This document shows positions 1 through 64,000 of a DNA stretch of 64,000 nt, one piece after another. How positions within the stretch are numbered: the stretch's first letter is position 1; each line of letters starts with the position of its first letter. A program made the translations under genes and the position numbers. This DNA comes from Telopea speciosissima (Eukaryota; Streptophyta; Magnoliopsida; Proteales; Proteaceae), in contig NC_057918.1 of NCBI RefSeq assembly GCF_018873765.1, positions 60,018,871-60,082,870 on the forward strand. Direction: 5' to 3'. The notes under the pieces are model-generated. The model saw only the letters and a program-made list of their open reading frames with translations. It had not been told where the DNA came from and ran no database searches.

Positions 1-235
1 TTCACAAACCGAACCCGAACCATTAAGAGTTCGGTCCGGTGTGGTCCGGGCTGGTTCGGGCCGGTTTCATCGGTTCGGGTTGGGTATTGACACCCCTAAT
101 CACCCCAGAAGAAATTTGCAGCAGGCTTCCTTAGGTGTTGATGTTAAGAAGTAGGCATTTTGAAATGCATAGAGGTATAATTACCCATAGAGAAAATAAC
201 AGACTTTAGAACAACCTCCTTTCCTGCATGAGAGA
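1..235. other. Unclassified repeat-like sequence at window start
   Basis: The first 100 bases are rich in GGTTCGG and GGTCCGG-type words and end in a TTGACACCCCTAA phrase that resembles plant transposon ends. No reading frame or terminal structure can be defined because the window starts inside it. It lies just outside the left edge of the large inverted repeat. Confidence 0.3.
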
Positions 236-690
236 GTATCCTAGGAGCATTGGATCCTTTAATTGGATCCTTGACGACTGCAATGGAAAGACTTGGACTC
301 TCTTGGGAAACTTGATTTTGGTACTTTGGTTTATCATATATGGAAAAAGCACAATATCAAGCTTTAGACAGGTAATTCAAGGACCTAAGCTCAGATCCTG
401 GACTCCATCAGTTTTGATATGCATTCCAAGCTCTCTATCAGACCGTGCATCTCCTTTGTGCGGAATCATCATGTTGCATTAGCATGGGACTAGATCTTTC
501 GTTCTATGCCTAGATCATCTCTTTGATTTGGGATGAGCTTCTTTTTTCTAGTTTAATTTTCTGCTTTCGCTTGTATTTTTATTTTTTCTCCACCCCCCCG
601 CCCCCCCCCCCCAATTCTTTTTCCCCTCATGGGGCTGGATGTTCTTTGCTTTAGTTGAATATATGCCAATTCATTAAAAAATGGGTGTCA
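228..690 (+). pseudogene. L1 LINE ORF2 C-terminal relic (left arm)
   Basis: The frame from 228 to 482 reads as a decayed piece of an L1 ORF2 C-terminal region, past the zinc-binding RT domain, with NWILDDCNGKTW and a degraded WKERN-like stretch. It matches the minus-strand relic at 24,061-24,499 and forms the outer edge of the inverted repeat. The following 3' part carries a poly-C tract (about 592-613) and ends near 680 in an A-rich tail, as expected for a LINE 3' end. Not functional. Confidence 0.6.
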
Positions 691-699
691 AGAGTGAAC

Positions 700-2497
700 C
701 CAAATCCAAAGTAGAACAAGAATTGATTGTTTAAAGCTAACCGAAACCAATTGGTTCAGTTTTCATTATTAATATTCTGTGAATCGAAAAAAATTCGGTT
801 CGAAACTGATTGAAAAAATTGATAAATCGAAACACTACAAATTCACCATTGATTATTAATTCGGGTGATTATCTTGTACTTGTCTTCTTGTTTTGATTTT
901 TGTATTTTAAAATTTATTAGAAGAGATATTAATAGCTTAGTTGACTCCTTGACAAGGAGGGCTCTGTTGGTGATGTGTGTGACAGTACTATGGATCAATT
1001 TCGATCCATAGATTCAGGAGATGTGTTTTACTCCTTCCATGAATTTTTCACGTTAATCTATTCATAAATAAATTCTTCTATACCAGAAAACAAAGATTAA
1101 TCGAAGCGAAGCTTGGATGGACCCTTCCAAAACCATTACTCATAAATTTTTTTGATTTCGAGGTTTCAGATTTCTTGTGCATTTATATGGTATTGAATAT
1201 GTAAATTATAGTGTAAACCTTTAAGGCATCCCAATGATTTTGTAAGTTTTATCTTCCTCAACCCTATTGCAGAACTAAAGAAACCAGATTCAAATCGAAA
1301 TCATATTAAAAACGAATTCAAACTGATTAATCAAAACCGAATTCAAATCGAATAACTGAAATCAATTACAGCCAAACAACCAAATTTCAATTTGAAAAAC
1401 TTAAAGCCAATAATATTTGGTTCTATTTGATTTATACCTTCATCATGAACCAAACCCAAAGGGGGGGGGGGGGAGAATTAGAAGTAAAACACCTCTTCAA
1501 AGGTGAAAACAGAAAGCCAATGAGTAAAAACAATATACAATTCAGTAAGAAAAAATTAATTAAAGAATGCTTAGTCCACGTTTTGGATCACAATCACATG
1601 CTTAGATTGATGAGCACCAGGACAAATTAATTAAAGAATATACAATTTAATAACAAAAAAAGGGGGCTTTTATCCTGTAAAGATCTGAACCCAAGTGGGT
1701 TTTTGTAATAAATAAATAATTAGCTTTTGTCTTTTGGTTTTAACAAAGACGACCTGAAAGTTGAAACCATGTGAAACATTTAAAAATTTCGAAGGAGTGC
1801 TGAAAGATGATGATGAAGATTGATGCCTTTAGATCTTTAGCAATTAGGGTTTTTTATTTTGGTGACTTGAGAATGTCTCTGCTTCCTCTGATCTGCACTG
1901 TCAGATGTCCAAACCTTTCGATTTTAATATCATCTGTCCCCCCTGACCCTTATAAGATAAGATTCATAGCTAATGGGCGAATGTGGTTGGGTATTATCTA
2001 GTCTTATTAATAGGTAGGGATCTTTATATCAAGTGGATTAACATTGAGAATAAACAATATTCAAGAGTGAACAGCCTGAAGGATGCCCGATGTCGAGTAG
2101 AGCCAAGGCTGCTGCCACAGAGTGGAGGAGAGACAGGTCTCGAGAACGAAGTCGATCACATGATGTACAGCCCATCTCTGCTCAGTTTCATCTTTCTTCC
2201 ATTTGGAATATCCCTTAAAGACACAGTAGAATCACTAACACATTAACGAACAAAGATATTGATGTAGAGAAGACCTCTGAAGAATTTCTGGATCGATTAG
2301 AATGGCAAAAGATTATCCGATCAGGTCGGAAGTACTAATTTGCAAGTGCAGAGAGTCGTAATTTTTTATTCAAGTGGAATTATGGGAGTCATAATATCTA
2401 ACGTCAGCTAGGGCTCTATAGATTGACTGTAAGTTTTAATTCAACGTCAAATTCATTAAGGGGTCTACCGAGCCTCTAAAGTTTTGTGCATGATTTA
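700..2497. other. Non-coding inverted-repeat sequence
   Basis: No credible gene. The stretch is AT-rich and repeats the right arm. An 11-G run lies at about 1460-1472. Around 1440 it preserves the uninterrupted target AAGGTATA that in the right arm has been duplicated around an 876-bp insertion. Short frames at 1427, 1807 and 1983 are not supported by any recognisable domain. Confidence 0.6.
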
Positions 2498-2508
2498 GAA
2501 ATTTTAGT

Positions 2509-3031
2509 CTCTCAGTGGCTCTCCAATTAAGTGCTTTGCTTCTTACCAGGGGGTTAGAATTAATTTCATGGCCGAGATGGCAGCATTCATGGTGGGTATT
2601 AAAGAAGCTCACGAGCTTCGCATTTCCAAGCTCTGGATAGAATGTGACTCTGCAGCTACAGTGTCGGCTATCCTTTCCGGTAAGATCCCTTGGAGTTTCA
2701 TGCAAAGCTGGTGGTCTATCTCCCCCTTCCTCGGCTCTATCCAATGGAGAATCACATACTGCTATAGAGAAACTAATGCGGCAACGGATGCCCTTGCAAA
2801 CCATGCCTCAAAAAGAAAAGAATCAAACTCTTGGCAACCCTCTCCATGTTTCATCTCCCACATTGTAAGCTAGGATGCCATGGGCCGGCCCTATTACAGG
2901 TTCACTTAGGGCGTGTGGTGGGGCTTACGCCCTTTTTTTTCCGGTGTCTTTTCTGATATGAAGTCCATCATGTAACATTTTCTTTTTCATAATCAATACA
3001 TTGCTGATCTTTAGCAAAAAAAAAAAAACAA
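2509..3031 (+). mobile_element. 5'-truncated L1 LINE with RNase H tail and TSD
   Basis: A 523-bp L1 fragment flanked by the 11-bp direct repeat GAAATTTTAGT at 2498-2508 and 3032-3042. It ends in a poly-A tract (3015-3027) after the phrase GATCTTTAGC that also ends other L1 copies in this window. The frame 2568-2873 holds the last part of a plant L1 RNase H domain: ELRISKLWIECDSAA, then ITYCYRETNAATDALANHA. The right arm has the equivalent site without this element (about 19,530-19,550), so it inserted after the inverted duplication. Confidence 0.85.
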
Positions 3032-3593
3032 GGAAATTTTAGTTTCTTATTTTATTTTTCTATATTATTAGTTCGTTTCTTGTTTTTTGTTTTGGTTTCC
3101 TTTTCCCTTTATAATCCGACCTCCTTATCTATAGGTCGTTTTGGACAAAATGAAGTATCTTGAAGTTTATGAATGAAATTGCTTTGTTTCCTCTTTTTCA
3201 CAATTGGAATTAGGGTTTTTCTTTACCTCGAGGATTCGATGGTCGTGAGCGCTAGAACAAGATCTAGCTCCATACTTCCAATTGTGTTAGATATATCTCC
3301 ATGTGGCACATGGTCATACCATATACCCAACCCCTTGTTGATTAGGGCCTTTCTCTAGCATTCATGGTTTGAGGAATCAGAATTGGAATTGTAGTTCTCT
3401 TTAATTCGTGCTTCGCAAATCAAATCGGCAATAAAACCTTATTGGTTCTTGAATCGGCCAATTTGGTCCGATTCAATCTCATGCATAGTTCCCATGCATG
3501 TGGTAACATCTCAGCCAATTAAAGCCGGGTGAGAGGGCGGAGGGTGGGGAGTTGGAGCCGGAGAGGGAGAGGGAAAGGTAGAAGAAGAGTTTT

Positions 3594-3595
3594 GC

Positions 3596-3633
<38 letters not shown>
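3594..3633. repeat. (GA)n microsatellite followed by G run
   Basis: An AG dinucleotide run ends in a run of G. It borders the plastid-derived insert; another (AG)n run (about 4159-4179) borders the other side. The matching site of the right arm (about 6505-6535) has only a CT-rich run, so the insert appears to sit inside a microsatellite. Confidence 0.85.
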
Positions 3634-4158
3634 ATATACGTTACACCACGATTTTGAATCAGAAGAGAGATTTCAAGAAATGACGTATCTATTCACTCTA
3701 TCAATAACCGAGCCGGATCTGGTGTATCATAAGGTATTTGCCTTTTCTATTGTTTCCTATGGATTGGACCCAAAAAAAATTCTTGAATGAGGTATTCAAC
3801 TCTAGGGATGAATCGAAAAAGAAATCTTTACAGGTTCTACCACCTATTTTTTATGAAGAGAATGAATCTATTTATTGAATGATCAGAAAAAATCGGCATG
3901 GATAATTTGGAAGGTCCAAAACCAAAAATAGTGGTATTTACTAGCAAGAACATAATGGAGGTAGCTAGTCAATCAATATAGATTAATCTGAAATCTAATT
4001 CAAATCCAATATAGCACCTATGGATACGTAAGAAATATATCAGATCTATTCTTTTTAATGAATAGATCCGATTTCAACTTTGAATATGGCATTCAAAGGG
4101 ATCCAATAGGAACTGATACTCTAAATCATTGAATTATAATGAAATATATGATCAACCA
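3631..4158 (+). pseudogene. ycf2: Nuclear copy of plastid ycf2 fragment (NUPT)
   Basis: Read on the plus strand, this stretch encodes a piece of the plastid ycf2 protein. Recognisable segments are [13 protein letters not shown], then [17 protein letters not shown], then a one-base insertion in the A run near 3771-3778, then [20 protein letters not shown]. After a stop and a short deletion near 3880-3910 come [14 protein letters not shown] and [15 protein letters not shown], ending at KYMINQ. The family protein is over 2000 residues, so this is a small internal piece. It has frameshifts and stops and no plant promoter context, so it is a decayed organelle-to-nucleus transfer. It is absent from the other arm. 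Confidence 0.9.
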
Positions 4159-4159
4159 A

Positions 4160-4502
4160 GAGAGAGAGAGAGAGAGAGATGCAGAGGGTAAAGACCCTGG
4201 AGGAGAGTGATGAAGGAGTGAGGTGAGGGGCACCACTTGCAACAAGATCGCGTGGGTGTCAAAGAACACCTCTGCTGTTTTGAAATGTGGAGGTGTCAGT
4301 GTTGTTGAAGCACGGTCCTTTGGTATTGGCATGAATGTATTAGTAATTTTGTATATCATATATACAAGGAAGAGGACCTATACTTGTAGGTTACGAGCAG
4401 GTACATGTACAGTACAAGAATACGAGGAAGGAAGGTAGTACATGGTGTAGTACTATGGTATATACAGATATACAAGAATATTATATATGATATTCCTTAA
4501 CA
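4160..4502 (-). mobile_element. Copia LTR copy (left arm, minus strand)
   Basis: Read on the minus strand, the LTR starts at 4502 with TGTTAAGGAATATC, directly after a purine-rich tract (4503-4513, AAGGGGGGATG side). It matches 6133 onwards on the plus strand. The inner end of the LTR is not resolved because similarity between the two arms continues past the point (about 4320) where an LTR end would be expected. Confidence 0.6.
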
Positions 4503-4862
4503 TCCCCCCTTAAACTCAATGTGGGAGAGTTGTTCCGAGCTTGAGTTTGGAAACTATAGTATCGAAGTGTCCTAGGAGATGAGCTTTCATGAAGATGTCA
4601 GCAATCTGATCCGAAGAAGTAACTGGTATAAGACAAAGAGTGTCATGAACAAGATATTGACGCACAAAGTTACAATCATTCTCTATATGTTTTTGGTGCG
4701 TTTATGAAAAACATCATTGCGAGTAATCTGGATTACATTTCTACATCATAGTGAAGAATTGTAGCATTGGAATTTGTTACTCCCATGTCTTTGAGTAGCC
4801 AACATAACCATAGAAGTTTAGAGATTGTATCTATAACGATACGATACTCTACTTCTGTCACA
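4503..4862 (-). pseudogene. Copia RNase H fragment (left arm, minus strand)
   Basis: On the minus strand this reads EVEYRIVIDTISKLLWLCWLL, the conserved helix of the Copia RNase H domain, followed by the end of pol, a purine tract and the LTR. It is the inverted counterpart of 5783-6130. The frame is broken and lacks the upstream reverse transcriptase. Similarity stops at about 4862, where a 50-base unrelated stretch leads into the plus-strand Copia fragment. Confidence 0.75.
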
Positions 4863-4912
4863 CCCCGCTCCCGAAAGAGCCACCTGGTATGACTAGGATG
4901 CCAACTATCATT

Positions 4913-6132
4913 ATTCCAAATGGATGTTAATAATGCCTTCCTTAATGGAGATCTTGAAGAGGAAATATACATGCAACCATCACCAGGTTATGATCATACT
5001 CCTCACATGTATGTCACTTACGTCGAGCATTGTATGGTCTCAAATAGCCTCCCCATGCTTGGTTTGTGAAGTTTAGTAGCACTATTCATCAGTTCTTTTT
5101 CATACCAAGCGCATATTCCAATGTACTTTTATTCGTTAATCTACATAAGACACCATTCTTCTTTTTCTCTATGTGGATGATGTGATTAGTACTGACGATG
5201 ATTCTGCTGGTAGCTCAGAACTAAAACAATTCCATCACCTGCAATTTGACATGAAAGATCTTGGATCTCTTAGCCATTTCTTGGGTCTCGAGGCCTCATC
5301 TGGATTTTATGGATACTATCTCTCTCAGGCCAAGTATGTATTTGATATACTATCTTGTGCCAGGTTGATTGAGAACAAGAGTTCACCTACTTTTCTTGAG
5401 AAAAATGTTTGGATGACTCCTATTCATGGCACTCCTCTTTAGGATGAAACTCTCTATCTCCAATTAGTGGGGGTTCTTGTCTATCTCACGGTGACTCGTC
5501 CTGATATGGCTCATGTGGTACATCTTGTTAGTCAATTTATGTCTGCTCCTCGCTTGTTCCACTATGTTGTCGTGCTTTGCATTCTGCGATATGTCAAAGG
5601 CACACTCTTCATGGTCTACATGTTTTGCTCCCTCATCTCTAGAGCTATGTGTCTATTCTTATGTTGATTAGGCTGGAGACCCCATCGATCGACGATCCAC
5701 TACTGGCTACTATTTCTTCTTGGGGGATTCCTTTATCTCTTGGCACAACAAGAAACAAACTGTTGCATCTCACTCCAGCACGAAGGTAGAGTATCGTGCC
5801 ACTATAGATACAATCTCTAAACTTCTTTGGTTATGTTGGCTACTCAAAGACATTGGAGTGACACATTCCAGTGCTACTACTCTTCACTATGGTAATAGAA
5901 AGGCAATCCAGATTGTTCACAATGATGTTTTTCATAAATGTACCAAACATATAAAGAATGATTGTTACTTTGTGCATCAATATCTTATTCGTGATGCTTT
6001 TTGTCATATACCAATTACCTCTTCATTTCATACTGCTGACATCTTCACCTAAGCTCATCTCCTAGGACACTTCAATACTCTAGTTTCCAAACTCAAGTTG
6101 GGAACGCTTTCCACATTTAGTTTGATGGGGAA
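4913..6132 (+). pseudogene. Copia pol relic: reverse transcriptase and RNase H
   Basis: Plus-strand Ty1/Copia pol remains. From 4917 the order is QMDVNNAFLNGDLEEEIYMQ (RT), a degraded RT centre, DDVISTDDDS and FDMKDLGSLSHFLGLE, the RT connection VGVLVYLTVTRPDMAHVVHLV, and RNase H with DSFISWHNKKQTVASHSSTKVEYRA. It ends in TADIFT and a purine tract next to the LTR at 6133. Several stops (for example after HGTPL and after CLFLC) break the frame. The integrase, protease and gag are absent. The part up to 5782 is the spacer between the inverted-repeat arms. Confidence 0.85.
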
Positions 6133-6345
6133 TGTTAATTAAGGAATATCATATATAATATTTTTGTATATCTGTATATACCATATTTGCATTGTACTAC
6201 ACCATGTATTACCTTCCTTCCTTGTATTCTTGTATTGTACATATACTGTACCTCATGAAGTATAAGTATAGGTCCTCTTCCTTGTATATATGATATACAA
6301 AAATACTAAGACATTCATGCCAATACAATTCTAATACTGCCCCTT
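6133..6345 (+). mobile_element. Copia LTR copy (right arm, plus strand)
   Basis: Starts TGTTAATTAAGGAATATC right after the pol end and purine tract. It contains AT-rich TATA-like stretches and matches the minus-strand LTR at 4160-4502. The 3' boundary is uncertain: similarity with the left arm runs on to about 6703, which is more than an LTR and shows the two are arms of a larger inverted repeat. Confidence 0.6.
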
Positions 6346-6703
6346 GCCCAAAGCAGTATGCTTCGACAACACCGACACTTGCACCTTTTAAAAGCAGAAG
6401 TGTGCTTCGACACCCACGCGATCTTGTTGCAAGTGGTGCCTCTCACCTCACTTCGTCATTGCTCTCCTCCAGGTTCTTTTCCCTCTGCATCACTCCCATT
6501 ACTTCTCTCTCCCTCTCTCTCTCTCTCTCCCCCTCTCTAACTCCAGCTCCCCACCCTCTCTCTCACTTGGTTTTAAGTGGTTGAGAAGTTGCCACATGGG
6601 AACTTTGCATGAGATTGAATTGGATCAAACTGGCCGATTCAAGAACCGATAAGATTTTATTGCCAATGTGATTTGCAAAGCACAAATCAAAGAGAACTAT
6701 GAT

Positions 6704-6899
6704 AATTTTTTGCTAAATATCAACAAGGACTTAAATTAAATAAATGAAAAATAATACAAGTGTTTAACGTTCAGGCATACCCAGACAAATACAAGAAAAA
6801 CAAGAAAGGGAGCAAAGCCGCCACATCAAAGAGAACAAAGATAAGAGTCAATCAACTCCAAGACAGAGACACAAGATCAGGAATAATTACCGAGAGAAC
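6704..6899 (-). mobile_element. 3' UTR and poly-A end of the outer L1
   Basis: On the minus strand it ends GATATTTAGC followed by a short A run, the same 3' signature as the other L1 copies here. It is separated from the rest of its element by the nested L1 that ends at about 6906. Confidence 0.65.
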
Positions 6900-8725
6900 C
6901 TGAATCTTTTTTTTTTGCTAAAGATCAACAGGAATATATTAAAAAATAAAAAAGAATACAAGGGGAGAACGTCTAGGCATACTCAGACGAGAACAACAAC
7001 AACTCACTAACACCAAGGCTAGTGACAACCAATGAAGCAGCCTAGAACCCTAAGCAAATCTAAACCTAGGCCTACTCAAAGCATCATCCGACAGTAATGA
7101 CTAGATCGAGGGAGTAAAGGCCACGAACCAGGGAGAGGAGGACTCCCTTTTCGCCGCCAACTTTGCCAGAATGTCCGCCACTGGATTCGCTTCTCCAAAA
7201 CAATGGGTGACTTTCCAAGAAATGGAATCAAGAAAAGGCTGCAGACCCATCCAATGTTGAGTGACGAACCAGGGGATAGATTTGGCATTAAGCACATCCA
7301 CCACAGCCTTGGAGTCACACTCCACCCAAAGATGAGTAATCCCCAAATCTATAGCTCTCAACAGCCCAATGAAGATGGCCCTGAACTCCGCCTCATAGCT
7401 GGTCAAGTTACCAAGAAAAACACTAAAGGCAGACATATGAGCGGCTCGATGATCTCTCAGGACACAACCTGCACCTGCCCTGCCCGGGTTCCCTAACGAA
7501 CACCCATCCACATTGAGTTTCACCCAGCCAGGAGAAGGGCAACACCATCTAATTTCTAACATCACCCTAGTAGGATTAGGGATGATGGGAATATCCAATC
7601 TACGGGCGCAGCATAGATCAATAATAGAAGAGAAGGGGGTGGTAAAGGACCACGAGAGCTCCTTCATAGAAGTAAGGAAACCAGAAAATACCTTATCCAC
7701 CTCCGAAGCGATCCCATCAAACCTTCTGTGATTGCGTTCCAGCCAAATACAGTACATCATTATGATCATACCAACTGTTCAGGCATCCTTCATAGGGACC
7801 ACTCCAGCTTTCCTTTTACCCCAAAGAAAAAGAACACCGATTGAGACCGGACTTGGCCAATGAACATTGAAAATATCCATGAACCTCTGCCATAACCGGA
7901 GAGAGTAAAGGCAATCTAGAAACAAATGTGAGTCCGATTCCACACTAGATGCACACAGCTCACACCAAGACACCAGACACACCCCTCTAGCTGCCACAGC
8001 CGCATTAGTAGGCGTTTTCCCAAGCACCAGCCGCCAAGCAAAACAAGAGTGTCTAGGAAGGAGGGATTTATTCCACACTAAGGCACTCCAATGTGTAATG
8101 GGGGATTTCCCTCTAAGCATCTCCCATGCAGACTTCACAGAGAACCTACCAGAAGGGGTGCAGCCCCAGAAGCAAGAGTCCGAAGTAGGCGAGTTGGGCA
8201 AGGTAATATTCCTGATAGAATCAAAGATGTCACCTAGGAATCGAGACCGAACCTGAGGGAGAGCCCAAGAAGTGCCTTCAATAAAATCAGACACACAAGC
8301 TGCTTTGTCTTTAAAAAGATCCGATTCCAGCTTTGAAGCACTAGCAATTGACTCATGACCCAGCCAAGCATCAGTCCAAAACCGCACAGACTTGCCATTC
8401 CCAATCACCCATCTTTCATTTTGCTCCACCAAATCCCAAACCTTGCAAATACCAGGAAGAATCGAAGAGGGAGGCGAGGGGGACTTTAAAGAACCATCAG
8501 AGTGAACCAACCTGGCTCTCAAAAAATTGCACAACACCGAGTTCTCATGTTTAATAGACCATGCCAGCTTCCAAAGCCAAGCCTTATTAATATCGCGAAG
8601 CCTACGAATGCCCAAACTGCCTTCCACCTTTGGCTTGCAAACCGCATCCCACTTCACTGTCCCTACCTTTCGAGCCTCAATGTCACCAGCCCAAATGAAG
8701 AAAAGACACGAACCGTCAAAGAATG
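6900..8725 (-). mobile_element. Nested 5'-truncated L1: zinc-binding and RNase H domains
   Basis: A second L1 copy on the minus strand, ending in GATCTTTAGC plus poly-A at 6907-6916. From its 5' side it encodes the RT C-terminal region (FIWAGDIEARKVGTVKWD, GIRRLRDINKAWLWKLAWS), the zinc-binding RT domain with C-x-x-C...H...C residues (SWCELCASSVESDSHLFLDC), and RNase H in 7101-7769 (WVKLNVDGCSLGNPGRAGAG, LWVECDSKAVV, then HCFGEANPVADILAK). Catalytic D, E and D of RNase H are visible. A frame break separates the zinc-binding and RNase H parts at about 7775. I could not find a convincing target duplication. Confidence 0.8.
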
Positions 8726-9304
8726 CATCCTTAATCGATTGAAGAAAAGACACGAAATAAGGAGATGAAACGCCTTGCTTAGCCGCTGTCTTAACTAAAA
8801 AACCTGCCACCCAGGTTCCCTTCTCTGAAACAACGAGAAATTTTCCAACTTATTTGATTCAAATAAGAGAACAATGCCAACCAATCCTGCTCCACAAATA
8901 ATGGAATCGATTAAGATTGAATAGCACATGCGACTGCCACCGAATCACATTCAATCCACAATTTGGTAATACCTAGATCTGTCGCTCTCTTTAACCCCTA
9001 GATAACTACTTCAAATTCGGCCACATAGTTGGTCTTAATACCCAGGAGGATACTAAAGGCCGAGATGGAGCAATAAGAAATATCTCGAAGAATACCACCC
9101 GCTCCTGCTCTACCCGGATTCCCAATTGAACAACCATCAACATTAAGTTTGTTCCATCCCAACAAAGGTTTAAACCAAAAAACTTCCCTATTAAAATGGG
9201 CCTTTCTAGGAACCACAGGGTATTTAATCTTCAAGCACACATCAGATCCTGGGCATTGCGAACCAGAGAATTGAAGGAATGAGGTAATTCTCTTAGAAGA
9301 AAAA
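8726..9304 (-). pseudogene. RNase H domain of the outer L1
   Basis: Minus-strand RNase H of the interrupted outer L1: GWNKLNVDGCSIGNPGRAGAGG at about 9100-9160, then LWIECDSVAVA, SWKISRCFREGN, and after a one-base frameshift VAGFLVKTAAKQGVSS. A stop follows EVVI at 8998. Its C-terminal codons are fused in frame with the nested L1 at about 8700-8725, so the minus-strand frame 8810-7779 joins residues from two different elements. Confidence 0.75.
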
Positions 9305-9317
9305 TTAGCACATTAAA

Positions 9318-11721
9318 TACAACAATAACCATAACCTTATCCCAACTAAATGGGGTCGGCTACATGGATCCGAAAGGGCCATAACAATAAAAGAAATAAG
9401 AGTAGTATAAGGAAGTAAAAATGTAAAAGGGGTTAAAGGAATAAATTAATAAATAAATAAAATAAAAGTACTAAAGGAAAAAGTCTAAGCAATAGTCAGA
9501 GCAGCATCCCAAGAACATCTCCCTACGAGGGGTCAGCTGCATGGGTCCTTGACCTCCAAACAGCTCTATCCGCGGTCATACTAGGAACGAGCCCTACCAT
9601 ATGCATATCCTTTCTTATCACTTCTCCAATAGTCATTTTAGGCTTGCCCCTACCTCTTTTAGCTCCTTTCAAATGAATCTGGTCACTCTTTCTTACTGGT
9701 GCATCCATGGATCTCCTTTGTACATGACCAAACCACCTCAAGCGGCTCTCATGAAGCTTGTCCTAGATTGGTGCAACTCCTAATTTGGTTCTAATACAAA
9801 CAATCCTTATTCTAACTCTCCTGGTCTTGCCACACATCCTCCTCAACATCCTCATCTCCGCTACACTGATCTTATCTATATTACTCTTCTTAACTACCCA
9901 ACATTCCGCTCCATATGTCAACGTTGGTCTTATTACTGTTTCATAGAATTTCCCCTTAAGCTTAATAAACATGCGTTTATCACATAAGACTCTTGATGCT
10001 CCTCTCCACTTCAACCATTCGACTTTAATTTACTGGGAAACATCATCTTCAATATCACCTTCTTCGTTAAAGGTTGATCCTAGGTATTTAAAGCATTCAC
10101 TCTGTGGTAGCTCTCGCCCCTCAAGTTTCACCACTTCATCATCTCTCCTGGTTTGACCGATGTTACACATCATATATTCTGTCTTTGTTTTGCTTAACTT
10201 AAAAGCTCTTGAGTCCAAGTTTAATCTCTATAACTCCATCTTTGCATTAATCCCTTCCACTGTCTCATCTATCAAAACAATATCATCAACGAATAGCATA
10301 CACTAAGGGACTTCATCTTGAATATGTGTAGTTAAATCATCCATGATGAGTGCAAAAAAATAGGGGCTTAGAGCTGATCCTTGGTGTAACTTAGTTGTAA
10401 TTGGGAATTCATTACTTTGTCCCTCTGCCGTTTTGACACTTGTCACCACGCCCTCATACATGTCCTTAACTATATCCACTTAGTTACTTGAACTCCTTTT
10501 CTTCCCTAGGACATGCCAAATGAGCTCTCTAGGAACTCTATCATAGGCCATTTCTAGGTCGATAAAGACCATATAGAGATTCCTTTTGTAAGCTCTAAAT
10601 ATTTCCATAAGCCTCCTTAGAAGGTAAATAGCTTCTGTCGTGGATCTCCCCAGTATAAAACCATGTTCTCCGATATATCAGTTTCTCTTCTTAGGTGGGC
10701 TTCAATGATTTTCTCCCAAAGTTTCATGGTGTGACTCATTAGTTTAATGCCTCTATGGTTATTGCAGTTCTGGATATCATCTTTGTTCTTATAAATCGAA
10801 ACTGCAGTACTTCTCCTCCAATCATCTGGCATTTTCTTTGTACTCAGAATCTTGTTAAATAGGTTGGTTAGCCAAGATACCCCCGTCCTTCTAAGCTTTT
10901 CCACACTTCAGTTGGGATCTCATCTGGTCCTGGTGTTTTGCCTACCTTCATCTTTTGTAGGGTCTCTTTGACTTCATCTTCTCCAGCTTGTTGAAGCTGT
11001 CCCTGGCATGTGTTGGCTTCAAGACTATTCCTTTCCACTTCCGAATTTACCCTGAGAGTTAAGGTAGCTCCATTTAACAAATTATAAAAATATTCATCCC
11101 ATCTCTCCATAATGTCCGCATCCCGTATTAGTACTCTACCATCTTCGCTCGTAATGCATCTAACATGATCCAAATCTCTGCTCTTCCTTTCTCTTATTTT
11201 AGCTATCTAATAGATCTCATTTTCCCTTTGTACTAAGCTTTTCATTAAGTTCATCATATTTCTTCGCTCTTACTTTCCCCATAATTTTTTGAGCTTCATT
11301 TCTCGCCGAATAATAGCTCACTTTATCCTCTACCTCTTTAGTCCTTTGCCAAGTCTTAAAACGATCTTTTTTTTTAATCTTAGAGGCTGCTTGGACCTCG
11401 TCATTCCACCACCAAGTCTCTCTAGGGCCCAGACGCATACCCTTGGAAATCCCAAGGACTTCCTTAGCAACTTTCTTGATTCAAGTCATCATAATAATCC
11501 ACATATCGTTGGTATCTCCTTCTAAATCCCACCTCTCTTGTAGGACCACTTTATCGAAAAATGGATCTAGAAGAGCTCCTTGTAGGTGGCCCCATCTTAT
11601 CTTAGGGCAAACCTGTTTTGCCTTCTTACGGTGCCTTGTACCAAATTACATATCCAAGACCACCAGTCTATGTTGGGTGGTTAAGCACTCTCCAGGTATA
11701 ACTTTACAATCCTTACAATCC
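9318..11721 (-). mobile_element. RTE-type LINE with 13-bp target duplication
   Basis: A 2.4-kb non-LTR element on the minus strand flanked by TTAGCACATTAAA at 9305-9317 and 11,722-11,734. Its 3' end reads GGGTCGGCTACATGGATCC on the opposite sense and finishes in TTATTGTTGT, the tail style of RTE elements. It sits in the outer L1 between the zinc-binding and RNase H regions. It is 5'-truncated: full RTE elements start with an endonuclease, which I do not see. Confidence 0.85.
9523..11438 (-). pseudogene. RTE reverse transcriptase, broken frame
   Basis: Minus-strand fragments in order from 11,438: WWNDEVQAASKIKKK linker; KETLQKMKVGKTPGPDEIPTEVWK (RT start); WLTNLFNKILSTKKMPDDWR and NNHRGIKLMSHTMKLWEKII (RT fingers); the DxY and catalytic-centre region about 10,220-10,600, interrupted; KTEYMM and FKYLGSTFNEEGDIEDDV; then the RTE C-terminal signature YGAECWVVKK, MRRMCG-like MLRRMCGKTR and MRWFGHVQRR. 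At least five frame breaks are needed to read through. The C-terminal GHVQRR motif and WNDEV segment identify the RTE clade rather than L1. Non-functional. Confidence 0.85.
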
Positions 11722-11734
11722 TTAGCACATTAAA

Positions 11735-12888
11735 GGAGTAAAGGAAATCAGCCAGTTTACCATCAAACTTCCTTTTATTCCTTTCCCGCCATAAAATATA
11801 AGGAATTATCCCTTAAAACAATACCCGACATCCAAGCTTCAGACAGATGCACCGACTTTGCCTTCCTCTTCCATCATAAAATTAGTTCAACATAAGAGGC
11901 AATAGAGGGCCAGCTAAAACCAAAGAGATCAAGGAACTGGTTCCACAAACATCTATTGTATGGGAACTCTAGAAAAATATGACCAATGGATTCTGATTCC
12001 TATAAGTAGAATTCGCGTCTAGAAGCACAAAGAATACCCTTCATCTTCAGTCTTATCGCAAGGAATCTTACCATAAACTAATCGCTATGCAAAGAAGGAA
12101 TAGTGTGGCAGCAACACATTATTCTAGATCACCAAGTACCAAGGTACCATGGGATTTCTTCTGCGAATATCATCCCATGCTGACCAAACCAAAAACTTTC
12201 CAAAGGGGGTGAGCTTTTAGAAACTTTGATCTTCCAAGGGAGGAGAGGGCTAGTACACCGACTTGGCCAATTAAAAGGCCACATTGAGAAACCGAGAAGC
12301 CACCTGGAGAAAGGACCAGCTATTATTCACAATAAAATCCACAACTCTATCATGCTTATCATTAAAGAGAGCCATATCAAGACCAGAAAATTCTGCTAAA
12401 GATTCATTCCCCAACCAACGATCCTTCCACAAATTCACCTCCTTGCCATTACCAATGACCCATTGCTCATTTTGCTGAACCACCACCCAGACCTTTCTGA
12501 TCCCAAGCCATATAGAAGATGATTTATAGCATTTCTTTAGAGACCCATCACCATTAACAAATCTAGCCCTGAAGAAATGACTAACCATGGAGGTGTCATG
12601 TTTAATAGACCATGCTAATTTACATAGCAATGCCTTATTAATATCATGCAACCTACGAATACCCAATCTAACCTGAGCCTTTGGACAACACACCTAGTCC
12701 CACTTCACTGCCAAAACTTTCCTCACCTCCACATCACCAAACCAAATAAAATTGTGGATCAAGATTCCATCAGCTTCACTAGTAATGCAGGCCACCAATA
12801 CACATAGAAATTGTGAACTGGCATACTCATCACCACTGACCACACAAACTCTACTCGGCCAACGAAAGTCAACAACTTTACTTTTCAA
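11735..12888 (-). pseudogene. Outer L1 RT C-terminal and zinc-binding region
   Basis: Minus-strand pieces 12,888-12,694 (NFIWFGDVEVRKVLAVKWD) and 12,693-12,271 (GIRRLHDINKALLCKLAWS, NEQWVIGNGKEVNLWKDRWLG) are parallel to those of the nested L1. They are followed by decayed zinc-binding sequence down to 11,735. A stop separates the first two pieces at about 12,694. The continuation into RNase H is at 9304, beyond the RTE insertion. Confidence 0.8.
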
Positions 12889-12899
12889 CCTAAGAGGGG

Positions 12900-14343
12900 C
12901 CTTCTGAATTTGTCAACAAGAAGCATCATAACATCCCTATTAATCCTACCTTTAAAAATTTCAACTCCCAGGTACCTTGTGGGCAGCTTGCAAATAGGAA
13001 TATTAAGCAACTCTGAAATACAAAGCTTTCTAGGGAAATTGATTTTGCCATAGAAAAGCTTGCTCTTCTCAAAGTTGATTTTTTGACCTAAGAAAATTTG
13101 ATATTTCTCAAGGAAATTCTTTGAAGCCTACACATACTTAAAAGAGCCATTCAAAAAAATAAAACATTGTCAGCGAATAACGGATGTCCCGGGGTCGGAA
13201 CATCTCTAGGACCTCGTAAAGTCCTAATAATATTCTCCTCTGTCATCTTCTTTAGGCCCCTACATAGTACCTCCTCCGTAATGATAAAAAAAAAGAGGGG
13301 AGAGAGAGAGTCATCCTGTCGTAGCCCTCTATCAACTCCAAAAAAACCAACTAGTCCCCCATTAACAAGAACAAAAATCGAGGTAGATAGCAACAACCGA
13401 TGTAGCCACAAAATCCAACAAGGATTAAACCCAAATTTTTCCAACACTTTGAAGAGGAAATTCCATGATAATAAATTATATGCTTTCTGGACATCTAATT
13501 TTAGACCTATCGTCGCACCTCCCACAGACTGGTGCATTAAGTTCCCCAATTCAGAAGCCAAACTGATGTTGGAAAATATGACCTTGCCTTTTTGAAAAGC
13601 CCCTTGTTCTCTAAAATTAACCTGGGTAATAGCCCATTCAATATAGTCGTCATAATTTCAATAAAATTTTACAAAAAAATTTCCCCATGTAAATAGGAAG
13701 GAATCTGTCCAAAGTGACAGCACCTTCCACCTTAGGGATGAATGTGATAAATAAATTGTTAATACCCTTGGAGATGATACCTTCCTTAAAGAAACTCTTC
13801 ATAGCCCTACAAACATCAAAGGAAATAACCCCCCAGTAATGTCTGAAGAAGGCACCAGGAAACCCATCAGGTTCAGGCGAACTATCCGGATCCAAATCCC
13901 ACATCGCCTGCTTAATCTACCCAGTACCAGGAATAAGATCCAACGTCACTGCATCAGAAGCATTAAGAGTATGAGGGATCAGATCCACAAGTTCCAACTC
14001 TGCAATGCTGCTTGAATCCTCCACCAAAAATCCATCTTCCTTCCTAAGATAATGGATATGATTTTTTGATCTCCTTATCATTGTAGATAAATAAAAAAAC
14101 TTGGAATTCCTATCACCCCACTTCAACCACTTGATTCATGATTTTTCAAACCAAAGCCTTTCGCTATTCTGCAAAGGTTTTAGATAAGGCGTTTTAACAT
14201 TAGCTTCTAAACCAAAAAGCAAATCATTCACCCCAATTGTTTCCATGGCTCCTTGAACATCTTCAAGAGACGTTTCCGCTTCCTTTAAAGCAGCATCAAA
14301 ATGAGGAAACTCAATCCTAGACCAAGTTCGAATGGTGGGTTTA
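12900..14343 (-). pseudogene. Outer L1 reverse transcriptase
   Basis: Minus-strand RT in order: KWGDRNSKFFYLSTMIRRSKN (14,126-); PDSSPEPDGFPGAFFRHYW and FITFIPKVEGA (13,904-13,650); IGLKLDVQKAYNLLSWNFL, RGLRQDDSLSPLFFFI and HPLFADNVLFF (13,561-13,151). The catalytic FADD motif reads FADN, and the RQGDPLSP box reads RQDDSLSP, so activity is unlikely even without the stops. Downstream RT thumb sequence reaches about 12,900. Plant L1-type (RVT_1) by motif spacing. Confidence 0.85.
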
Positions 14344-14359
14344 AAGACACTTGAGCTTC

Positions 14360-16147
14360 TGATATAAAATATAGATTGAACTACTGTTTGAGTTTAAAAA
14401 TTATACCGTAAGCGTACGGGTCAATCGTAGCTACGGGTCGAACACGAGAAGATATACGCCACTCTATTTAACTAACTTAAAAGTAATGCAAAGTGAACCA
14501 AATTAATTTAAACACTAAATTAATGATGATTAAACTAACGGATCTTAACTCACAAGCATCTAACAAATTACACATCTACGGGATTAAGTTGGCGTCCTAA
14601 CACATGAACATCTAACCTATCAAACTAATGCAAATTGGGAGTAATTAAAAATAAAATCCTATACTAACGCAAGTTGGAAGTAATAAAAAATGCAGCCACA
14701 CATCCATATCCACATAAACAAAATAACCACATAAGAAAAATAAAAGAAATAGAGGGAGAAGAATGAGATAGATGAGAGGGAGAATGCAATTGAGAGTTTA
14801 GAGAATGCAAACCTAGATGTGCTTGAACCGGATTAATTGAAGAAGCTTGAATGAATAATTGCATGAACTTACCATGGCCTCCTCTTCTAAATCTCCAAGT
14901 CTTGTCATCAACATAGGAGCTTAGACTAAGAAGCTTAAAACTGAAACTATTACAACCATATTGAAGACATTAAAGTATAAACTAATCCTATTACAACCAT
15001 TAACTAATCTTATGAAAGCAAAATTAAGAACTTGAAAGAACTAATCTTATGAAATCAAACTGAGAACTAAAGCCAAAAATAGGAAAAGAAGAGAAAATTT
15101 CACTAAGTGAATGAACCAAAAATTACACTAAAAACTGAATTAAAATTAAACTAGAAACTAACTAAAAACTGAACTAAAAAAACTAACTTGTTACAAGCCA
15201 AAGGGCAAGGGGTATTTATAGGGGGAAGAGAGGAGAAGAGAGAAGAGGAAAGTATAGGAGAAATATTCTCTAAGAAAAGAGAATATTCTCTTCTCCTAAG
15301 AAAAAAAAGAAAAAAATAGAAAGAAGAAGAAGAGAAGATTGTTTACATAGACCTTCTATTTCTAGAAAAGTAAACTTCCAATTCTAACAAGTGCTTCCTT
15401 TTCTTTGTAGATATCTTCTCCAAGCAATAAAATCAAAGCATCTTTGACTTTTCAACTTTCCATAGGTGAGAGAATATCTTTCAAATAAATCTATCCCAAG
15501 TAGAATTCCAGAAGTGCCCTTGAGAAGTTGGAGGAGAGAGAGAGTAAAGGTGATGACTAGGATTCTTCAAGAATAAATAAAATACCATTCTGTCCTTCAG
15601 AAAACGTGGAGCATGGGGTGCTTATATAGGCCTCACCATTGTGTTCCTTGCGAAAAATCACCCAAAATAGACCCAAATTTTGTCCAATTTGGAGTTGGGG
15701 AGCCCAAGATATCTCAAGTTGAAGTTGGACTGTCCAGAGCCCCCCAAATGGAATCTTTAGGGTACAGGAAATATAACTTCTGGTTATTGCGTTAAGGCCC
15801 TTGGAATCCGAACTTCTGCTTCACTTTGTCCCTGGTTGACTGCCAATAATTATAAATAAACCTCTATAGACCATTTTCGCGCGTCGTTACGGAAACGGCC
15901 GTAACTTCTCGTTTCAACTCGGAATCAAGTGCCATTTGAACCATTAAGAAGCTGACTCGATGGGCTACGCATCCATGCCATTAACACCTCTAAATAGCTT
16001 AAAAACATTTTCTTAGCATCATCTCCTCCATTTTTACAAGAATTCACCTAAAACCTGAAAAGCACAAGAAAGCACCGAGTAACTCTGTCCAATGTGGTAA
16101 AATGTATGCTTTATGCCCTAAGATTTCACACATAAATGTGCTCATCA
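14360..16147 (-). mobile_element. LTR-like 1.8-kb insertion in the L1
   Basis: The segment begins TGAT and ends ATCA, the short inverted termini of an LTR, and splits the outer L1 between endonuclease and RT. It has no pol motifs. Flanking pentamers are GCTTC (14,355-14,359) and ACTAC (16,148-16,152), matching at only 3 of 5 positions, so a clean target duplication is not shown. On the minus strand it starts TGATGAGCACATTTATG. A solo LTR of an unidentified element is the best reading; a non-autonomous element is the alternative. The 15,613-15,795 frame has no recognised domain. Confidence 0.5.
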
Positions 16148-16159
16148 ACTACCCATAAT

Positions 16160-16956
16160 AGGAGCCCCCCCAAGAGACCTTGATGACATCATGAAAGCTA
16201 TCCCGCTCCATCAAAAAATTTTACAATCTAAACGGGCAATTCTATGATTTACAATCAAGATCAGACATAATTAAAAGAGGTGAGTGCTCAGAAGCAATTC
16301 CATGTAGAACACTCTGGCTGCATGCTCTAAAATAGTCAATCCAAGTAAAGGTGCAAAAACTTCTATCCAACATCGCTGAAACATGTCCTCTCTTTCGATT
16401 ATTTGACCAAGTAAATTTTGTTCCCTTTGATGGAATTTTCAACAAAGAGCAAGAGTCTACCATGGTCTCAAACTCCATGGCTTCCCCAATGGAGAAGGCA
16501 CCTAGCCCTTTTCTTTTCATGAGAGGCTAACGTTGCATTGAAATCACCCACCACCATCCAAGGCGCCAAAATAATATTTAATCCTGCCAAATCCAACCAA
16601 AGGTCTCTACGACTTGCTCTAAGGTAGCTTGCATGAACAAAGGTCACAAAAATGCTAACACCAACCCAACACATACAAATAGATAACTATTGGTCAGACA
16701 GAGAGATAACAACCGGCCTACTCAATCCCAATTTCCATACCACCCAGATGTTTTGAACTTTCTCCTGTCTATAATTATGGATAACCTCAGCAGAATAGCC
16801 AAATTTACTTAAAAAAAGAGAAGGAAATTTTCTAACCTCCAACTTCGGTTCCGTGATACACACAACATCCAAACTATTCTCTTTCAAAAAAGATGAGAGG
16901 GCTAACCTAGCCACGACCTTCCTGATTCCTCTAATATTCCAGAAGAAGACCTTCAT
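16160..16956 (-). pseudogene. Outer L1 apurinic-type endonuclease domain
   Basis: Minus-strand endonuclease starting at 16,956 with MKVFFWNIRGIRKVVAR (the WNIRG motif). It continues with DVVCITEPKL (catalytic E), then MVVGDFNATL (GDFN motif, 16,520-16,674 region) and, after a frame change, FTWSNNRKRGHVSAMLDR and ASEHSPLLI (the SDH motif, here SEHSP). A frameshift lies near 16,500. The domain nicks target DNA to prime reverse transcription in active L1s. Sequence up to about 16,148 is the endonuclease-RT linker. Confidence 0.85.
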
Positions 16957-17068
16957 TGAATAACTGATGATTTAGAAGCCAAGCACTCAGATCGTTTACG
17001 ATCAGTCTGATCTCCATCATGATTTTTCCTTGTTATACGCTGCTTGTTATGACCCTGCACATCCTAGC

Positions 17069-17443
17069 TGTAGGATTAAGCGCTTGCCAATCCCCCAAAA
17101 AATGTCTTGTGAGGGAAGGTACAACTTTAATTCTTTATTACATACCAGCCAGCGCACATTGCTCCCTCGTCCGAGTAGGGATCTGGGCAGGGCATTTTGG
17201 GTCACTCCCAACAATCCCCCCCCAAATGCACGTCCAATAACAGAGCACCCATGCCACAGGGGAGACTCGAACTCGCGATCACCTGCTCTGATACCAAATG
17301 TAGGATTAAGCGCTTGCCAATCCCCCAAAAGACGCCTTGTGAGGGAAGGTGCAACTTTAATTCCTTATTGTACACCAGCCAGTGCGCATCGCTCCCTCGC
17401 TCGAGCCGAGATCTGGACAAGGCATTTTGGGTCACTCCCAACA
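17069..17443 (-). mobile_element. Complete TRIM retrotransposon (375 bp)
   Basis: Two 145-bp direct LTRs (17,069-17,213 and 17,299-17,443), each TGTTGGGAGTGACCC... to ...CTTAATCCTACA on the minus strand, enclose only 85 bp. Next to the right LTR, the minus strand reads TGGTATCAGAGC (17,285-17,296), the usual primer-binding site complementary to initiator tRNA-Met. Next to the left LTR lies the purine tract GCATTTGGGGGGGGA (17,214-17,228). Flanks are CTAGC and GTAGC (17,064-17,068; 17,444-17,448), a 5-bp duplication with one mismatch. It codes for nothing and would need enzymes in trans. It lies in the outer L1 between ORF1 and ORF2. Confidence 0.93.
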
Positions 17444-17448
17444 GTAGC

Positions 17449-18954
17449 ATCACCATGGTCAGCCTGATCATGAAGCACAACCATAAGGCTTCCCTACGGA
17501 ATGGCCTGCATCTGCCTCTCCGTAACAGGAAATCCACGATGAGAAGAAGGAGAACCCACTTCATCTTCTAGCCTAGGACCCACATTAGAAAAAGATTGGT
17601 CTGTACGACGGGATCAGCGACCCACTCCACTTCCTGTCCATGACCCACAGCAGCATGAGATGCTCCATGTCTACAGTAATTTGAATTTATATTCCTAGAG
17701 GATAGCATCATTGATTGAAGATCCTGGTGAGTAAAGCACAATCTCTCCTCCAAATTTTTCTCCTTTAAATTAGGAATGGAGCCTATTTGCTGCGAAACTG
17801 GTTCCCTTAATGGAAGGGACTCTTCTGGAATAAAATTTGTTAAAATCGAATCTCCTCCTTCCAAATTGGTATCTACCAATTTTTCTACCACAACACCACC
17901 AGCCACAACTTGAGAATCTAACACCATGGCCGGCGACGAATCCAGTTAACCATCTGACCCTTATAGAGAATCACTATCGGGCTTAGATACATCATTCCTT
18001 GAAGTCGCAGGATCATAAGCAACAAGGGGAGAACCTACCTAGTTCTTGGATTCCCTATGCCCACCAAACTGCGCTCCTTAAACCTCAGCACCTCTTTCAC
18101 GTTTCTTTGCTTTGGCTGGAATTCTCTCTTTGCACATATTAATCGAGAGGCCTATGCGACGACAAAACCCATAATTGGTCATGTCATCCTCATAAATCAC
18201 AGTTTTTTTTTAAACCAAAACTTCTCCGCAGATCCCAACTGTTGTCTTTCCACCAGAATCTCCTCTAGCCTTGATCAATGATCTCCATCTTAACAAGGAC
18301 TCTAGCATAATGTCCAACAGACACTTCCCTGGTTCTACGATCTAGGGCTACAAGAGTACCCAAAGCTTTCACCAAAGATAAAAGAATCTCAGGATGCCAA
18401 TATTCATAAGGTAAATCTAGGAACCTCACCCATACCAGCTTATGAACCAGATGATTCCCATTCAGGTTGAAGTTCGGGCACCAATGTTGAAATCTAAGAG
18501 ACTGTCCACTGACCCTGATGGGACTACAATGCCAAATCATGACCATGTCCACTTCCAATGCAAATCGAAAGATGATAAAACCTTTCCCGATAGGAATGAT
18601 TTCAATAGAATACTTCAACTTCCATTGAACCTTGATTGCTTTCCTCAGATCTGTTAGAGACACTTGATGAAGGTTCAACCTCCTAGTCAATGCGAAACAA
18701 AATCTTTGAACCTAAGATTCATAGGTGCTCTGAGGGATTTTAACACAAGTGATCCTTCCTTCATGAATCAGCTTAAGACGAGCCGCCACGTTAGGGATTA
18801 CAGGTTTCCCCACTACTTCTGCAAACATTCTTCCTCTCACCTACTTCTACAACACAACAGGGTGAGCATCCTGGAGTTGCTCGCCTTCATCACCATCATC
18901 TTCCTTCCCAGACTCTTGCTCGACTTCAAAAACCCTTGCCAAATCTCCACTCAT
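17449..18954 (-). pseudogene. Outer L1 ORF1 (gag-like, DUF4283-type)
   Basis: Minus-strand ORF1. I place its start at the ATG at 18,952-18,954 (MSGDLARVFEVEQ), which gives about 240 bases of 5' UTR inside the L1. The core at 18,690-18,265 reads LRKAIKVQWKL, GKGFIIFRFALEVDM, LNGNHLVHKLVWVRFLDLPYEYW and LSLVKALGTLVALD, the pattern of the plant L1 ORF1 RNA-binding domain. A stop after HPVVL and frame breaks near 18,700 and 18,260 disrupt it. The C-terminal part (17,927-17,568) is low-complexity and polar. Confidence 0.75.
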
Positions 18955-19216
18955 CTCTCTCTCCTTTCCTTTCACCCTGTTAGATGCTTCAAATTTCGAA
19001 GTTCTTCATTATATCGAACTCTAAGGCGTGCCAAATTTTACGTTACCATTCTCATCATGTAAATAGTCACAAACCTTCCATCATTCAAACATGCTTACCA
19101 GCCCCTTTAAGAGTCTAAAACAGTGACATTTTTTTCATTAATTAAACATAGTCCCATCTAGCATACATGTATTCTTGATTTTTCCATCCAAGAACTATGA
19201 TTCCTCAAACCATAAA

Positions 19217-19836
19217 TGTTAGAGAAAGGCCCAAATCAACGAGTGGTTGGGTATATGGCATGACCATGTTCCACATGGGGATATATCTCACACAGTAGGA
19301 AGTATAGGGGCTAGATCTCATTCTAGTGCTCACGACCCTCGAATCCTCAAGGAAAAAGAAAAGCTCTAATTCCAATGGGGAAGAAGAGGAAACAAATCAA
19401 TTTCATTCATAAACTTCAAAATACCTTATTTCGTCCAAAACGACCTGTATATAAGGAGGTTGGATTATAAAGGGAAAAGGAAACCTAAACAAAACAAGAA
19501 ACAAACTAATATAGAAAAATAAAATTTTTATATCATGCGCAAAACTTCAAAGGCTCAGTATACCTCTTAAATGTGCGAATTTGACCTCAGATTGAAACTT
19601 ATAGTCCATTTGTAGAGCCCTGGCTGACGTTAGAAATTATGAATCCCGTAATTTCACTTGAGTCAAAAGTTACGTCTCTCAAAAGTTGCGCTAACAAATT
19701 AGTACTTCCGACCTGATCGGATAGACTTTTGCATATCCAATCAATCCAGAAATTCTTCAAAGATCTTGATAAGTGCAAGATAATTGAAAGAGAAAATAAA
19801 GGAGAAGAGAAATAATAGGGAGAGGAAGAGAGGAAA

Positions 19837-19918
<82 letters not shown>

Positions 19919-20166
19919 TTGGGGTTTTACGGACGCCAGACGTCCTAGCTCAATTGGGAAGCCACCAATCCTCTTCTCAAGCTAACTCTTAAGAAATAAT
20001 TTAGGGGACAATAATCTGGTAACCTTTTCATTCATAATTACTATTAAATAGGATTGTATAACCGTTACATAACTTACCACTCTTGACTCCTTCCACATCT
20101 ATATAACTAATCTGCTAACATTGATAGTTCTCATAACTAACACACTCGATACATATAAAATAATAA
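19217..20166 (+). repeat. Direct repeat copy 1, LTR-like ends
   Basis: Shares about 750 bp with 20,970-21,727 in the same orientation, for example TGTTCCACATGGGG and the TTGACCTCAGATTG region. TGTTAG at 19,219 and CTAACA near 20,122 look like LTR ends, but similarity with copy 2 continues about 45 bp past CTAACA. It is therefore a segmental duplication that may include a solo LTR. Confidence 0.65.
19839..19915. repeat. Compound (TA)n(GA)n microsatellite
   Basis: About 40 bp of alternating TA followed by about 36 bp of alternating GA. The second direct copy has only a short GA run at 21,509-21,536, so the TA tract expanded or was gained in copy 1. Confidence 0.95.
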
Positions 20167-20969
20167 TTGAAAGGAAGGCGCAACTCAGAAGCCCAAGTGT
20201 GGGGCTTGATTCACAGGGAAATTGGCAGTCTTTGTCCCTCCATTTGCTGCAGGAGTATCTCAGTCCAAGATTTTCTTCTGGGAAGGTGGCTTAATATTTC
20301 TGTGACATCCCGGGGTCCCTCTTGTTTATTGGAAGTGTTCTGGTCTAGGTCTTTTCCTGGTTGGGTGAAACTAAACGTTGATGGGTGTTCTTTGGGAAAT
20401 CCAAGCATATCAGGTGCAGGGGGTGTCTTCCGAAATTCTGAGGCTCAAGTTATTTTTTCCTTCAGGGAATTTTTGGGAGTGGACACAAATTTTGCTGCGG
20501 AGTTTTATGCTGTTATCTTGGGTCTGGAATTTGCTAAATCTCTTGGCGTTTCTAAGCTTTGGATTGAATGTGATTCGGTGGCAGTTTTTATTTTGGTTTC
20601 TCAGAAGATGGTGCCTTGGTTCATTTGGCAAAGGTGGACTGCCCTCACTCCTTTCTTGGACTCAATTGAGTGGAAATATCCCCATTGTTTCCGTGAAGCT
20701 AACCTAATCGCTGATTTCTTGGTAAAATCGGTTGCGTCTCAGCAAGCTTCTTCAATGATGGTAAAGTTTCCACCCTTAACCCAGGACGAGCTGGTTGTGG
20801 ATGCCCAGTGTAGAGCTAGGTTTAGATTGATTTACCCAAAATGGGTATTGTATTTTTTTGTTTCCCTGCTAATGGCTTTGCCGTAGGTGGGGAATTTATT
20901 TTCTGGTGCTTCTTGTATTTTGGTTATTTTCCCTTCGTTTAATATATTTGATCCTTTAGCAAAAAAAAA
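20167..20969 (+). mobile_element. 5'-truncated L1 with RNase H
   Basis: The plus-strand frame 20,167-20,886 carries a nearly complete plant L1 RNase H domain: GWVKLNVDGCSLGNPSISGAGG, SKLWIECDSVAVF, then HCFREANLIADFLVKSVAS. The catalytic D-E-D residues are preserved. The 3' UTR ends in TTTAGC plus ten A at about 20,960-20,969. It lies exactly between two direct copies of a 0.75-kb sequence. No short target duplication is visible, so it may have arrived with the duplication event. Confidence 0.8.
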
Positions 20970-21727
20970 ATGTTCCACATGGGGATATATCTCACACAGT
21001 AGGAAGTATAGGGGCTAGATCTCATTCTAGTGCTCACGACCCTCAAATCCTCAAGGAAAAGAAAAAGCTCTAATTCCAATGGGGGAAGAAGAGGAAACAA
21101 ATCAATTTCATTCATAAACTTCAAAATACTTTATTTCATCCAAAATGACCTGTATATAAGGAGGTTGGATTATAAAGAGAAAAGGAAACCTAAACAAAAC
21201 AAGAAACTACTAATATAGAAAAATAAATTTCTATATCATGTACAAAACTTTAGAGGCTTGGTAAACCCCTTAAACGTGCGAATTTGACCTCAGATTGAAA
21301 CTTATAGTCTATTTGTAGACCCCTGGTTGACGTTAGAAATTATGACTCTCGTAATTCCACTTGAGTGAAAAGTTATAACTCTCAAAAGTTGTGCTAGCAA
21401 ATTAGTACTTCCGACCTGATTGGATAGACTTTTGCCTATCCAATCCATCCAGAATTCTTGAAAGAGAAAATAAAGGAAAAGAGAAATAATAGGGAGAGTA
21501 AGAGAGGAAGAGAGAGAGCGAGAGAGAGAGAGAGAGATAAATTTGGGGTTTTACCGGACAATAATCTGGCAACCTTTTCATTCGTAATTACTACTAAATA
21601 GGTTTGTATAGCCATTACATAACCTACCACTCTTGACTCCTTCCACATCTAAATAACTAATCTACTAACACTCATAGTTCTCATAATAACTAACTCACGC
21701 TCAATACATATAAAATAATAATTAATA
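20970..21727 (+). repeat. Direct repeat copy 2
   Basis: Second copy of 19,268-20,166, starting abruptly after the L1 poly-A. It lacks about 80 bp present in copy 1 around 19,930-20,010, joining the TTGGGGTTTTAC and GGACAATAATCTGG phrases more directly. Both copies match the left inverted-repeat arm. Confidence 0.75.
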
Positions 21728-22526
21728 CATATAAATAACCACATAATTACGTATATAAATAACCTTTTCCTTTTGCTTTTGGGATACTCCAAAACGGAAG
21801 AAAGATGAAACTGAGCAGAGATGGGCTGCACATGTGATCGACTTTGTTCACGAGACCTGTCTCTCCTCCACTCTGCGGCAGCAGCCTTGGCTCCACTCGA
21901 CATCGGCCAGTAATACCTGATAATACCCAACCACATTCGTCATTAGCTATGAATCTTATCTTATTAGGGTCAGGGGGGACAGATGATATTAAAATCGAAA
22001 GGTTGATGAGGCGCATGCATGCATGAGACTTCATTATAATAGACAAGTCTGCAACTATAATCCATGTTTGATCAACTATTTATTAATGGACATTCAACAG
22101 TGCAGATCAGAGGAAGCGACATTATTGTACAGGGACTCGATCACAGCTCTCAGATCCCCAAAAAAGAAAACCCTAATTTCTAAAGATCTAAAAGCATCAA
22201 TCTTCATCATCATCCTTCAGCACTCCTTTGAAATTTTTAAACGTTTCACATGGTTTCAACTTTCAGGTCGTCTTTGTTAAAACCAAAATTCAAAAGCTAA
22301 TTATTTATTTAATACAAAAACCCACTTGCTGAATATAATTAATTTGTCTTGGTTCTCATCAATCTAAGCATTTGATTGTGATCCAAAACGCCGGATAAGC
22401 ATTCTTTAATTAATTTTTTCTTACTGAATTGTATATTGTTTTTTCTCATTGCCTCCCTGTTTTCACCTTGAAGAGGTGTTTTACTTCCAATTCCCCCGTT
22501 TGGGTTCGGTTCATGATGAAGGTATA
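21728..22526. other. Non-coding right-arm sequence
   Basis: Reverse-complement counterpart of about 1430-2230. No credible gene. The last eight bases (22,519-22,526, AAGGTATA) are one copy of a target-site duplication. Confidence 0.6.
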
Positions 22527-23402
22527 ATGCAGCCTCGTTGGAAGATATGGATCGAGAGAGTCAAACACACAAACACAAGAAGAAATACATCACAACGGGA
22601 TTAACATGACTCTTCAAGGATGTAACGAACTTTCCAAGATTACGGGAGAGAACACTTCAAGGTACTAATATTTTATTAATTCATTCTTCACCATTGAATG
22701 AGCATAGAGCTCTTACATATTTAAAGAGAAAATAAACATAATTCTAATATCTAAGACTACTAAATCCTATGACTAAGATTAATTGCAATCTATCCTACGG
22801 CTACGAATAAATCAGAAATTACATCATTAAATAAAAGAAAATAAATATCAAAATAAATACTAATTGAGTCCTTGGCAAATAGAAATGCTAAATTAACAAA
22901 AACTAAATTGAGAAACCGTCTCTCTCTCTTCTTTCTTCAAATCCGTCCAAGGCTGTCCATGTGGCATGAGTGTTTAAACAATGCTTCCTTGTGAAATTCA
23001 TGGTCTTGTTTATTCCATTCCTAAAATATAGATCTTGTATTTCAACCCTAAAATTAAGGAGAGGTAAAAATCGTTTCCCTAGTTGGGGTTCCAACTTCTT
23101 TATCCCTCGAGTTATCCTCATTTTAGAATTAACTTTCCAAAATAATAGAAATCTCCTTTAAAATAGGAAACTGTAATCCCTTTAACAAAGGGTCAGTCTC
23201 CTCTAAAATAGGAAATTGTAAATCCTTTTAGCAATCGGTCAATCTCTTCTAAAATAGGAAACATTAATCCTTTAGCCATCGGTTGGAAATCTTCTTGAAG
23301 TAAAATCCATACGGCAGAATCGGCCTTGATGATGTGGCTTAGTATGAACCCATTTGAAGCTTGGTCTTGGTTTGGTTTGGCATGCACGTATGGGCCTACA
23401 TC
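22527..23402. mobile_element. 876-bp insertion with 8-bp target duplication
   Basis: Perfect 8-bp direct repeats AAGGTATA flank it (22,519-22,526 and 23,403-23,410). The left arm (about 1430-1460) shows the same sequence with one AAGGTATA and no insert. Ends are ATGCAGCC and, inverted, GATGTAGGCC, only weakly similar. The 8-bp duplication suggests a hAT-like DNA transposon, but terminal repeats are poor and there is no transposase. It contains three tandem units of about 45 bp (23,155-23,288). Confidence 0.75.
23155..23288. repeat. Three tandem units of about 45 bp
   Basis: Each unit starts TCTCCTYTAAAATAGGAAA and ends near a CGGTCA or GGGTCAG word. Units are diverged by several substitutions. 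They lie inside the 876-bp insertion and are absent from the other arm. Confidence 0.8.
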
Positions 23403-23999
23403 AAGGTATAAATCAAATAGAACCAAATATTATTGGCTTTCAGTTTTTCAAATTGAAATTTGATTGTCTGGTTGTAATTGATTTCAGTTATTCGGTTTGA
23501 ATTCGGTTTTGATTAATTAGTTTGAATTTGTTTTTAATATGATTTAGATTTGAATCTAGTTTCATAAGTTCTGCAATAGTGTTGAGGAAGATAAAATTTA
23601 CAAAATCATTGGGATACCTTAAAGGTTTACACTATAATTGACATATTCAATTCCATATATATACACACAAAATTTGTATGTTTGTAATGGTTTTGGATGG
23701 GTCCAACCAAGCTTCACTTTGATTGATCTTTTTTGTTTCCCCTGTTAGTAGAAGACTTTATTTATGAATAGATCAACGTGAGAAACTCATGGCAGGAACA
23801 AAACACATCTCCTGAATCCATGGATCGAAATTGATCCAAACTATCATACACGTCACTATCAGAGCCCTCCTTGTCAAAGAGTCAGCTAAATTGTTAATCT
23901 CTCTTGTAATAGTTTATTTTGAAACTACAAGAATGGAAACAAGAAGACAAGTACAGAATGGATCTAGTAATCAATGGTAAATTTGTAGAATTAACTTTC

Positions 24000-24557
24000 C
24001 AAAATACAAGAAAAAACAGAAAACTAGAAAAAGAAGCTCATCGCAAATCAAAGAGATGATCTAGGCATAGAATGAAGATCTATAGATAAGTTTCATGCTA
24101 ACGGAACATGATGATTCCACAAAGGAGATGCACGGTCTGATAGAGAGATTGGACTGCATATCAAAAGTGATGGACTCCAAGATCTGAGCTTGGGTTCTCG
24201 AATTGCCTGTCCAAAGCTTGATATTGCGCTCTTTCCATATATGATAAACTGAAGCGCCAAAAGCGTGCAAGTTTCCCAAGAGAGTCAATGCAAGTCTTTC
24301 CACTGCAGTCGTCAAGGATCCAATTCCACGCACTATCTAAGGATCCAATGCTCCTAAGATAAGACCAACACTGATTTCTAACATGAGCCCAAATCCAACT
24401 AGGGAGGGGGCATTCAAAAAAAGACGTGAATGAGGTTCTGGGACATGCCTTTAGATAACCAGGGCACGAGTGGGAAAGGATTGGATTAGAGCACGCCAAG
24501 CAATAAAACTATACCTAGGGATATGATCTTTAAATTAAACTATAGGGTGCCATGGGA
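24000..24557 (-). pseudogene. L1 ORF2 C-terminal relic (right arm)
   Basis: Minus strand. The frame 24,499-24,161 shows the end of the zinc-binding RT domain (PRTSFTSFFECPLPSWIWAHV, NWILDDCSGKT), and the frame 24,333-24,061 continues with FGASVYHIWKERNIKLW, a common plant L1 motif. One frameshift separates them at about 24,250. The inner part matches the left arm at 228-560; the similarity ends near 24,360, so the inverted repeat stops inside this L1. Confidence 0.7.
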
Positions 24558-24658
24558 CCTTGGAAGCTCGAGTGCTGATAAGGTTCCAAACAAAGACTCA
24601 GGAGAACAACCAATTTGAGGATTACAAGGTCTCAGGCGGGATTGTGATCGTCTACGGC

Positions 24659-24784
24659 GTACTTACCATAGCGGCCCAGACACACCGCTGCGTGCAGTGT
24701 CCGCCTTACCCCTGCCCGAGCAGCTTGCCCAAAAAGGGGTAAGGCGGACAATACGCGCGGCGGTGTGTCTGGGCCGCTATGGCC
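24659..24784. repeat. Near-perfect hairpin, candidate foldback MITE
   Basis: Arms 24,666-24,713 and 24,735-24,782 are inverted copies: 23 identical bases from CCATAGCGGCCC, nine partly mismatched bases, then 16 identical bases ending TTACCCCT. The 21-base loop is itself GC-rich. The flanks carry TCTACGGC at 24,651-24,658 and 24,785-24,792, a possible 8-bp target duplication. It lies about 530 bp upstream of the pectin methylesterase start. Confidence 0.85.
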
Positions 24785-24799
24785 TCTACGGCAGCACGC

Positions 24800-25230
24800 C
24801 ATAGAGGATCTGAATTGGTCCCCGGCGGATCCCTGGACGGATATTCCTACCATCACTCTTGAGTCTTGACACCCTTAGACTCGCACACTTAAAGTTGATT
24901 ATTTTGGCATAATTACTCAATTAATAAAGGTCTCAAACATTTGTTCTACCATACTTACCTTCCTAGAAATTGCACCATCCCTTTTACAGGAGCGAGCCCA
25001 CTTGCAACTCCCCCCACCCCTCCGGGGTTGCGCGTGTGTGTCGTCTATTAAAATGAATGAAGAGTGGGTTGTTGGATATGATTCATGTCCTCCTAGTTGA
25101 AATATTGAAATCGCCTCCCCCATATATCGACACTGACACTCTCATGACATGTAGTTTCTGATCAATTTAATATGGTTACTCGAAATTTATTGGATACTTT
25201 CCACTCTGGTCTTCTCTAGTCCTAAATCTC
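24800..25230. other. Upstream region of the PME gene
   Basis: AT-rich non-coding sequence with no recognisable gene or transposon. It should hold proximal control elements of the gene at 25,312, but I cannot name specific factor sites with confidence. Confidence 0.4.
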
Positions 25231-25238
25231 TATATAAA
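25231..25238 (+). promoter_or_regulatory. TATA box of the PME gene
   Basis: TATATAAA lies 73 bases before the start codon. A transcription start about 30 bases on (about 25,262) would give a 5' leader of roughly 50 bases, a normal arrangement for a plant gene. Confidence 0.7.
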
Positions 25239-25311
25239 GAAGTGCAGAACACAACAGATTCACAACAAGTGTAGTAACAGTGTTTTGCCTCGTAAGCTTC
25301 AATCTTGAATC

Positions 25312-27047
25312 ATGGCAGGCACTCACCAACTTCTTCTAGACACTCCCAAGAAAAGTCCTACTTTCTCCTGCAAAGCCCTGTTGGTCTTCCTCTGTTCAGC
25401 TGCTATCATCTGCCCATCTGCTTTTGTGGCTTTCCATTTGATCAACAACAGTAGCAACCCCAATCTCTCTCTGCCTTCTCAAATATGTAATCGGGTGCAT
25501 GGCCCAGCCTCTTGTCTCCAGATCTTCTTAAACAACTCTGTCTCACACATAGCCGAAGTCATTGATGCGGCTAACCATATCAGCCGCCGCATCAATGATG
25601 CCCATGAGCAGGCGCCTCTGGCTGACTGTGTGGAGCTGATGGAACTCTCCATCAAGCGTGTGAACGACTCAGTTGTGGCTATCGGCCATGGTTCAACTGA
25701 GTCGTCACTCGCCGACGCCCATGCATGGCTAAGCAGTGTACTCACCAACCATGAGACTTGCTTAGATGGGCTCAAAGGTGGGCGGGCCCAATCAGCCATG
25801 GAGGCCCAGATTCAAAACTTGAAAGCCCGGGCTAGGACCTCCTTAGCAATGTTCACTGCGATCTTGCCGTCAGATGAAGAAGCATTCCGTCCATTACATG
25901 GGAGATTCCCTTCATGGGTCACTAGTAGGGACCGTAAGCTTCTTGAGTCTCTTCCAAAGGACATCAAGCTCAATGCCAACGTTGTGGTAGCCAGCGATGG
26001 AAGCGGGAAATACAAGACGGTGACGGAAGCGGTGGCATCGGCACCCAACAATGGGAATAGCAGATATGTGATCTATGTCAAGAAAGGAACTTACAAGGAG
26101 AATGTTCAGGTTGGGCAGCAGAAGAAGAACGTGATGATCGTTGGTGATGGCATGGATTCCACCATCATTACAGGCAGCCTCAACGTCGTTGATGGAGCCA
26201 CAACCTTCAATTCCGCTACACTAAGTAATTAATTTGTTATGTGTCTAGATTGGGCGAGTCTAATTTGAGATAGGTTAAATGGCTTAATTTAATTAATGCG
26301 AACTCTAGAACGATTGATTTTTAACTAATTCTCTTACAATATCTTGCAATGGCAGTTGCTGCAGCTGATGGATTCATGGCACAAGACATTTGGATCCAAA
26401 ACACGGCAGGACCGCAGAAAAACCAAGCAGTGGCACTCCGTGTCAGTGCAGATCGATCAGTTATAAACCGTTGCCGCATCGATGCATACCAAGACACCCT
26501 CTACGCACACACCCTCCGTCAGTTCTACAGGGACAGTTACATCACTGGCACTGTCGATTTCATCTTTGGTGATGCAGCTGTGGTGTTCCAAAACTGTAAA
26601 TTGGTTGCTAGGAAACCAATGAGTGGCCAACAAAACATGGTGACAGCACAAGGCCGACTTGACCCGAATCAGAACACGGGGACTTCTATTCAGAATTGTC
26701 AGATAATAGCTAGCTCTGATCTTGCACCGGTGAAGAGCTCATTCCCTAGTTATCTTGGACGCCCATGGAAGGAGTACTCTAGGACTGTGGTGATGCAATC
26801 ATACATTGGGGATCACATTGCTCCTCAAGGATGGGCGCTATGGAGTGGAGACTTTGCATTGAAGACATTGTATTATGGGGAGTACTCGAATAGCGGACCG
26901 GGTGCAGGAACCAGTAAGCGAGTGAATTGGGCCGGTTATCACATCATCACCAATGCGGCAGAAGCGAGCAAATTCACGGTGTCGTCGTTGATACAAGGTG
27001 GTGCATGGTTGAAATCAACTGGAGTTACTTATACTGAAGGTCTCTGA
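25312..27047 (+). CDS. Pectinesterase with inhibitor pro-domain (type I PME)
   Basis: Two exons, 25,312-26,224 and 26,356-27,047, encode 534 residues. The 131-bp intron (GTAATT...GGCAG, phase 1) sits after FNSATL, a typical PME intron site. Residues 21-43 form a hydrophobic signal or anchor segment. A PMEI domain (about 59-185) keeps four cysteines (C59, C68, C106, C150). RKLL (208-211) is a likely processing site that frees the mature enzyme. The PME domain (about 218-530) has GTYKE (259-263), Q328, QDTLY (350-354, acid D351), GTVDFIFG (369-376, nucleophile D372) and LGRPW (438-442). It removes methyl esters from homogalacturonan in the cell wall. All catalytic residues are present and no frame damage is seen. 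The exact paralogue cannot be named. Confidence 0.95.
26225..26355 (+). other. PME intron
   Basis: GT-AG intron joining CTA-A to TT-GCT, restoring ATLIAAADGFMAQD across the junction. It is AT-rich and 131 bp long. Reading through it would hit a stop right after SATLSN, so splicing is required for the full protein. Confidence 0.9.
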
Positions 27048-27760
27048 TTTCATAGAATCATGAGACAAAATAAGAGCTAACCCCTCTTTCTATGTATCCG
27101 TAATAATTTCAGTTAGTTTAATGATGGCCACTTTCTTCTTATGGATTTCATCTAGGGGATCAATATTAATTAGTGGTTTTCTTCTTAAATTATGTAATTC
27201 AGATTTCATGTGTAATACACGTTAAGGGGGAACTGTTCTCTAGGTGGAAGCACAGGTGCCATGCGTGCACAGCAACCAATGAGAACACACTAGCACATTA
27301 GGGACAGAAATTTCACCATTCATGGGTGCAGAGTGGTCCCCCCCCCCCCCCCCCTCCCCCTACCCAAAAAAGTCTCAGGCATGGAACTTTTCTTCTATCA
27401 GGAGGCTATTTTTACTCCCTCTGAAAACAAAACAAAAAACAAAAAAAAAATGACGTGCTTCAGACAACAATCTCAGAACAAATCTATCGTTATGCTGGGC
27501 CGTGTCAGTGGGAATCCATATTCTTAATATTGGACCACAATGGGCTACAATGATAATCTAACAGTTACATCATAGTCCAATGACATGTCAGATGAATTAA
27601 TTTTAGGGCCTGAGATCAAAGCGTAGTCGCATGGTTTCTACACCAACGACTAGACCAATGGGGGAGCATGTCTGGGTATCTAGGATCAGGGGTGTTATTT
27701 CACGATTCTCTGTAAGAAGGCGTAGAGGACGCCACCAACCAGAGATGTTTTCCCTTAAAT
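27048..27760. other. PME 3' flank with poly-C run
   Basis: The gene's 3' UTR probably ends within the first 200 bases, where AATAAT-like and GTAATT words occur. A MITE-like end (GTTCTCTAGGTGGAAGCACAG, about 27,235) and a poly-C run (27,339-27,358) follow. Short frames at 27,333 and 27,631 have no known domain. Confidence 0.5.
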
Positions 27761-27892
27761 ATTCTCTTGTGTTTGGGGCGCAAGCTACACCCAAACACAT
27801 GGGGCGGCATTTCCACCATTCAAGGGGGTGGGGCGGTCATTTCGCACACCCCTTGTGTCTGGGCGCAGCCTGCGTTGCATCATAGAGAACAT
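27761..27892. mobile_element. MITE family 1 copy
   Basis: Imperfect inverted ends ATTCTCTTGTG and CATAGAGAACAT enclose the mirrored inner words CCCAAACACATGGGG and CCTTGTGTCTGGGCGCAGCC. It is about 130 bp long, matching copies at 33,482-33,603 and 40,251-40,372. Confidence 0.7.
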
Positions 27893-27967
27893 CGACTTTT
27901 TTATTAACCCCCCCTTTCCCTTCTATAGGGTTTCCAACACTACATTTGTGTGTCTGAATTAGGGTTT

Positions 27968-28151
27968 TAGTAATCGATATTTGTATCGGTCACTGTGGAT
28001 ACCAACTCGTATCGGTCACGTTTTCTTCAAAAATTTTAATTTTATATTTTTACCCTTATCCGTATTGCTATCGACCATGAATGAATATCAGGCTCCACCA
28101 CCACCAATACCGATACAAATCGACCTATCCAATACTGATTCCTCAAACCAT
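27968..28151. repeat. GATACCGATA-type dispersed repeat, copy 1
   Basis: Contains TTTGTATCGGTCAC at one side and CCGATACAAAT, then CTGATTCCTCAAACCATG at the other. The CCTCAAACCATG end also occurs at 19,201 and, inverted, at 3360. It belongs to a small non-coding repeat family, probably a MITE. Confidence 0.5.
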
Positions 28152-29090
28152 GGTCTGAATAGAATTGTTTGGTGGCAAGGAAGTCAATGATGTCGAGCCA
28201 AAGCCAAACTTGATCAAAATTATATGGACTCCATTTGGTTACAAATTAAGGGGAAATGGAGGAAAGAAAAATTTTCTATACAAATCCAAGTAATTTGGAC
28301 AGTGAAGTAAAAGAATTAACATATGTAATATATATTTTTGAATTTGTTACGCAATTATTATTGGTGTTGACTAAAAAAGTTTCCATTCTACTTTTTGTTT
28401 CAGGTTTATTTCACTTTCACACTCCACTTCCTACCGGATGGTAAGAAAATGCTCCTGAACACGGCAAAATTAAATAATAGAGGGTATTATTGTACTAGGC
28501 CCAACAGCCCATTTATTCAATGGGCTCTGGACCGGATGAACTAGTGTGCCTCTCCAGTCCCAACCCAAGCCGGCCCAATAACTTAATTAAAGAAATTTTG
28601 TTATTTCACCTCAAATTTTACTTTATTTTCATTTTTAGTTCAACCCTTCCATAGATTTCTCTGCTACTTCTTCGTCTTGTTTTTCCTACTCCACCTCTAC
28701 TTCTTCCTGCTCTCTCATCCATATACCCCATGAAATCATAATAAGAAAGAGCTCAACATCTTCCTTTGTTGTAGTAATAGATACAGAGTTTACCGGTTCC
28801 ATCTCGAGTCGTGACTCGGCCTTATTGGGTTTGCTCAACTTGGGCTTCTTCAGCTCTGGAAGAAGATGACGAAGAATACGAGGGTGGGCAGCGGAGGGGG
28901 GAGGGGGGAGAGGGGGAGTCGAGCAGGGATTCGGTACAGTTATCTTAGTCTGTGAAATTACTATATATACCCTCTTACATGTTGATTGAACAACATATGT
29001 GAAAGATTTTTTCTCTTTTCATGGGGACCAAGGCAGTCATTTTGCACCCTCCTATGTCTGAGCGCAGGCGCCATGCTTCTGAAGAAGTTG
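28152..29090. other. Intergenic, no gene recognised
   Basis: AT-rich sequence with a G-rich stretch (about 28,890-28,920) and, at 29,020-29,085, one half of a MITE-family-1-like sequence (GTCATTTTGCACCC, CTATGTCTGAGCGCAG). The short frame at 28,256 has no recognisable domain. Confidence 0.5.
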
Positions 29091-29905
29091 TTTTTTTGGT
29101 AAAACAAAATTCATTTATAAGAACGCGGAGAATGCACAGTTCTTGAGCCATGTGGTTTCTCCAATCATGGAGTAGAATTCAGCCAAACTGTGGTACACAT
29201 TATCGACAGTGCCTTCCTTACTAAGAAGTCAACAATAGAGTTGATCTCCCTAGGAATGCAATGAAATGAGCATGCTCTACAATAAGATGACAAGTGTAAA
29301 ATGTTTTCTGCCATTGGCTGAACCACTAGAAGAATGGTTGAGGATGTTATCGTCAAGGATAGAACAAGCTCACGATAATCAAATTCCACTAGTGAGTCCT
29401 CAATACATTCTAAAATTGCTTCCAACAATCCACTTTCGACCATCATTGCTTCGCCCATTAGAATGAAGCTAAAAGTCACCCTCTTAGACATCGCAAAATG
29501 AACTTGATCCCGAGAATTTTGAATAATTATCCCCAGACCCCCTTTGTAGTGATCTTTGTCCCATGAGGCATCAGTGTTGAGTTGAGGACACCAACCTTGG
29601 ATAGAATTTCCATCCCCCACAACCGATTGAATAGATACCTTATCTCTTGAAGGTTGTTGGGCATGGAAGAACTCAGAGTGCCAACTTGAGCAGCTTAAAT
29701 GACATCCATCGGGGTCCATGTCTTGGTACCAAAAACTAGATCATTACGGATCCACCAAAGGTACCACATAATAAAACTGCTGAGACCGGCACATTCTCTA
29801 CTCAGACTCTTACTCTGACCGTAAAACTAATGCCACCCTTGAATCCAAATTTGGAATGCAATACTATCCGGATCCACAATCCAATGGCAGAAGATTTTAA
29901 GAAGT
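29090..29905 (-). mobile_element. 5'-truncated L1 fragment with RNase H relic
   Basis: Minus-strand frame 29,719-29,165: LNTDASWDKDHYKGGLGIIIQN is the RNase H start, followed by GEAMMVESGLLEAI (catalytic E) and FHCIPREINSIVDFLVRKAL (the REIN...AD-like end). The poly-A lies at 29,090-29,096 as a T run on the plus strand. Upstream (29,720-29,890) are remains of the zinc-binding domain and linker (FIMWYLWWIRNDLVF). It is a different L1 subfamily from the copies at 6704-9304. A GAAGAAGTTG / TTAAGAAGTAG pair may be remnants of a target duplication. Confidence 0.75.
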
Positions 29906-30162
29906 AGAAAACTAAAAAGACAGCTCGAACATTGATCATCATAGATACTCAACAAAACACACAAGTCGAAGATAATTCAGATTTTACACATAATGTATAG
30001 GGCTTCCTGTCCCCTTAGTCCCTAATTAGATTTTTAACTTTATCATACAATTTTGAGAGATGGAGAAGTCAGATTAATTCAAAATTTAATCCAGAAGTAG
30101 ATAATGACATAGATAACAAGTCCATAAAGTTTGTATTACACTAGACACATTCACATACAGTT

Positions 30163-30390
30163 TGAAGAATCGATGTCGGATCTGTCGAATCGAACGATCC
30201 GTATGTCGGTAGAGGCCGATACCAATCCCTTGTTGATCTTGTATTAGTCTGTACGGACCAAAGGTAAGACCTTAAAAAACGATTTTAAAGAAGAAAAAGC
30301 ACAAAATCATCGATCCTAACCGATATGGGTCAATACGGATCGGTATCAGGTCGATATTGGCAGGTACATATATTGTTCTTGATAGCGTGA
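30163..30390. repeat. GATACCGATA-type dispersed repeat, copy 2
   Basis: Inverted words such as GGCCGATACCAATCC and GGATCGGTATCAGG with spacer AT-rich sequence. Same word family as 27,968, 32,612 and 34,500. Confidence 0.5.
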
Positions 30391-30423
30391 ACTTAAACGA
30401 TACTTCCACATGACGAGAATACT

Positions 30424-30573
30424 GGGCGTACCTAGTCCATGAGGCTCCCGCTACTATGGAGTCTGCGGAGAGTCATATTTTACACAACCTTACCCATGCT
30501 TCTCAAAGAGATTGTTTCCCAACTCAAACCCGTGACCACTAGGTCACAATGGAGCAATTTTACCATTACACCG
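30424..30573 (-). mobile_element. tRNA-derived SINE
   Basis: On the minus strand it starts GGTGTAATGGTAAAATTGC (box A-like) and GTGGTCACGGGTTTGAGTT (box B-like). It continues through CATGGGTAAGGTTG and CTCCGCAGACTCC to GCGGGAGCCTCATGGACT and GGTACGCCC. This body is the widespread plant tRNA-derived SINE layout, and a second copy lies at 40,705-40,849. Confidence 0.8.
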
Positions 30574-32049
30574 AGGTCCACCCTCATTCCTTATGAGGAG
30601 AAAAAGAGAAAATTTTGTGTGCTGCACATATAGCTTCCCACATTGTTGTTGTAGGGAATCTTATATTTACGATTTTCAAGTTAAAGCAATCTTTTTGGAG
30701 GGGGAGGGGGAGGTGGAGAGATTCAATCTAGGCAACCTCTAATACTTTTATGGGAGAGGGTTGGGTACTACCAGCTTTTGGTAAACCAAATAAAAGATAT
30801 ACATCAATCACATGGCTGTCTAATGAGAGGGTTGTCTAATAGGAGGGCAAATGAGTCTTTTCCAAACCAGGAGGAGAGAGGATGACACATGTTGAGCATC
30901 CTGGCAACATGCTCAGCCCTTTTCGTTTTACCTACTTACATTTCTGCTTTTACTAATCTTCCCCCAGTTCTTCTCATATTTCCTCTTCTTTATACAAGGT
31001 TTAAGCCAATTTCTTCTTATCTAGCTACAAGGTTTTCTCTTATCACTATTTTTTTTTGTTATTAGTTTTTTGTGTTTGATTGGTAAGAAATATAATTGTA
31101 AAAAATCATCATCCGTTAGGGTGTTACTTGATCGGAGATGGAAACACAGAGAAAGGATCTCGTACGAATTTGGTTACAAGTTTTACGAACTCAAATGATC
31201 TTCTATATTCTCTAGATATCTTGAAAGGCTTCTTCACACAAAACTCCACATAAAAAATCATTGGGAACAGATGGAATCATAGAGAAAACACATTATTAAC
31301 TTGATGAACAAGATTGAGAGTGAGAGAGATTATGATCTCAATAATAACTTGGGATTAGGGGTGACTTGATATGTATATATATAATCAGTCTGGCAGTTCC
31401 CACATCCTCATAGATCCCATTCTAAATACAAAACACAGAGAGGCAAGAGACCCTAAGGGGAAAGGCTACTTCCTTAAGTGGCAAACCCAACTGATCTAAT
31501 CGATTACCCCATGGATAGGTGCCAAACCCGAACCAGGTTTTGTCCAGGTTCGGTTGATAATAATAATAGTATTTAGCATTGATACACGCCGAACAATGAA
31601 TCATTGGCCAACATCATGAATCTGTCTTTACTAAAAATAGAATAAGAAAATGACATCTAAATATGTAATCATTACAATAAATCATGGTTTTTGGATAATA
31701 CTACCCTTGTTGAATTTTATTTTATATATTTTACTCTGATATATTCTGTTGGATAAAAATTAATCATTGATGCTTTGATTTAATATTTTATGGAAAGGGC
31801 TTTTCTAACAGGCTGCATGGCCCCTACGCTAATGCGGGGGCTAATGGGATCGTGAGCCCGGACAGCTAAGGGGATCATTGCCTCATGTAAGAGGCCGGGT
31901 GCAAGGGCACACTCTGTCTAGTAACTTTCTTTTTTATCATATAAATTATTTACTTTCGGATGTCTAAGAAAGATTTTCCTTTTTATTTCTCTAGTTTCAA
32001 GAGGATTTTAATCATGGGTGAGGAAACCCAAAGAAAGATCTAACACGTC

Positions 32050-32050
<1 letters not shown>
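30574..32050. other. Intergenic, LTR-like debris
   Basis: No gene found. Related phrases GAAACACAGAGAAAGGATCTCGTACG (about 31,140) and GAAACCCAAAGAAAGATCTAACACG (about 32,027) suggest two diverged copies of one repeat, perhaps a solo-LTR family. A GC-rich stretch at 31,810-31,915 is unexplained. Confidence 0.4.

Positions 32051-32051
<1 letters not shown>

Positions 32052-32102
<51 letters not shown>
32052..32102. repeat. (TA)n microsatellite
   Basis: About 50 bp of uninterrupted TA. Confidence 0.95.
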
Positions 32103-32104
<2 letters not shown>

Positions 32105-32426
32105 ATGGAGAGAGTTTTCATACTCCCTAGATAAAGGAAAGGTACATCCACCTATTCTCATAAATGTCTTGTCCTCCTATAATACGAAGTTGATAATACT
32201 CGTATCCTATTCCAAATAGTCATTATATACCATCTGAATCCAAACCCTTTGGTTCCTTGATTGTAGGTGAAGGAAACTTGGCTCCTATATCAATTTAGTC
32301 TACTTTTCGCTAAATCCATAAGACTTCTTCAATGTGAATTCCAATTTACTAAACATAAGATATAGGACAAGTTGTAGGTGACCTAGATCAATTTTGTAGT
32401 CTTATACATAAAAAAAGGGATGGATC

Positions 32427-32593
32427 TTTATCCCCTCAAGTACAGTACACCTTCAAGTGCACCAAAAAGGTACATCTGACGGTGCACATGTACTTGGAGG
32501 AGTGTTTTAAACAAAATCACTTTAAGATGCACCGTCAGATGTACCGGTACCTTTTTGATGCATTTGAGATGTGTTGTACTTGAGGTGATAAAA
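32427..32593. mobile_element. MITE with about 55-bp inverted arms
   Basis: The left arm reads TTTATCCCCTCAAGTACAG and runs to GGTACATCTGACGGTGCA; the right arm is its inverse, from TGCACCGTCAGATGTACC to GTACTTGAGGTGATAAA. Arms are diverged by a few bases and a small indel. About 167 bp, non-coding. Confidence 0.85.
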
Positions 32594-32611
32594 TTTCTAA
32601 GGGATTTAAGA

Positions 32612-32805
32612 CTTGGTATTGGATCGGTCTCAACAAATACTAATACTTGACCGATGATACCAGATCAATGGTACAATAATATGAATGGCAAATTAATAAA
32701 AAAACAAAACTGTTGAAATCTTAAGGGGAAATTGCCCGATATGGGATGATACGTATTAGTTTCACCGATGACCGATATCAATACCGATACTGTGAAGTTA
32801 ATCTC
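32612..32805. repeat. GATACCGATA-type dispersed repeat, copy 3
   Basis: GGTATTGGATCGGTCTC at one end and ACCGATATCAATACCGATAC at the other, with an AT-rich centre. Non-coding. Confidence 0.5.
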
Positions 32806-32809
32806 TAGG

Positions 32810-33280
32810 GAAAACTAATGGAGATCTTAATATTGACTACTTTAAAATAGTCATATAGAGTCGAAACAGATAACCAACTATAATAACAATATTTTGTAAT
32901 AGTATTAGGTCGTAGTGAGTTTCCTAGCAACTTCCGAAGCATTTTATTGAGTGTATAGATATTGTAGAATAGAATTATTTTACCAATCCCTCCACCCTTA
33001 TTAAAAATAAAAAATAAAAACTTTCAATTCTCAAAAAGAAAAGGAGTAAGAAATTAATAATAGTTTGATAAAGATAAAAAAATATTTTTCACTTCTCAAA
33101 AGGCCATTTGGAATGTCTTGATGGTGTGCAAAATATTCTTCATCAAGTAAGTGATGATATTAAGGTAGTATATCACATCAAGACGAAAACGTGGCTCCAA
33201 CCATCTACATTAATAACGTCTCCTCATAATCCAAACCTTCTTTTTTAATGTTTTATTTTTATTATTTGAGAAAAAATGCT
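32810..33280. other. Intergenic, nothing recognised
   Basis: AT-rich sequence without a gene, repeat unit or transposon end that I can identify. Confidence 0.5.
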
Positions 33281-33450
33281 ACTTGATCGCATGCAACATG
33301 TGGTCCCTACGCTTAGACACAGAGTTGTGTGAAATAACAATCATGTCCCCATGGAAAAATAGAAATCTCAAAGGATGTGGTGGTCATTTTATGAGGGCCT
33401 TGTGTCTGGACTTAGGGGCCGTGCACCACACACCACGAGGTAGCATCCTC
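33281..33450. repeat. Diverged MITE family 1 relative
   Basis: Shares the layout of family 1 (ACGCTTAGACACAGAGTTGTG, then GGTGGTCATTTTATGAGGGCC and TTGTGTCTGGAC) but the ends are altered. It lies next to the clearer copy at 33,482. Confidence 0.5.
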
Positions 33451-33481
33451 TTTTCCTTTTTTTAATTTTTTTAGGGCTGAT

Positions 33482-33603
33482 GGTCTCTGTGCCGCAACGC
33501 AGCCTGCACCCAGACACATGGGTTTTGCATTCAAGGGGACAGGGTGATCATTTCACCCACTCCCATGTGTCTAGACGCAGCCTGTGTCCCGGGCACATAG
33601 AAC
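33482..33603. mobile_element. MITE family 1 copy
   Basis: Ends GGTCTCTGTGCCG and CGGGCACATAGAAC are inverted. Inside are GCAGCCTGCACCCAGACACATGG and its mirrored CCATGTGTCTAGACGCAGCCTG. About 122 bp, non-coding. Confidence 0.8.
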
Positions 33604-34064
33604 ATTTGACCATTTTATTATTAACTTAAAGAGAGGGATTGAAAGAGCCGTTGAAAGTAGTGTAGAAATATGTTATTGGAATGGAATTAATATCCCAATG
33701 TAACATCTCAGCGCCAGCCATATATTTGGTGAGATTCAATGGGATACGCTTACAAAAAGGGAAAATGAAATGTACTGAAATCACATTTATTTTTATTAAT
33801 GAAGAAGGGAATAAAATACGAGAGATCACTTTGTGTAGTGAGTAGTGGCACAAGGGGAAGTCTACTTATCTAACTGTCTATCTACACTGTGAGAATAAAA
33901 TACGTACATTTGAATCCGACCTAATAATCCACTTAATATAAGAAAAGTTTACATATTCTCTCTCTTATTCCTTTCCATTATATATACTAGACCATGGTCA
34001 TGTATAAATTATACATGGGCAGATGAATATTCTTTATTGGAGGTAGTGGGAAAATTATCTCCTG

Positions 34065-34206
34065 CGATTCTCTGTCTGGTACAGTTCCCTAGTGCTTCTA
34101 ATAAGAGGGGGTGGACCCTATCCGGGCAGTGTGTTCGAACAAGGGTGGAATGGTCATTTAACCCCCTTGTTAGGGAATCGTAGGAACTGTACCAGGCAGG
34201 GAACCG
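34065..34206. mobile_element. MITE family 2 copy
   Basis: The 24-base end starting CGATTCTCTGTCTGG is the near-inverse of the end finishing GGCAGGGAACCG, both reaching GTACAGTTCC/GGAACTGTAC. Length 142 bp. A second member is at 38,373-38,517. Confidence 0.85.
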
Positions 34207-34770
34207 TAGGTGATAAAGATCCGGAAGTATTGTTTGAGACCGAGGATGTGGAACTTACCTCCACCATTGGGACCGAGGTTTGTCATATCTGTCCAATCCA
34301 TGGTGCTTGAAACACTGGAAGTAGTGCTTCTAGTTTTTGGGATTTCATCTCTTGTATGTTATCAGAGATGGATAGAGAATTGAGTGATTGAATTGGATTC
34401 ACTTGCCCAAAACTAGGGATCCCTTCCCCTTTATTTTCTCTTGGACTATCTCTCATCCATTGGAATGGTTTGGGCAAACCTTTCCAAAAAATAGATATTT
34501 AATTGAAATTTAGGGCAAAATTGTCCAATATGGTCTAATAAGAGCGATACATATCAGCATCATTATCGATTTCGGTCAAGACTGATATAGGTCCCGATAA
34601 CAATTTTTATAACCATGCTTCTCATTGGTCAAGTTTCAGTCGATTACGAGTATGTAATTGGGATCACAACATGGTTCAAACTTGTACCAATTTACCAAAG
34701 ATGCTTTATACCTTATGATACGGCTAAAATGATCAAGCCAATCATGGTGTGCCACGTGGACCTCTTCTGA
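34207..34770. other. Intergenic with dispersed repeat copy 4
   Basis: A fourth GATACCGATA-type relic lies at about 34,500-34,620 (ATTATCGATTTCGGTC, GATATAGGTCCCGATA). No gene recognised. Confidence 0.4.
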
Positions 34771-35296
34771 TAGGTTGTAATCCCCCAGAATAGAAACTGG
34801 CCCTAAATCAGACACTTACTAATTGTGTCCTATGCGGAATAAGATAACCGGTTCCATAGTATCTCTACAGCGTAAGAAGGCTCGATGCACCAGGGATTCA
34901 GTCCCCAAATAGGCAAAGATATAAAATAAAAGACAGTCTCCTGGAAAGTATATTTAGCTGTATCCCCAGTTGGCAGATCTACAAAAGTAACTAAAATGAC
35001 TCTAGAGAGGAGCGGAGTGGACTCCAGTGGGGACTCTCCGATGCTTAAGTCAGTTTTTTTTTGCTACAATGAAGAATTGTAGAGTGAATTCACACAACAT
35101 AAAGTTAGATCCATTCCTGCTTGAGTGAGGCTCTATTTATAGTGAAGTACCTTGTATTGTATGGCGGTGGTGAGAGTCTCTCTTTGGTTCATCGTCGTGC
35201 CCAAGTTGGTAGTTTCCTATTGGGAGACAGAATAGATGTGGAGAATCCTTCTTGTGTTAAACTTCTATATTCAGAGGTCGGAGATGAATTACAATG
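34771..35296. other. LTR-like sequence next to a Gypsy relic
   Basis: The phrase GGGGACTCTCCGATGCTTAA at about 35,028 also occurs, with one change, in the 3' LTR of the Gypsy element at about 41,836. The stretch leads directly into Gypsy RNase H coding sequence. It is probably LTR or other Tat-element sequence, but ends are not defined. Confidence 0.4.
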
Positions 35297-35545
35297 ATAT
35301 CTAGTTGTATCCCCAGTTGCTATTAGTGTTGTAATAGTCAGAGAAGAGGGGAAGATCCAACAACCAATAATCTACATTAGTAAGGTACTATTGGATGCAA
35401 AAACAAGGTACAAGACTATAAAAAAGTTCGCATATGCCCTAGTAATCGCAACTCAGAAGCTCAAGCCATACTTTAAAGTTCATACTATACAGGTTCTCAC
35501 CAACCAGCCCCTGTAGAGTACATTGTAGAATTGATCAAACCATTA
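35297..35545 (+). pseudogene. Tat-like Gypsy RNase H relic
   Basis: The plus strand reads LVVSPVAISVVIVREEGKIQ, QPIIYISKVLLDAKTRYKT and then KPYFKVHTIQVLTNQPL before stops. This is the first RNase H of a Ty3/Gypsy element of the Tat type, with IYYVS and VLTDQPL counterparts. No other domain survives; the sequence runs into a tandem-repeat region. Confidence 0.8.
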
Positions 35546-36700
35546 ATCCTCTTGACCTCACTATACTCGTGTGTAGTTTGATCCCTCTTTGAATATTTTG
35601 ATCTCTATCGTACTCGTGCATGGATTGATCAATCATTTGATTTTTCTAAGTGCATGTACAGATTGATCAAACCATTAATCCTCCTAATCCTCCCTATACT
35701 CGTGTATAGTTTGGTCACCCTCTGAATCTTTTGATCCTTGCTATACTCACGTATAATTTGATCTCCCTATGGATCGTTGAATCCTTGTACTCGCGTACAA
35801 GATTGATCAAACCATTAATCCATTTGATCCTCACTATACTCGTGTATAGTTTGATCCCTCTTTTAATCTTTTGGTCTCCATTGTACTCATGCATGGATTG
35901 ATCAATCATTTGATTTTTCTGATCTCTGTTGTACTCATGCAAAAAATTGATCAAATAATTAATCCTCATTATACTCATGTATAGTTTGATCACCCTCTGA
36001 ATCTTTTGATCTCCGCTATACCCGTGTATAGTTTGATTATCTTTTAACTCTCTTGGTCAGTCTGTACTCGTGTACAATTTGATCAGTTCATTATTATCAG
36101 CTTTGCATACATCTTGAGCATTTGATCATTGTCAAACTTTTCAAAACCCTTTTGATCACTACCATACTCGTGTACGGTTTGGTCACTACGATCTCCAGGT
36201 CATTACCGAACTCGTGTACGGTCTGGTCACCATAATCTCTTGATCACTAATTTACCCATGTATAGTTTGATCATCCGAATCATTGTTGCATCTGATCACT
36301 ACCAGATTCATAAATGGTCTGATCACCATAATCTCTTGATCACTTTTGCACTCATGTACAGTTTGATCATCTAAATCACTATGATCTCCAAGTCACAACC
36401 GGACTCGTGTACGGTCTGATCACCATAATCTCTTAATCACTTCTACACCTATGTACAATTTAATCATCCAAATCATTATTGCATTTGATCACTATCGGAC
36501 TCATGTACAGTCTAATAACCATAATCTCGTGATCACTTCTGCACTTGCTTACAATTTAGTCAACCAAGTCATTGCTACATTCAATCACTACTGGACTCGT
36601 GTACAAATTGATCACCATGATCTCTTGATCTCATGATCAGTTCTGCAGTCGCATGTAGTTTTACCATCCAACCATTGTCAAACTCATGTATGGCTCATTC
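35546..36700. repeat. Irregular minisatellite, TACTCGTGTA...TTTGATCA units
   Basis: Around twenty diverged repeats of a core like TACTCGTGTACGGTTTGATC, spaced roughly 45-60 bp apart, many ending in ATCTCTTGATCACT. Early units carry TATAGTTTGATCCC and later ones ACGGTCTGATCACC, so the array has internal subtypes. It directly follows a Gypsy RNase H relic. Confidence 0.85.
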
Positions 36701-36759
36701 CCCAGCAAAGTAATTCAGGTGAGACATGTCACTCACTAAAAACATAGATCATTGATCAA

Positions 36760-37165
36760 TCGTCCAAATTGAATAAAACCATATCATTGTCTTGGATTGA
36801 CCAAATGATGTCTTTCTACATACCATTATCAACCGAAGGGTGTCGTTCTGCAAATCCTCCAAATCAGAAAAGACCATGTCATTCTCTTGGATCAATCGAA
36901 GGATGTAAATCCACAAATCGGCCAAAAGTATATAATTTTCTTGGATTGACCGAAGGGTGTCTTTCCATATACCGTTATTGACCGAAGGGTGTCATTCCAT
37001 AAATCGTCCAAATCGGACGATTGTCTTGAATTGACCAACGGGTGTCTTTCCACATACCATTTTCTTAGATTGACTGAAGGATTTTTTCCACATGCCATTA
37101 TCGATTGAAGGGTATCGTTCCGCAAATCGTATAAATCGGGCAAAACCATGTCATTGTCTTGCATG
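36760..37165. repeat. Second irregular repeat, GACCGAAGGGTGTC units
   Basis: About seven imperfect copies of TTGACCGAAGGGTGTCTTTCC or GTCGTTCCGCAAATC, alternating with TCATTGTCTTGGATTGACC. It follows the previous array after a short gap and may be part of the same element. No real protein is indicated by the frames here. Confidence 0.8.
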
Positions 37166-37610
37166 CATTTTTTTTTATAGTCCAAGTAGTGGAACTTTGA
37201 ACAAAGTGTCTATAAAAGTTTACTCCCATCCTACTATCAATGGGGTTTGATTGAGCATCCATACATTATCGATGTGCCCTTTACTTTTCCTAGTTCTTTT
37301 CTTAACAGAATTGCTTCTTGTACAAAAAAATAAAAATAAAAATAAAAAAAACCATTGTTCTTTTAAATTTTTAGTAGTTATTAGTGTCACAACAATTTGT
37401 AATGTTTTTGAAAGTTAGAAAACATATCTGGATAGTCTATTTGTATGATTTTTCCTATCCAAAATTGCTTGTTCTTGCCCAAAGTTAGAAGAGTAAATGA
37501 TAATGGTTAGAGTACTGCTACAAATGCATAGACATACATGAAATATTTGATTGAATTAAACTCTAAAATTTGACATGTGGCCAATGTAGACTATGTACTC
37601 AAATCCTAAT
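37166..37610. other. Intergenic, nothing recognised
   Basis: AT-rich with an A-rich run at about 37,325-37,350. No gene or element identified. Confidence 0.5.
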
Positions 37611-37612
37611 CG

Positions 37613-37948
37613 ACATATCATATATCCATGTGACAAAAAAGATGCCTTATATGAAGTTACACATACTCATAAATCTATGAGACAATATTCTCCCATCCTC
37701 CCGAATGCAGGGAATGTTCACATAAGTGAACAACTCACAGCCGTTCAGATGGAATCCACTCTGTAGGAATGTTCCATGTAAATGACTGTGAGTCTAAACA
37801 TACGTGAACATTCACCCCACTACTCTTTCGCTTTGAAACAATCTTCTCCCTAATCATAATGAAGATATCATCTATCCATGTGGCAAATATGTTGCCTTGT
37901 GAGAGATTACACACAATCATATATATTTGACACAATATCCTCCCTCTT
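37613..37948. repeat. 85-bp direct repeats flanking a MITE-like inverted repeat
   Basis: 37,613-37,701 and 37,866-37,948 are diverged direct copies (ATCCATGTGRCAAA ... GACACAATATYCTCCC). Between them, 37,710-37,815 has inverted ends GGGAATGTTCACATAAGTGA and the mirrored CGTGAACATTCACC, with CTCACAG and CTGTGAG inside. Confidence 0.7.
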
Positions 37949-38372
37949 CTTTTTCTTTTTAAATAAAGAAGAAATCCCGTGACAAGAACACAAAGATTAT
38001 TGAGATGATTGGTTTGCGATCCATGAAATCGAGAGTGTGTATCGCGTGGCCATTCATACTTACTAGTTAATGCTGCTTACAACTCTCGTTAATAAAACAT
38101 AATTGGATGGATTATAATTGCATGTGAAACACCCGACATTCTTTATTTTCTCCGGCGAATCAAATCGAAGGATGTGAGTCGCGGACGAAAATGCCAATCA
38201 GCAGCAACACAACACATCTTAGAAGTCCAATAAGCAGAGCTATCTCACAATTTACGAGGTTCTCACTTCTCAGATTTTTAAGTTATAATTTAAAGATGAG
38301 CCTCAACTAACCTAAAAGCCGGAAAGGGGCATTTTTGTCATTAACCAACCAGCCATCTATATTATATCTTTT

Positions 38373-38517
38373 CGGTTCCCTGTCTGGTACAGTTGCCCAA
38401 TTCATCTCATGAAAGTTAGAAATGACGACCTAATCCTCTATCCAAACACATTACCTGAGTGAGGTTAAGTCATCATTTTCGCCTCTAAATTAAACAGCCG
38501 TACCGGACCAGGAACCG
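38373..38517. mobile_element. MITE family 2 copy
   Basis: Inverted ends CGGTTCCCTGTCTGGTACAG and the mirrored CCGTACCGGACCAGGAACCG, 145 bp, non-coding. Matches the copy at 34,065-34,206. It lies about 0.6 kb upstream of the RIC start codon. Confidence 0.85.
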
Positions 38518-39075
38518 AGCAGAAAAAAAAATTCTACTATATACATGTAGGTTTCTTTTCCTATAGGCCATAATAACCAAATAGAAAGAAACAAACAAAC
38601 AAACAAAGCAAAACCCTTCCAGCTCTTCAACCCACATTGATTTGACCTCTTTCCTTTCCCTCAACCACTTTAAAACCTTTTCTTCCCTTCTGTTTGGTAG
38701 GTTTTCTTTGGTTCTCCACCACAACTTTTCTCTCTCTTCTCCTCTCATAATCGTCAGTTCCTTACCTATATTCTCAATCTCAATAACCAGAAGAAAATGG
38801 TGTTATATCAGTTTTACATGTTGTCTGTCTGGACAAGGATTTGTGAAGAAATGATGAAAAAGGGGGAAGAGACCTTGTTGAGGAGTGGAGTAGCAGGAGC
38901 AGAACAACTTCTCTTCTTTTAAATCTCTCAAACCTTCATTCACTACATACCCAGATTTTAACATTTTCTTTCTTCTTCTTCTCTATTGTAAAGGTATATA
39001 TCATCAATAATTTCTTCCTGTCACCCTTCTCATTAAACTAACAAACCTAAACAAACCTCCCAGAACCCATAAATC

Positions 39076-39080
<5 letters not shown>

Positions 39081-39105
<25 letters not shown>
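39081..39105. repeat. (CT)n run in the RIC 5' region
   Basis: A pyrimidine-rich CT repeat ending 36 bases before the RIC start codon, probably in its 5' leader. CT-rich leaders are common in plant genes; a TATATAT word lies at about 38,994. Confidence 0.6.
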
Positions 39106-39106
<1 letters not shown>

Positions 39107-39141
39107 GAAGGTGTTCTGTTTTGGTTTGAAATTCCACTACC

Positions 39142-41177
39142 ATGGCGACCAAGATGAAATGCTTCTATAATGGGCTCAAATACATCTCCCAGATCTTCGG
39201 TAATGTTCCTTAATTAGGCTTTTAATTAAATTAAAATTTTTTTAAGAGTTGGAACTAATGTGGGTTTATGATGTTGTTGCAGTTGTTAAGGAACGTGAGA
39301 TGGAGATTGGGCACCCAACAGATGTTAAGCATGTTGCTCATATCGGATGGGACAATCAATCTGGAAATGCACCTGGTTGGGTATGTTCTTCTTTAATTAA
39401 ACAGATTTTAATTGATTTTCTTTGGTTCTTTTCTTGAAATTTTAGAAGATTCTTATTTAATTTTATGTTTGTAGATGAACGAATTTAAGACCTCTTCGGA
39501 TTTCTCTGCTATGTCACTCGCTAGCATTGGAGGAGATACAGATCCAAGCTTCGTTCCTATTTCTTCTTGGACTTCTCTAGGTATGAGATGTCTCTGTATT
39601 TCTTTAACTTTGTTTATCAACTCATACTACATTCCGGCCGTCCGATTGGAATCCGGTGGGAATTTATTCTCAGAGATTGGAAATGTCCGGAGATTCTTTG
39701 CTGGACAAGGAGGTTTTCTTGCTGTTCCCCTTGTGAGTCGAGAGAGGAGAGACAAGCTTTTGTCTTTCTCTCTCTCACTCTCCTATGATATTGTATATTA
39801 TTCTCTAAAAAATAATTGGAATCTCTTTTTGTTTCCAAACGTGAACTCCAATTACTACTTTTGGATTTAGTCCGTGGCAGACATGGTAGGGCACTAGGGC
39901 ACGTTTGGTATGTTAATCTGTTTCACAGAAAAAAAGAGTTGTTGTAATAGATACAGTAACAGTTAAAAAAAATTAACAAACGCGTTTTGGGAGCTTAGAA
40001 TAATATCCTTAAGGGTATCAAATGGGACGGTTCCTTCCCAGTTCGGTCCCAAGAAGGTCAATCCTAGAATCGGCTTGTTTATTGAACGGTCCCAAAACTA
40101 GGATCTAGCTAGTCCCGTTTAATGACGGGATGGTTCGGTTTCGATTCTTTAATGATTCTTAACACTCAAAATCTCGAACAATCAAATATTATAAAATACC
40201 TAAGTATACAAATAAATTTTCCAAACATACAAATAATTGAATGGTCAAATGTTCTCTGTGCCGGGGGTGTAGGCTACGTCAAGACACATGGGGGTCGGTG
40301 AAATGACCAACTTGCCCCTGTAAATGGCAAGCCCGTGTGCCTGGGAACAGGCTGCTCTTTGGCACAAAGAACATCAACCCTAATTGAATATATTCCTACG
40401 CATAAAATAATCAAACATCAATTCTTAAGAATACAAATTAATTAAATACTCAACTAAACCCAAAATAATTGATAACCCTTAATTTCTCTCTAGAATTACA
40501 ATATAACTCTTATATTAGTTATAACTATTAAGTATTAACTAATCATAAATAAATAATTTAGGCATGTTAAATAGGTCCTAGCAATTCCGGTTCTAATCGA
40601 TTCTGTTTTTGGGCTTTCAGTTCTGGACCCATTAGGAAACCGTCCCAAGTTTTAGTGGGACGGTTCCTGATTACAAATCCATATTGATTATACTTATGAA
40701 AAAAGGCAGATCCAATGCACAAGGCTCCTGCCACTGTGTGGTCTGAGGATGTCTAGCTTACCCTTGGGCCTTGGCTTTTAGAGAGAGATTGGTTCTAGAC
40801 TCGAACTCATGACCACTTTGTCACAATGGAGCAACCTTATCCTGTACAAATGACTCGTAATCATTTCTATTGTAAAGGAGAATTTGTTCATTTTTTTCAA
40901 ATGGGTATTGTGTGTGACAGATTTTGATCAGTCGATGGTGAGGCAACCTTCATCAGAGATTTTCAACGACGCAGGGCAGCCGAAAGAGCTACCAAAGGGA
41001 CCAAAGAAACAAAAAGGGAAGAAGACGAAGTCGACGACTTCATCTCCCAAGTCGGTTTCCTCGCCCTCATTGAGGAGTTCAAGAGCTCCTAAACCCAAGT
41101 CTTCCTTTGCTGCAACGGTTGCTGCTACGGTAGCTGAAATGGATATTACGCCAAGTCCCAAAGCGTTAATAATCTAA
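39142..41177 (+). CDS. RIC protein: CRIB-motif ROP GTPase effector
   Basis: Four exons, 39,142-39,199, 39,283-39,380, 39,475-39,580 and 40,921-41,177, all with GT-AG introns, give 172 residues. The N-terminal [15 protein letters not shown] leads to a CRIB motif at residues 28-43 ([16 protein letters not shown], with P31, H36, H39, G41 of the consensus). An acidic, serine-rich middle follows ([11 protein letters not shown]), then a lysine-rich tail ([12 protein letters not shown]) with many serines. Plant RIC proteins bind active ROP GTPases through CRIB at the plasma membrane and steer polar growth and cytoskeleton. The MKGxxKGxKYISQIF-like start and CRIB place it nearest RIC10/RIC11-type members, but I do not assign a symbol. 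The last intron (1340 bp) holds a MITE and a SINE. No frame damage. Confidence 0.92.
40251..40372. mobile_element. MITE family 1 copy in RIC intron 3
   Basis: Ends GTTCTCTGTGCCG and GGCACAAAGAAC are inverted. Inside, AAGACACATGGGGG and CCCGTGTGCCTGGG mirror each other. 122 bp. It leaves the splice sites intact. Confidence 0.85.
40705..40849 (-). mobile_element. tRNA-derived SINE in RIC intron 3
   Basis: On the minus strand GATAAGGTTGCTCC (box A side) and GGTCATGAGTTCGAGTC (box B) precede GGGTAAGCTAGACATCC, CAGACCACACAGTGGCAGGAGCC and GTGCATTGGATCTGCC, followed by a short T run. Same family as 30,424-30,573. It is antisense to the gene. Confidence 0.85.
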
Positions 41178-41196
41178 ATCTAATAACAAAACGGAG

Positions 41197-41202
<6 letters not shown>

Positions 41203-41265
<63 letters not shown>
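41203..41265. repeat. (TA)n microsatellite after RIC
   Basis: About 60 bp of alternating AT starting 25 bases after the RIC stop codon, within or just past its 3' UTR. Confidence 0.95.
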
Positions 41266-41266
<1 letters not shown>

Positions 41267-41731
41267 AATCTACTTGTCAATGTTTGTGAACAGAAGAGCA
41301 GAAAAGAGAGCTCTCTCTTCGAAGCTTGCAAATTAAGGGCTGGTGAATTCACTCAGACAGGGGCAAAAAGGCAAGATGGTGGATAAATTTCCTTCTGTAA
41401 ATGAATGGCTCTCTCTCTCCCTTCCTTCTTGTTTGTGTATTTAGATTTCATAGAATACTTCTTTTATTCTTTTTACTTGAGAGGAATGCTGTGTATATCA
41501 TCCCCACCTCCAAAAAGAAAGAAACAATAATTGTTTCAACGTGATATCAACTACTACTACTACTACTATTAGTATTACTATTATTATACCTACTCTTAAG
41601 TATCTGCTTTTGCAAACCTTAAATGAAGTTCATGGTGACCCACCAGCATCTCAATCTCTCCGGCCATGGAATACTGTTGATGGCGAGAATAGTTTTGGAG
41701 TGCAAAAATGTTGGAGAGAATTGAAGAAATG
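41266..41731. other. RIC 3' flank
   Basis: Non-coding. A small ACT/ATT triplet run lies at 41,553-41,590. The Gypsy insertion target GTTTC begins at 41,732. The frames at 41,541 and 41,596 run into the LTR and are not genes. Confidence 0.5.
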
Positions 41732-41736
41732 GTTTC

Positions 41737-42249
41737 TGTTGCGTCAAGAAATCTCCACATGCTATCCTGCTGTGCTATAATCTGTATAGTTGAACAGAGT
41801 AAACGCCAGAGAGTTGGTTTGTACGTACCAACGGGGGACTCTCCGATGCCTAAGTCAGATCTCTCTAAGCAACAATTAAGAATAATCAAGATGTCTTTGT
41901 ATATGGTTATACTTGTGTATATAGTGTTCGTGGGAGATAGAGGCGGTGGAGGAGAGAGTCCAGCATGGTAGGTCTTATCTTTGGTAAGAGTATCACTGGT
42001 AGAGTCTCTTTAGAAGTGTGATCTCTGATTCATAGGGATCGTGAGCGCTTCTCTAATAGTTTCCTTATAGGAGTAGGGTGGCATAAGGAAAGATTAATCT
42101 ATGTCTACGTGGCGTGTTGCGTCGTTTTTTAGTAGGTTCCTTATGGGAACAAGTCATGGAAGTGATCCGCTGAGTCTTTGACCGTCATGGGGCTGCAATG
42201 CTCTAACATGTCGTGCAATCTAATTGGATGGTTATATTTGGGTATAACA
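41737..42249 (-). repeat. 3' LTR of the Gypsy element
   Basis: 513 bp, TGTTATACCCAAATATAACC... to ...GACGCAACA on the minus strand, with TG/CA ends. A purine-rich tract GAGTGGGGGGATTA lies just before it (42,250-42,263). The outer 155 bp match the 5' LTR remnant at 50,451-50,606. Confidence 0.85.
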
Positions 42250-42371
42250 TAATCCCCCCACTCTGTCAAAACCAATAGGGTTTGTCGGAGTAAGCATGTG
42301 AGGCATCGTCTTCAACATCTTTGGCCGAACGACTTTGCTACTATCGCTTTCGGTCGAGTGAATTTGTCTTC

Positions 42372-42546
42372 AACACTCTCGGCCGTGTGGTTTTGGCAAC
42401 ACTCTCGACCGAGTGGCTTTGTCAGCACCCTTGACCGAGTGGCTTTGCCAACACTCTCAATCGAGTGGCTTTAGCCAACACTCTCGACCGAGTGGCTTTG
42501 TCAGCACTCTCGACCAAATGGCTTTGTTAGCACTCTCGACCACAAG
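42372..42546. repeat. 26-bp minisatellite in the Gypsy 3' region
   Basis: Nearly seven units of AACACTCTCGACCGAGTGG + CTTTGTC, including variants with AATCGAGTGG and ACCAAATGG. It lies about 120 bp from the 3' LTR. Tandem repeats at this place are known in Tat-type elements and can seed satellites. Confidence 0.9.
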
Positions 42547-43218
42547 GCCGAACGGCTTCGTGTTACCTGTTCTTGAGCATGGATTTGATTTTAACACTCG
42601 CGCCTTTTTCCCGAACGGTGACACTTTTTCTCGTCTTGTGGAGGTATGGTTCTTTGGCGTTTGTAGGAAGTTGGTGGTCCAGGTGTCATGATGCCATGGC
42701 TTGAGGTGACGTGGATCCTGGTAGTCAGTCCAGATGTCATAGAGTTATGGTACCTGTCGTTTCATCGTCGTCGCCAAAACGGGGGCTTCTGTGCCATGTT
42801 GGGCCAACTGGCCTGTGCCATGTCCTTGGGTGCGCTACTCGGTCTAAGGAGATGAAAAGATGTTCCTTTTAAAAAAAATTTTAAATTTTAACTCTTTACA
42901 CATTCGACTGTTCATTTCGTGGGTGCGAGTTTTGTGGAGCATTTATTTCCCCATCATTTACCCTCTCCCTTTAAAACTTCTTCTTCATCGTTTATCATTT
43001 CTTCTTTTCCTTACCTGCATTTTCTTTCTCAATCCAGTGAGTTTTTGGGCTTTTGGGGGTGCTTCTTACCTCGTTTGTGTCCTACGTGTTAGGGCTCTTC
43101 TAGTTGGGAGTCAGACATTTTCACATCACTTTTCTTCTTCTGCGAATCCTCAATCAGTAAGACTCTACTTCTCTTCTTTCAGTTTATGTATTTCCTTTTT
43201 GCTTTTTCCTTGTTGTGA

Positions 43219-43840
43219 ATGGCTTCCTCCTCGCCTTCTTCTTCCTCTTCTTCTTCTTCTCGTCGGATCTTTCGTGTGAATCATCCTTCCTAGACCACTG
43301 TATTACCTTCTGCCAATAGATTAGTGTATTCTGGCAAAGGTTTAATCCCTCGCAGAGACCCATAGATTGAGATTCTTGAATTTAGGGATGTCTTACCCTC
43401 CGCAAGGAACGCTACAGCTCCCGGTGCAGTGACTCTGGCTGTGCCTGGTACCGGTAGAGGTATTGGTACTGCCTTTACTGTCCGTTGGGCGGCCCTAGAT
43501 CACCCTTGTCTCCTCGAGGAGGGGGATCTGCAAGATTGCAGGGATGAGTATCTTCTTCTTGCCAATGTCGTTCTTAGGCTTCCTGTGCTTGGAGAGTCCG
43601 AGGAGTTTGCTTGTACCCCATCGGAGGGAGAGCTCTGTGTGTATGAACATTTTATCGGGGAGGGGGGTTAGATTTCCGATGTGCGACGCTGTTTGGAGTT
43701 TCATGAAGGAATTATTTGATCATTACCAAATAACCCCTGTCCAGCTCATCCCTAATTCCTGGCGGAGTGTCTTAGGGTTTATGGTGCAATCTTTCAGCCG
43801 TCATTTTCCCAGGGCTTTTGCGCCTTTTCGAGATCCCTAG
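43219..43840 (+). pseudogene. Antisense extra ORF of the Gypsy element
   Basis: Plus-strand coding remains opposite to gag-pol. It starts MASSSPSSSSSSSSRRIF at 43,219. Two in-frame TAG codons follow (about 43,291 and 43,366), then RWAALDHPCLLEEGDLQD, RLPVLGESEEFACTPSEG and CVYEHFIGEG. A frameshift near 43,665 leads to VRFPMCDAVWSFMKELFDHY, QITPVQLIPNSWRSVLGFM, ending at 43,840. The FPxxxxVxxFxxxLxxHYxITPxQLxPNSWR pattern is that of plant-transposon-associated proteins found as extra ORFs in Tat elements. Function unknown. Confidence 0.75.
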
Positions 43841-44757
43841 GGTTTGATGGAATTTAAGATGGGTTTCCAATGAGGAGGTGCCATGTGTCTTGGTAGTTGG
43901 CTTCTTTGAAGAGGTGCTTTAAGTGCCCAATGGTCCTTTAAATCTAGACTATCAGCTTGCCTTCGATTTGCACCGTTGGTTGTGTTATAAATTGAGGATT
44001 CTAATTCTTCTCCGTTTACTCGCATTTGCTATCACATCCATGGGCATTTCTTGTGCTCTTCATCTCTGCTCCTCTCTTCGTGTTCTTCTGTTGCTCTGGT
44101 GAAATCTTTGTCGTTGCTTTCGTGACCATCAGGGGTGTTGTTTTGTTGGCAAGATGATGGCATTTTTAAGTTTCTCTTCAGCCCTTATCTTCGAATGACA
44201 GTGGTTTTGCAGCCTTGATCTTCAAATGACATATAACGTCGTGTCATTTTTGTTGGCTCTGTTTCTCCTCCTACTTCGGTATGCTTGTATCGATGCTTTG
44301 GCGAAGTTTACTTGCACCAAAGGGGTGGAGAATCTTGAGGTGGCTATCTTCTTTCTCCCCCAACCTCTTCAGAATTCGAAGGGTGAGAATTTATGACTGG
44401 GACCAATTCTGGCTTCAGAGGGGTCTGGAGTCTGTGTATGGTGACTCCCATTTGGCAAAAGTGCCCTTCAGCTTGCTTTGCTGGTTTTTGTAGACCTCCA
44501 TGGGCCTCTAGGAGTTCTCGCTCTAGTCAGTAGACCGCTCGTCCTTACACCCTTCTTCCATGTGTGGGGGAGCTGGTGTTTCACGAAGGCCAATTCTTCG
44601 GCTCTTGTTTCTATGTTGTAAATTGTACTTGATTCAAAAAATAAAGAGATGTCTTTACTATGTATAAAGGAATCTTTACTATTATTTTTGTTCGGGAATG
44701 TTTGCTTTCTTTCATTTCTGTGGGTGAAATTGTTGTTGCCTTGTGAGTAAGGTCTAT
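43841..44757. other. Gypsy 3' non-coding region
   Basis: Sequence between the antisense ORF and the second minisatellite. No domain recognised in any frame. Confidence 0.6.
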
Positions 44758-44759
44758 TA

Positions 44760-44901
44760 TGCCTCACGGGTGAGGTGTTTCATGCTTCCTGGGTGATGAG
44801 GTTTTTCGTTCCTCCTGGGAGAGGTATTTTGTGTCTCCTGGGTGATGTGTTTCGTGCCTCATGGGTGAAGTCTTTTGTGCCTCACGGGTGAGGTCTTTCT
44901 G
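44760..44901. repeat. 23-bp minisatellite in the Gypsy 3' region
   Basis: Six imperfect units like TGCCTCACGGGTGAGGTGTTT, one of them 26 bp. The core CCTCACGGGTGAGG is a near-palindrome, so each unit could fold on itself. Confidence 0.9.
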
Positions 44902-45049
44902 TTTGTCGCTCTGAAGTTGTCCTTGTGTGTTTACGACATATTTCTGCCCAGGGAATCTAAAGACATGGTGAATAACTGAAAATACTTGCAATAACGATGC
45001 TGACAAGTGTTATTAAAATGCGGGCAATTGAAAACAATTGGGGGAATGT

Positions 45050-46374
45050 CATTCGGCGAGTGCTTTTACTGGTAGAATTTTCTCAAATTCTCCGAGTTCT
45101 AAGGGTGTGGTATCTTCTTGCCCTCCCGGAGGCTTTCAAGCAATATGTTCCTAGACGGATTTGCTTGGAGACTATGTATGGTCCTTCCCAATTCGGCGAA
45201 AGCTTTCCTTGCTTCCTTGGTTGTGATGCACTTGCTTTCTTGAGAACTAGATCGCCTGACCTGAATAGCCGCTCTTTAACCCATTTGTTGTAATACTAGG
45301 CGGCTTTTTGCTGATACGCTATATTTTTCAATAGGACGTCTTTTCGTATCTCATCTAGGAAGTCCGCATTCACCCTGAGACCGTCTTCGTAAGTTCTCTC
45401 ATTGAATACGAGTACCCTATGGGATGATGTGACAACTTCTACAGGGGCTAGAGCTTCAGTGTCATATGTCAGTCTAAATGGGCTTTCTCCGGCTGGTGTC
45501 CCTACTGTCATTCGGTATGCCCATAAGATGTTCAGCAGTTCTTTGACCCATGTTCCTTTTGCTTGCTCTAAGCTTTTCTTTATGCCGTTGAGCAGGGTCC
45601 TATTAGTGACCTCTACCCCCCCGTTTGAATGGGGGTAAACTACCACCGCCGATCAGTGAGTTATATGATACTTGTTGCAAAAGTCCTCGAAGGTTGGGTT
45701 GTTGAACTATTTTTCATTATCCATGACCAGGATTCTTGACAACCCAAATTTTTAGATGATCTTGTCCCTGAAAAACTTTTCCATCCGCTTCTCTATTATG
45801 GTTGCCAAGGGCTCAACTTCTACCTACTAGGTGAAGTAGTCAATCGCTACCACCACATATTTTCTGTTTCCTAAGGTTGGTACAAAGTTTCCCAAGATGT
45901 CCATCCCCCACATTACAAAGGGAATGGGGCTGAGGACTAACGTCATCGGTGTTGCCAGGTGGTGAGGTATGGGAGCAAATAGTTGGCACTGCTCACATTT
46001 CTTAACATATTGGATAGCTTCCTCTTGCATCTTGGCCAGTAGAATTTGTGCCTTAGCACTTTATAGGCTAGTGCTCTTCTGCCCATGTGGCTTCTGTGGA
46101 TTCCTTCGTGTACTTCAGGTAGGGCGTATTGTACCCTTTTTGGGCCAAGACACCTTAGCAGTGGGGCAGAAATCGACCTTTTACATAATACGCCATCCAC
46201 AATTGTGTACTTTGCTGCTTGGATCTTCAGCTTCCTTGCTTCTGCTCGATCATTTGGGAGATTTTCATTCTCCAGGTGTTGCACAATGGAATCCATCCAG
46301 CAAGGCTCTTCTTCAAGCTGGCCTACTACTTCTTCTTTGTATGAAGGCTTGTTCAGTGTCTCGAGGTACACCAC
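45050..46374 (-). pseudogene. Gypsy integrase, broken
   Basis: Minus strand: HEGIHRSHMGRRALAYKVLR with KKCEQCQLFAP gives the HHCC zinc domain. The core has WGMDILGNFVPT (first D), ILVMDNE-type second D, and YPHSNGGVEVTNRTLLNGIKK (E). The C-terminal domain reads RLFRSGDLVLKKAS and GKLSPNWEGPYIV to about 45,050. Stops and frame changes occur near 45,827, 45,650 and 45,296. Integrase would insert the cDNA in an active element. Confidence 0.85.
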
Positions 46375-46559
46375 TCAGTCTAACTATGTGAGTTCTACGG
46401 TAGATAGCCTAGAAAGTGTATGTGCTGCTGTATTCACCGCGCAGGGAACTCTCTGTATCTCGAAGCTGGTAAACCCTTTCGCTAATTCTTTCACCTTGGT
46501 TAAGTAGGCGGCCATTCATTCATATTTTGCCTCATATTTTCGTTTAGTTGATTGACCAT

Positions 46560-47330
46560 GAGCTAGGAGTCTCCTGAATTATGATCTTCTAAACTTGTAC
46601 TACTCGGGCGACTCGTACACCTACTAGCAACGTTTCGTATTCTGCTTCATTATTTGACACAGGGACGTTGAATCTGAGTGCGTACTGGATCTTGAACACC
46701 TCAAGGCTTATCAGGATGAGCCCCGCTCCTCCTCCTATCGAGCGACTCAAACTGTCCACAAACATCATCCAGGAGGCATGATCATACCCTCTATTTTTGC
46801 TTCCTCGCTTGGGTCGTCTTCCAAACGAGTACATTCTGAGATGAAGTCTACAAGCACCTATCCTTTGATGGCTGCACGGGGCTTGAATTCGATGTTGTAT
46901 TCGCTCAGTTCTACCGCCCATGTCACGAGCCGTCCGGAGATATCTGGTTTGTGGAGTACCTTCTTTAGGGGTTTGTCTGTCAGGACCGTTATGGCATATG
47001 CTTAGAAGTAAGGCCTCAACTTTGGTGATGACGAGTGTGAATGCCAACTTCTCGATCTCCTAGTACCTAGTTTCTACGTCGAGCAACACATGGCTGACGT
47101 AATAGATGGGTTGCTGTTGTTTTTCATGTTCTTTTAGCAACACCGCACTTACTGCCACTGGGGATGTTGCTAGATATAACAATAGTTCTTCGTTCGACTC
47201 CGGTCTTGCTAGGAGGGGTGGCCTCTCCAGGTAAACCTTCAGTTCCTCGAAGGTGCGTTGACACTCCTCTATCCAGCTAAATTCTTTGGGGCTCCTCAAT
47301 TTCTTTAATGTCTTGAAGAACGACAAGCAC
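46560..47330 (-). pseudogene. Gypsy RNase H plus second (archaeal-type) RNase H
   Basis: Minus strand. The first RNase H reads LLLYLATSPVAVSAVLLKE, QQPIYYVSHVLLDVETRY, followed by VLTDKPLKKVLHKPDISGRL. The second reads WMMFVDSLSRSIGGGAGLIL and NNEAEYETLLVGVRVA, the D and E catalytic positions of the added RNase H of Tat elements. The two are in tandem ahead of the integrase. Frame breaks at about 47,050 and 46,770. Confidence 0.85.
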
Positions 47331-47379
47331 TTGTCTCCCGCTCGATATATGAATCTGGTCAGTTCGGCTACTTGGTCGT

Positions 47380-48353
47380 TCAGCTTTTGTATCTCTCTAA
47401 CCGTTCAGAGTGGTGACATATCGTGAATAGCTTATATTTTGAGGGGTTAGCCTCTATTCCTCTCTTGGAGACCAAAAAACCTAGGAGCTTACCCGACGTG
47501 ACTCCAAAGGCACACTTTACTGGGTTCAGCTTCATCTGATTTGCCTCGAGAACTTGAAAGACTTCGTCCAAATCTTATATGGGGTGTTCGGCTTTGACAC
47601 TTTTGACTAGCATATCGTCAACGTAGACCTCCATATTTCTCCCAATTTGGTCCTTGAACATCTTGATCACCATCCTCTGGTAGGTGGCTCCCGCATTCTT
47701 TAGCCTGAACGGTATCATCATGTAGCAATAATTTTTCTTGTCGGTCCTGAATGTTGTGTAGGATGCGTCTTCCTTCTTCATAAATACCTAGTTGTAGCCA
47801 GAGTATGTATCCATGAAACTCAAAATCTCATGGCTCGCCGTCGCATCTATCAATAGGTCAATACGGGGCAAGGGTATTCATATTTAGGGCAAGCTTTGTT
47901 GAGGTCTGTGTAGTCTATGCACATTCGCCACTTTCCATTTTGCTTAAGGACCATCACTACATTTTCCAGCCAAGTGGGGAACCGTTCTCCCCTGATGAAG
48001 CCCGAATGGCTAAGTTTATCCTCTTCTTCCTTGATTTTCACTCGTCGATTGGATGCAAAGTTTCTTCTCATTTATTGTACTGACCTTTTGCTGGCATCGA
48101 CATGGAGGGCATGTTCGGTGATATTCCTGGGGATACCTGGCATGTCTTCCGCTGACCAGGCGAACACGTCCGCATTCTTCCTCAGGAAAGTGGATAACCT
48201 CTCCCATTGTTCTATACTCAATAGGGCCCCAATTTGGACCGTGCGGCTGGTGTGCTCGTCTCTGATCGATATTTGAACCAACTCTTCAACTGGTTCACCC
48301 CTGCACACCTTAGCATCATCTCTGTTGTCCCTGATTTCTATTGCTAACACCAC
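47380..48353 (-). pseudogene. Gypsy reverse transcriptase
   Basis: Minus strand: HVDASKRSVQ and KIKEEEDKLSHSGFIRGERF (RT entry), VVMVLKQNGKWRMCIDYTDL, then ASYTTFRTDKKNYCYMMIPF with NAGATYQRMV and MEVYVDDMLVKS (YVDD, about 47,600-47,630), then LNPVKCAFGVTSGKLLGFLV. The catalytic YVDD is intact but stops split the frame at several points (about 47,850, 47,575 and 47,380). Confidence 0.88.
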
Positions 48354-48770
48354 TCCTCTGCAGTTGCCCCTTGTTTACTTGATGAAGGTAGTGTGTCATT
48401 CATGGGTTTTTCTCTGTTCCGTACGACACTCTCCAATTCCTTTCTCAGTGGGAAATTTCATCTTGAGGTGTTTTGTTGACACCACTGCTCCTAGCTCGTT
48501 AAGACTGGTCCGTCCTAGAATGGCATTAATAAAGAAGCTACCTTTACCACCATGAAGTTTACCAGTATGGTGGTGGTGCGTGGACTTTTCCCCACCGTTA
48601 CGGTCAGTTTGACAGATCCCTCGATAGTCACAGATGCCCCTAAGAAGCCATATAGGGAGGTTCCCTCGTATTAGAGCTTGTCGTCCAGGAGGCCTAACTG
48701 CTTGTATGCATCATAGGATAACATGTCCACTGATGCTCCGATGTTGACAAGGATCTTATGCATCTCCCTG
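48354..48770 (-). pseudogene. Gypsy protease with altered active site
   Basis: On the minus strand near 48,740 the sequence reads KILVNIGASVDMLSYDAYKQ, where related elements have a D-T-G or D-S-G triad. Here the aspartate position is N (NIGAS). It continues with GTSLYGFLGASVTIEGSVKL and GKSPRTTTILVNFMVV. A stop follows DDKL. The enzyme cannot be active as written. Confidence 0.7.
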
Positions 48771-48899
48771 TTGCACTATTGTATCATCATGTGGCCAGCT
48801 TACTCCTTCCATGTCTTCATCGAAAAAGGATATCTTGGGGGTAGACCTTTCCCTTTTCCTTTTGGCTTCTGCCACGCTGATGAACCTAGCGTGCGCTTT

Positions 48900-50450
48900 T
48901 TCTTTTCTTCCAAATTCTTAGTTTGGTCCCCCAAATATGGTGAGGATTGCGGGCCCAGTCGATCGATTATCTTCTATCCTACGCTCCTTTTGATGTCTGT
49001 CCCCATTCTGAGCCGGTAGTCGTCCCTCTCGTTGGGTATCCACCACTCGACGCTGCCTTTCCTCTCGCCTAGAGTGATCTTCCCTTTTATTTTCCCTTTG
49101 GTCTCTCCCTTTGCCCTTCACGTATCGGCGAAGATGACCAATCTTAATGAGATGTTCGACCTCTCTCTCTTCAGTTAGCGGCAGTCTTAGGTGTCATGTC
49201 TGGTATCTTCATGGAACTGGCAGTATTTCTTCTGGTTCTGCTCTTCCGGCTTCGAGAACATGGGTTTTGGCCATCGAAGGAGACCCTTATCATGTACTTG
49301 CATGAGGATGTCCGCTCGTGTGGTATTTAACGGTGTATACTCTATCCTTATCACTGGACGACCTTTTCTTCTCTGGGACTTTCTGTTTGGCTGCTTTTCG
49401 GGCTTTCAATATATCTTTCATGTTGGCGTATTGTCGTATTTATTACATCGGTTCATTAACTCTCCCATGTTGGTTGGGGGTCTAAGGCCATGGAGACCAC
49501 CAGATCATTATCGGTTACACTGTCATACAAGGCATTGAATGCCATGGTGTCGTCCAGGTCTTTGATGTCTAGGAATTCTTGAACAAACCTCAAGAGGAAA
49601 TCTCGAATCGATTCGTCTCCCCTTTGCCTTACCGCCAGTAAGTTGGTTGTCATTTTCTTTTGCTTATTACTGCTCTAGAACTGGGCGATGAATGCTTCAT
49701 ATAACTCCATCAGGCTGCTGATTGATCCGGGTCTGAGGCTTGAGAACTAGGCGGTAGCGGCTCCGTTAAGGGAACTTGGAAATGCATGGAAAATTACTGC
49801 ATCTGACCCCTCGTACATTTTCATCATGGCGTTGACATAGTTGATGTGGTCGTGCGGGTCTATTTTTTGTCATATCTTTCGAAGCTACCGAGTAGGGGTG
49901 GCTGCCCGGGACAAGCTGTGCCTTAGCGCCTGATTGTCAATCTAAGCTCTTGAGTTTTTCATCAATTTATTTTAGTTTCTTTTCTAAGCCGTTCGACTCA
50001 CCCATGGTGGGTTGGAGGGTTGGCCCCTGGTATCTGCCAGCATGGAGGATTGTCGTACCCAATCCCCGTACGGCTTAGGAGGGAGTTCATCTTTCACGAA
50101 TCGTCGAACCCGACTTGCCTCTTCCACGTGACCATTCATTCGGTGGGCCGTCATTTCGCTTCTCACTGAATGGTGGGTCCGACTAACCTTGGGTAGGATG
50201 CCACTATGCCGCTTCGTGTGATGGGTCCTCGTACCCCCTGAGGGAACCTGAGTGGTTCCTCTACTACCACGCGGGTTACTTCGTGTCCTGGTCGGTAAGT
50301 CTCCCGTCCTAGCCACTTGAACAGGGATAGATTCTTGACTTCGGGGTTGGGACGATCCCATTCGGATTTTCGCTCCTCCCTCCGCTGGTGTGAGTGGTGG
50401 TGGCAGTATTTGGCCTTGACCTCTTGGTAGTTCCGGCTACTGGGGTACGG
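48900..50450 (-). pseudogene. Gypsy gag region
   Basis: Minus strand: MTTNLLAVRQRGDESIRDFL and FVQEFLDIKDLDDTMAFNAL (49,653-49,456) are typical of the retrotransposon gag core, preceded by FSSLRPGSISSLMELYEAFI. Downstream, YCQFHEDTRHDTxDC resembles a zinc-knuckle-like box, then a K/R/E-rich tail (49,121-48,918). The upstream part to 50,450 is S/T/P/R-rich. Frame broken throughout. Confidence 0.75.
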
Positions 50451-50606
50451 GTTAATCTATGCTTGCGTGGCATGTTGCGCCATTTTTTAGTAGGTTCCTT
50501 ATGGGAACAGGCCATGGAAGTGATCCATTGAGTCTTTAACCGTCATGGGCTGCAATGCTCTGACATGTGGTGCAATCTAATTGGATGGTTATATTTGGGT
50601 ATAACA
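50451..50606 (-). repeat. 5' LTR remnant of the Gypsy element
   Basis: Only about 155 bp of the 513-bp LTR remain, from the outer TGTTATACCC end. The rest of the LTR, the primer-binding site and the start of gag are missing, with the sequence passing straight into gag-like DNA. Confidence 0.8.
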
Positions 50607-50611
50607 GTTTC

Positions 50612-50870
50612 CAATACTTCCTCTATTTATAGAAGAAAAGTGATTCATAAATGTAGCCTTTGGTACTAGTGTGTGCGTTTGACTCTTCCATCATATGAAT
50701 GTGTGTGTGTGTAGAGACAAGACCCATACGAAAAGGTGTCTTATCCACTTAAGCCCAAGTCCAGAAGGAAAATAAATGATCCACGAAATTAAACCCATGC
50801 CCAAGTCCACACTTGTCCATAAAAATAAGTGGGCCACAGAGTTACACTGACACCACACCCACTCTGCCAT
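50612..50870. other. Non-coding between Gypsy and Copia
   Basis: This is the continuation of the pre-insertion sequence beyond the Gypsy target site. It contains a short GT run at 50,700-50,713. No gene recognised. Confidence 0.5.
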
Positions 50871-50875
50871 GCCAT

Positions 50876-52098
50876 TGTTGGATATTTTACATATCTATGT
50901 GCGTCCATCAAACCCGATTTAATTTGATTAAATTAATTAATTGATTTACTCATATTATGTGCTTGCCATAATTGTTATTCAGTGCAACTGCCCACTTTAT
51001 ACCATTTGTTGTTCACAACTTTGGACAGAGTTGGGGAATCTGTTCTATGGTTGCCATATTGTACATTTGTTCAATAGGGATTGGGAAAAAAATGTAAATA
51101 TGTGCACATCTAGTGTTGACCATTGATCCACAGAGATTCCTAGATTATTCTCCACCATTTTGTGATCTGCGACGGAAATCTCTGGTAGTTACTTTTTCCA
51201 TACCTGAGAGATACTTGTTATTTTATTCGGGTTGTGTGCATTTGTGGTGAGTCAATGGTTGATGTCTACTGAAAGAACTAGCTATATATCGGTCGCTCGG
51301 TTTGTACAATCTGGATAGTAATAGATGTGATGTTCAATAGGGTTTTCATTGCCCGTATAGGGAGAACATCCAAAAGAGAGTTATCGGATTTGATTGTGCC
51401 AAATCCAAGGCCTGGGTATTTGCAAAGTGTTTGCAATTATTAAATTAAATTATTTTGAAAATAGTTTTCAAGTGTTTTTCGGCCATTCAAAGTCACACTC
51501 TCATGATTAATTATAGTAGACCGGAATCGTGGCGGTGAATTTTATTCCATAGTTACGGGGGTCTATTATGGATGTTAGTAGTGTGGGGAGAAAGTGTAAT
51601 AAAACATCTACCGATTGGGGGTTTCATGTTACGCCTTTTGTAGAGATGTTCTTTATGCAATTAAGAAAAACTTTATTGTAGAGATTTTCTTATGTGCAAA
51701 TATGGATAACTTAAAGGGCTAACGATCACACCACCTGGGACGATTTGAACCATTAGATTGTAGTTTCCAAAATAAGCATTCTCTTTAAAAGAGAAGGCTT
51801 AGGTTAATTTTAAGAACTAATTGTTAGTTCACAATTGCTAATAATTTTAGAGAGTTGAGAGTTGAAAAGAGAAGAGTCTCCTTCTTCAACCTCAAGCTTT
51901 TGCTATTAGAGAGCAAAGTAAGCTTCAGTGTTCGTGACTTTGTGCTGCATTTCTTTGGAGGAACACGCCACTTGTGTGTTCTAGGTGACCATTCCATCCC
52001 CATCAAGGTTAGTTTGATGTTCATGTATTCAATGAAATCCTTGTGCTTAAAATTTTTGAACTTGATTTTGAATCGATTAATTTCCGCCACCGCTAATA
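50876..52098 (+). repeat. 5' LTR of the Copia element
   Basis: Begins TGTTGGATATTTTACAT and ends CGCTAATA, so the termini are TG...TA rather than TG...CA. The 3' LTR ends the same way, and the target duplication fixes the boundary. Confidence 0.92.
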
Positions 52099-52116
52099 AT
52101 TGGCATCAGAGCGATG
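52099..52116 (+). promoter_or_regulatory. Copia primer-binding site
   Basis: ATTGGCATCAGAGCGATGG follows the LTR. TGGCATCAGAGC differs at one base from the common plant TGGTATCAGAGC complement of initiator tRNA-Met. Confidence 0.8.
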
Positions 52117-54637
52117 GTTCTTCATTGAATACATTAGATGTTCTTGTTTGAAATCTATGTCATGGTTTTGTGCTTCTATTGTTTGGTTCCATGTTCTTCT
52201 CTATCTCCATCCTCTTTTTCTAATCTTTTCTCCCATAGGATTTTCTATTTTGAACAAGAAAATCAAGCATTCAAATACCCCACATGGGGCATCGTCTTTG
52301 CAAAAAGAGAAAGAGAGAAAGAGAGCGGTGCGGCCAGGAGCACAATCGCTTCCGCGACTGTGCTCCTGGCAGCGGGTGCACTGCACGCAAGGAGGAAGGG
52401 TGAGGAGGGCATGGGGGCAATAGTCTGGCACTGCGCGTCGCAGGCAACTGGCTACTACTACCTACGCCAACACTTGCGCGACCAACAGGCTGCTGCCTTG
52501 TATGAGCGTGGGGCAGCCAGCGACACAAGGGGAAAAAAAAAAAAAAAAGAGGTATGGGGATTGGGATTTGATTTTGGTCATTGTTTTCTTCTCCCATATT
52601 CTTGTTTTAGCTCCATTAATGGAGGTCTTGTTTGAAGGTCCTTCAATGGAGGTTGGTTGATGATTATCTAATGGTGTTTTGAACAAATTAGGAAGCTTTC
52701 ATAGTTTCCTATTTAGATTAGAAGAGATCATTAATAAATCTTTGATTTGAATTAATTTTAGCAAGTGTTTCTTAAACTAACTCAAACTCTAGATTTGCTT
52801 TGTTTTAAAATGAAAGTAGAATTGGATTGTAATTCTATAATACAAGAGTTGTATTGAGTTTCTATTTCTAAGAAGTTTACTTGGAGACAAATTAATCTTA
52901 ATTGCTAATTTTAATTTCTCTACCTTATCTTTTCCTTTTTATTTTTGAATTAAAATTGAGATGGGACCCACATTAAAATCAAACTACAGGTAAGACCCAT
53001 GGATCGAGCCATAGTCATCAAACCGTGGGTAAAACCCATGGATCGAACCATGGGTTAGTCCCATGGATTGAGTCATGCGGCTCGGACCATAGGAAAGACC
53101 CATGTGTTGACCCATGTAGTGATCCACATGGGGCGACCCACATGGATCGAGCCGCATGGGTATGGGTCCTTGGATCGATCTACATGGGTTTGACCCACAT
53201 GGATCGACCCAAATTCTTGTAATCCTTTTCTTGCATTTTATTTTTGAAATTTAAGGTCAAAATTGAGATTGATTTATTTTGAATTAATCTCATTTCTTTT
53301 TATGACCAATTGCATGCATTTGTTTCAAACTTCAATTAATTAAGAAAATTTCAGATTTGCACATGAAATTGGGTAATTAATAGATGTGGTTTGAAATATC
53401 AATTTTACCTTATTGTATAAAGTGCTATGAGATAATGCTTGGGATGCAATAAAATTCTGTTTTTCAAATGTTAAGTGTTTAAATCAAAATAGCCCTTATA
53501 CCTTGTATAGATTGCTCATCCAAGTGTTGGGTGCTCTTTTGATGTTTGGATTATTTTTTTAATGTTAAAATATACTGCCATGGGATGTATTTTTTGCTAA
53601 CAATTTTTTTTTTTTAGCATGGAATGGTCATGGGATAGTTGTGTGGTGCATATTTTAAGTCTATGTCACTTTATTATTTTCCTCCCCTCTTCTTTCCCCA
53701 TTTAATGATTGCATCCCCCCTTGAGCAGCCCTAATTTTGGAGGGTTAGTTTCTCAAGGTTTTCACAAGGGTTGTAATTATTAAATTTATTTTTAAGTTCA
53801 TTGGATGTAACTGGTTGAAGATATATGATATACTTTGAGATGGAGAAAGAGAAACTACATCTTCTTGGAGGATGCCACGTTAAGTGGGAGCTTCTCAAGT
53901 TTCAAGGCATTGAAGATTACTTGGAAAATCCGATGACCATGCCATTTACATTTTTATTAATGTTTGTATGGTTTGATGCATGCTAGTCTGTAAGGTAGCT
54001 TATTTTATTTTACGTGTTTCTAGATGCATATGATGCATGAATGTTGTAACACGTGCAATGCATTTCCATAATAATTTACCTTATTACCTTCAAGTTTTAA
54101 AGCAAGTATTAATATGGGAATCGTTAAACGGTAAGAATCTCGTGGCCTCCTATCATGGTAGGTGTAGGGACTGTTTTAAAAGCACTTTGAGAACTCCGAA
54201 AGGCTAACCTTAGTAAGTGATGAATGAGTCACTTACTCCCATCTCCGGTGTGATAAAGAATGAATCATGGTGGGTAAGGTATACCCCTGAATGTGGGTAT
54301 TATCTCAAAATCATGATTTATTTTAAATGATAGGTACATACTTGACTTGAGTGTACAATGAACTCCGAAAAGCTAAGCTATCACTCAGGTGGCCAATTTA
54401 TTGGAGGTCAATACTATACATAGTTTTTAATAGCAAAGGGAGTGCACAGTGAACTCCGAAAGGCTAAGCTGTGTATATTCAAAGTGCTTAGTAGACTCCA
54501 ATGCACATTATCGACTGAGAGGATTGTTGATTCTGTGAATTACCATTGAAATAGTGTTGCATGTTTTCCTTATTTCTTTTAATGGTAGCTTTATTAATTA
54601 ATTATTTGGACATCGTTTGTAGACTTACTTTCTCAAT
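52117..54637 (+). other. Long repeat-rich leader of the Copia element
   Basis: About 2.5 kb before gag. It holds a hairpin at 52,333-52,369 (CCAGGAGCACA with its inverse), a 16-A run at 52,532-52,547, a CCATGGATCGA-type repeat cluster at 52,988-53,216, a hairpin at 54,212-54,236 (AGTAAGTGA/TCACTTACT) and three copies of GAACTCCGAAAGGCTAA at 54,191, 54,360 and 54,451. The 165-codon frame at 52,138 has no recognised domain and crosses low-complexity sequence. Confidence 0.7.
52988..53216. repeat. CCCATGGATCGA repeat cluster
   Basis: Roughly ten irregular units of GACCCAYATGGATCGA(GCC), about 20 bp each, with palindromic CCATGG and TCGA words. It lies in the Copia leader. Confidence 0.85.
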
Positions 54638-57600
54638 ATGACGAATAACAATGCCCTTACCTCCCTACTGAATGACAATAGACTGATCGGATCTAATTAC
54701 CTAGATTGGAAGCGAAAGCTTATACTTGTTCTGAAAGCGGGGAAAATCCACAATGTGCTTACTTCTAATGCACCTCCTTTACCCAAAACCACTAACGAGG
54801 ATGACTATATTTCCTAGGAGTCCTTCAGACAGAAGGATGCTTTAGCCATCGGCTACATACTTAGTTCTATTGACAAGAGCACGCAAAGTTCATGTGATGA
54901 CATGGAGACCGCCGAAGAAGTGATGAAACATCTCGAGACAACCTTTGGCAAGCAAGATCATTTTGCGTGCCAAAGTATATCCTCAGCGTTGATTGCATCA
55001 ATGATGATTGATGGCACCACCATCCTGGATCATATGATGAAGCTTAATAACCACTTCCAGGACCTTGAGGGTTTTGCCACTTTGTTCGATCTCGATTTGA
55101 AAATTGAGATCATTTTTGCCTAACTCTCTGTTGCATATGGATCATTCATTATGAATTACCATATGAATAAAGCGGTGGTTAAGAATGTCTCTGAGCTTAC
55201 TAACATGCTTGTTGAAGCAGAAAGTACGCTCAGGAAGAGTAAAGTAATAGCTCTTGTCACTGAGAAAAGTTCTCAGTCTTCAAAGAACAAAAAGAAGAAG
55301 AGAACAAAGAAAGGGAAGAAAGGCAAGTCGACCACAGTGAAAGAGGGAGGGGTACAGAAGAAGAAGGCAAAGGCTAAAAAGGGAAAGTGTTTCTAGTGCA
55401 GTAAGCTGGGACATTGGAAGAGGAACTGCCAAGAGTACCTTGCTTCCTTGGAGAAGGATAAGATTGAGATAGGTATTTTTGATACTTTTGTTACTGAATC
55501 ACTTTTGTTGGTAGGATCAACTAATATGTGGTGTATGGACTCTAGATCCACCGCACACATTTGTAATATGTTGCAGAGGTTTCAGGAGAACAGAAAGAAT
55601 GAGATCACCCTCAAAGTAGGAACTGGAGATGAAGTCGACGTAGTAGTTGTCGGAACATATTTTATTCGTTTTAGTAGTACTAGAACTTTAAGATTAAATA
55701 ATTGTTATTATATATCAGGATTTAGTAGGAATTTGATTTATGTTTCAAGACTCATAGATGATGACTATAAAATTTCTTTTTATAATGATATGATAATTAG
55801 TTATAGAGGCAAACATGTTGCTTCTGGTTTTAGAATGAATGGCCTTTACTTTCTTAATTCTGTCTTGAATCAATCTGGTAGTTCCAGTACAACTGTTAGT
55901 GTAACGAAACGAAAATATTCTCCAGATAATCAAACATACCTATGACACCTCAGGCTAAGCCACATAGGAGTAGACAAGATAAAAAGTTTGGTTAAGGATG
56001 GAACTCTTGAAAGTCTTAAGGTGCAACCATACCCTATCTGTGAATCATGCTTACAAGGAAAGATGGCTAATCAAACTTTTCCCAAGAAAGGAAGGAGAGC
56101 CACCGGTACGTTAGATTTAATCCACTCAGACATTTGTGGCCATTAAATATCACTGCTAGGTATCAATACTTAGTCACCTTCACCGATGATTACTCACGAT
56201 ATGGATACATTTATCTATTGTACCAGCAAACTGAAACCTTTGAAAAGTTCAAAGAGTTCCAAGCCGAGGTTGAAAACCAATTAGATAAACGTATCAAATG
56301 CCTCTAATCTGATCGAGGTGGTGAGTATTTATCCGAGGAATTCTTGGATCACTTACATGATTGGGGTATCTTATCGCAGCTGACTGCACCAAGCACACCA
56401 CAACAAAATAGTGTGTCAGAGAGAAGGAATCGAACTCTATTAGACATGGTTCAATCGATGCTCACATACTCTCAGCTGCACTTGTCATTTTGGGGTTATG
56501 CTTTGGAAACGGAGATATATATTCTGAATAAGGTTCCGAGTAAATCTATACCTAAGACGCCATATGAGTTGTGGATAGGGCACAAACCTAGTCTACAACA
56601 TCTTAGGGTATGAGGCTACGTTACACATGTGAAATAGCAGCATGTAGACAAACTAGAATCCAGGACTGATAGATGTAATTTTCTAGGCTATCCCAAAGGC
56701 ACCGTTGGATATTATTTCTATAATCCAGTGGAGCAGAAAGTGTTTATTAGTAAACATGCAATGCTCCTTGAAGATGATCAGATCATCCCTAGATCTGAAC
56801 CAATAGTCATCCAAGAGTTGGAAAACCTTAATGCTCAGACTTCCTAGTCACACCCACCTCTGAACTACCACCACCGGTGGTAACTCCAGTAGAACCAAAG
56901 TGCAATTGAAGGACAATTAGAGCTCCTGATCGTTTGGTTTTCTTTAGCGATGAATCAAACAAATTGGTAGAGTTTTATATGGTCATCGACTCTTCAAATT
57001 TGGATCCTAGCACCTACCAAGAAGCTATAGTAGATGTAGATTTAGTTAGATGGATAGATACTATGAAAAATGAGATGGACTCAATGTATGCCAATGGTGT
57101 TTGATTCTAGTGGGTCCACCTGAAGCTATTAGACCTATTGGATGTAAATGGATCTACAAGAAGAAGAAAGACGCCGATGGAAACATAGAGAGATTTAAGG
57201 TAAGGTTGGTAGCCAAGGGCTATACCCAACGAGAAGGCATAGACTATGAGGAAACCTTCTCACAGTCGCAATGCTAAAGTCCATACGGATTTTACTTGCC
57301 ATAGCAGACTTGGATTATGAGATCTGGCAGATGGATGTCCAAATAGCTTTCTTGAATGAACATCTTGATGAGGACATTTACATGTCCTAGCCAGAGGGGT
57401 TCACCACTCAAGGAGAGGCGAATAAAGTGTGCAAGTTGTTGAAGTCAATCTATGGACTCAAACAAGCATCTAGAAGTTGGAACATCAGGTTCGATCAAGC
57501 AATCAAAGATTTTGGATTTGATCAGAATCATGATGAACCCTGTGTTTACAAGAAGTTCAGTGGGAGCTCTATTTTTTTCCTTGTCCTGTATGTAGATGAC

Positions 57601-58573
57601 ATACTTCTCATCGGGAATGATGTAGGAATGCTATCTTCTGTAAAGATATGGCTATCTACAAATTTCTCAATGAAAGACTTAGGTGATGCCACGTGTATGC
57701 TAGGCATCAAAGTAGTCAGGGATAGGAAACTCAGAATTTTAGGACTATCCCAAGCCAATTATATAGACAAAATTCTGGATAAATTTAGAATGCAAGATTC
57801 TAAGAGAGAAAACGTTCCTTTCAGACATGGCATTACACTTTCTAAGTCTCAATGTCTACAGACTCTTGAGGATATAGATACTATGAAAGGGATTCCATAT
57901 GCTTCAGCGGTTAGAAGCCTTATGTATGCAATGCTATGTACCAGACCGGACATATGTCATGCAGTTGGTATGGTCAGCTAATATCAATCAAATCCTGGAT
58001 AGGATCACTGGACTACTGTTAAGTGCATCATGAAGTACTTGCGAAAAACAAAGGATCATTTCCTCATTTATGGTGCGGATAGCTTATCAGTAGTAGGATA
58101 CACAGATTCAGATTTCTAGTCAGATAAGGAAGATAGGAAATCAACTTCTGGAATGATCTTCATGTTAGGAGGAGGGACTATCATATGGATGAGTGCAAGC
58201 AGAAGTCAACGGCAGATTCCACAACTGAGGCTAAATACTTGGCAACATGTGAAGCAGCCAAGGAGGGGTGTGGTTGAGAAAATCTTTCACCGACCTGGGG
58301 GTTGTACCTGACCTCGTTAAGAACCTTTTAAGTCTGTTATGTGATAACAGAGGAGCCATTGCTCAGGCTAAGAAACCAAGAGCACATCAGAAGAATAAGT
58401 ATGTGGAGCGCAATATCATCTCATTTAGGAGATCATACAACGAGGCGACGTATCCATTCCCAAAGTTTTCAATAGATAACTTGTTTGATCCCTTGACTAA
58501 GGGACTTGCACTTGTAGTATTCAATGGACATGTTGAAAACATGGGAATAAGAGTAGTTGGACGTTGGATTTGA
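54638..58573 (+). pseudogene. Copia gag-pol polyprotein, broken
   Basis: Starts MTNNNALTSLLNDNRLIGSN. Gag reads WKRKLILVLKAGK and MKHLETTFGKQDH; a K-rich stretch precedes the zinc knuckle CF*CSKLGHWKRNC, where a stop replaces one residue. Protease has WCMDSRSTAHIC, with R in place of the G of the D-S-G triad. Integrase follows with HLRLSHIGVDKIKSL, CESCLQGKM, then [22 protein letters not shown] has [25 protein letters not shown] and LYVDDILLIGND (YVDD), and RNase H the GYTDSDF and TEAKYLATCEAAK segments. At least six stops and several frameshifts are present, for example after DDYIS and IIFA. Confidence 0.9.
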
Positions 58574-58589
58574 TGTACAAGTGGGAGAC

Positions 58590-59819
58590 TGTTGGATATA
58601 TTACATATTGATGTGTGTGTCCATCAAACCCGATTTAATTTGATTAAGTTAATTAATTGATTTACAAATATTATGTGCTTGTCATAATTGTTCTTTAGTG
58701 TAACTGCCCACTTTATACCGTTTGTTGTTCACAACTTTAGACAGAGTTGGGCAATCTGTTCTATGGTTGTCGTATTGTATATTCGTTCAATAAGGATTGG
58801 GTAAAAATGTAAATACGGGCACATCTAGTGTTGAACATTGATCCACATAGATTCTTGAATTACCATCGTGTTTTGATCTGCGACAAAAATCTCTGGTAGT
58901 TACTTTTCCATACCTGAGAGATACTTACTATTTTATTCGTGTTGTATGCATTTGTGGTGAGTCAATGGTTGATGTCTACCGAAATGATTGACTATATATT
59001 GGCCGCTCTATGTATGCAATCCGAATAGTAATAGATGTGATGCTCAATAGGGTTTCCACTGCCCGTATAGGGAGAACATCCAAAACAGAGTTGTCGGATG
59101 TGATTGTGCCAAATCCAAGGCCTTTGTATTTATGAAGTGTTTGCAGAAGAGAATTTTATTTTATTATTAAAATTATTTTCAACTGTTTTTCAGCCATTCA
59201 AAGTTCTAGACACTCTCGTGATTAATTATAGTAGACCGGAATCGTGGCAGTGAATTTTATTTCATGGTTGCAGGGGTATATTATAGATGTTGGTAGTGTG
59301 GGGAGAAAGTGTAATAAAACATCTACTGATTGGGGGTTTTCAGGTTACGCCTTTTGTAGAGATGTTTTTTTATACAATTAAGGAAAACTTTATTGTAGAG
59401 ATTTCCTTATGTGCAAAGATGAATAACTTAAAGGGCTACCCTTTAGGATCACACCACTTGGGACTATTTGAACTATTAGATTGTAATCTCCAAAATAAGC
59501 ATTCTCTTTAAAAGAGAAGGCTGAGGTCAATTTTAAGAACTAATTATTAGTTCTCAATTGCTTATAATTTTAGAGAGTTGAGAGTTGAAAAGAGAAGAGT
59601 CTTCTTCTTCAACCTCAAGCTTTGGTCATTGGAGAGCAAAGCATGCTTCGGTGTTCATGACCTTGTGTTGCATTCCTTTGGAGGAACACGTCATTTGTGT
59701 GTTCTAGGTGATCATTCCATCCCCATCAAGGTAAGTATGATCATGTATTCAATGAGATCCTTATGCTTAAGATTTTTTGAACTTGATTTTGAATCGATTC
59801 GCTTCCGTCGTCGCTAATA
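58590..59819 (+). repeat. 3' LTR of the Copia element
   Basis: Begins TGTTGGATATATTACAT and ends CGCTAATA. It is 7 bp longer than the 5' LTR, with visible substitutions. Confidence 0.92.
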
Positions 59820-59824
59820 GCCAT

Positions 59825-60072
59825 GACCTAGCTTGGATCGACTCAACATGTATGTGTAAAAAACCCAGGACCCTAGCTACAAGGGAGGAGAGAGGGTGCT
59901 CTCTTCTTTTTTTAAAAAAAATTTGGTACAAATAAGCTCAATTAAAGGCGTTGGAAAAGCACAAGGAGTCAGTCTTACAAAGATCGAACAACCAAGGAGT
60001 GGAATTTGGCCAGTCAGTCCTTCTTGCTAAGGAGACCACTCTTCAAGGAACTCTACCCTTGTAGTTCCCATA
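59825..60072. other. Non-coding between Copia and L1
   Basis: No gene recognised. A short T-run plus A-run lies at about 59,909-59,921. Confidence 0.5.
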
Positions 60073-61535
60073 TTTTTTTAGCAAAGAAGGTGGAAAATGC
60101 CCAACCAAGTGATTTATTAAAAGAAACTAAAGAAATATTTCTTGTTGTTAAGAATTACAGCTTATACAATGAAAAGAGGTGATTGAACCCACCAGACTTT
60201 ACCAAAGCCTTTCCCTTTGTAGACGGCTAAGTGACTCTATAACCGCTCTGTGGGATTTTCCCCTTTCTAGAACAGCTAAGGTTAGTTGAAATCTTTCACT
60301 TACCTTCAACCAACTAATCTATTTCATAACCAAAATCCCACTTTCTTCAACTAGACACACGAACCAAAGAAGCCCCTTTAGCTAATACATGGGCTTCTCC
60401 ATTCAAAGTACAAGGAACAAAATGAAAACAGACACTAGCAAAGTCATTAAACAAACAAAAAATGTCATCAACTAGAAAATTAGTCGCCCAATTCGGGGCC
60501 TAAAGAATAAAAAACACAGTGTAAATGTTGAAGAGATAAGCTTCTGGCCAATAGAATGTTGTCTCTTAGTGCTTTAGTCTCCATTGATGTTGCTGAAAAG
60601 CTACACCCAGATCTACATTTAGCTACAACAAAAGTTCTATTAGAATCTCGAATGATAACCCCCTGCTACCACAAGCATTATTAGATTTCCAAGAACCATC
60701 AGAATGAATACAAGAATGATTCAAGTTTAAAGGATGTAGAACATAGAAAATAATAGGAGGAACATTTTGATACTCATAATGATTCATGTGTATACCATGT
60801 CTTTTTTCTTCAACAGAGTGATAAAACCCTTGGGTTACATTAAAAAGAGAAGGGTTAATATAGTTAAAAATAATGTTGTTCGAGCCTTCCAAATATGCCA
60901 TAGTAAGATAACCCAGTGAAGCACTGCATCCTCAAGAATCGAAAAATGAGCTGAAACATTTAAGAATTGCTGCACTATATAGTTCCTTGTAAATCATTGG
61001 TATTAAATCTAAAGGGGGAAGCCCTCCAGCAATCAGAGGCAAATTTCACAAGAACAAAGCATGTAAAACATTCTCTTCAGCCTAGAGACATAGTGGGCAA
61101 ATGGGATTTGGTGAAATGTGCCTAAAAAATTTACAACATTTCCATAAAAGGATCTTGAGTTTAAGGGGTAGTTTTAGTTTTCATAGATGCTTCAAAAATA
61201 AAGGTCGAGCTGAATTAGAGCTAGGAGAATCAACAAGATTAAGATGATGCAAAACTAAATAATATGTTGATTTTACTGAAAACAAATCATTTAAAGAAGC
61301 AGTCCAGAACCAGGAGTCACCTTTAGAGGCAATACACAAAGGAATTTTTGAGATAGCCAATGCCTCAATGGAAGAAAATGCCTTTTTAACCAAATCAGAT
61401 TTCCAACAAGCTAGTCTAGAGTCAATAAGGTCAGACACAAGATGCAAGTTATTGGTAGGAGAACTAAAGATTTTATTAGCTGTGATAGATGGGACCCAAA
61501 CATCAAGATAAATCCTAGTAGAAGGACTATCTCCT
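60073..61535 (-). mobile_element. 5'-truncated L1 with zinc-binding and RNase H relics
   Basis: Minus strand. 61,535-61,181 reads IYLDVWVPSITANKI, HLVSDLIDSRLACWKSDLVK and DSWFWTASLNDLFSVKSTYY, the zinc-binding RT region. 60,901-60,623 reads HSCIHSDGSWKSNNACGSRG, a degraded RNase H start. It ends in TTTGCTAAAAAAATA, read as T-run and AGCAAAG on the plus strand at 60,073-60,085. Multiple stops. Its subfamily differs from the L1s at 6704-9304. Confidence 0.8.
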
Positions 61536-61539
61536 ATTC

Positions 61540-62751
61540 TCCTACAAAGACCGTTTGGGTTTGCTTATTAATGTTTATACATATATCTTGCTACTTGCAT
61601 CATTATGAGCATGATTGCATATTTGCATTTTATCTTATTGATTGATGATTTGATGTCATGAATTGTGTTGGGTTACGGTATCGATGAGTACCGATATCAG
61701 AACCCCAGAGTCATGTGGACTTGTAATTGTATGTCATCCTTACCTGTATGCATCGTATTGTGCTGGTACCCGGGTGTTAGATGGAATGGGACGTTGATAT
61801 ACTCAGAAAACCTCTCGACACGATAGGATTCATGTATTATATCTGTGGTTAGGTTCAGTTCCCTATGTTATGACCCTTACCAACAAGGGATTAGGTGTTG
61901 GATAGCCAGCGCACCTACCTCCTATGGAGAGTTTGAGAGGCCAGGCCAGGAGTAGTAATGGTTATCAGGGTCTGCCTCTGGATGGTATGAGACTATGATC
62001 AGCACGGGCCCCAAGGTAATAACTGAGGTTTCTCTGTGGCGAGAATGGAAGGATTCACAGTGTTTCCCGAGTTATTGCAGTAGCATATACCCTTGATTTA
62101 GATTTGTATGTTAGGTGGCAATTTTATAATAATTACTTGCCCCATGGACTATCTGTGAGTTATGTGTGTTTGTGCATTCCCCATCCTCTCACTGGCTCAA
62201 TGGAGCTAACCCCCTTTGTGTACACTCTTTTAGATGTAGTTGCAGATGATGCTTATCTTGCTGGACTTGAGATTCAGACATCCGAGTATGATGACATTGG
62301 TGCCGAGGACCTAGAGGCTATGACTGAGGAGCACGGCAATGGATGTCCTTGCAGGGACTGTGCCTACGACCCGTATTGATACTGAGGACTGGTTCCCTCT
62401 TTTGATTCTTTTAGGGCTTGATGCCCTTACATAAACATTTATGTTATACCATTTTGTAGTTACTTTATGGTCATAGGGAAATGTGTTAATTACAGTACTT
62501 ATTATCATTTAGTCGGTGAACATTTTGTAACTATTAATTAATTATACGCTTCCGCTACATTGAATATTGATCATTGGAAATGAAATATTATTTTCTTTTT
62601 CTGCACTTTGATGTTAATGTAAATTGATATTAGTTTAAAATTATAGCTTGGGACACTGTATCTGTGATCCTGGTAGCTTATTGGGATGACACATGTTGTC
62701 CTAATCACTCCCCTTATATTATTATACTTCTTATAGGAATAGGAGCGTGAC
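61540..62751 (+). repeat. LTR-like sequence ending GCGTGACA
   Basis: Ends GGAGCGTGACA at 62,751 and contains CTCACTGGCTCAATGGAGC followed by a TTTTAGATGTAGTTGCAGATG region, a layout that resembles LTRs of chromovirus-type Gypsy elements. The 91-codon frame at 62,104-62,379 is low in support and has no known domain. The left boundary is unclear, as the L1 relic precedes it. A diverged relative follows at 63,120. Confidence 0.45.
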
Positions 62752-64000
62752 ATATGCTATGCCTAACATGTTGATATGCTATACTCACTATGAATGTTAA
62801 AATAGATTTATTTCCTTATTAAATGTTAGTCTAGGGTTAGCTATGCTATAATGCTTATCATATTGAATGCTAGTTGCTAGGGTGTTATGCTTACATTTGA
62901 ACTATTATGAATTGAATGTGAACATGGATGTTGAGTATACAATCAGATGTTAATGTGAGTGATGGGTATGTGATGTTTTAACAATGTGGATGATGGTTAT
63001 GAGATGAATGTGAGAGATGGGATCCAAGTGCCATGAGTGGGTGCCGAACTTGTGATCGCCATGTGATATTTACTTGTGTTCATGTAGAGATAATTTGCGT
63101 TAGAAATAATTGCTGCATTAGGATGGAAACGGGTATGTGACCAGCCAACCGTGACTTCGGTATCACATTTATCGTGCTCTTGTATGTGTATGTGTAAACT
63201 AGAGGAAGCGAGAGTATAGCCGAGCCGAGCAATATTTTAGTACTATGGACTTGACCTCTGGCTTATGCATATGTATGTGCCTTCATTCATATAAATGTTT
63301 TCTGGATAGGATGATACCTTCCCCAGTGTTGCACCCCTTACCAATAGGAGCTAAGGTGTTGATAACCAATGGTGACATCCGACGGACTGGAGTACCATTC
63401 TCAATAGATCGTTGTTTGGCATGACCGGCTAAGGTACCGAAACTGAGTGAGCACTAGGATTATATCGGGGGTTTGCAGACAACTCATGGAGGAGTCCGGT
63501 ACCACAGGCTTCCAACCGCAATCCGGGTTGTTGTGTAGCACTTTACCCCAATGACTTAGGCATTTGATTGTTAGGTGGAGAATAATAAAATGAATTCATT
63601 CTTGTGCATGACTGTAAACCGGATCTGATGTACGAATTGTCCTAGCTGTATGGGATGATGTGGGATTCGTTTATCATGTTTGGGTTGCATCCTTGTGAAA
63701 TATGCATTCATGAATACTTGTGTATGCTTGCATGATCTAATTGCTCACTAGGCTTAGTGGAGCTCATCCCTCAAGGGCCTTCTCTTTTTAGATGTGGATG
63801 TAGGTTTGGCAGACCCAGTTGAGGTAGACCCGCTTATCAGTACGGTGATGGATTAGATGTTTGGGATGCTCCTAACGAGGAGGAGCATAGCTTGGACTGC
63901 ACTTGTGATGCCCATGCCTACGGGGCATAGTAGAGATCGAGGCTTGAGGCCTATTGAACTTTGAAAATTATTTTGATTTCCGGGTAATAATTAATTACAT
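62752..64000 (+). repeat. Second diverged LTR-like copy, runs off the window
   Basis: Shares with the previous segment the order CCTTACCAA...GGTGTTG, CTCACTAGGCTTAGTGGAGCTC with TTTTTAGATGTGGATGTAGG, and a GACTGCAC...TGCCTACG block. It continues past the end of the window, so its nature cannot be settled here. Confidence 0.45.

Follow-up and report, generated by a model that had tools for sequence, protein, structure and literature searches.

A divergent gene pair and its mirrored flanks

The 64-kb stretch of DNA analyzed here (the window; positions to the left of its first base are negative) lies in a cluster of four pectin methylesterase (PME) genes, A(+), B(+), C(−) and D(+). Gene D (25312-27047, + strand) is intact, with two exons and PMEI and Pectinesterase domains. 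Gene C (−17660 to −8871, − strand) has become a pseudogene: five stops interrupt its reading frame, and its intron holds a MULE. The two genes are opposite in orientation and 95% identical over about 1.86 kb. In a genome-wide search with PME exon 2, which scored all 125 candidates and listed 98 matches, the best non-self match of D was C, at 93%; exon 2 of D is 83% identical to that of B and 80% to that of A, and the other full-length matches listed reach at most 63%. Ks is 0.076 between D and C, on 27 synonymous changes, and 0.39 between D and A or B. Polarized codon changes number 4 synonymous and 18 non-synonymous in C, against 12 and 4 in D (Fisher p 0.0008); C is dead, and D is evolving under constraint.

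Between these genes, a sequence-only reading of the window had noted a large decayed inverted repeat. The repeat is real. Self-BLASTN of the window placed left-arm blocks from 237-4852 against the right arm at 24361-19198 and 6699-5786, in nine colinear inverted pairs (E values 7.6e-34 to 0): 237-579/24361-24001, 835-1443/23988-23400, 1432-1872/22527-22148, 1912-2006/22004-21911, 2084-2214/21909-21781, 2270-2506/19767-19520, 3049-3379/19525-19198, 3392-3577/6699-6521 and 4159-4852/6518-5786. Two extra, alternative pairs arise from a direct duplication within the right arm. The self-comparison thus gives an inverted colinear chain and not an unbroken anti-diagonal, since insertions interrupt the blocks. 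Upon realignment, the nine pairs are 89.5% identical over 2,939 columns, with a K2P distance of 0.114 (range 0.055-0.174) that differs between blocks (p 0.004). CpG sites differ between the arms in 36% of cases, compared with 9% elsewhere. Over the full left arm, 799 of 22,493 24-mers recur in reverse orientation in the right arm; the count was 0 for one unrelated control sequence of the same length. A MAFFT alignment of the arms was used only where both sides align plainly, because the direct duplication and a plastid insertion mislead it in the middle (about left-arm 2946-4140).

The left arm within the window (237..4855, − strand) is the inverted copy. The right arm comprises an inner part (5786..6703, +), with the end of a Copia pol, flanking DNA and, as judged by eye, the Copia 3′ LTR (about 6134-6315); a middle part (19191..24361, +), defined by self-BLASTN and realignment; and an outer part (24347..27048, +), with an L1 remnant, the promoter region and gene D. 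The span of 24 kb originally assigned to the repeat holds for its inner portion, but 236 and 24361 are not its outer ends, as homology goes on in both directions. In the surrounding genome, the left arm resumes past a 3,462-bp insertion (−3225 to 236, its in-window end being 1..236) and reaches some 17.66 kb to the left of base 1, and right-arm homology extends to about 27048. Positions 24347-27048 mirror −17658 to −3226 in inverted order. A short run of seven T marks the left end of the insertion, and the target-site duplication TATCCTAGGAG is identical over 11 bp (by eye, 14 of 15). Past the window, identity between the arms is 95.6% in one PME exon, 95.0% in the other and 86-90% in three outer non-coding blocks, with a divergence of 0.134 in the latter versus 0.114 within the window. 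The 24-kb repeat is therefore the inward-lying portion of a larger, old duplication in which a PME gene was copied in mirror image; the outer end and the gene pair escaped the first reading because both lay outside the window. Neighboring copies in opposite orientation, each other's closest relatives, and mirrored non-coding flanks, the marks of an inverted tandem gene duplication, are all present.

Against this reading, the non-coding divergence, in the window and in the outer blocks alike, exceeds the Ks of the gene pair. CpG decay accounts for part of this excess; unequal rates may also contribute, as may gene conversion in the vicinity of the genes.

Later insertions and the center of the repeat

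Much of the apparent decay of the arms is due to later insertions: nested L1 elements, an LTR-like insert, a ycf2 fragment and a further L1. The largest, a 12.5-kb L1 insertion (6704..19190, − strand), splits the right arm and has duplicated 11 bp of its target site (AGAACTATGAT, at 6693 and 19191); it is nested, as two domain sets are present. In the left arm, an L1-type fragment (2509..3043, +) with an RVT_3 RNase H-like domain and an A-rich tail is flanked by the 11-bp duplication GAAATTTTAGT at 2498 and 3033. An LTR-like insertion of about 870 bp, recognized by eye (22528..23402), is flanked by direct repeats of 9 bp (AAGGTATAA, at 22519 and 23403), and its site is empty in the left arm. 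These three arm-specific insertions are thus bounded by duplications of 11, 9 and 11 bp; among 397 random position pairs, a shared word of at least 9 occurred in 5 and one of 11 in none. A plastid ycf2 fragment (3641..4159, +; Pfam Ycf2, E 8.7e-54) sits within a left-arm AG repeat, and the right-arm blocks abut at the corresponding site (6521/6518). The right arm also holds a direct repeat (+ strand; copy 1 at 19266..20168, copy 2 at 20970-21723; K2P about 0.07), with an L1 fragment (20169-20969) between the copies. Among the papers listed by a search on long LINE target-site duplications, nothing usable emerged for this direct repeat of 0.75-0.9 kb.

At the center, the arms are now less than 1 kb apart. 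Positions 4856..4911 (+) are the tip, 56 bp long, of an unrelated dispersed element that begins TGTCACACC and is found at six other genomic loci. The spacer that follows (4912..5785, +) is Copia pol sequence, with reverse transcriptase (RVT_2, 46 bits) and then, by eye, the start of the RNase H region, and runs on into the right arm only. The 184-kb stretch around the locus contains no N, and mis-assembly or a fold-back read is an unlikely source of the repeat because the arms are 10% apart and each has its own insertions with target-site duplications.

Origin of the repeat and alternative explanations

The arrangement is very probably an old head-to-head inverted tandem duplication within the PME cluster. 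The duplicated segment would have started at the D stop codon and taken in, toward the center, the promoter of D and an old repeat mosaic (an L1 remnant, unnamed dispersed repeats and a Copia 3′ end), and a reversed copy placed upstream would carry C. D is probably the parent and C the derived copy, because A, B and D share their orientation and some sequence past the stop codon that C lacks; what is common with D amounts to about 22 bp in A and to 67-88 bp at about 75% identity in B. The same signal could also result from sequence lost or inserted at C at a later time. We infer that the event was one of copying or template switching in the repair of a break, and the suggestion in the sequence-only reading that such structures record rearrangement at a break is plausible in this sense. 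Symmetry at the center would have been lost later, probably through insertion of an element at 4856 followed by deletion, and the original inner breakpoint went with it. The right arm was also considered as the donor, given that the L1 remnant past 24361 and the Copia sequence past 5786 occur there only; this was dropped because 237 is an insertion point and 4856 is the tip of another element.

Several unrelated dispersed repeats follow each other in the two arms with order and orientation preserved, as expected from one inverted duplication and not from chance insertions, and the homology first seen to pass the Copia LTR continues outside the window through the PME gene. The alternative that the same families of elements inserted independently, in opposite orientation, has in its favor that the sub-blocks tested (237-579, 3051-3379 and most of 835-1911) come from families also represented elsewhere in the genome. 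It would, however, require several unrelated families to have landed in identical order, with flanks shared by both arms beyond the LTR and a member of the gene pair at each outer end, and is extremely improbable. When three parts of the mosaic were searched genome-wide, with scores for 40 of 171, 24 of 24 and 40 of 110 candidates, the highest-scoring match among those scored was in each case the other arm, and none of the 103 other places listed (37, 23 and 43) lay within 30 kb of one for another part. Moreover, a 172-bp piece of one family is present in both arms and missing from three other loci, which also argues against separate insertions. The right-arm version of this piece has gaps, and two loci with the same family (C1:30456289 and C6:67294283) have no bearing on the argument. 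For one sub-piece, other family copies nearly match the left arm in closeness to the right arm (L022, 88.9%). Hardly more credible is a large DNA transposon or fold-back element with the arms as terminal inverted repeats: long inverted arms do flank a spacer, and a MULE with long terminal inverted repeats lies nearby, but 237 and 24361 are interior positions, homology passes both sides of the insertion to an outer limit at the stop codon of the gene, and the arm ends do not coincide with element ends inside an enclosing target-site duplication. The most serious competitor, though still improbable, is fusion of broken sister chromatids into a palindrome that was later trimmed at its center and outer ends. 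The 56-bp fragment of an unrelated element and the asymmetric spacer would fit such trimming, whereas homology stops at the stop codons of D and C, and a fusion palindrome is expected to continue outward. Between the 3′ flank of D (26900-45000) and −45000 to −17500, the gene end is the sole match, and other inverted matches between the two sides over 184 kb are scattered, 68-84% identical and non-colinear.

The sequence-only reading had also raised the formation of hairpin RNAs. Transcripts across the center could fold and feed small-RNA silencing, as at Mu killer or with the maize Tpd1 hairpin; cofolded as RNA, the innermost blocks give −966 kcal/mol and 623 inter-strand pairs (one unrelated partner: −415 kcal/mol and 104 pairs), and the excess of CpG differences is what methylated DNA would be expected to show. 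CpG decay is nevertheless ordinary in transposon-rich DNA. The gene copies and the Copia LTR point away from the center, and because the gene copies are divergent their promoters would fire outward. Together with the 89.5% identity, the splitting of the right arm by the L1 and the scarcity of perfect 24-mers (143 of 4,603 in the left arm of the window; 655 of the 799 over the full left arm fall in the gene copy), this speaks against a hairpin-RNA locus, which we consider very unlikely. Rfam gave no match at gathering score in the whole window. Equally doubtful is that antisense transcripts of C, for instance from its intronic MULE, or read-through of the center yield small RNAs that tune D; if they did, the inverted duplication would be a young trans-silencing locus. 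Most likely, the inverted duplication has no function as a repeat, and its gradual disguise reflects neutral accumulation of transposons.

Comparison with known inverted duplications

Mu killer is an inverted duplication that gives rise to hairpin siRNAs. The maize Tpd1 hairpin is another (PMC11390486). The PME repeat resembles both in being an inverted duplication partly derived from transposons but differs from them in that its arms are about 90% identical and its promoters divergent; the long, near-perfect arm complementarity of hairpin-siRNA loci is not found. The duplication may also be related to proximal duplications made during repair, in which a nearby segment is copied into a break (PMC2671141, PMC4423477). 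Synthesis-dependent strand annealing accounts for human proximal duplications of up to 619 bp, one of them in opposite orientation (PMC2671141), and rice break fillers measure 1-123 bp (PMC4423477). The PME duplication, at several kilobases and including a gene, exceeds this size, and the link is accordingly a conjecture, although the process may be akin.

A search of the literature that lacked most subscription journals returned only related mechanisms for such a structure. The kind of event is ordinary, yet it is cleanly readable here: about 3 kb of non-coding DNA in the window can still be aligned between the arms, so that the mirror-image flanks can be followed. General open questions are unaffected, but the locus illustrates that a decayed plant inverted repeat can be what remains of an ordinary gene duplication, that later insertions with target-site duplications can make much of its broken look, and that its extent may be visible only via the flanks. 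It also provides two copies whose divergence is known (K2P about 0.11 in non-coding DNA, Ks about 0.08 in the genes), one of them dead and the other constrained. Inverted tandem duplicates, in divergent, head-to-head arrangement, occur in plant gene clusters. With these the PME pair has in common opposite neighboring paralogues, shared flanks, one pseudogene and a transposon-filled spacer, and nothing essential differs.

Inverted blocks and their extension to the left

Self-comparison of the window places the inverted blocks where the sequence-only reading had put them. Left-arm positions 237–4852 pair with 24361–19198 and 6699–5786 of the right arm; the blocks are colinear and match on the minus strand. 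Separate realignment of the nine pairs gave 2,939 columns in all, 89.5% identical, at a K2P distance of 0.114 (0.055 to 0.174 per block). Differences between the arms are four times as frequent at CpG sites (56/155) as elsewhere (241/2,672), as expected for methylated DNA. Divergence is heterogeneous among the blocks (p 0.004), with 8.6% in the outer five and 12.5% in the inner four (p 0.0008); this heterogeneity is not fully explained.

The inverted structure exceeds its reported extent. In the genome searched (823 Mb, window on contig C3), the left arm restarts past a 3,462-bp insertion (−3225 to 236; negative coordinates lie left of window base 1), which carries a short run of T and is marked by a target-site duplication of 11 bp. 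The outer block pairs are −3449 to −3226 with 24571–24347, −3526 to −3448 with 24915–24828, −3965 to −3712 with 25201–24951 and, together containing a pectin methylesterase (PME) gene, −9920 to −8871 with 26235–25193 and −17658 to −16839 with 27048–26229. Another 4.9 kb on the left (−8870 to −3969) has no right-arm partner and shows an 8-bp candidate duplication. In the right arm, 24572–24827 has no partner in the left arm; it holds a compact self-complementary stretch of 117 bp (24666–24782, 82%), MITE-like by eye, upstream of PME gene D. Copies of an L1 remnant elsewhere in the genome (L011, L012 and L013) cross 24361 in the right arm and end at 237–238 in the left. This pattern, at first taken to suggest a breakpoint at 237/24361, is accounted for by the insertion ending at 236. 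The L1 label of this remnant is taken from other family copies and a zf-RVT match of 23.2 bits, under the Pfam cut-off of 27.5.

Three left-arm parts within the window were searched, and all proved to be fragments of old, dispersed families; this accounts for the L1, LTR-like and unknown sequence of the first reading. Among the candidates scored (40 of 171, 24 of 24 and 40 of 110), the other arm had the top bit score in each search, and no two places from different searches lay within 30 kb of each other among the 37, 23 and 43 others listed. In sub-piece 1752–1911, the family copy L022 comes almost as close to the right arm (88.9% identity) as the left arm does. At C8:23151929, C4:33571634 and C4:58611300, neighbouring pieces of one family abut without 172 bases (1580–1751) that are present in both arms, with gaps in the right-arm version; C1:30456289 and C6:67294283 are uninformative on this piece.

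Two further repeats lie nearby. A near-perfect self-complementary stretch of 711 bp (95.6%) occupies 92654–93364 in the right flank, outside the window (L040, L041). A direct repeat of ~1.23 kb (50876–52098 and 58590–59819, 87% identical), which may be the LTR pair of a single element, encloses a reading frame that is Copia-like by eye (57391–57981).

Insertions, a loss and the centre of the repeat

Arm-specific inserts with flanking duplications indicate that later insertions, each into one arm, caused the larger breaks in the repeat. The right-arm gap at 6704–19190 is filled by minus-strand L1 elements (two reverse transcriptase, one zf-RVT, two RVT_3, a DUF4283 and an endonuclease domain), with the 11-bp duplication AGAACTATGAT on both sides. 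An L1-type fragment in the left arm (2509–3043) also has an 11-bp duplication. An 870-bp insert in the right arm (22528–23402), LTR-like by eye, has a 9-bp direct repeat; the left arm is empty at this site, which coincides with position 1432, where a dispersed family ends. As a null, 397 pairs of positions were drawn at random: in five the longest word in common was 9 bp or more, and in none was it 11. A plastid ycf2 fragment (3641–4159; Pfam Ycf2, E 8.7e-54) lies between AG repeats in the left arm.

At least one gap between the arms is a loss rather than an insertion: within left-arm 580–834, the part examined (to ~680) survives in other L1-remnant copies (L011, L012, L014) and is absent from the right arm. 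The 19-bp word TTTTGGAAAGTTAATTCTA at the right-arm deletion joint (23986–24004) recurs in the LTR-like insert at a distance of ~860 bp (23124–23142), possibly as filler DNA copied in repair. Elsewhere in the right arm, an L1 fragment (20169–20969; RNase H, A-rich end) sits exactly between direct repeats of ~0.75–0.9 kb (19266–20168 and 20970–21723; K2P ~0.07). No short duplication was found at the ends of the fragment, and the repeats may be a target-site duplication of exceptional length, or else a tandem duplication whose joint holds the L1.

At the centre, 4856–4911 holds the opening 56 bp of a dispersed element; its six other copies begin to match at 4855 or 4856. Most of these, when intercompared, lose similarity at the same end; the pair L026/L027 is similar beyond it, probably within a larger shared stretch. 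Copia pol (RVT_2) lies between the 56-bp fragment and the right arm and is continuous with the latter. On the simplest account, insertion of the element into the left arm was followed by a deletion that took its remainder and the original centre, and the inner breakpoint of the duplication has thus been lost.

PME genes C and D

Gene D (25312–27047, right arm) is intact, with two exons and PMEI and Pectinesterase domains. Its reversed copy on the left, C, is a pseudogene which, relative to D, has five in-frame stop codons and two small insertions, of 2 bp in exon 1 and of 1 bp close to the end of exon 2. The intron of C holds a 6.9-kb MULE (~−16838 to −9923; L033, right end in L032) with a 9-bp target-site duplication and inverted ends of ~600 bp that are 97.5% identical. 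It is a young element with a captured piece of a host gene: its MuDR, MULE and SWIM domain matches share one strand, opposite a sugar-transporter fragment.

C and D belong to a PME gene cluster: farther left, two more PME genes in plus orientation, A (−78666 to −76822) and B (−50705 to −48363), have no stops in exon 2. Genome-wide (98 matches, all 125 candidates scored), C ranks first among the non-self matches of D exon 2 (93%), ahead of B (83%) and A (80%), with the next best at 63%. Ks is 0.076 for C versus D and 0.37–0.44 for the other five pairs. Polarised with A and B, codon changes number 4 synonymous and 18 non-synonymous in C, and 12 and 4 in D (p 0.0008), indicating that C decays while D is kept. 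Downstream of its stop codon, D has ~22 bp in common with A and, with B, 67 bp (88 in B, ~75% identity), but nothing with C; this is short evidence for D as the parent copy.

Hairpin potential and origin of the duplication

The suggestion that the repeat feeds small-RNA silencing through hairpin RNA finds no support, nor does any role for the inverted repeat itself. Both gene copies and the Copia LTR face outward, and their promoters would therefore not yield hairpins. By computation, joint transcription would let the arms pair, but perfect 24-mers are few: within the window, 143 of the 4,603 in the left arm, and over the whole length of that arm 799 of 22,493, of which 655 fall in the gene. 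The least unlikely regulatory reading, and a very improbable one, is that pseudogene C acts on D through antisense or small RNA.

The reading of the arms as one inverted duplication was right: a gene and its upstream segment were duplicated in inverted orientation, and the homology ends at the stop codon. A palindrome formed by sister-chromatid fusion is a possible origin for such arms, but it predicts homology beyond the stop codon, and none is found. We infer that part of the D locus was copied, inverted, into a nearby break. Comparable copying into breaks is documented for short segments, in one case in the opposite orientation (PMC2671141; PMC4423477). The proximal examples described in these two sources are at most 619 bp, and the segment duplicated here lies outside that size range.
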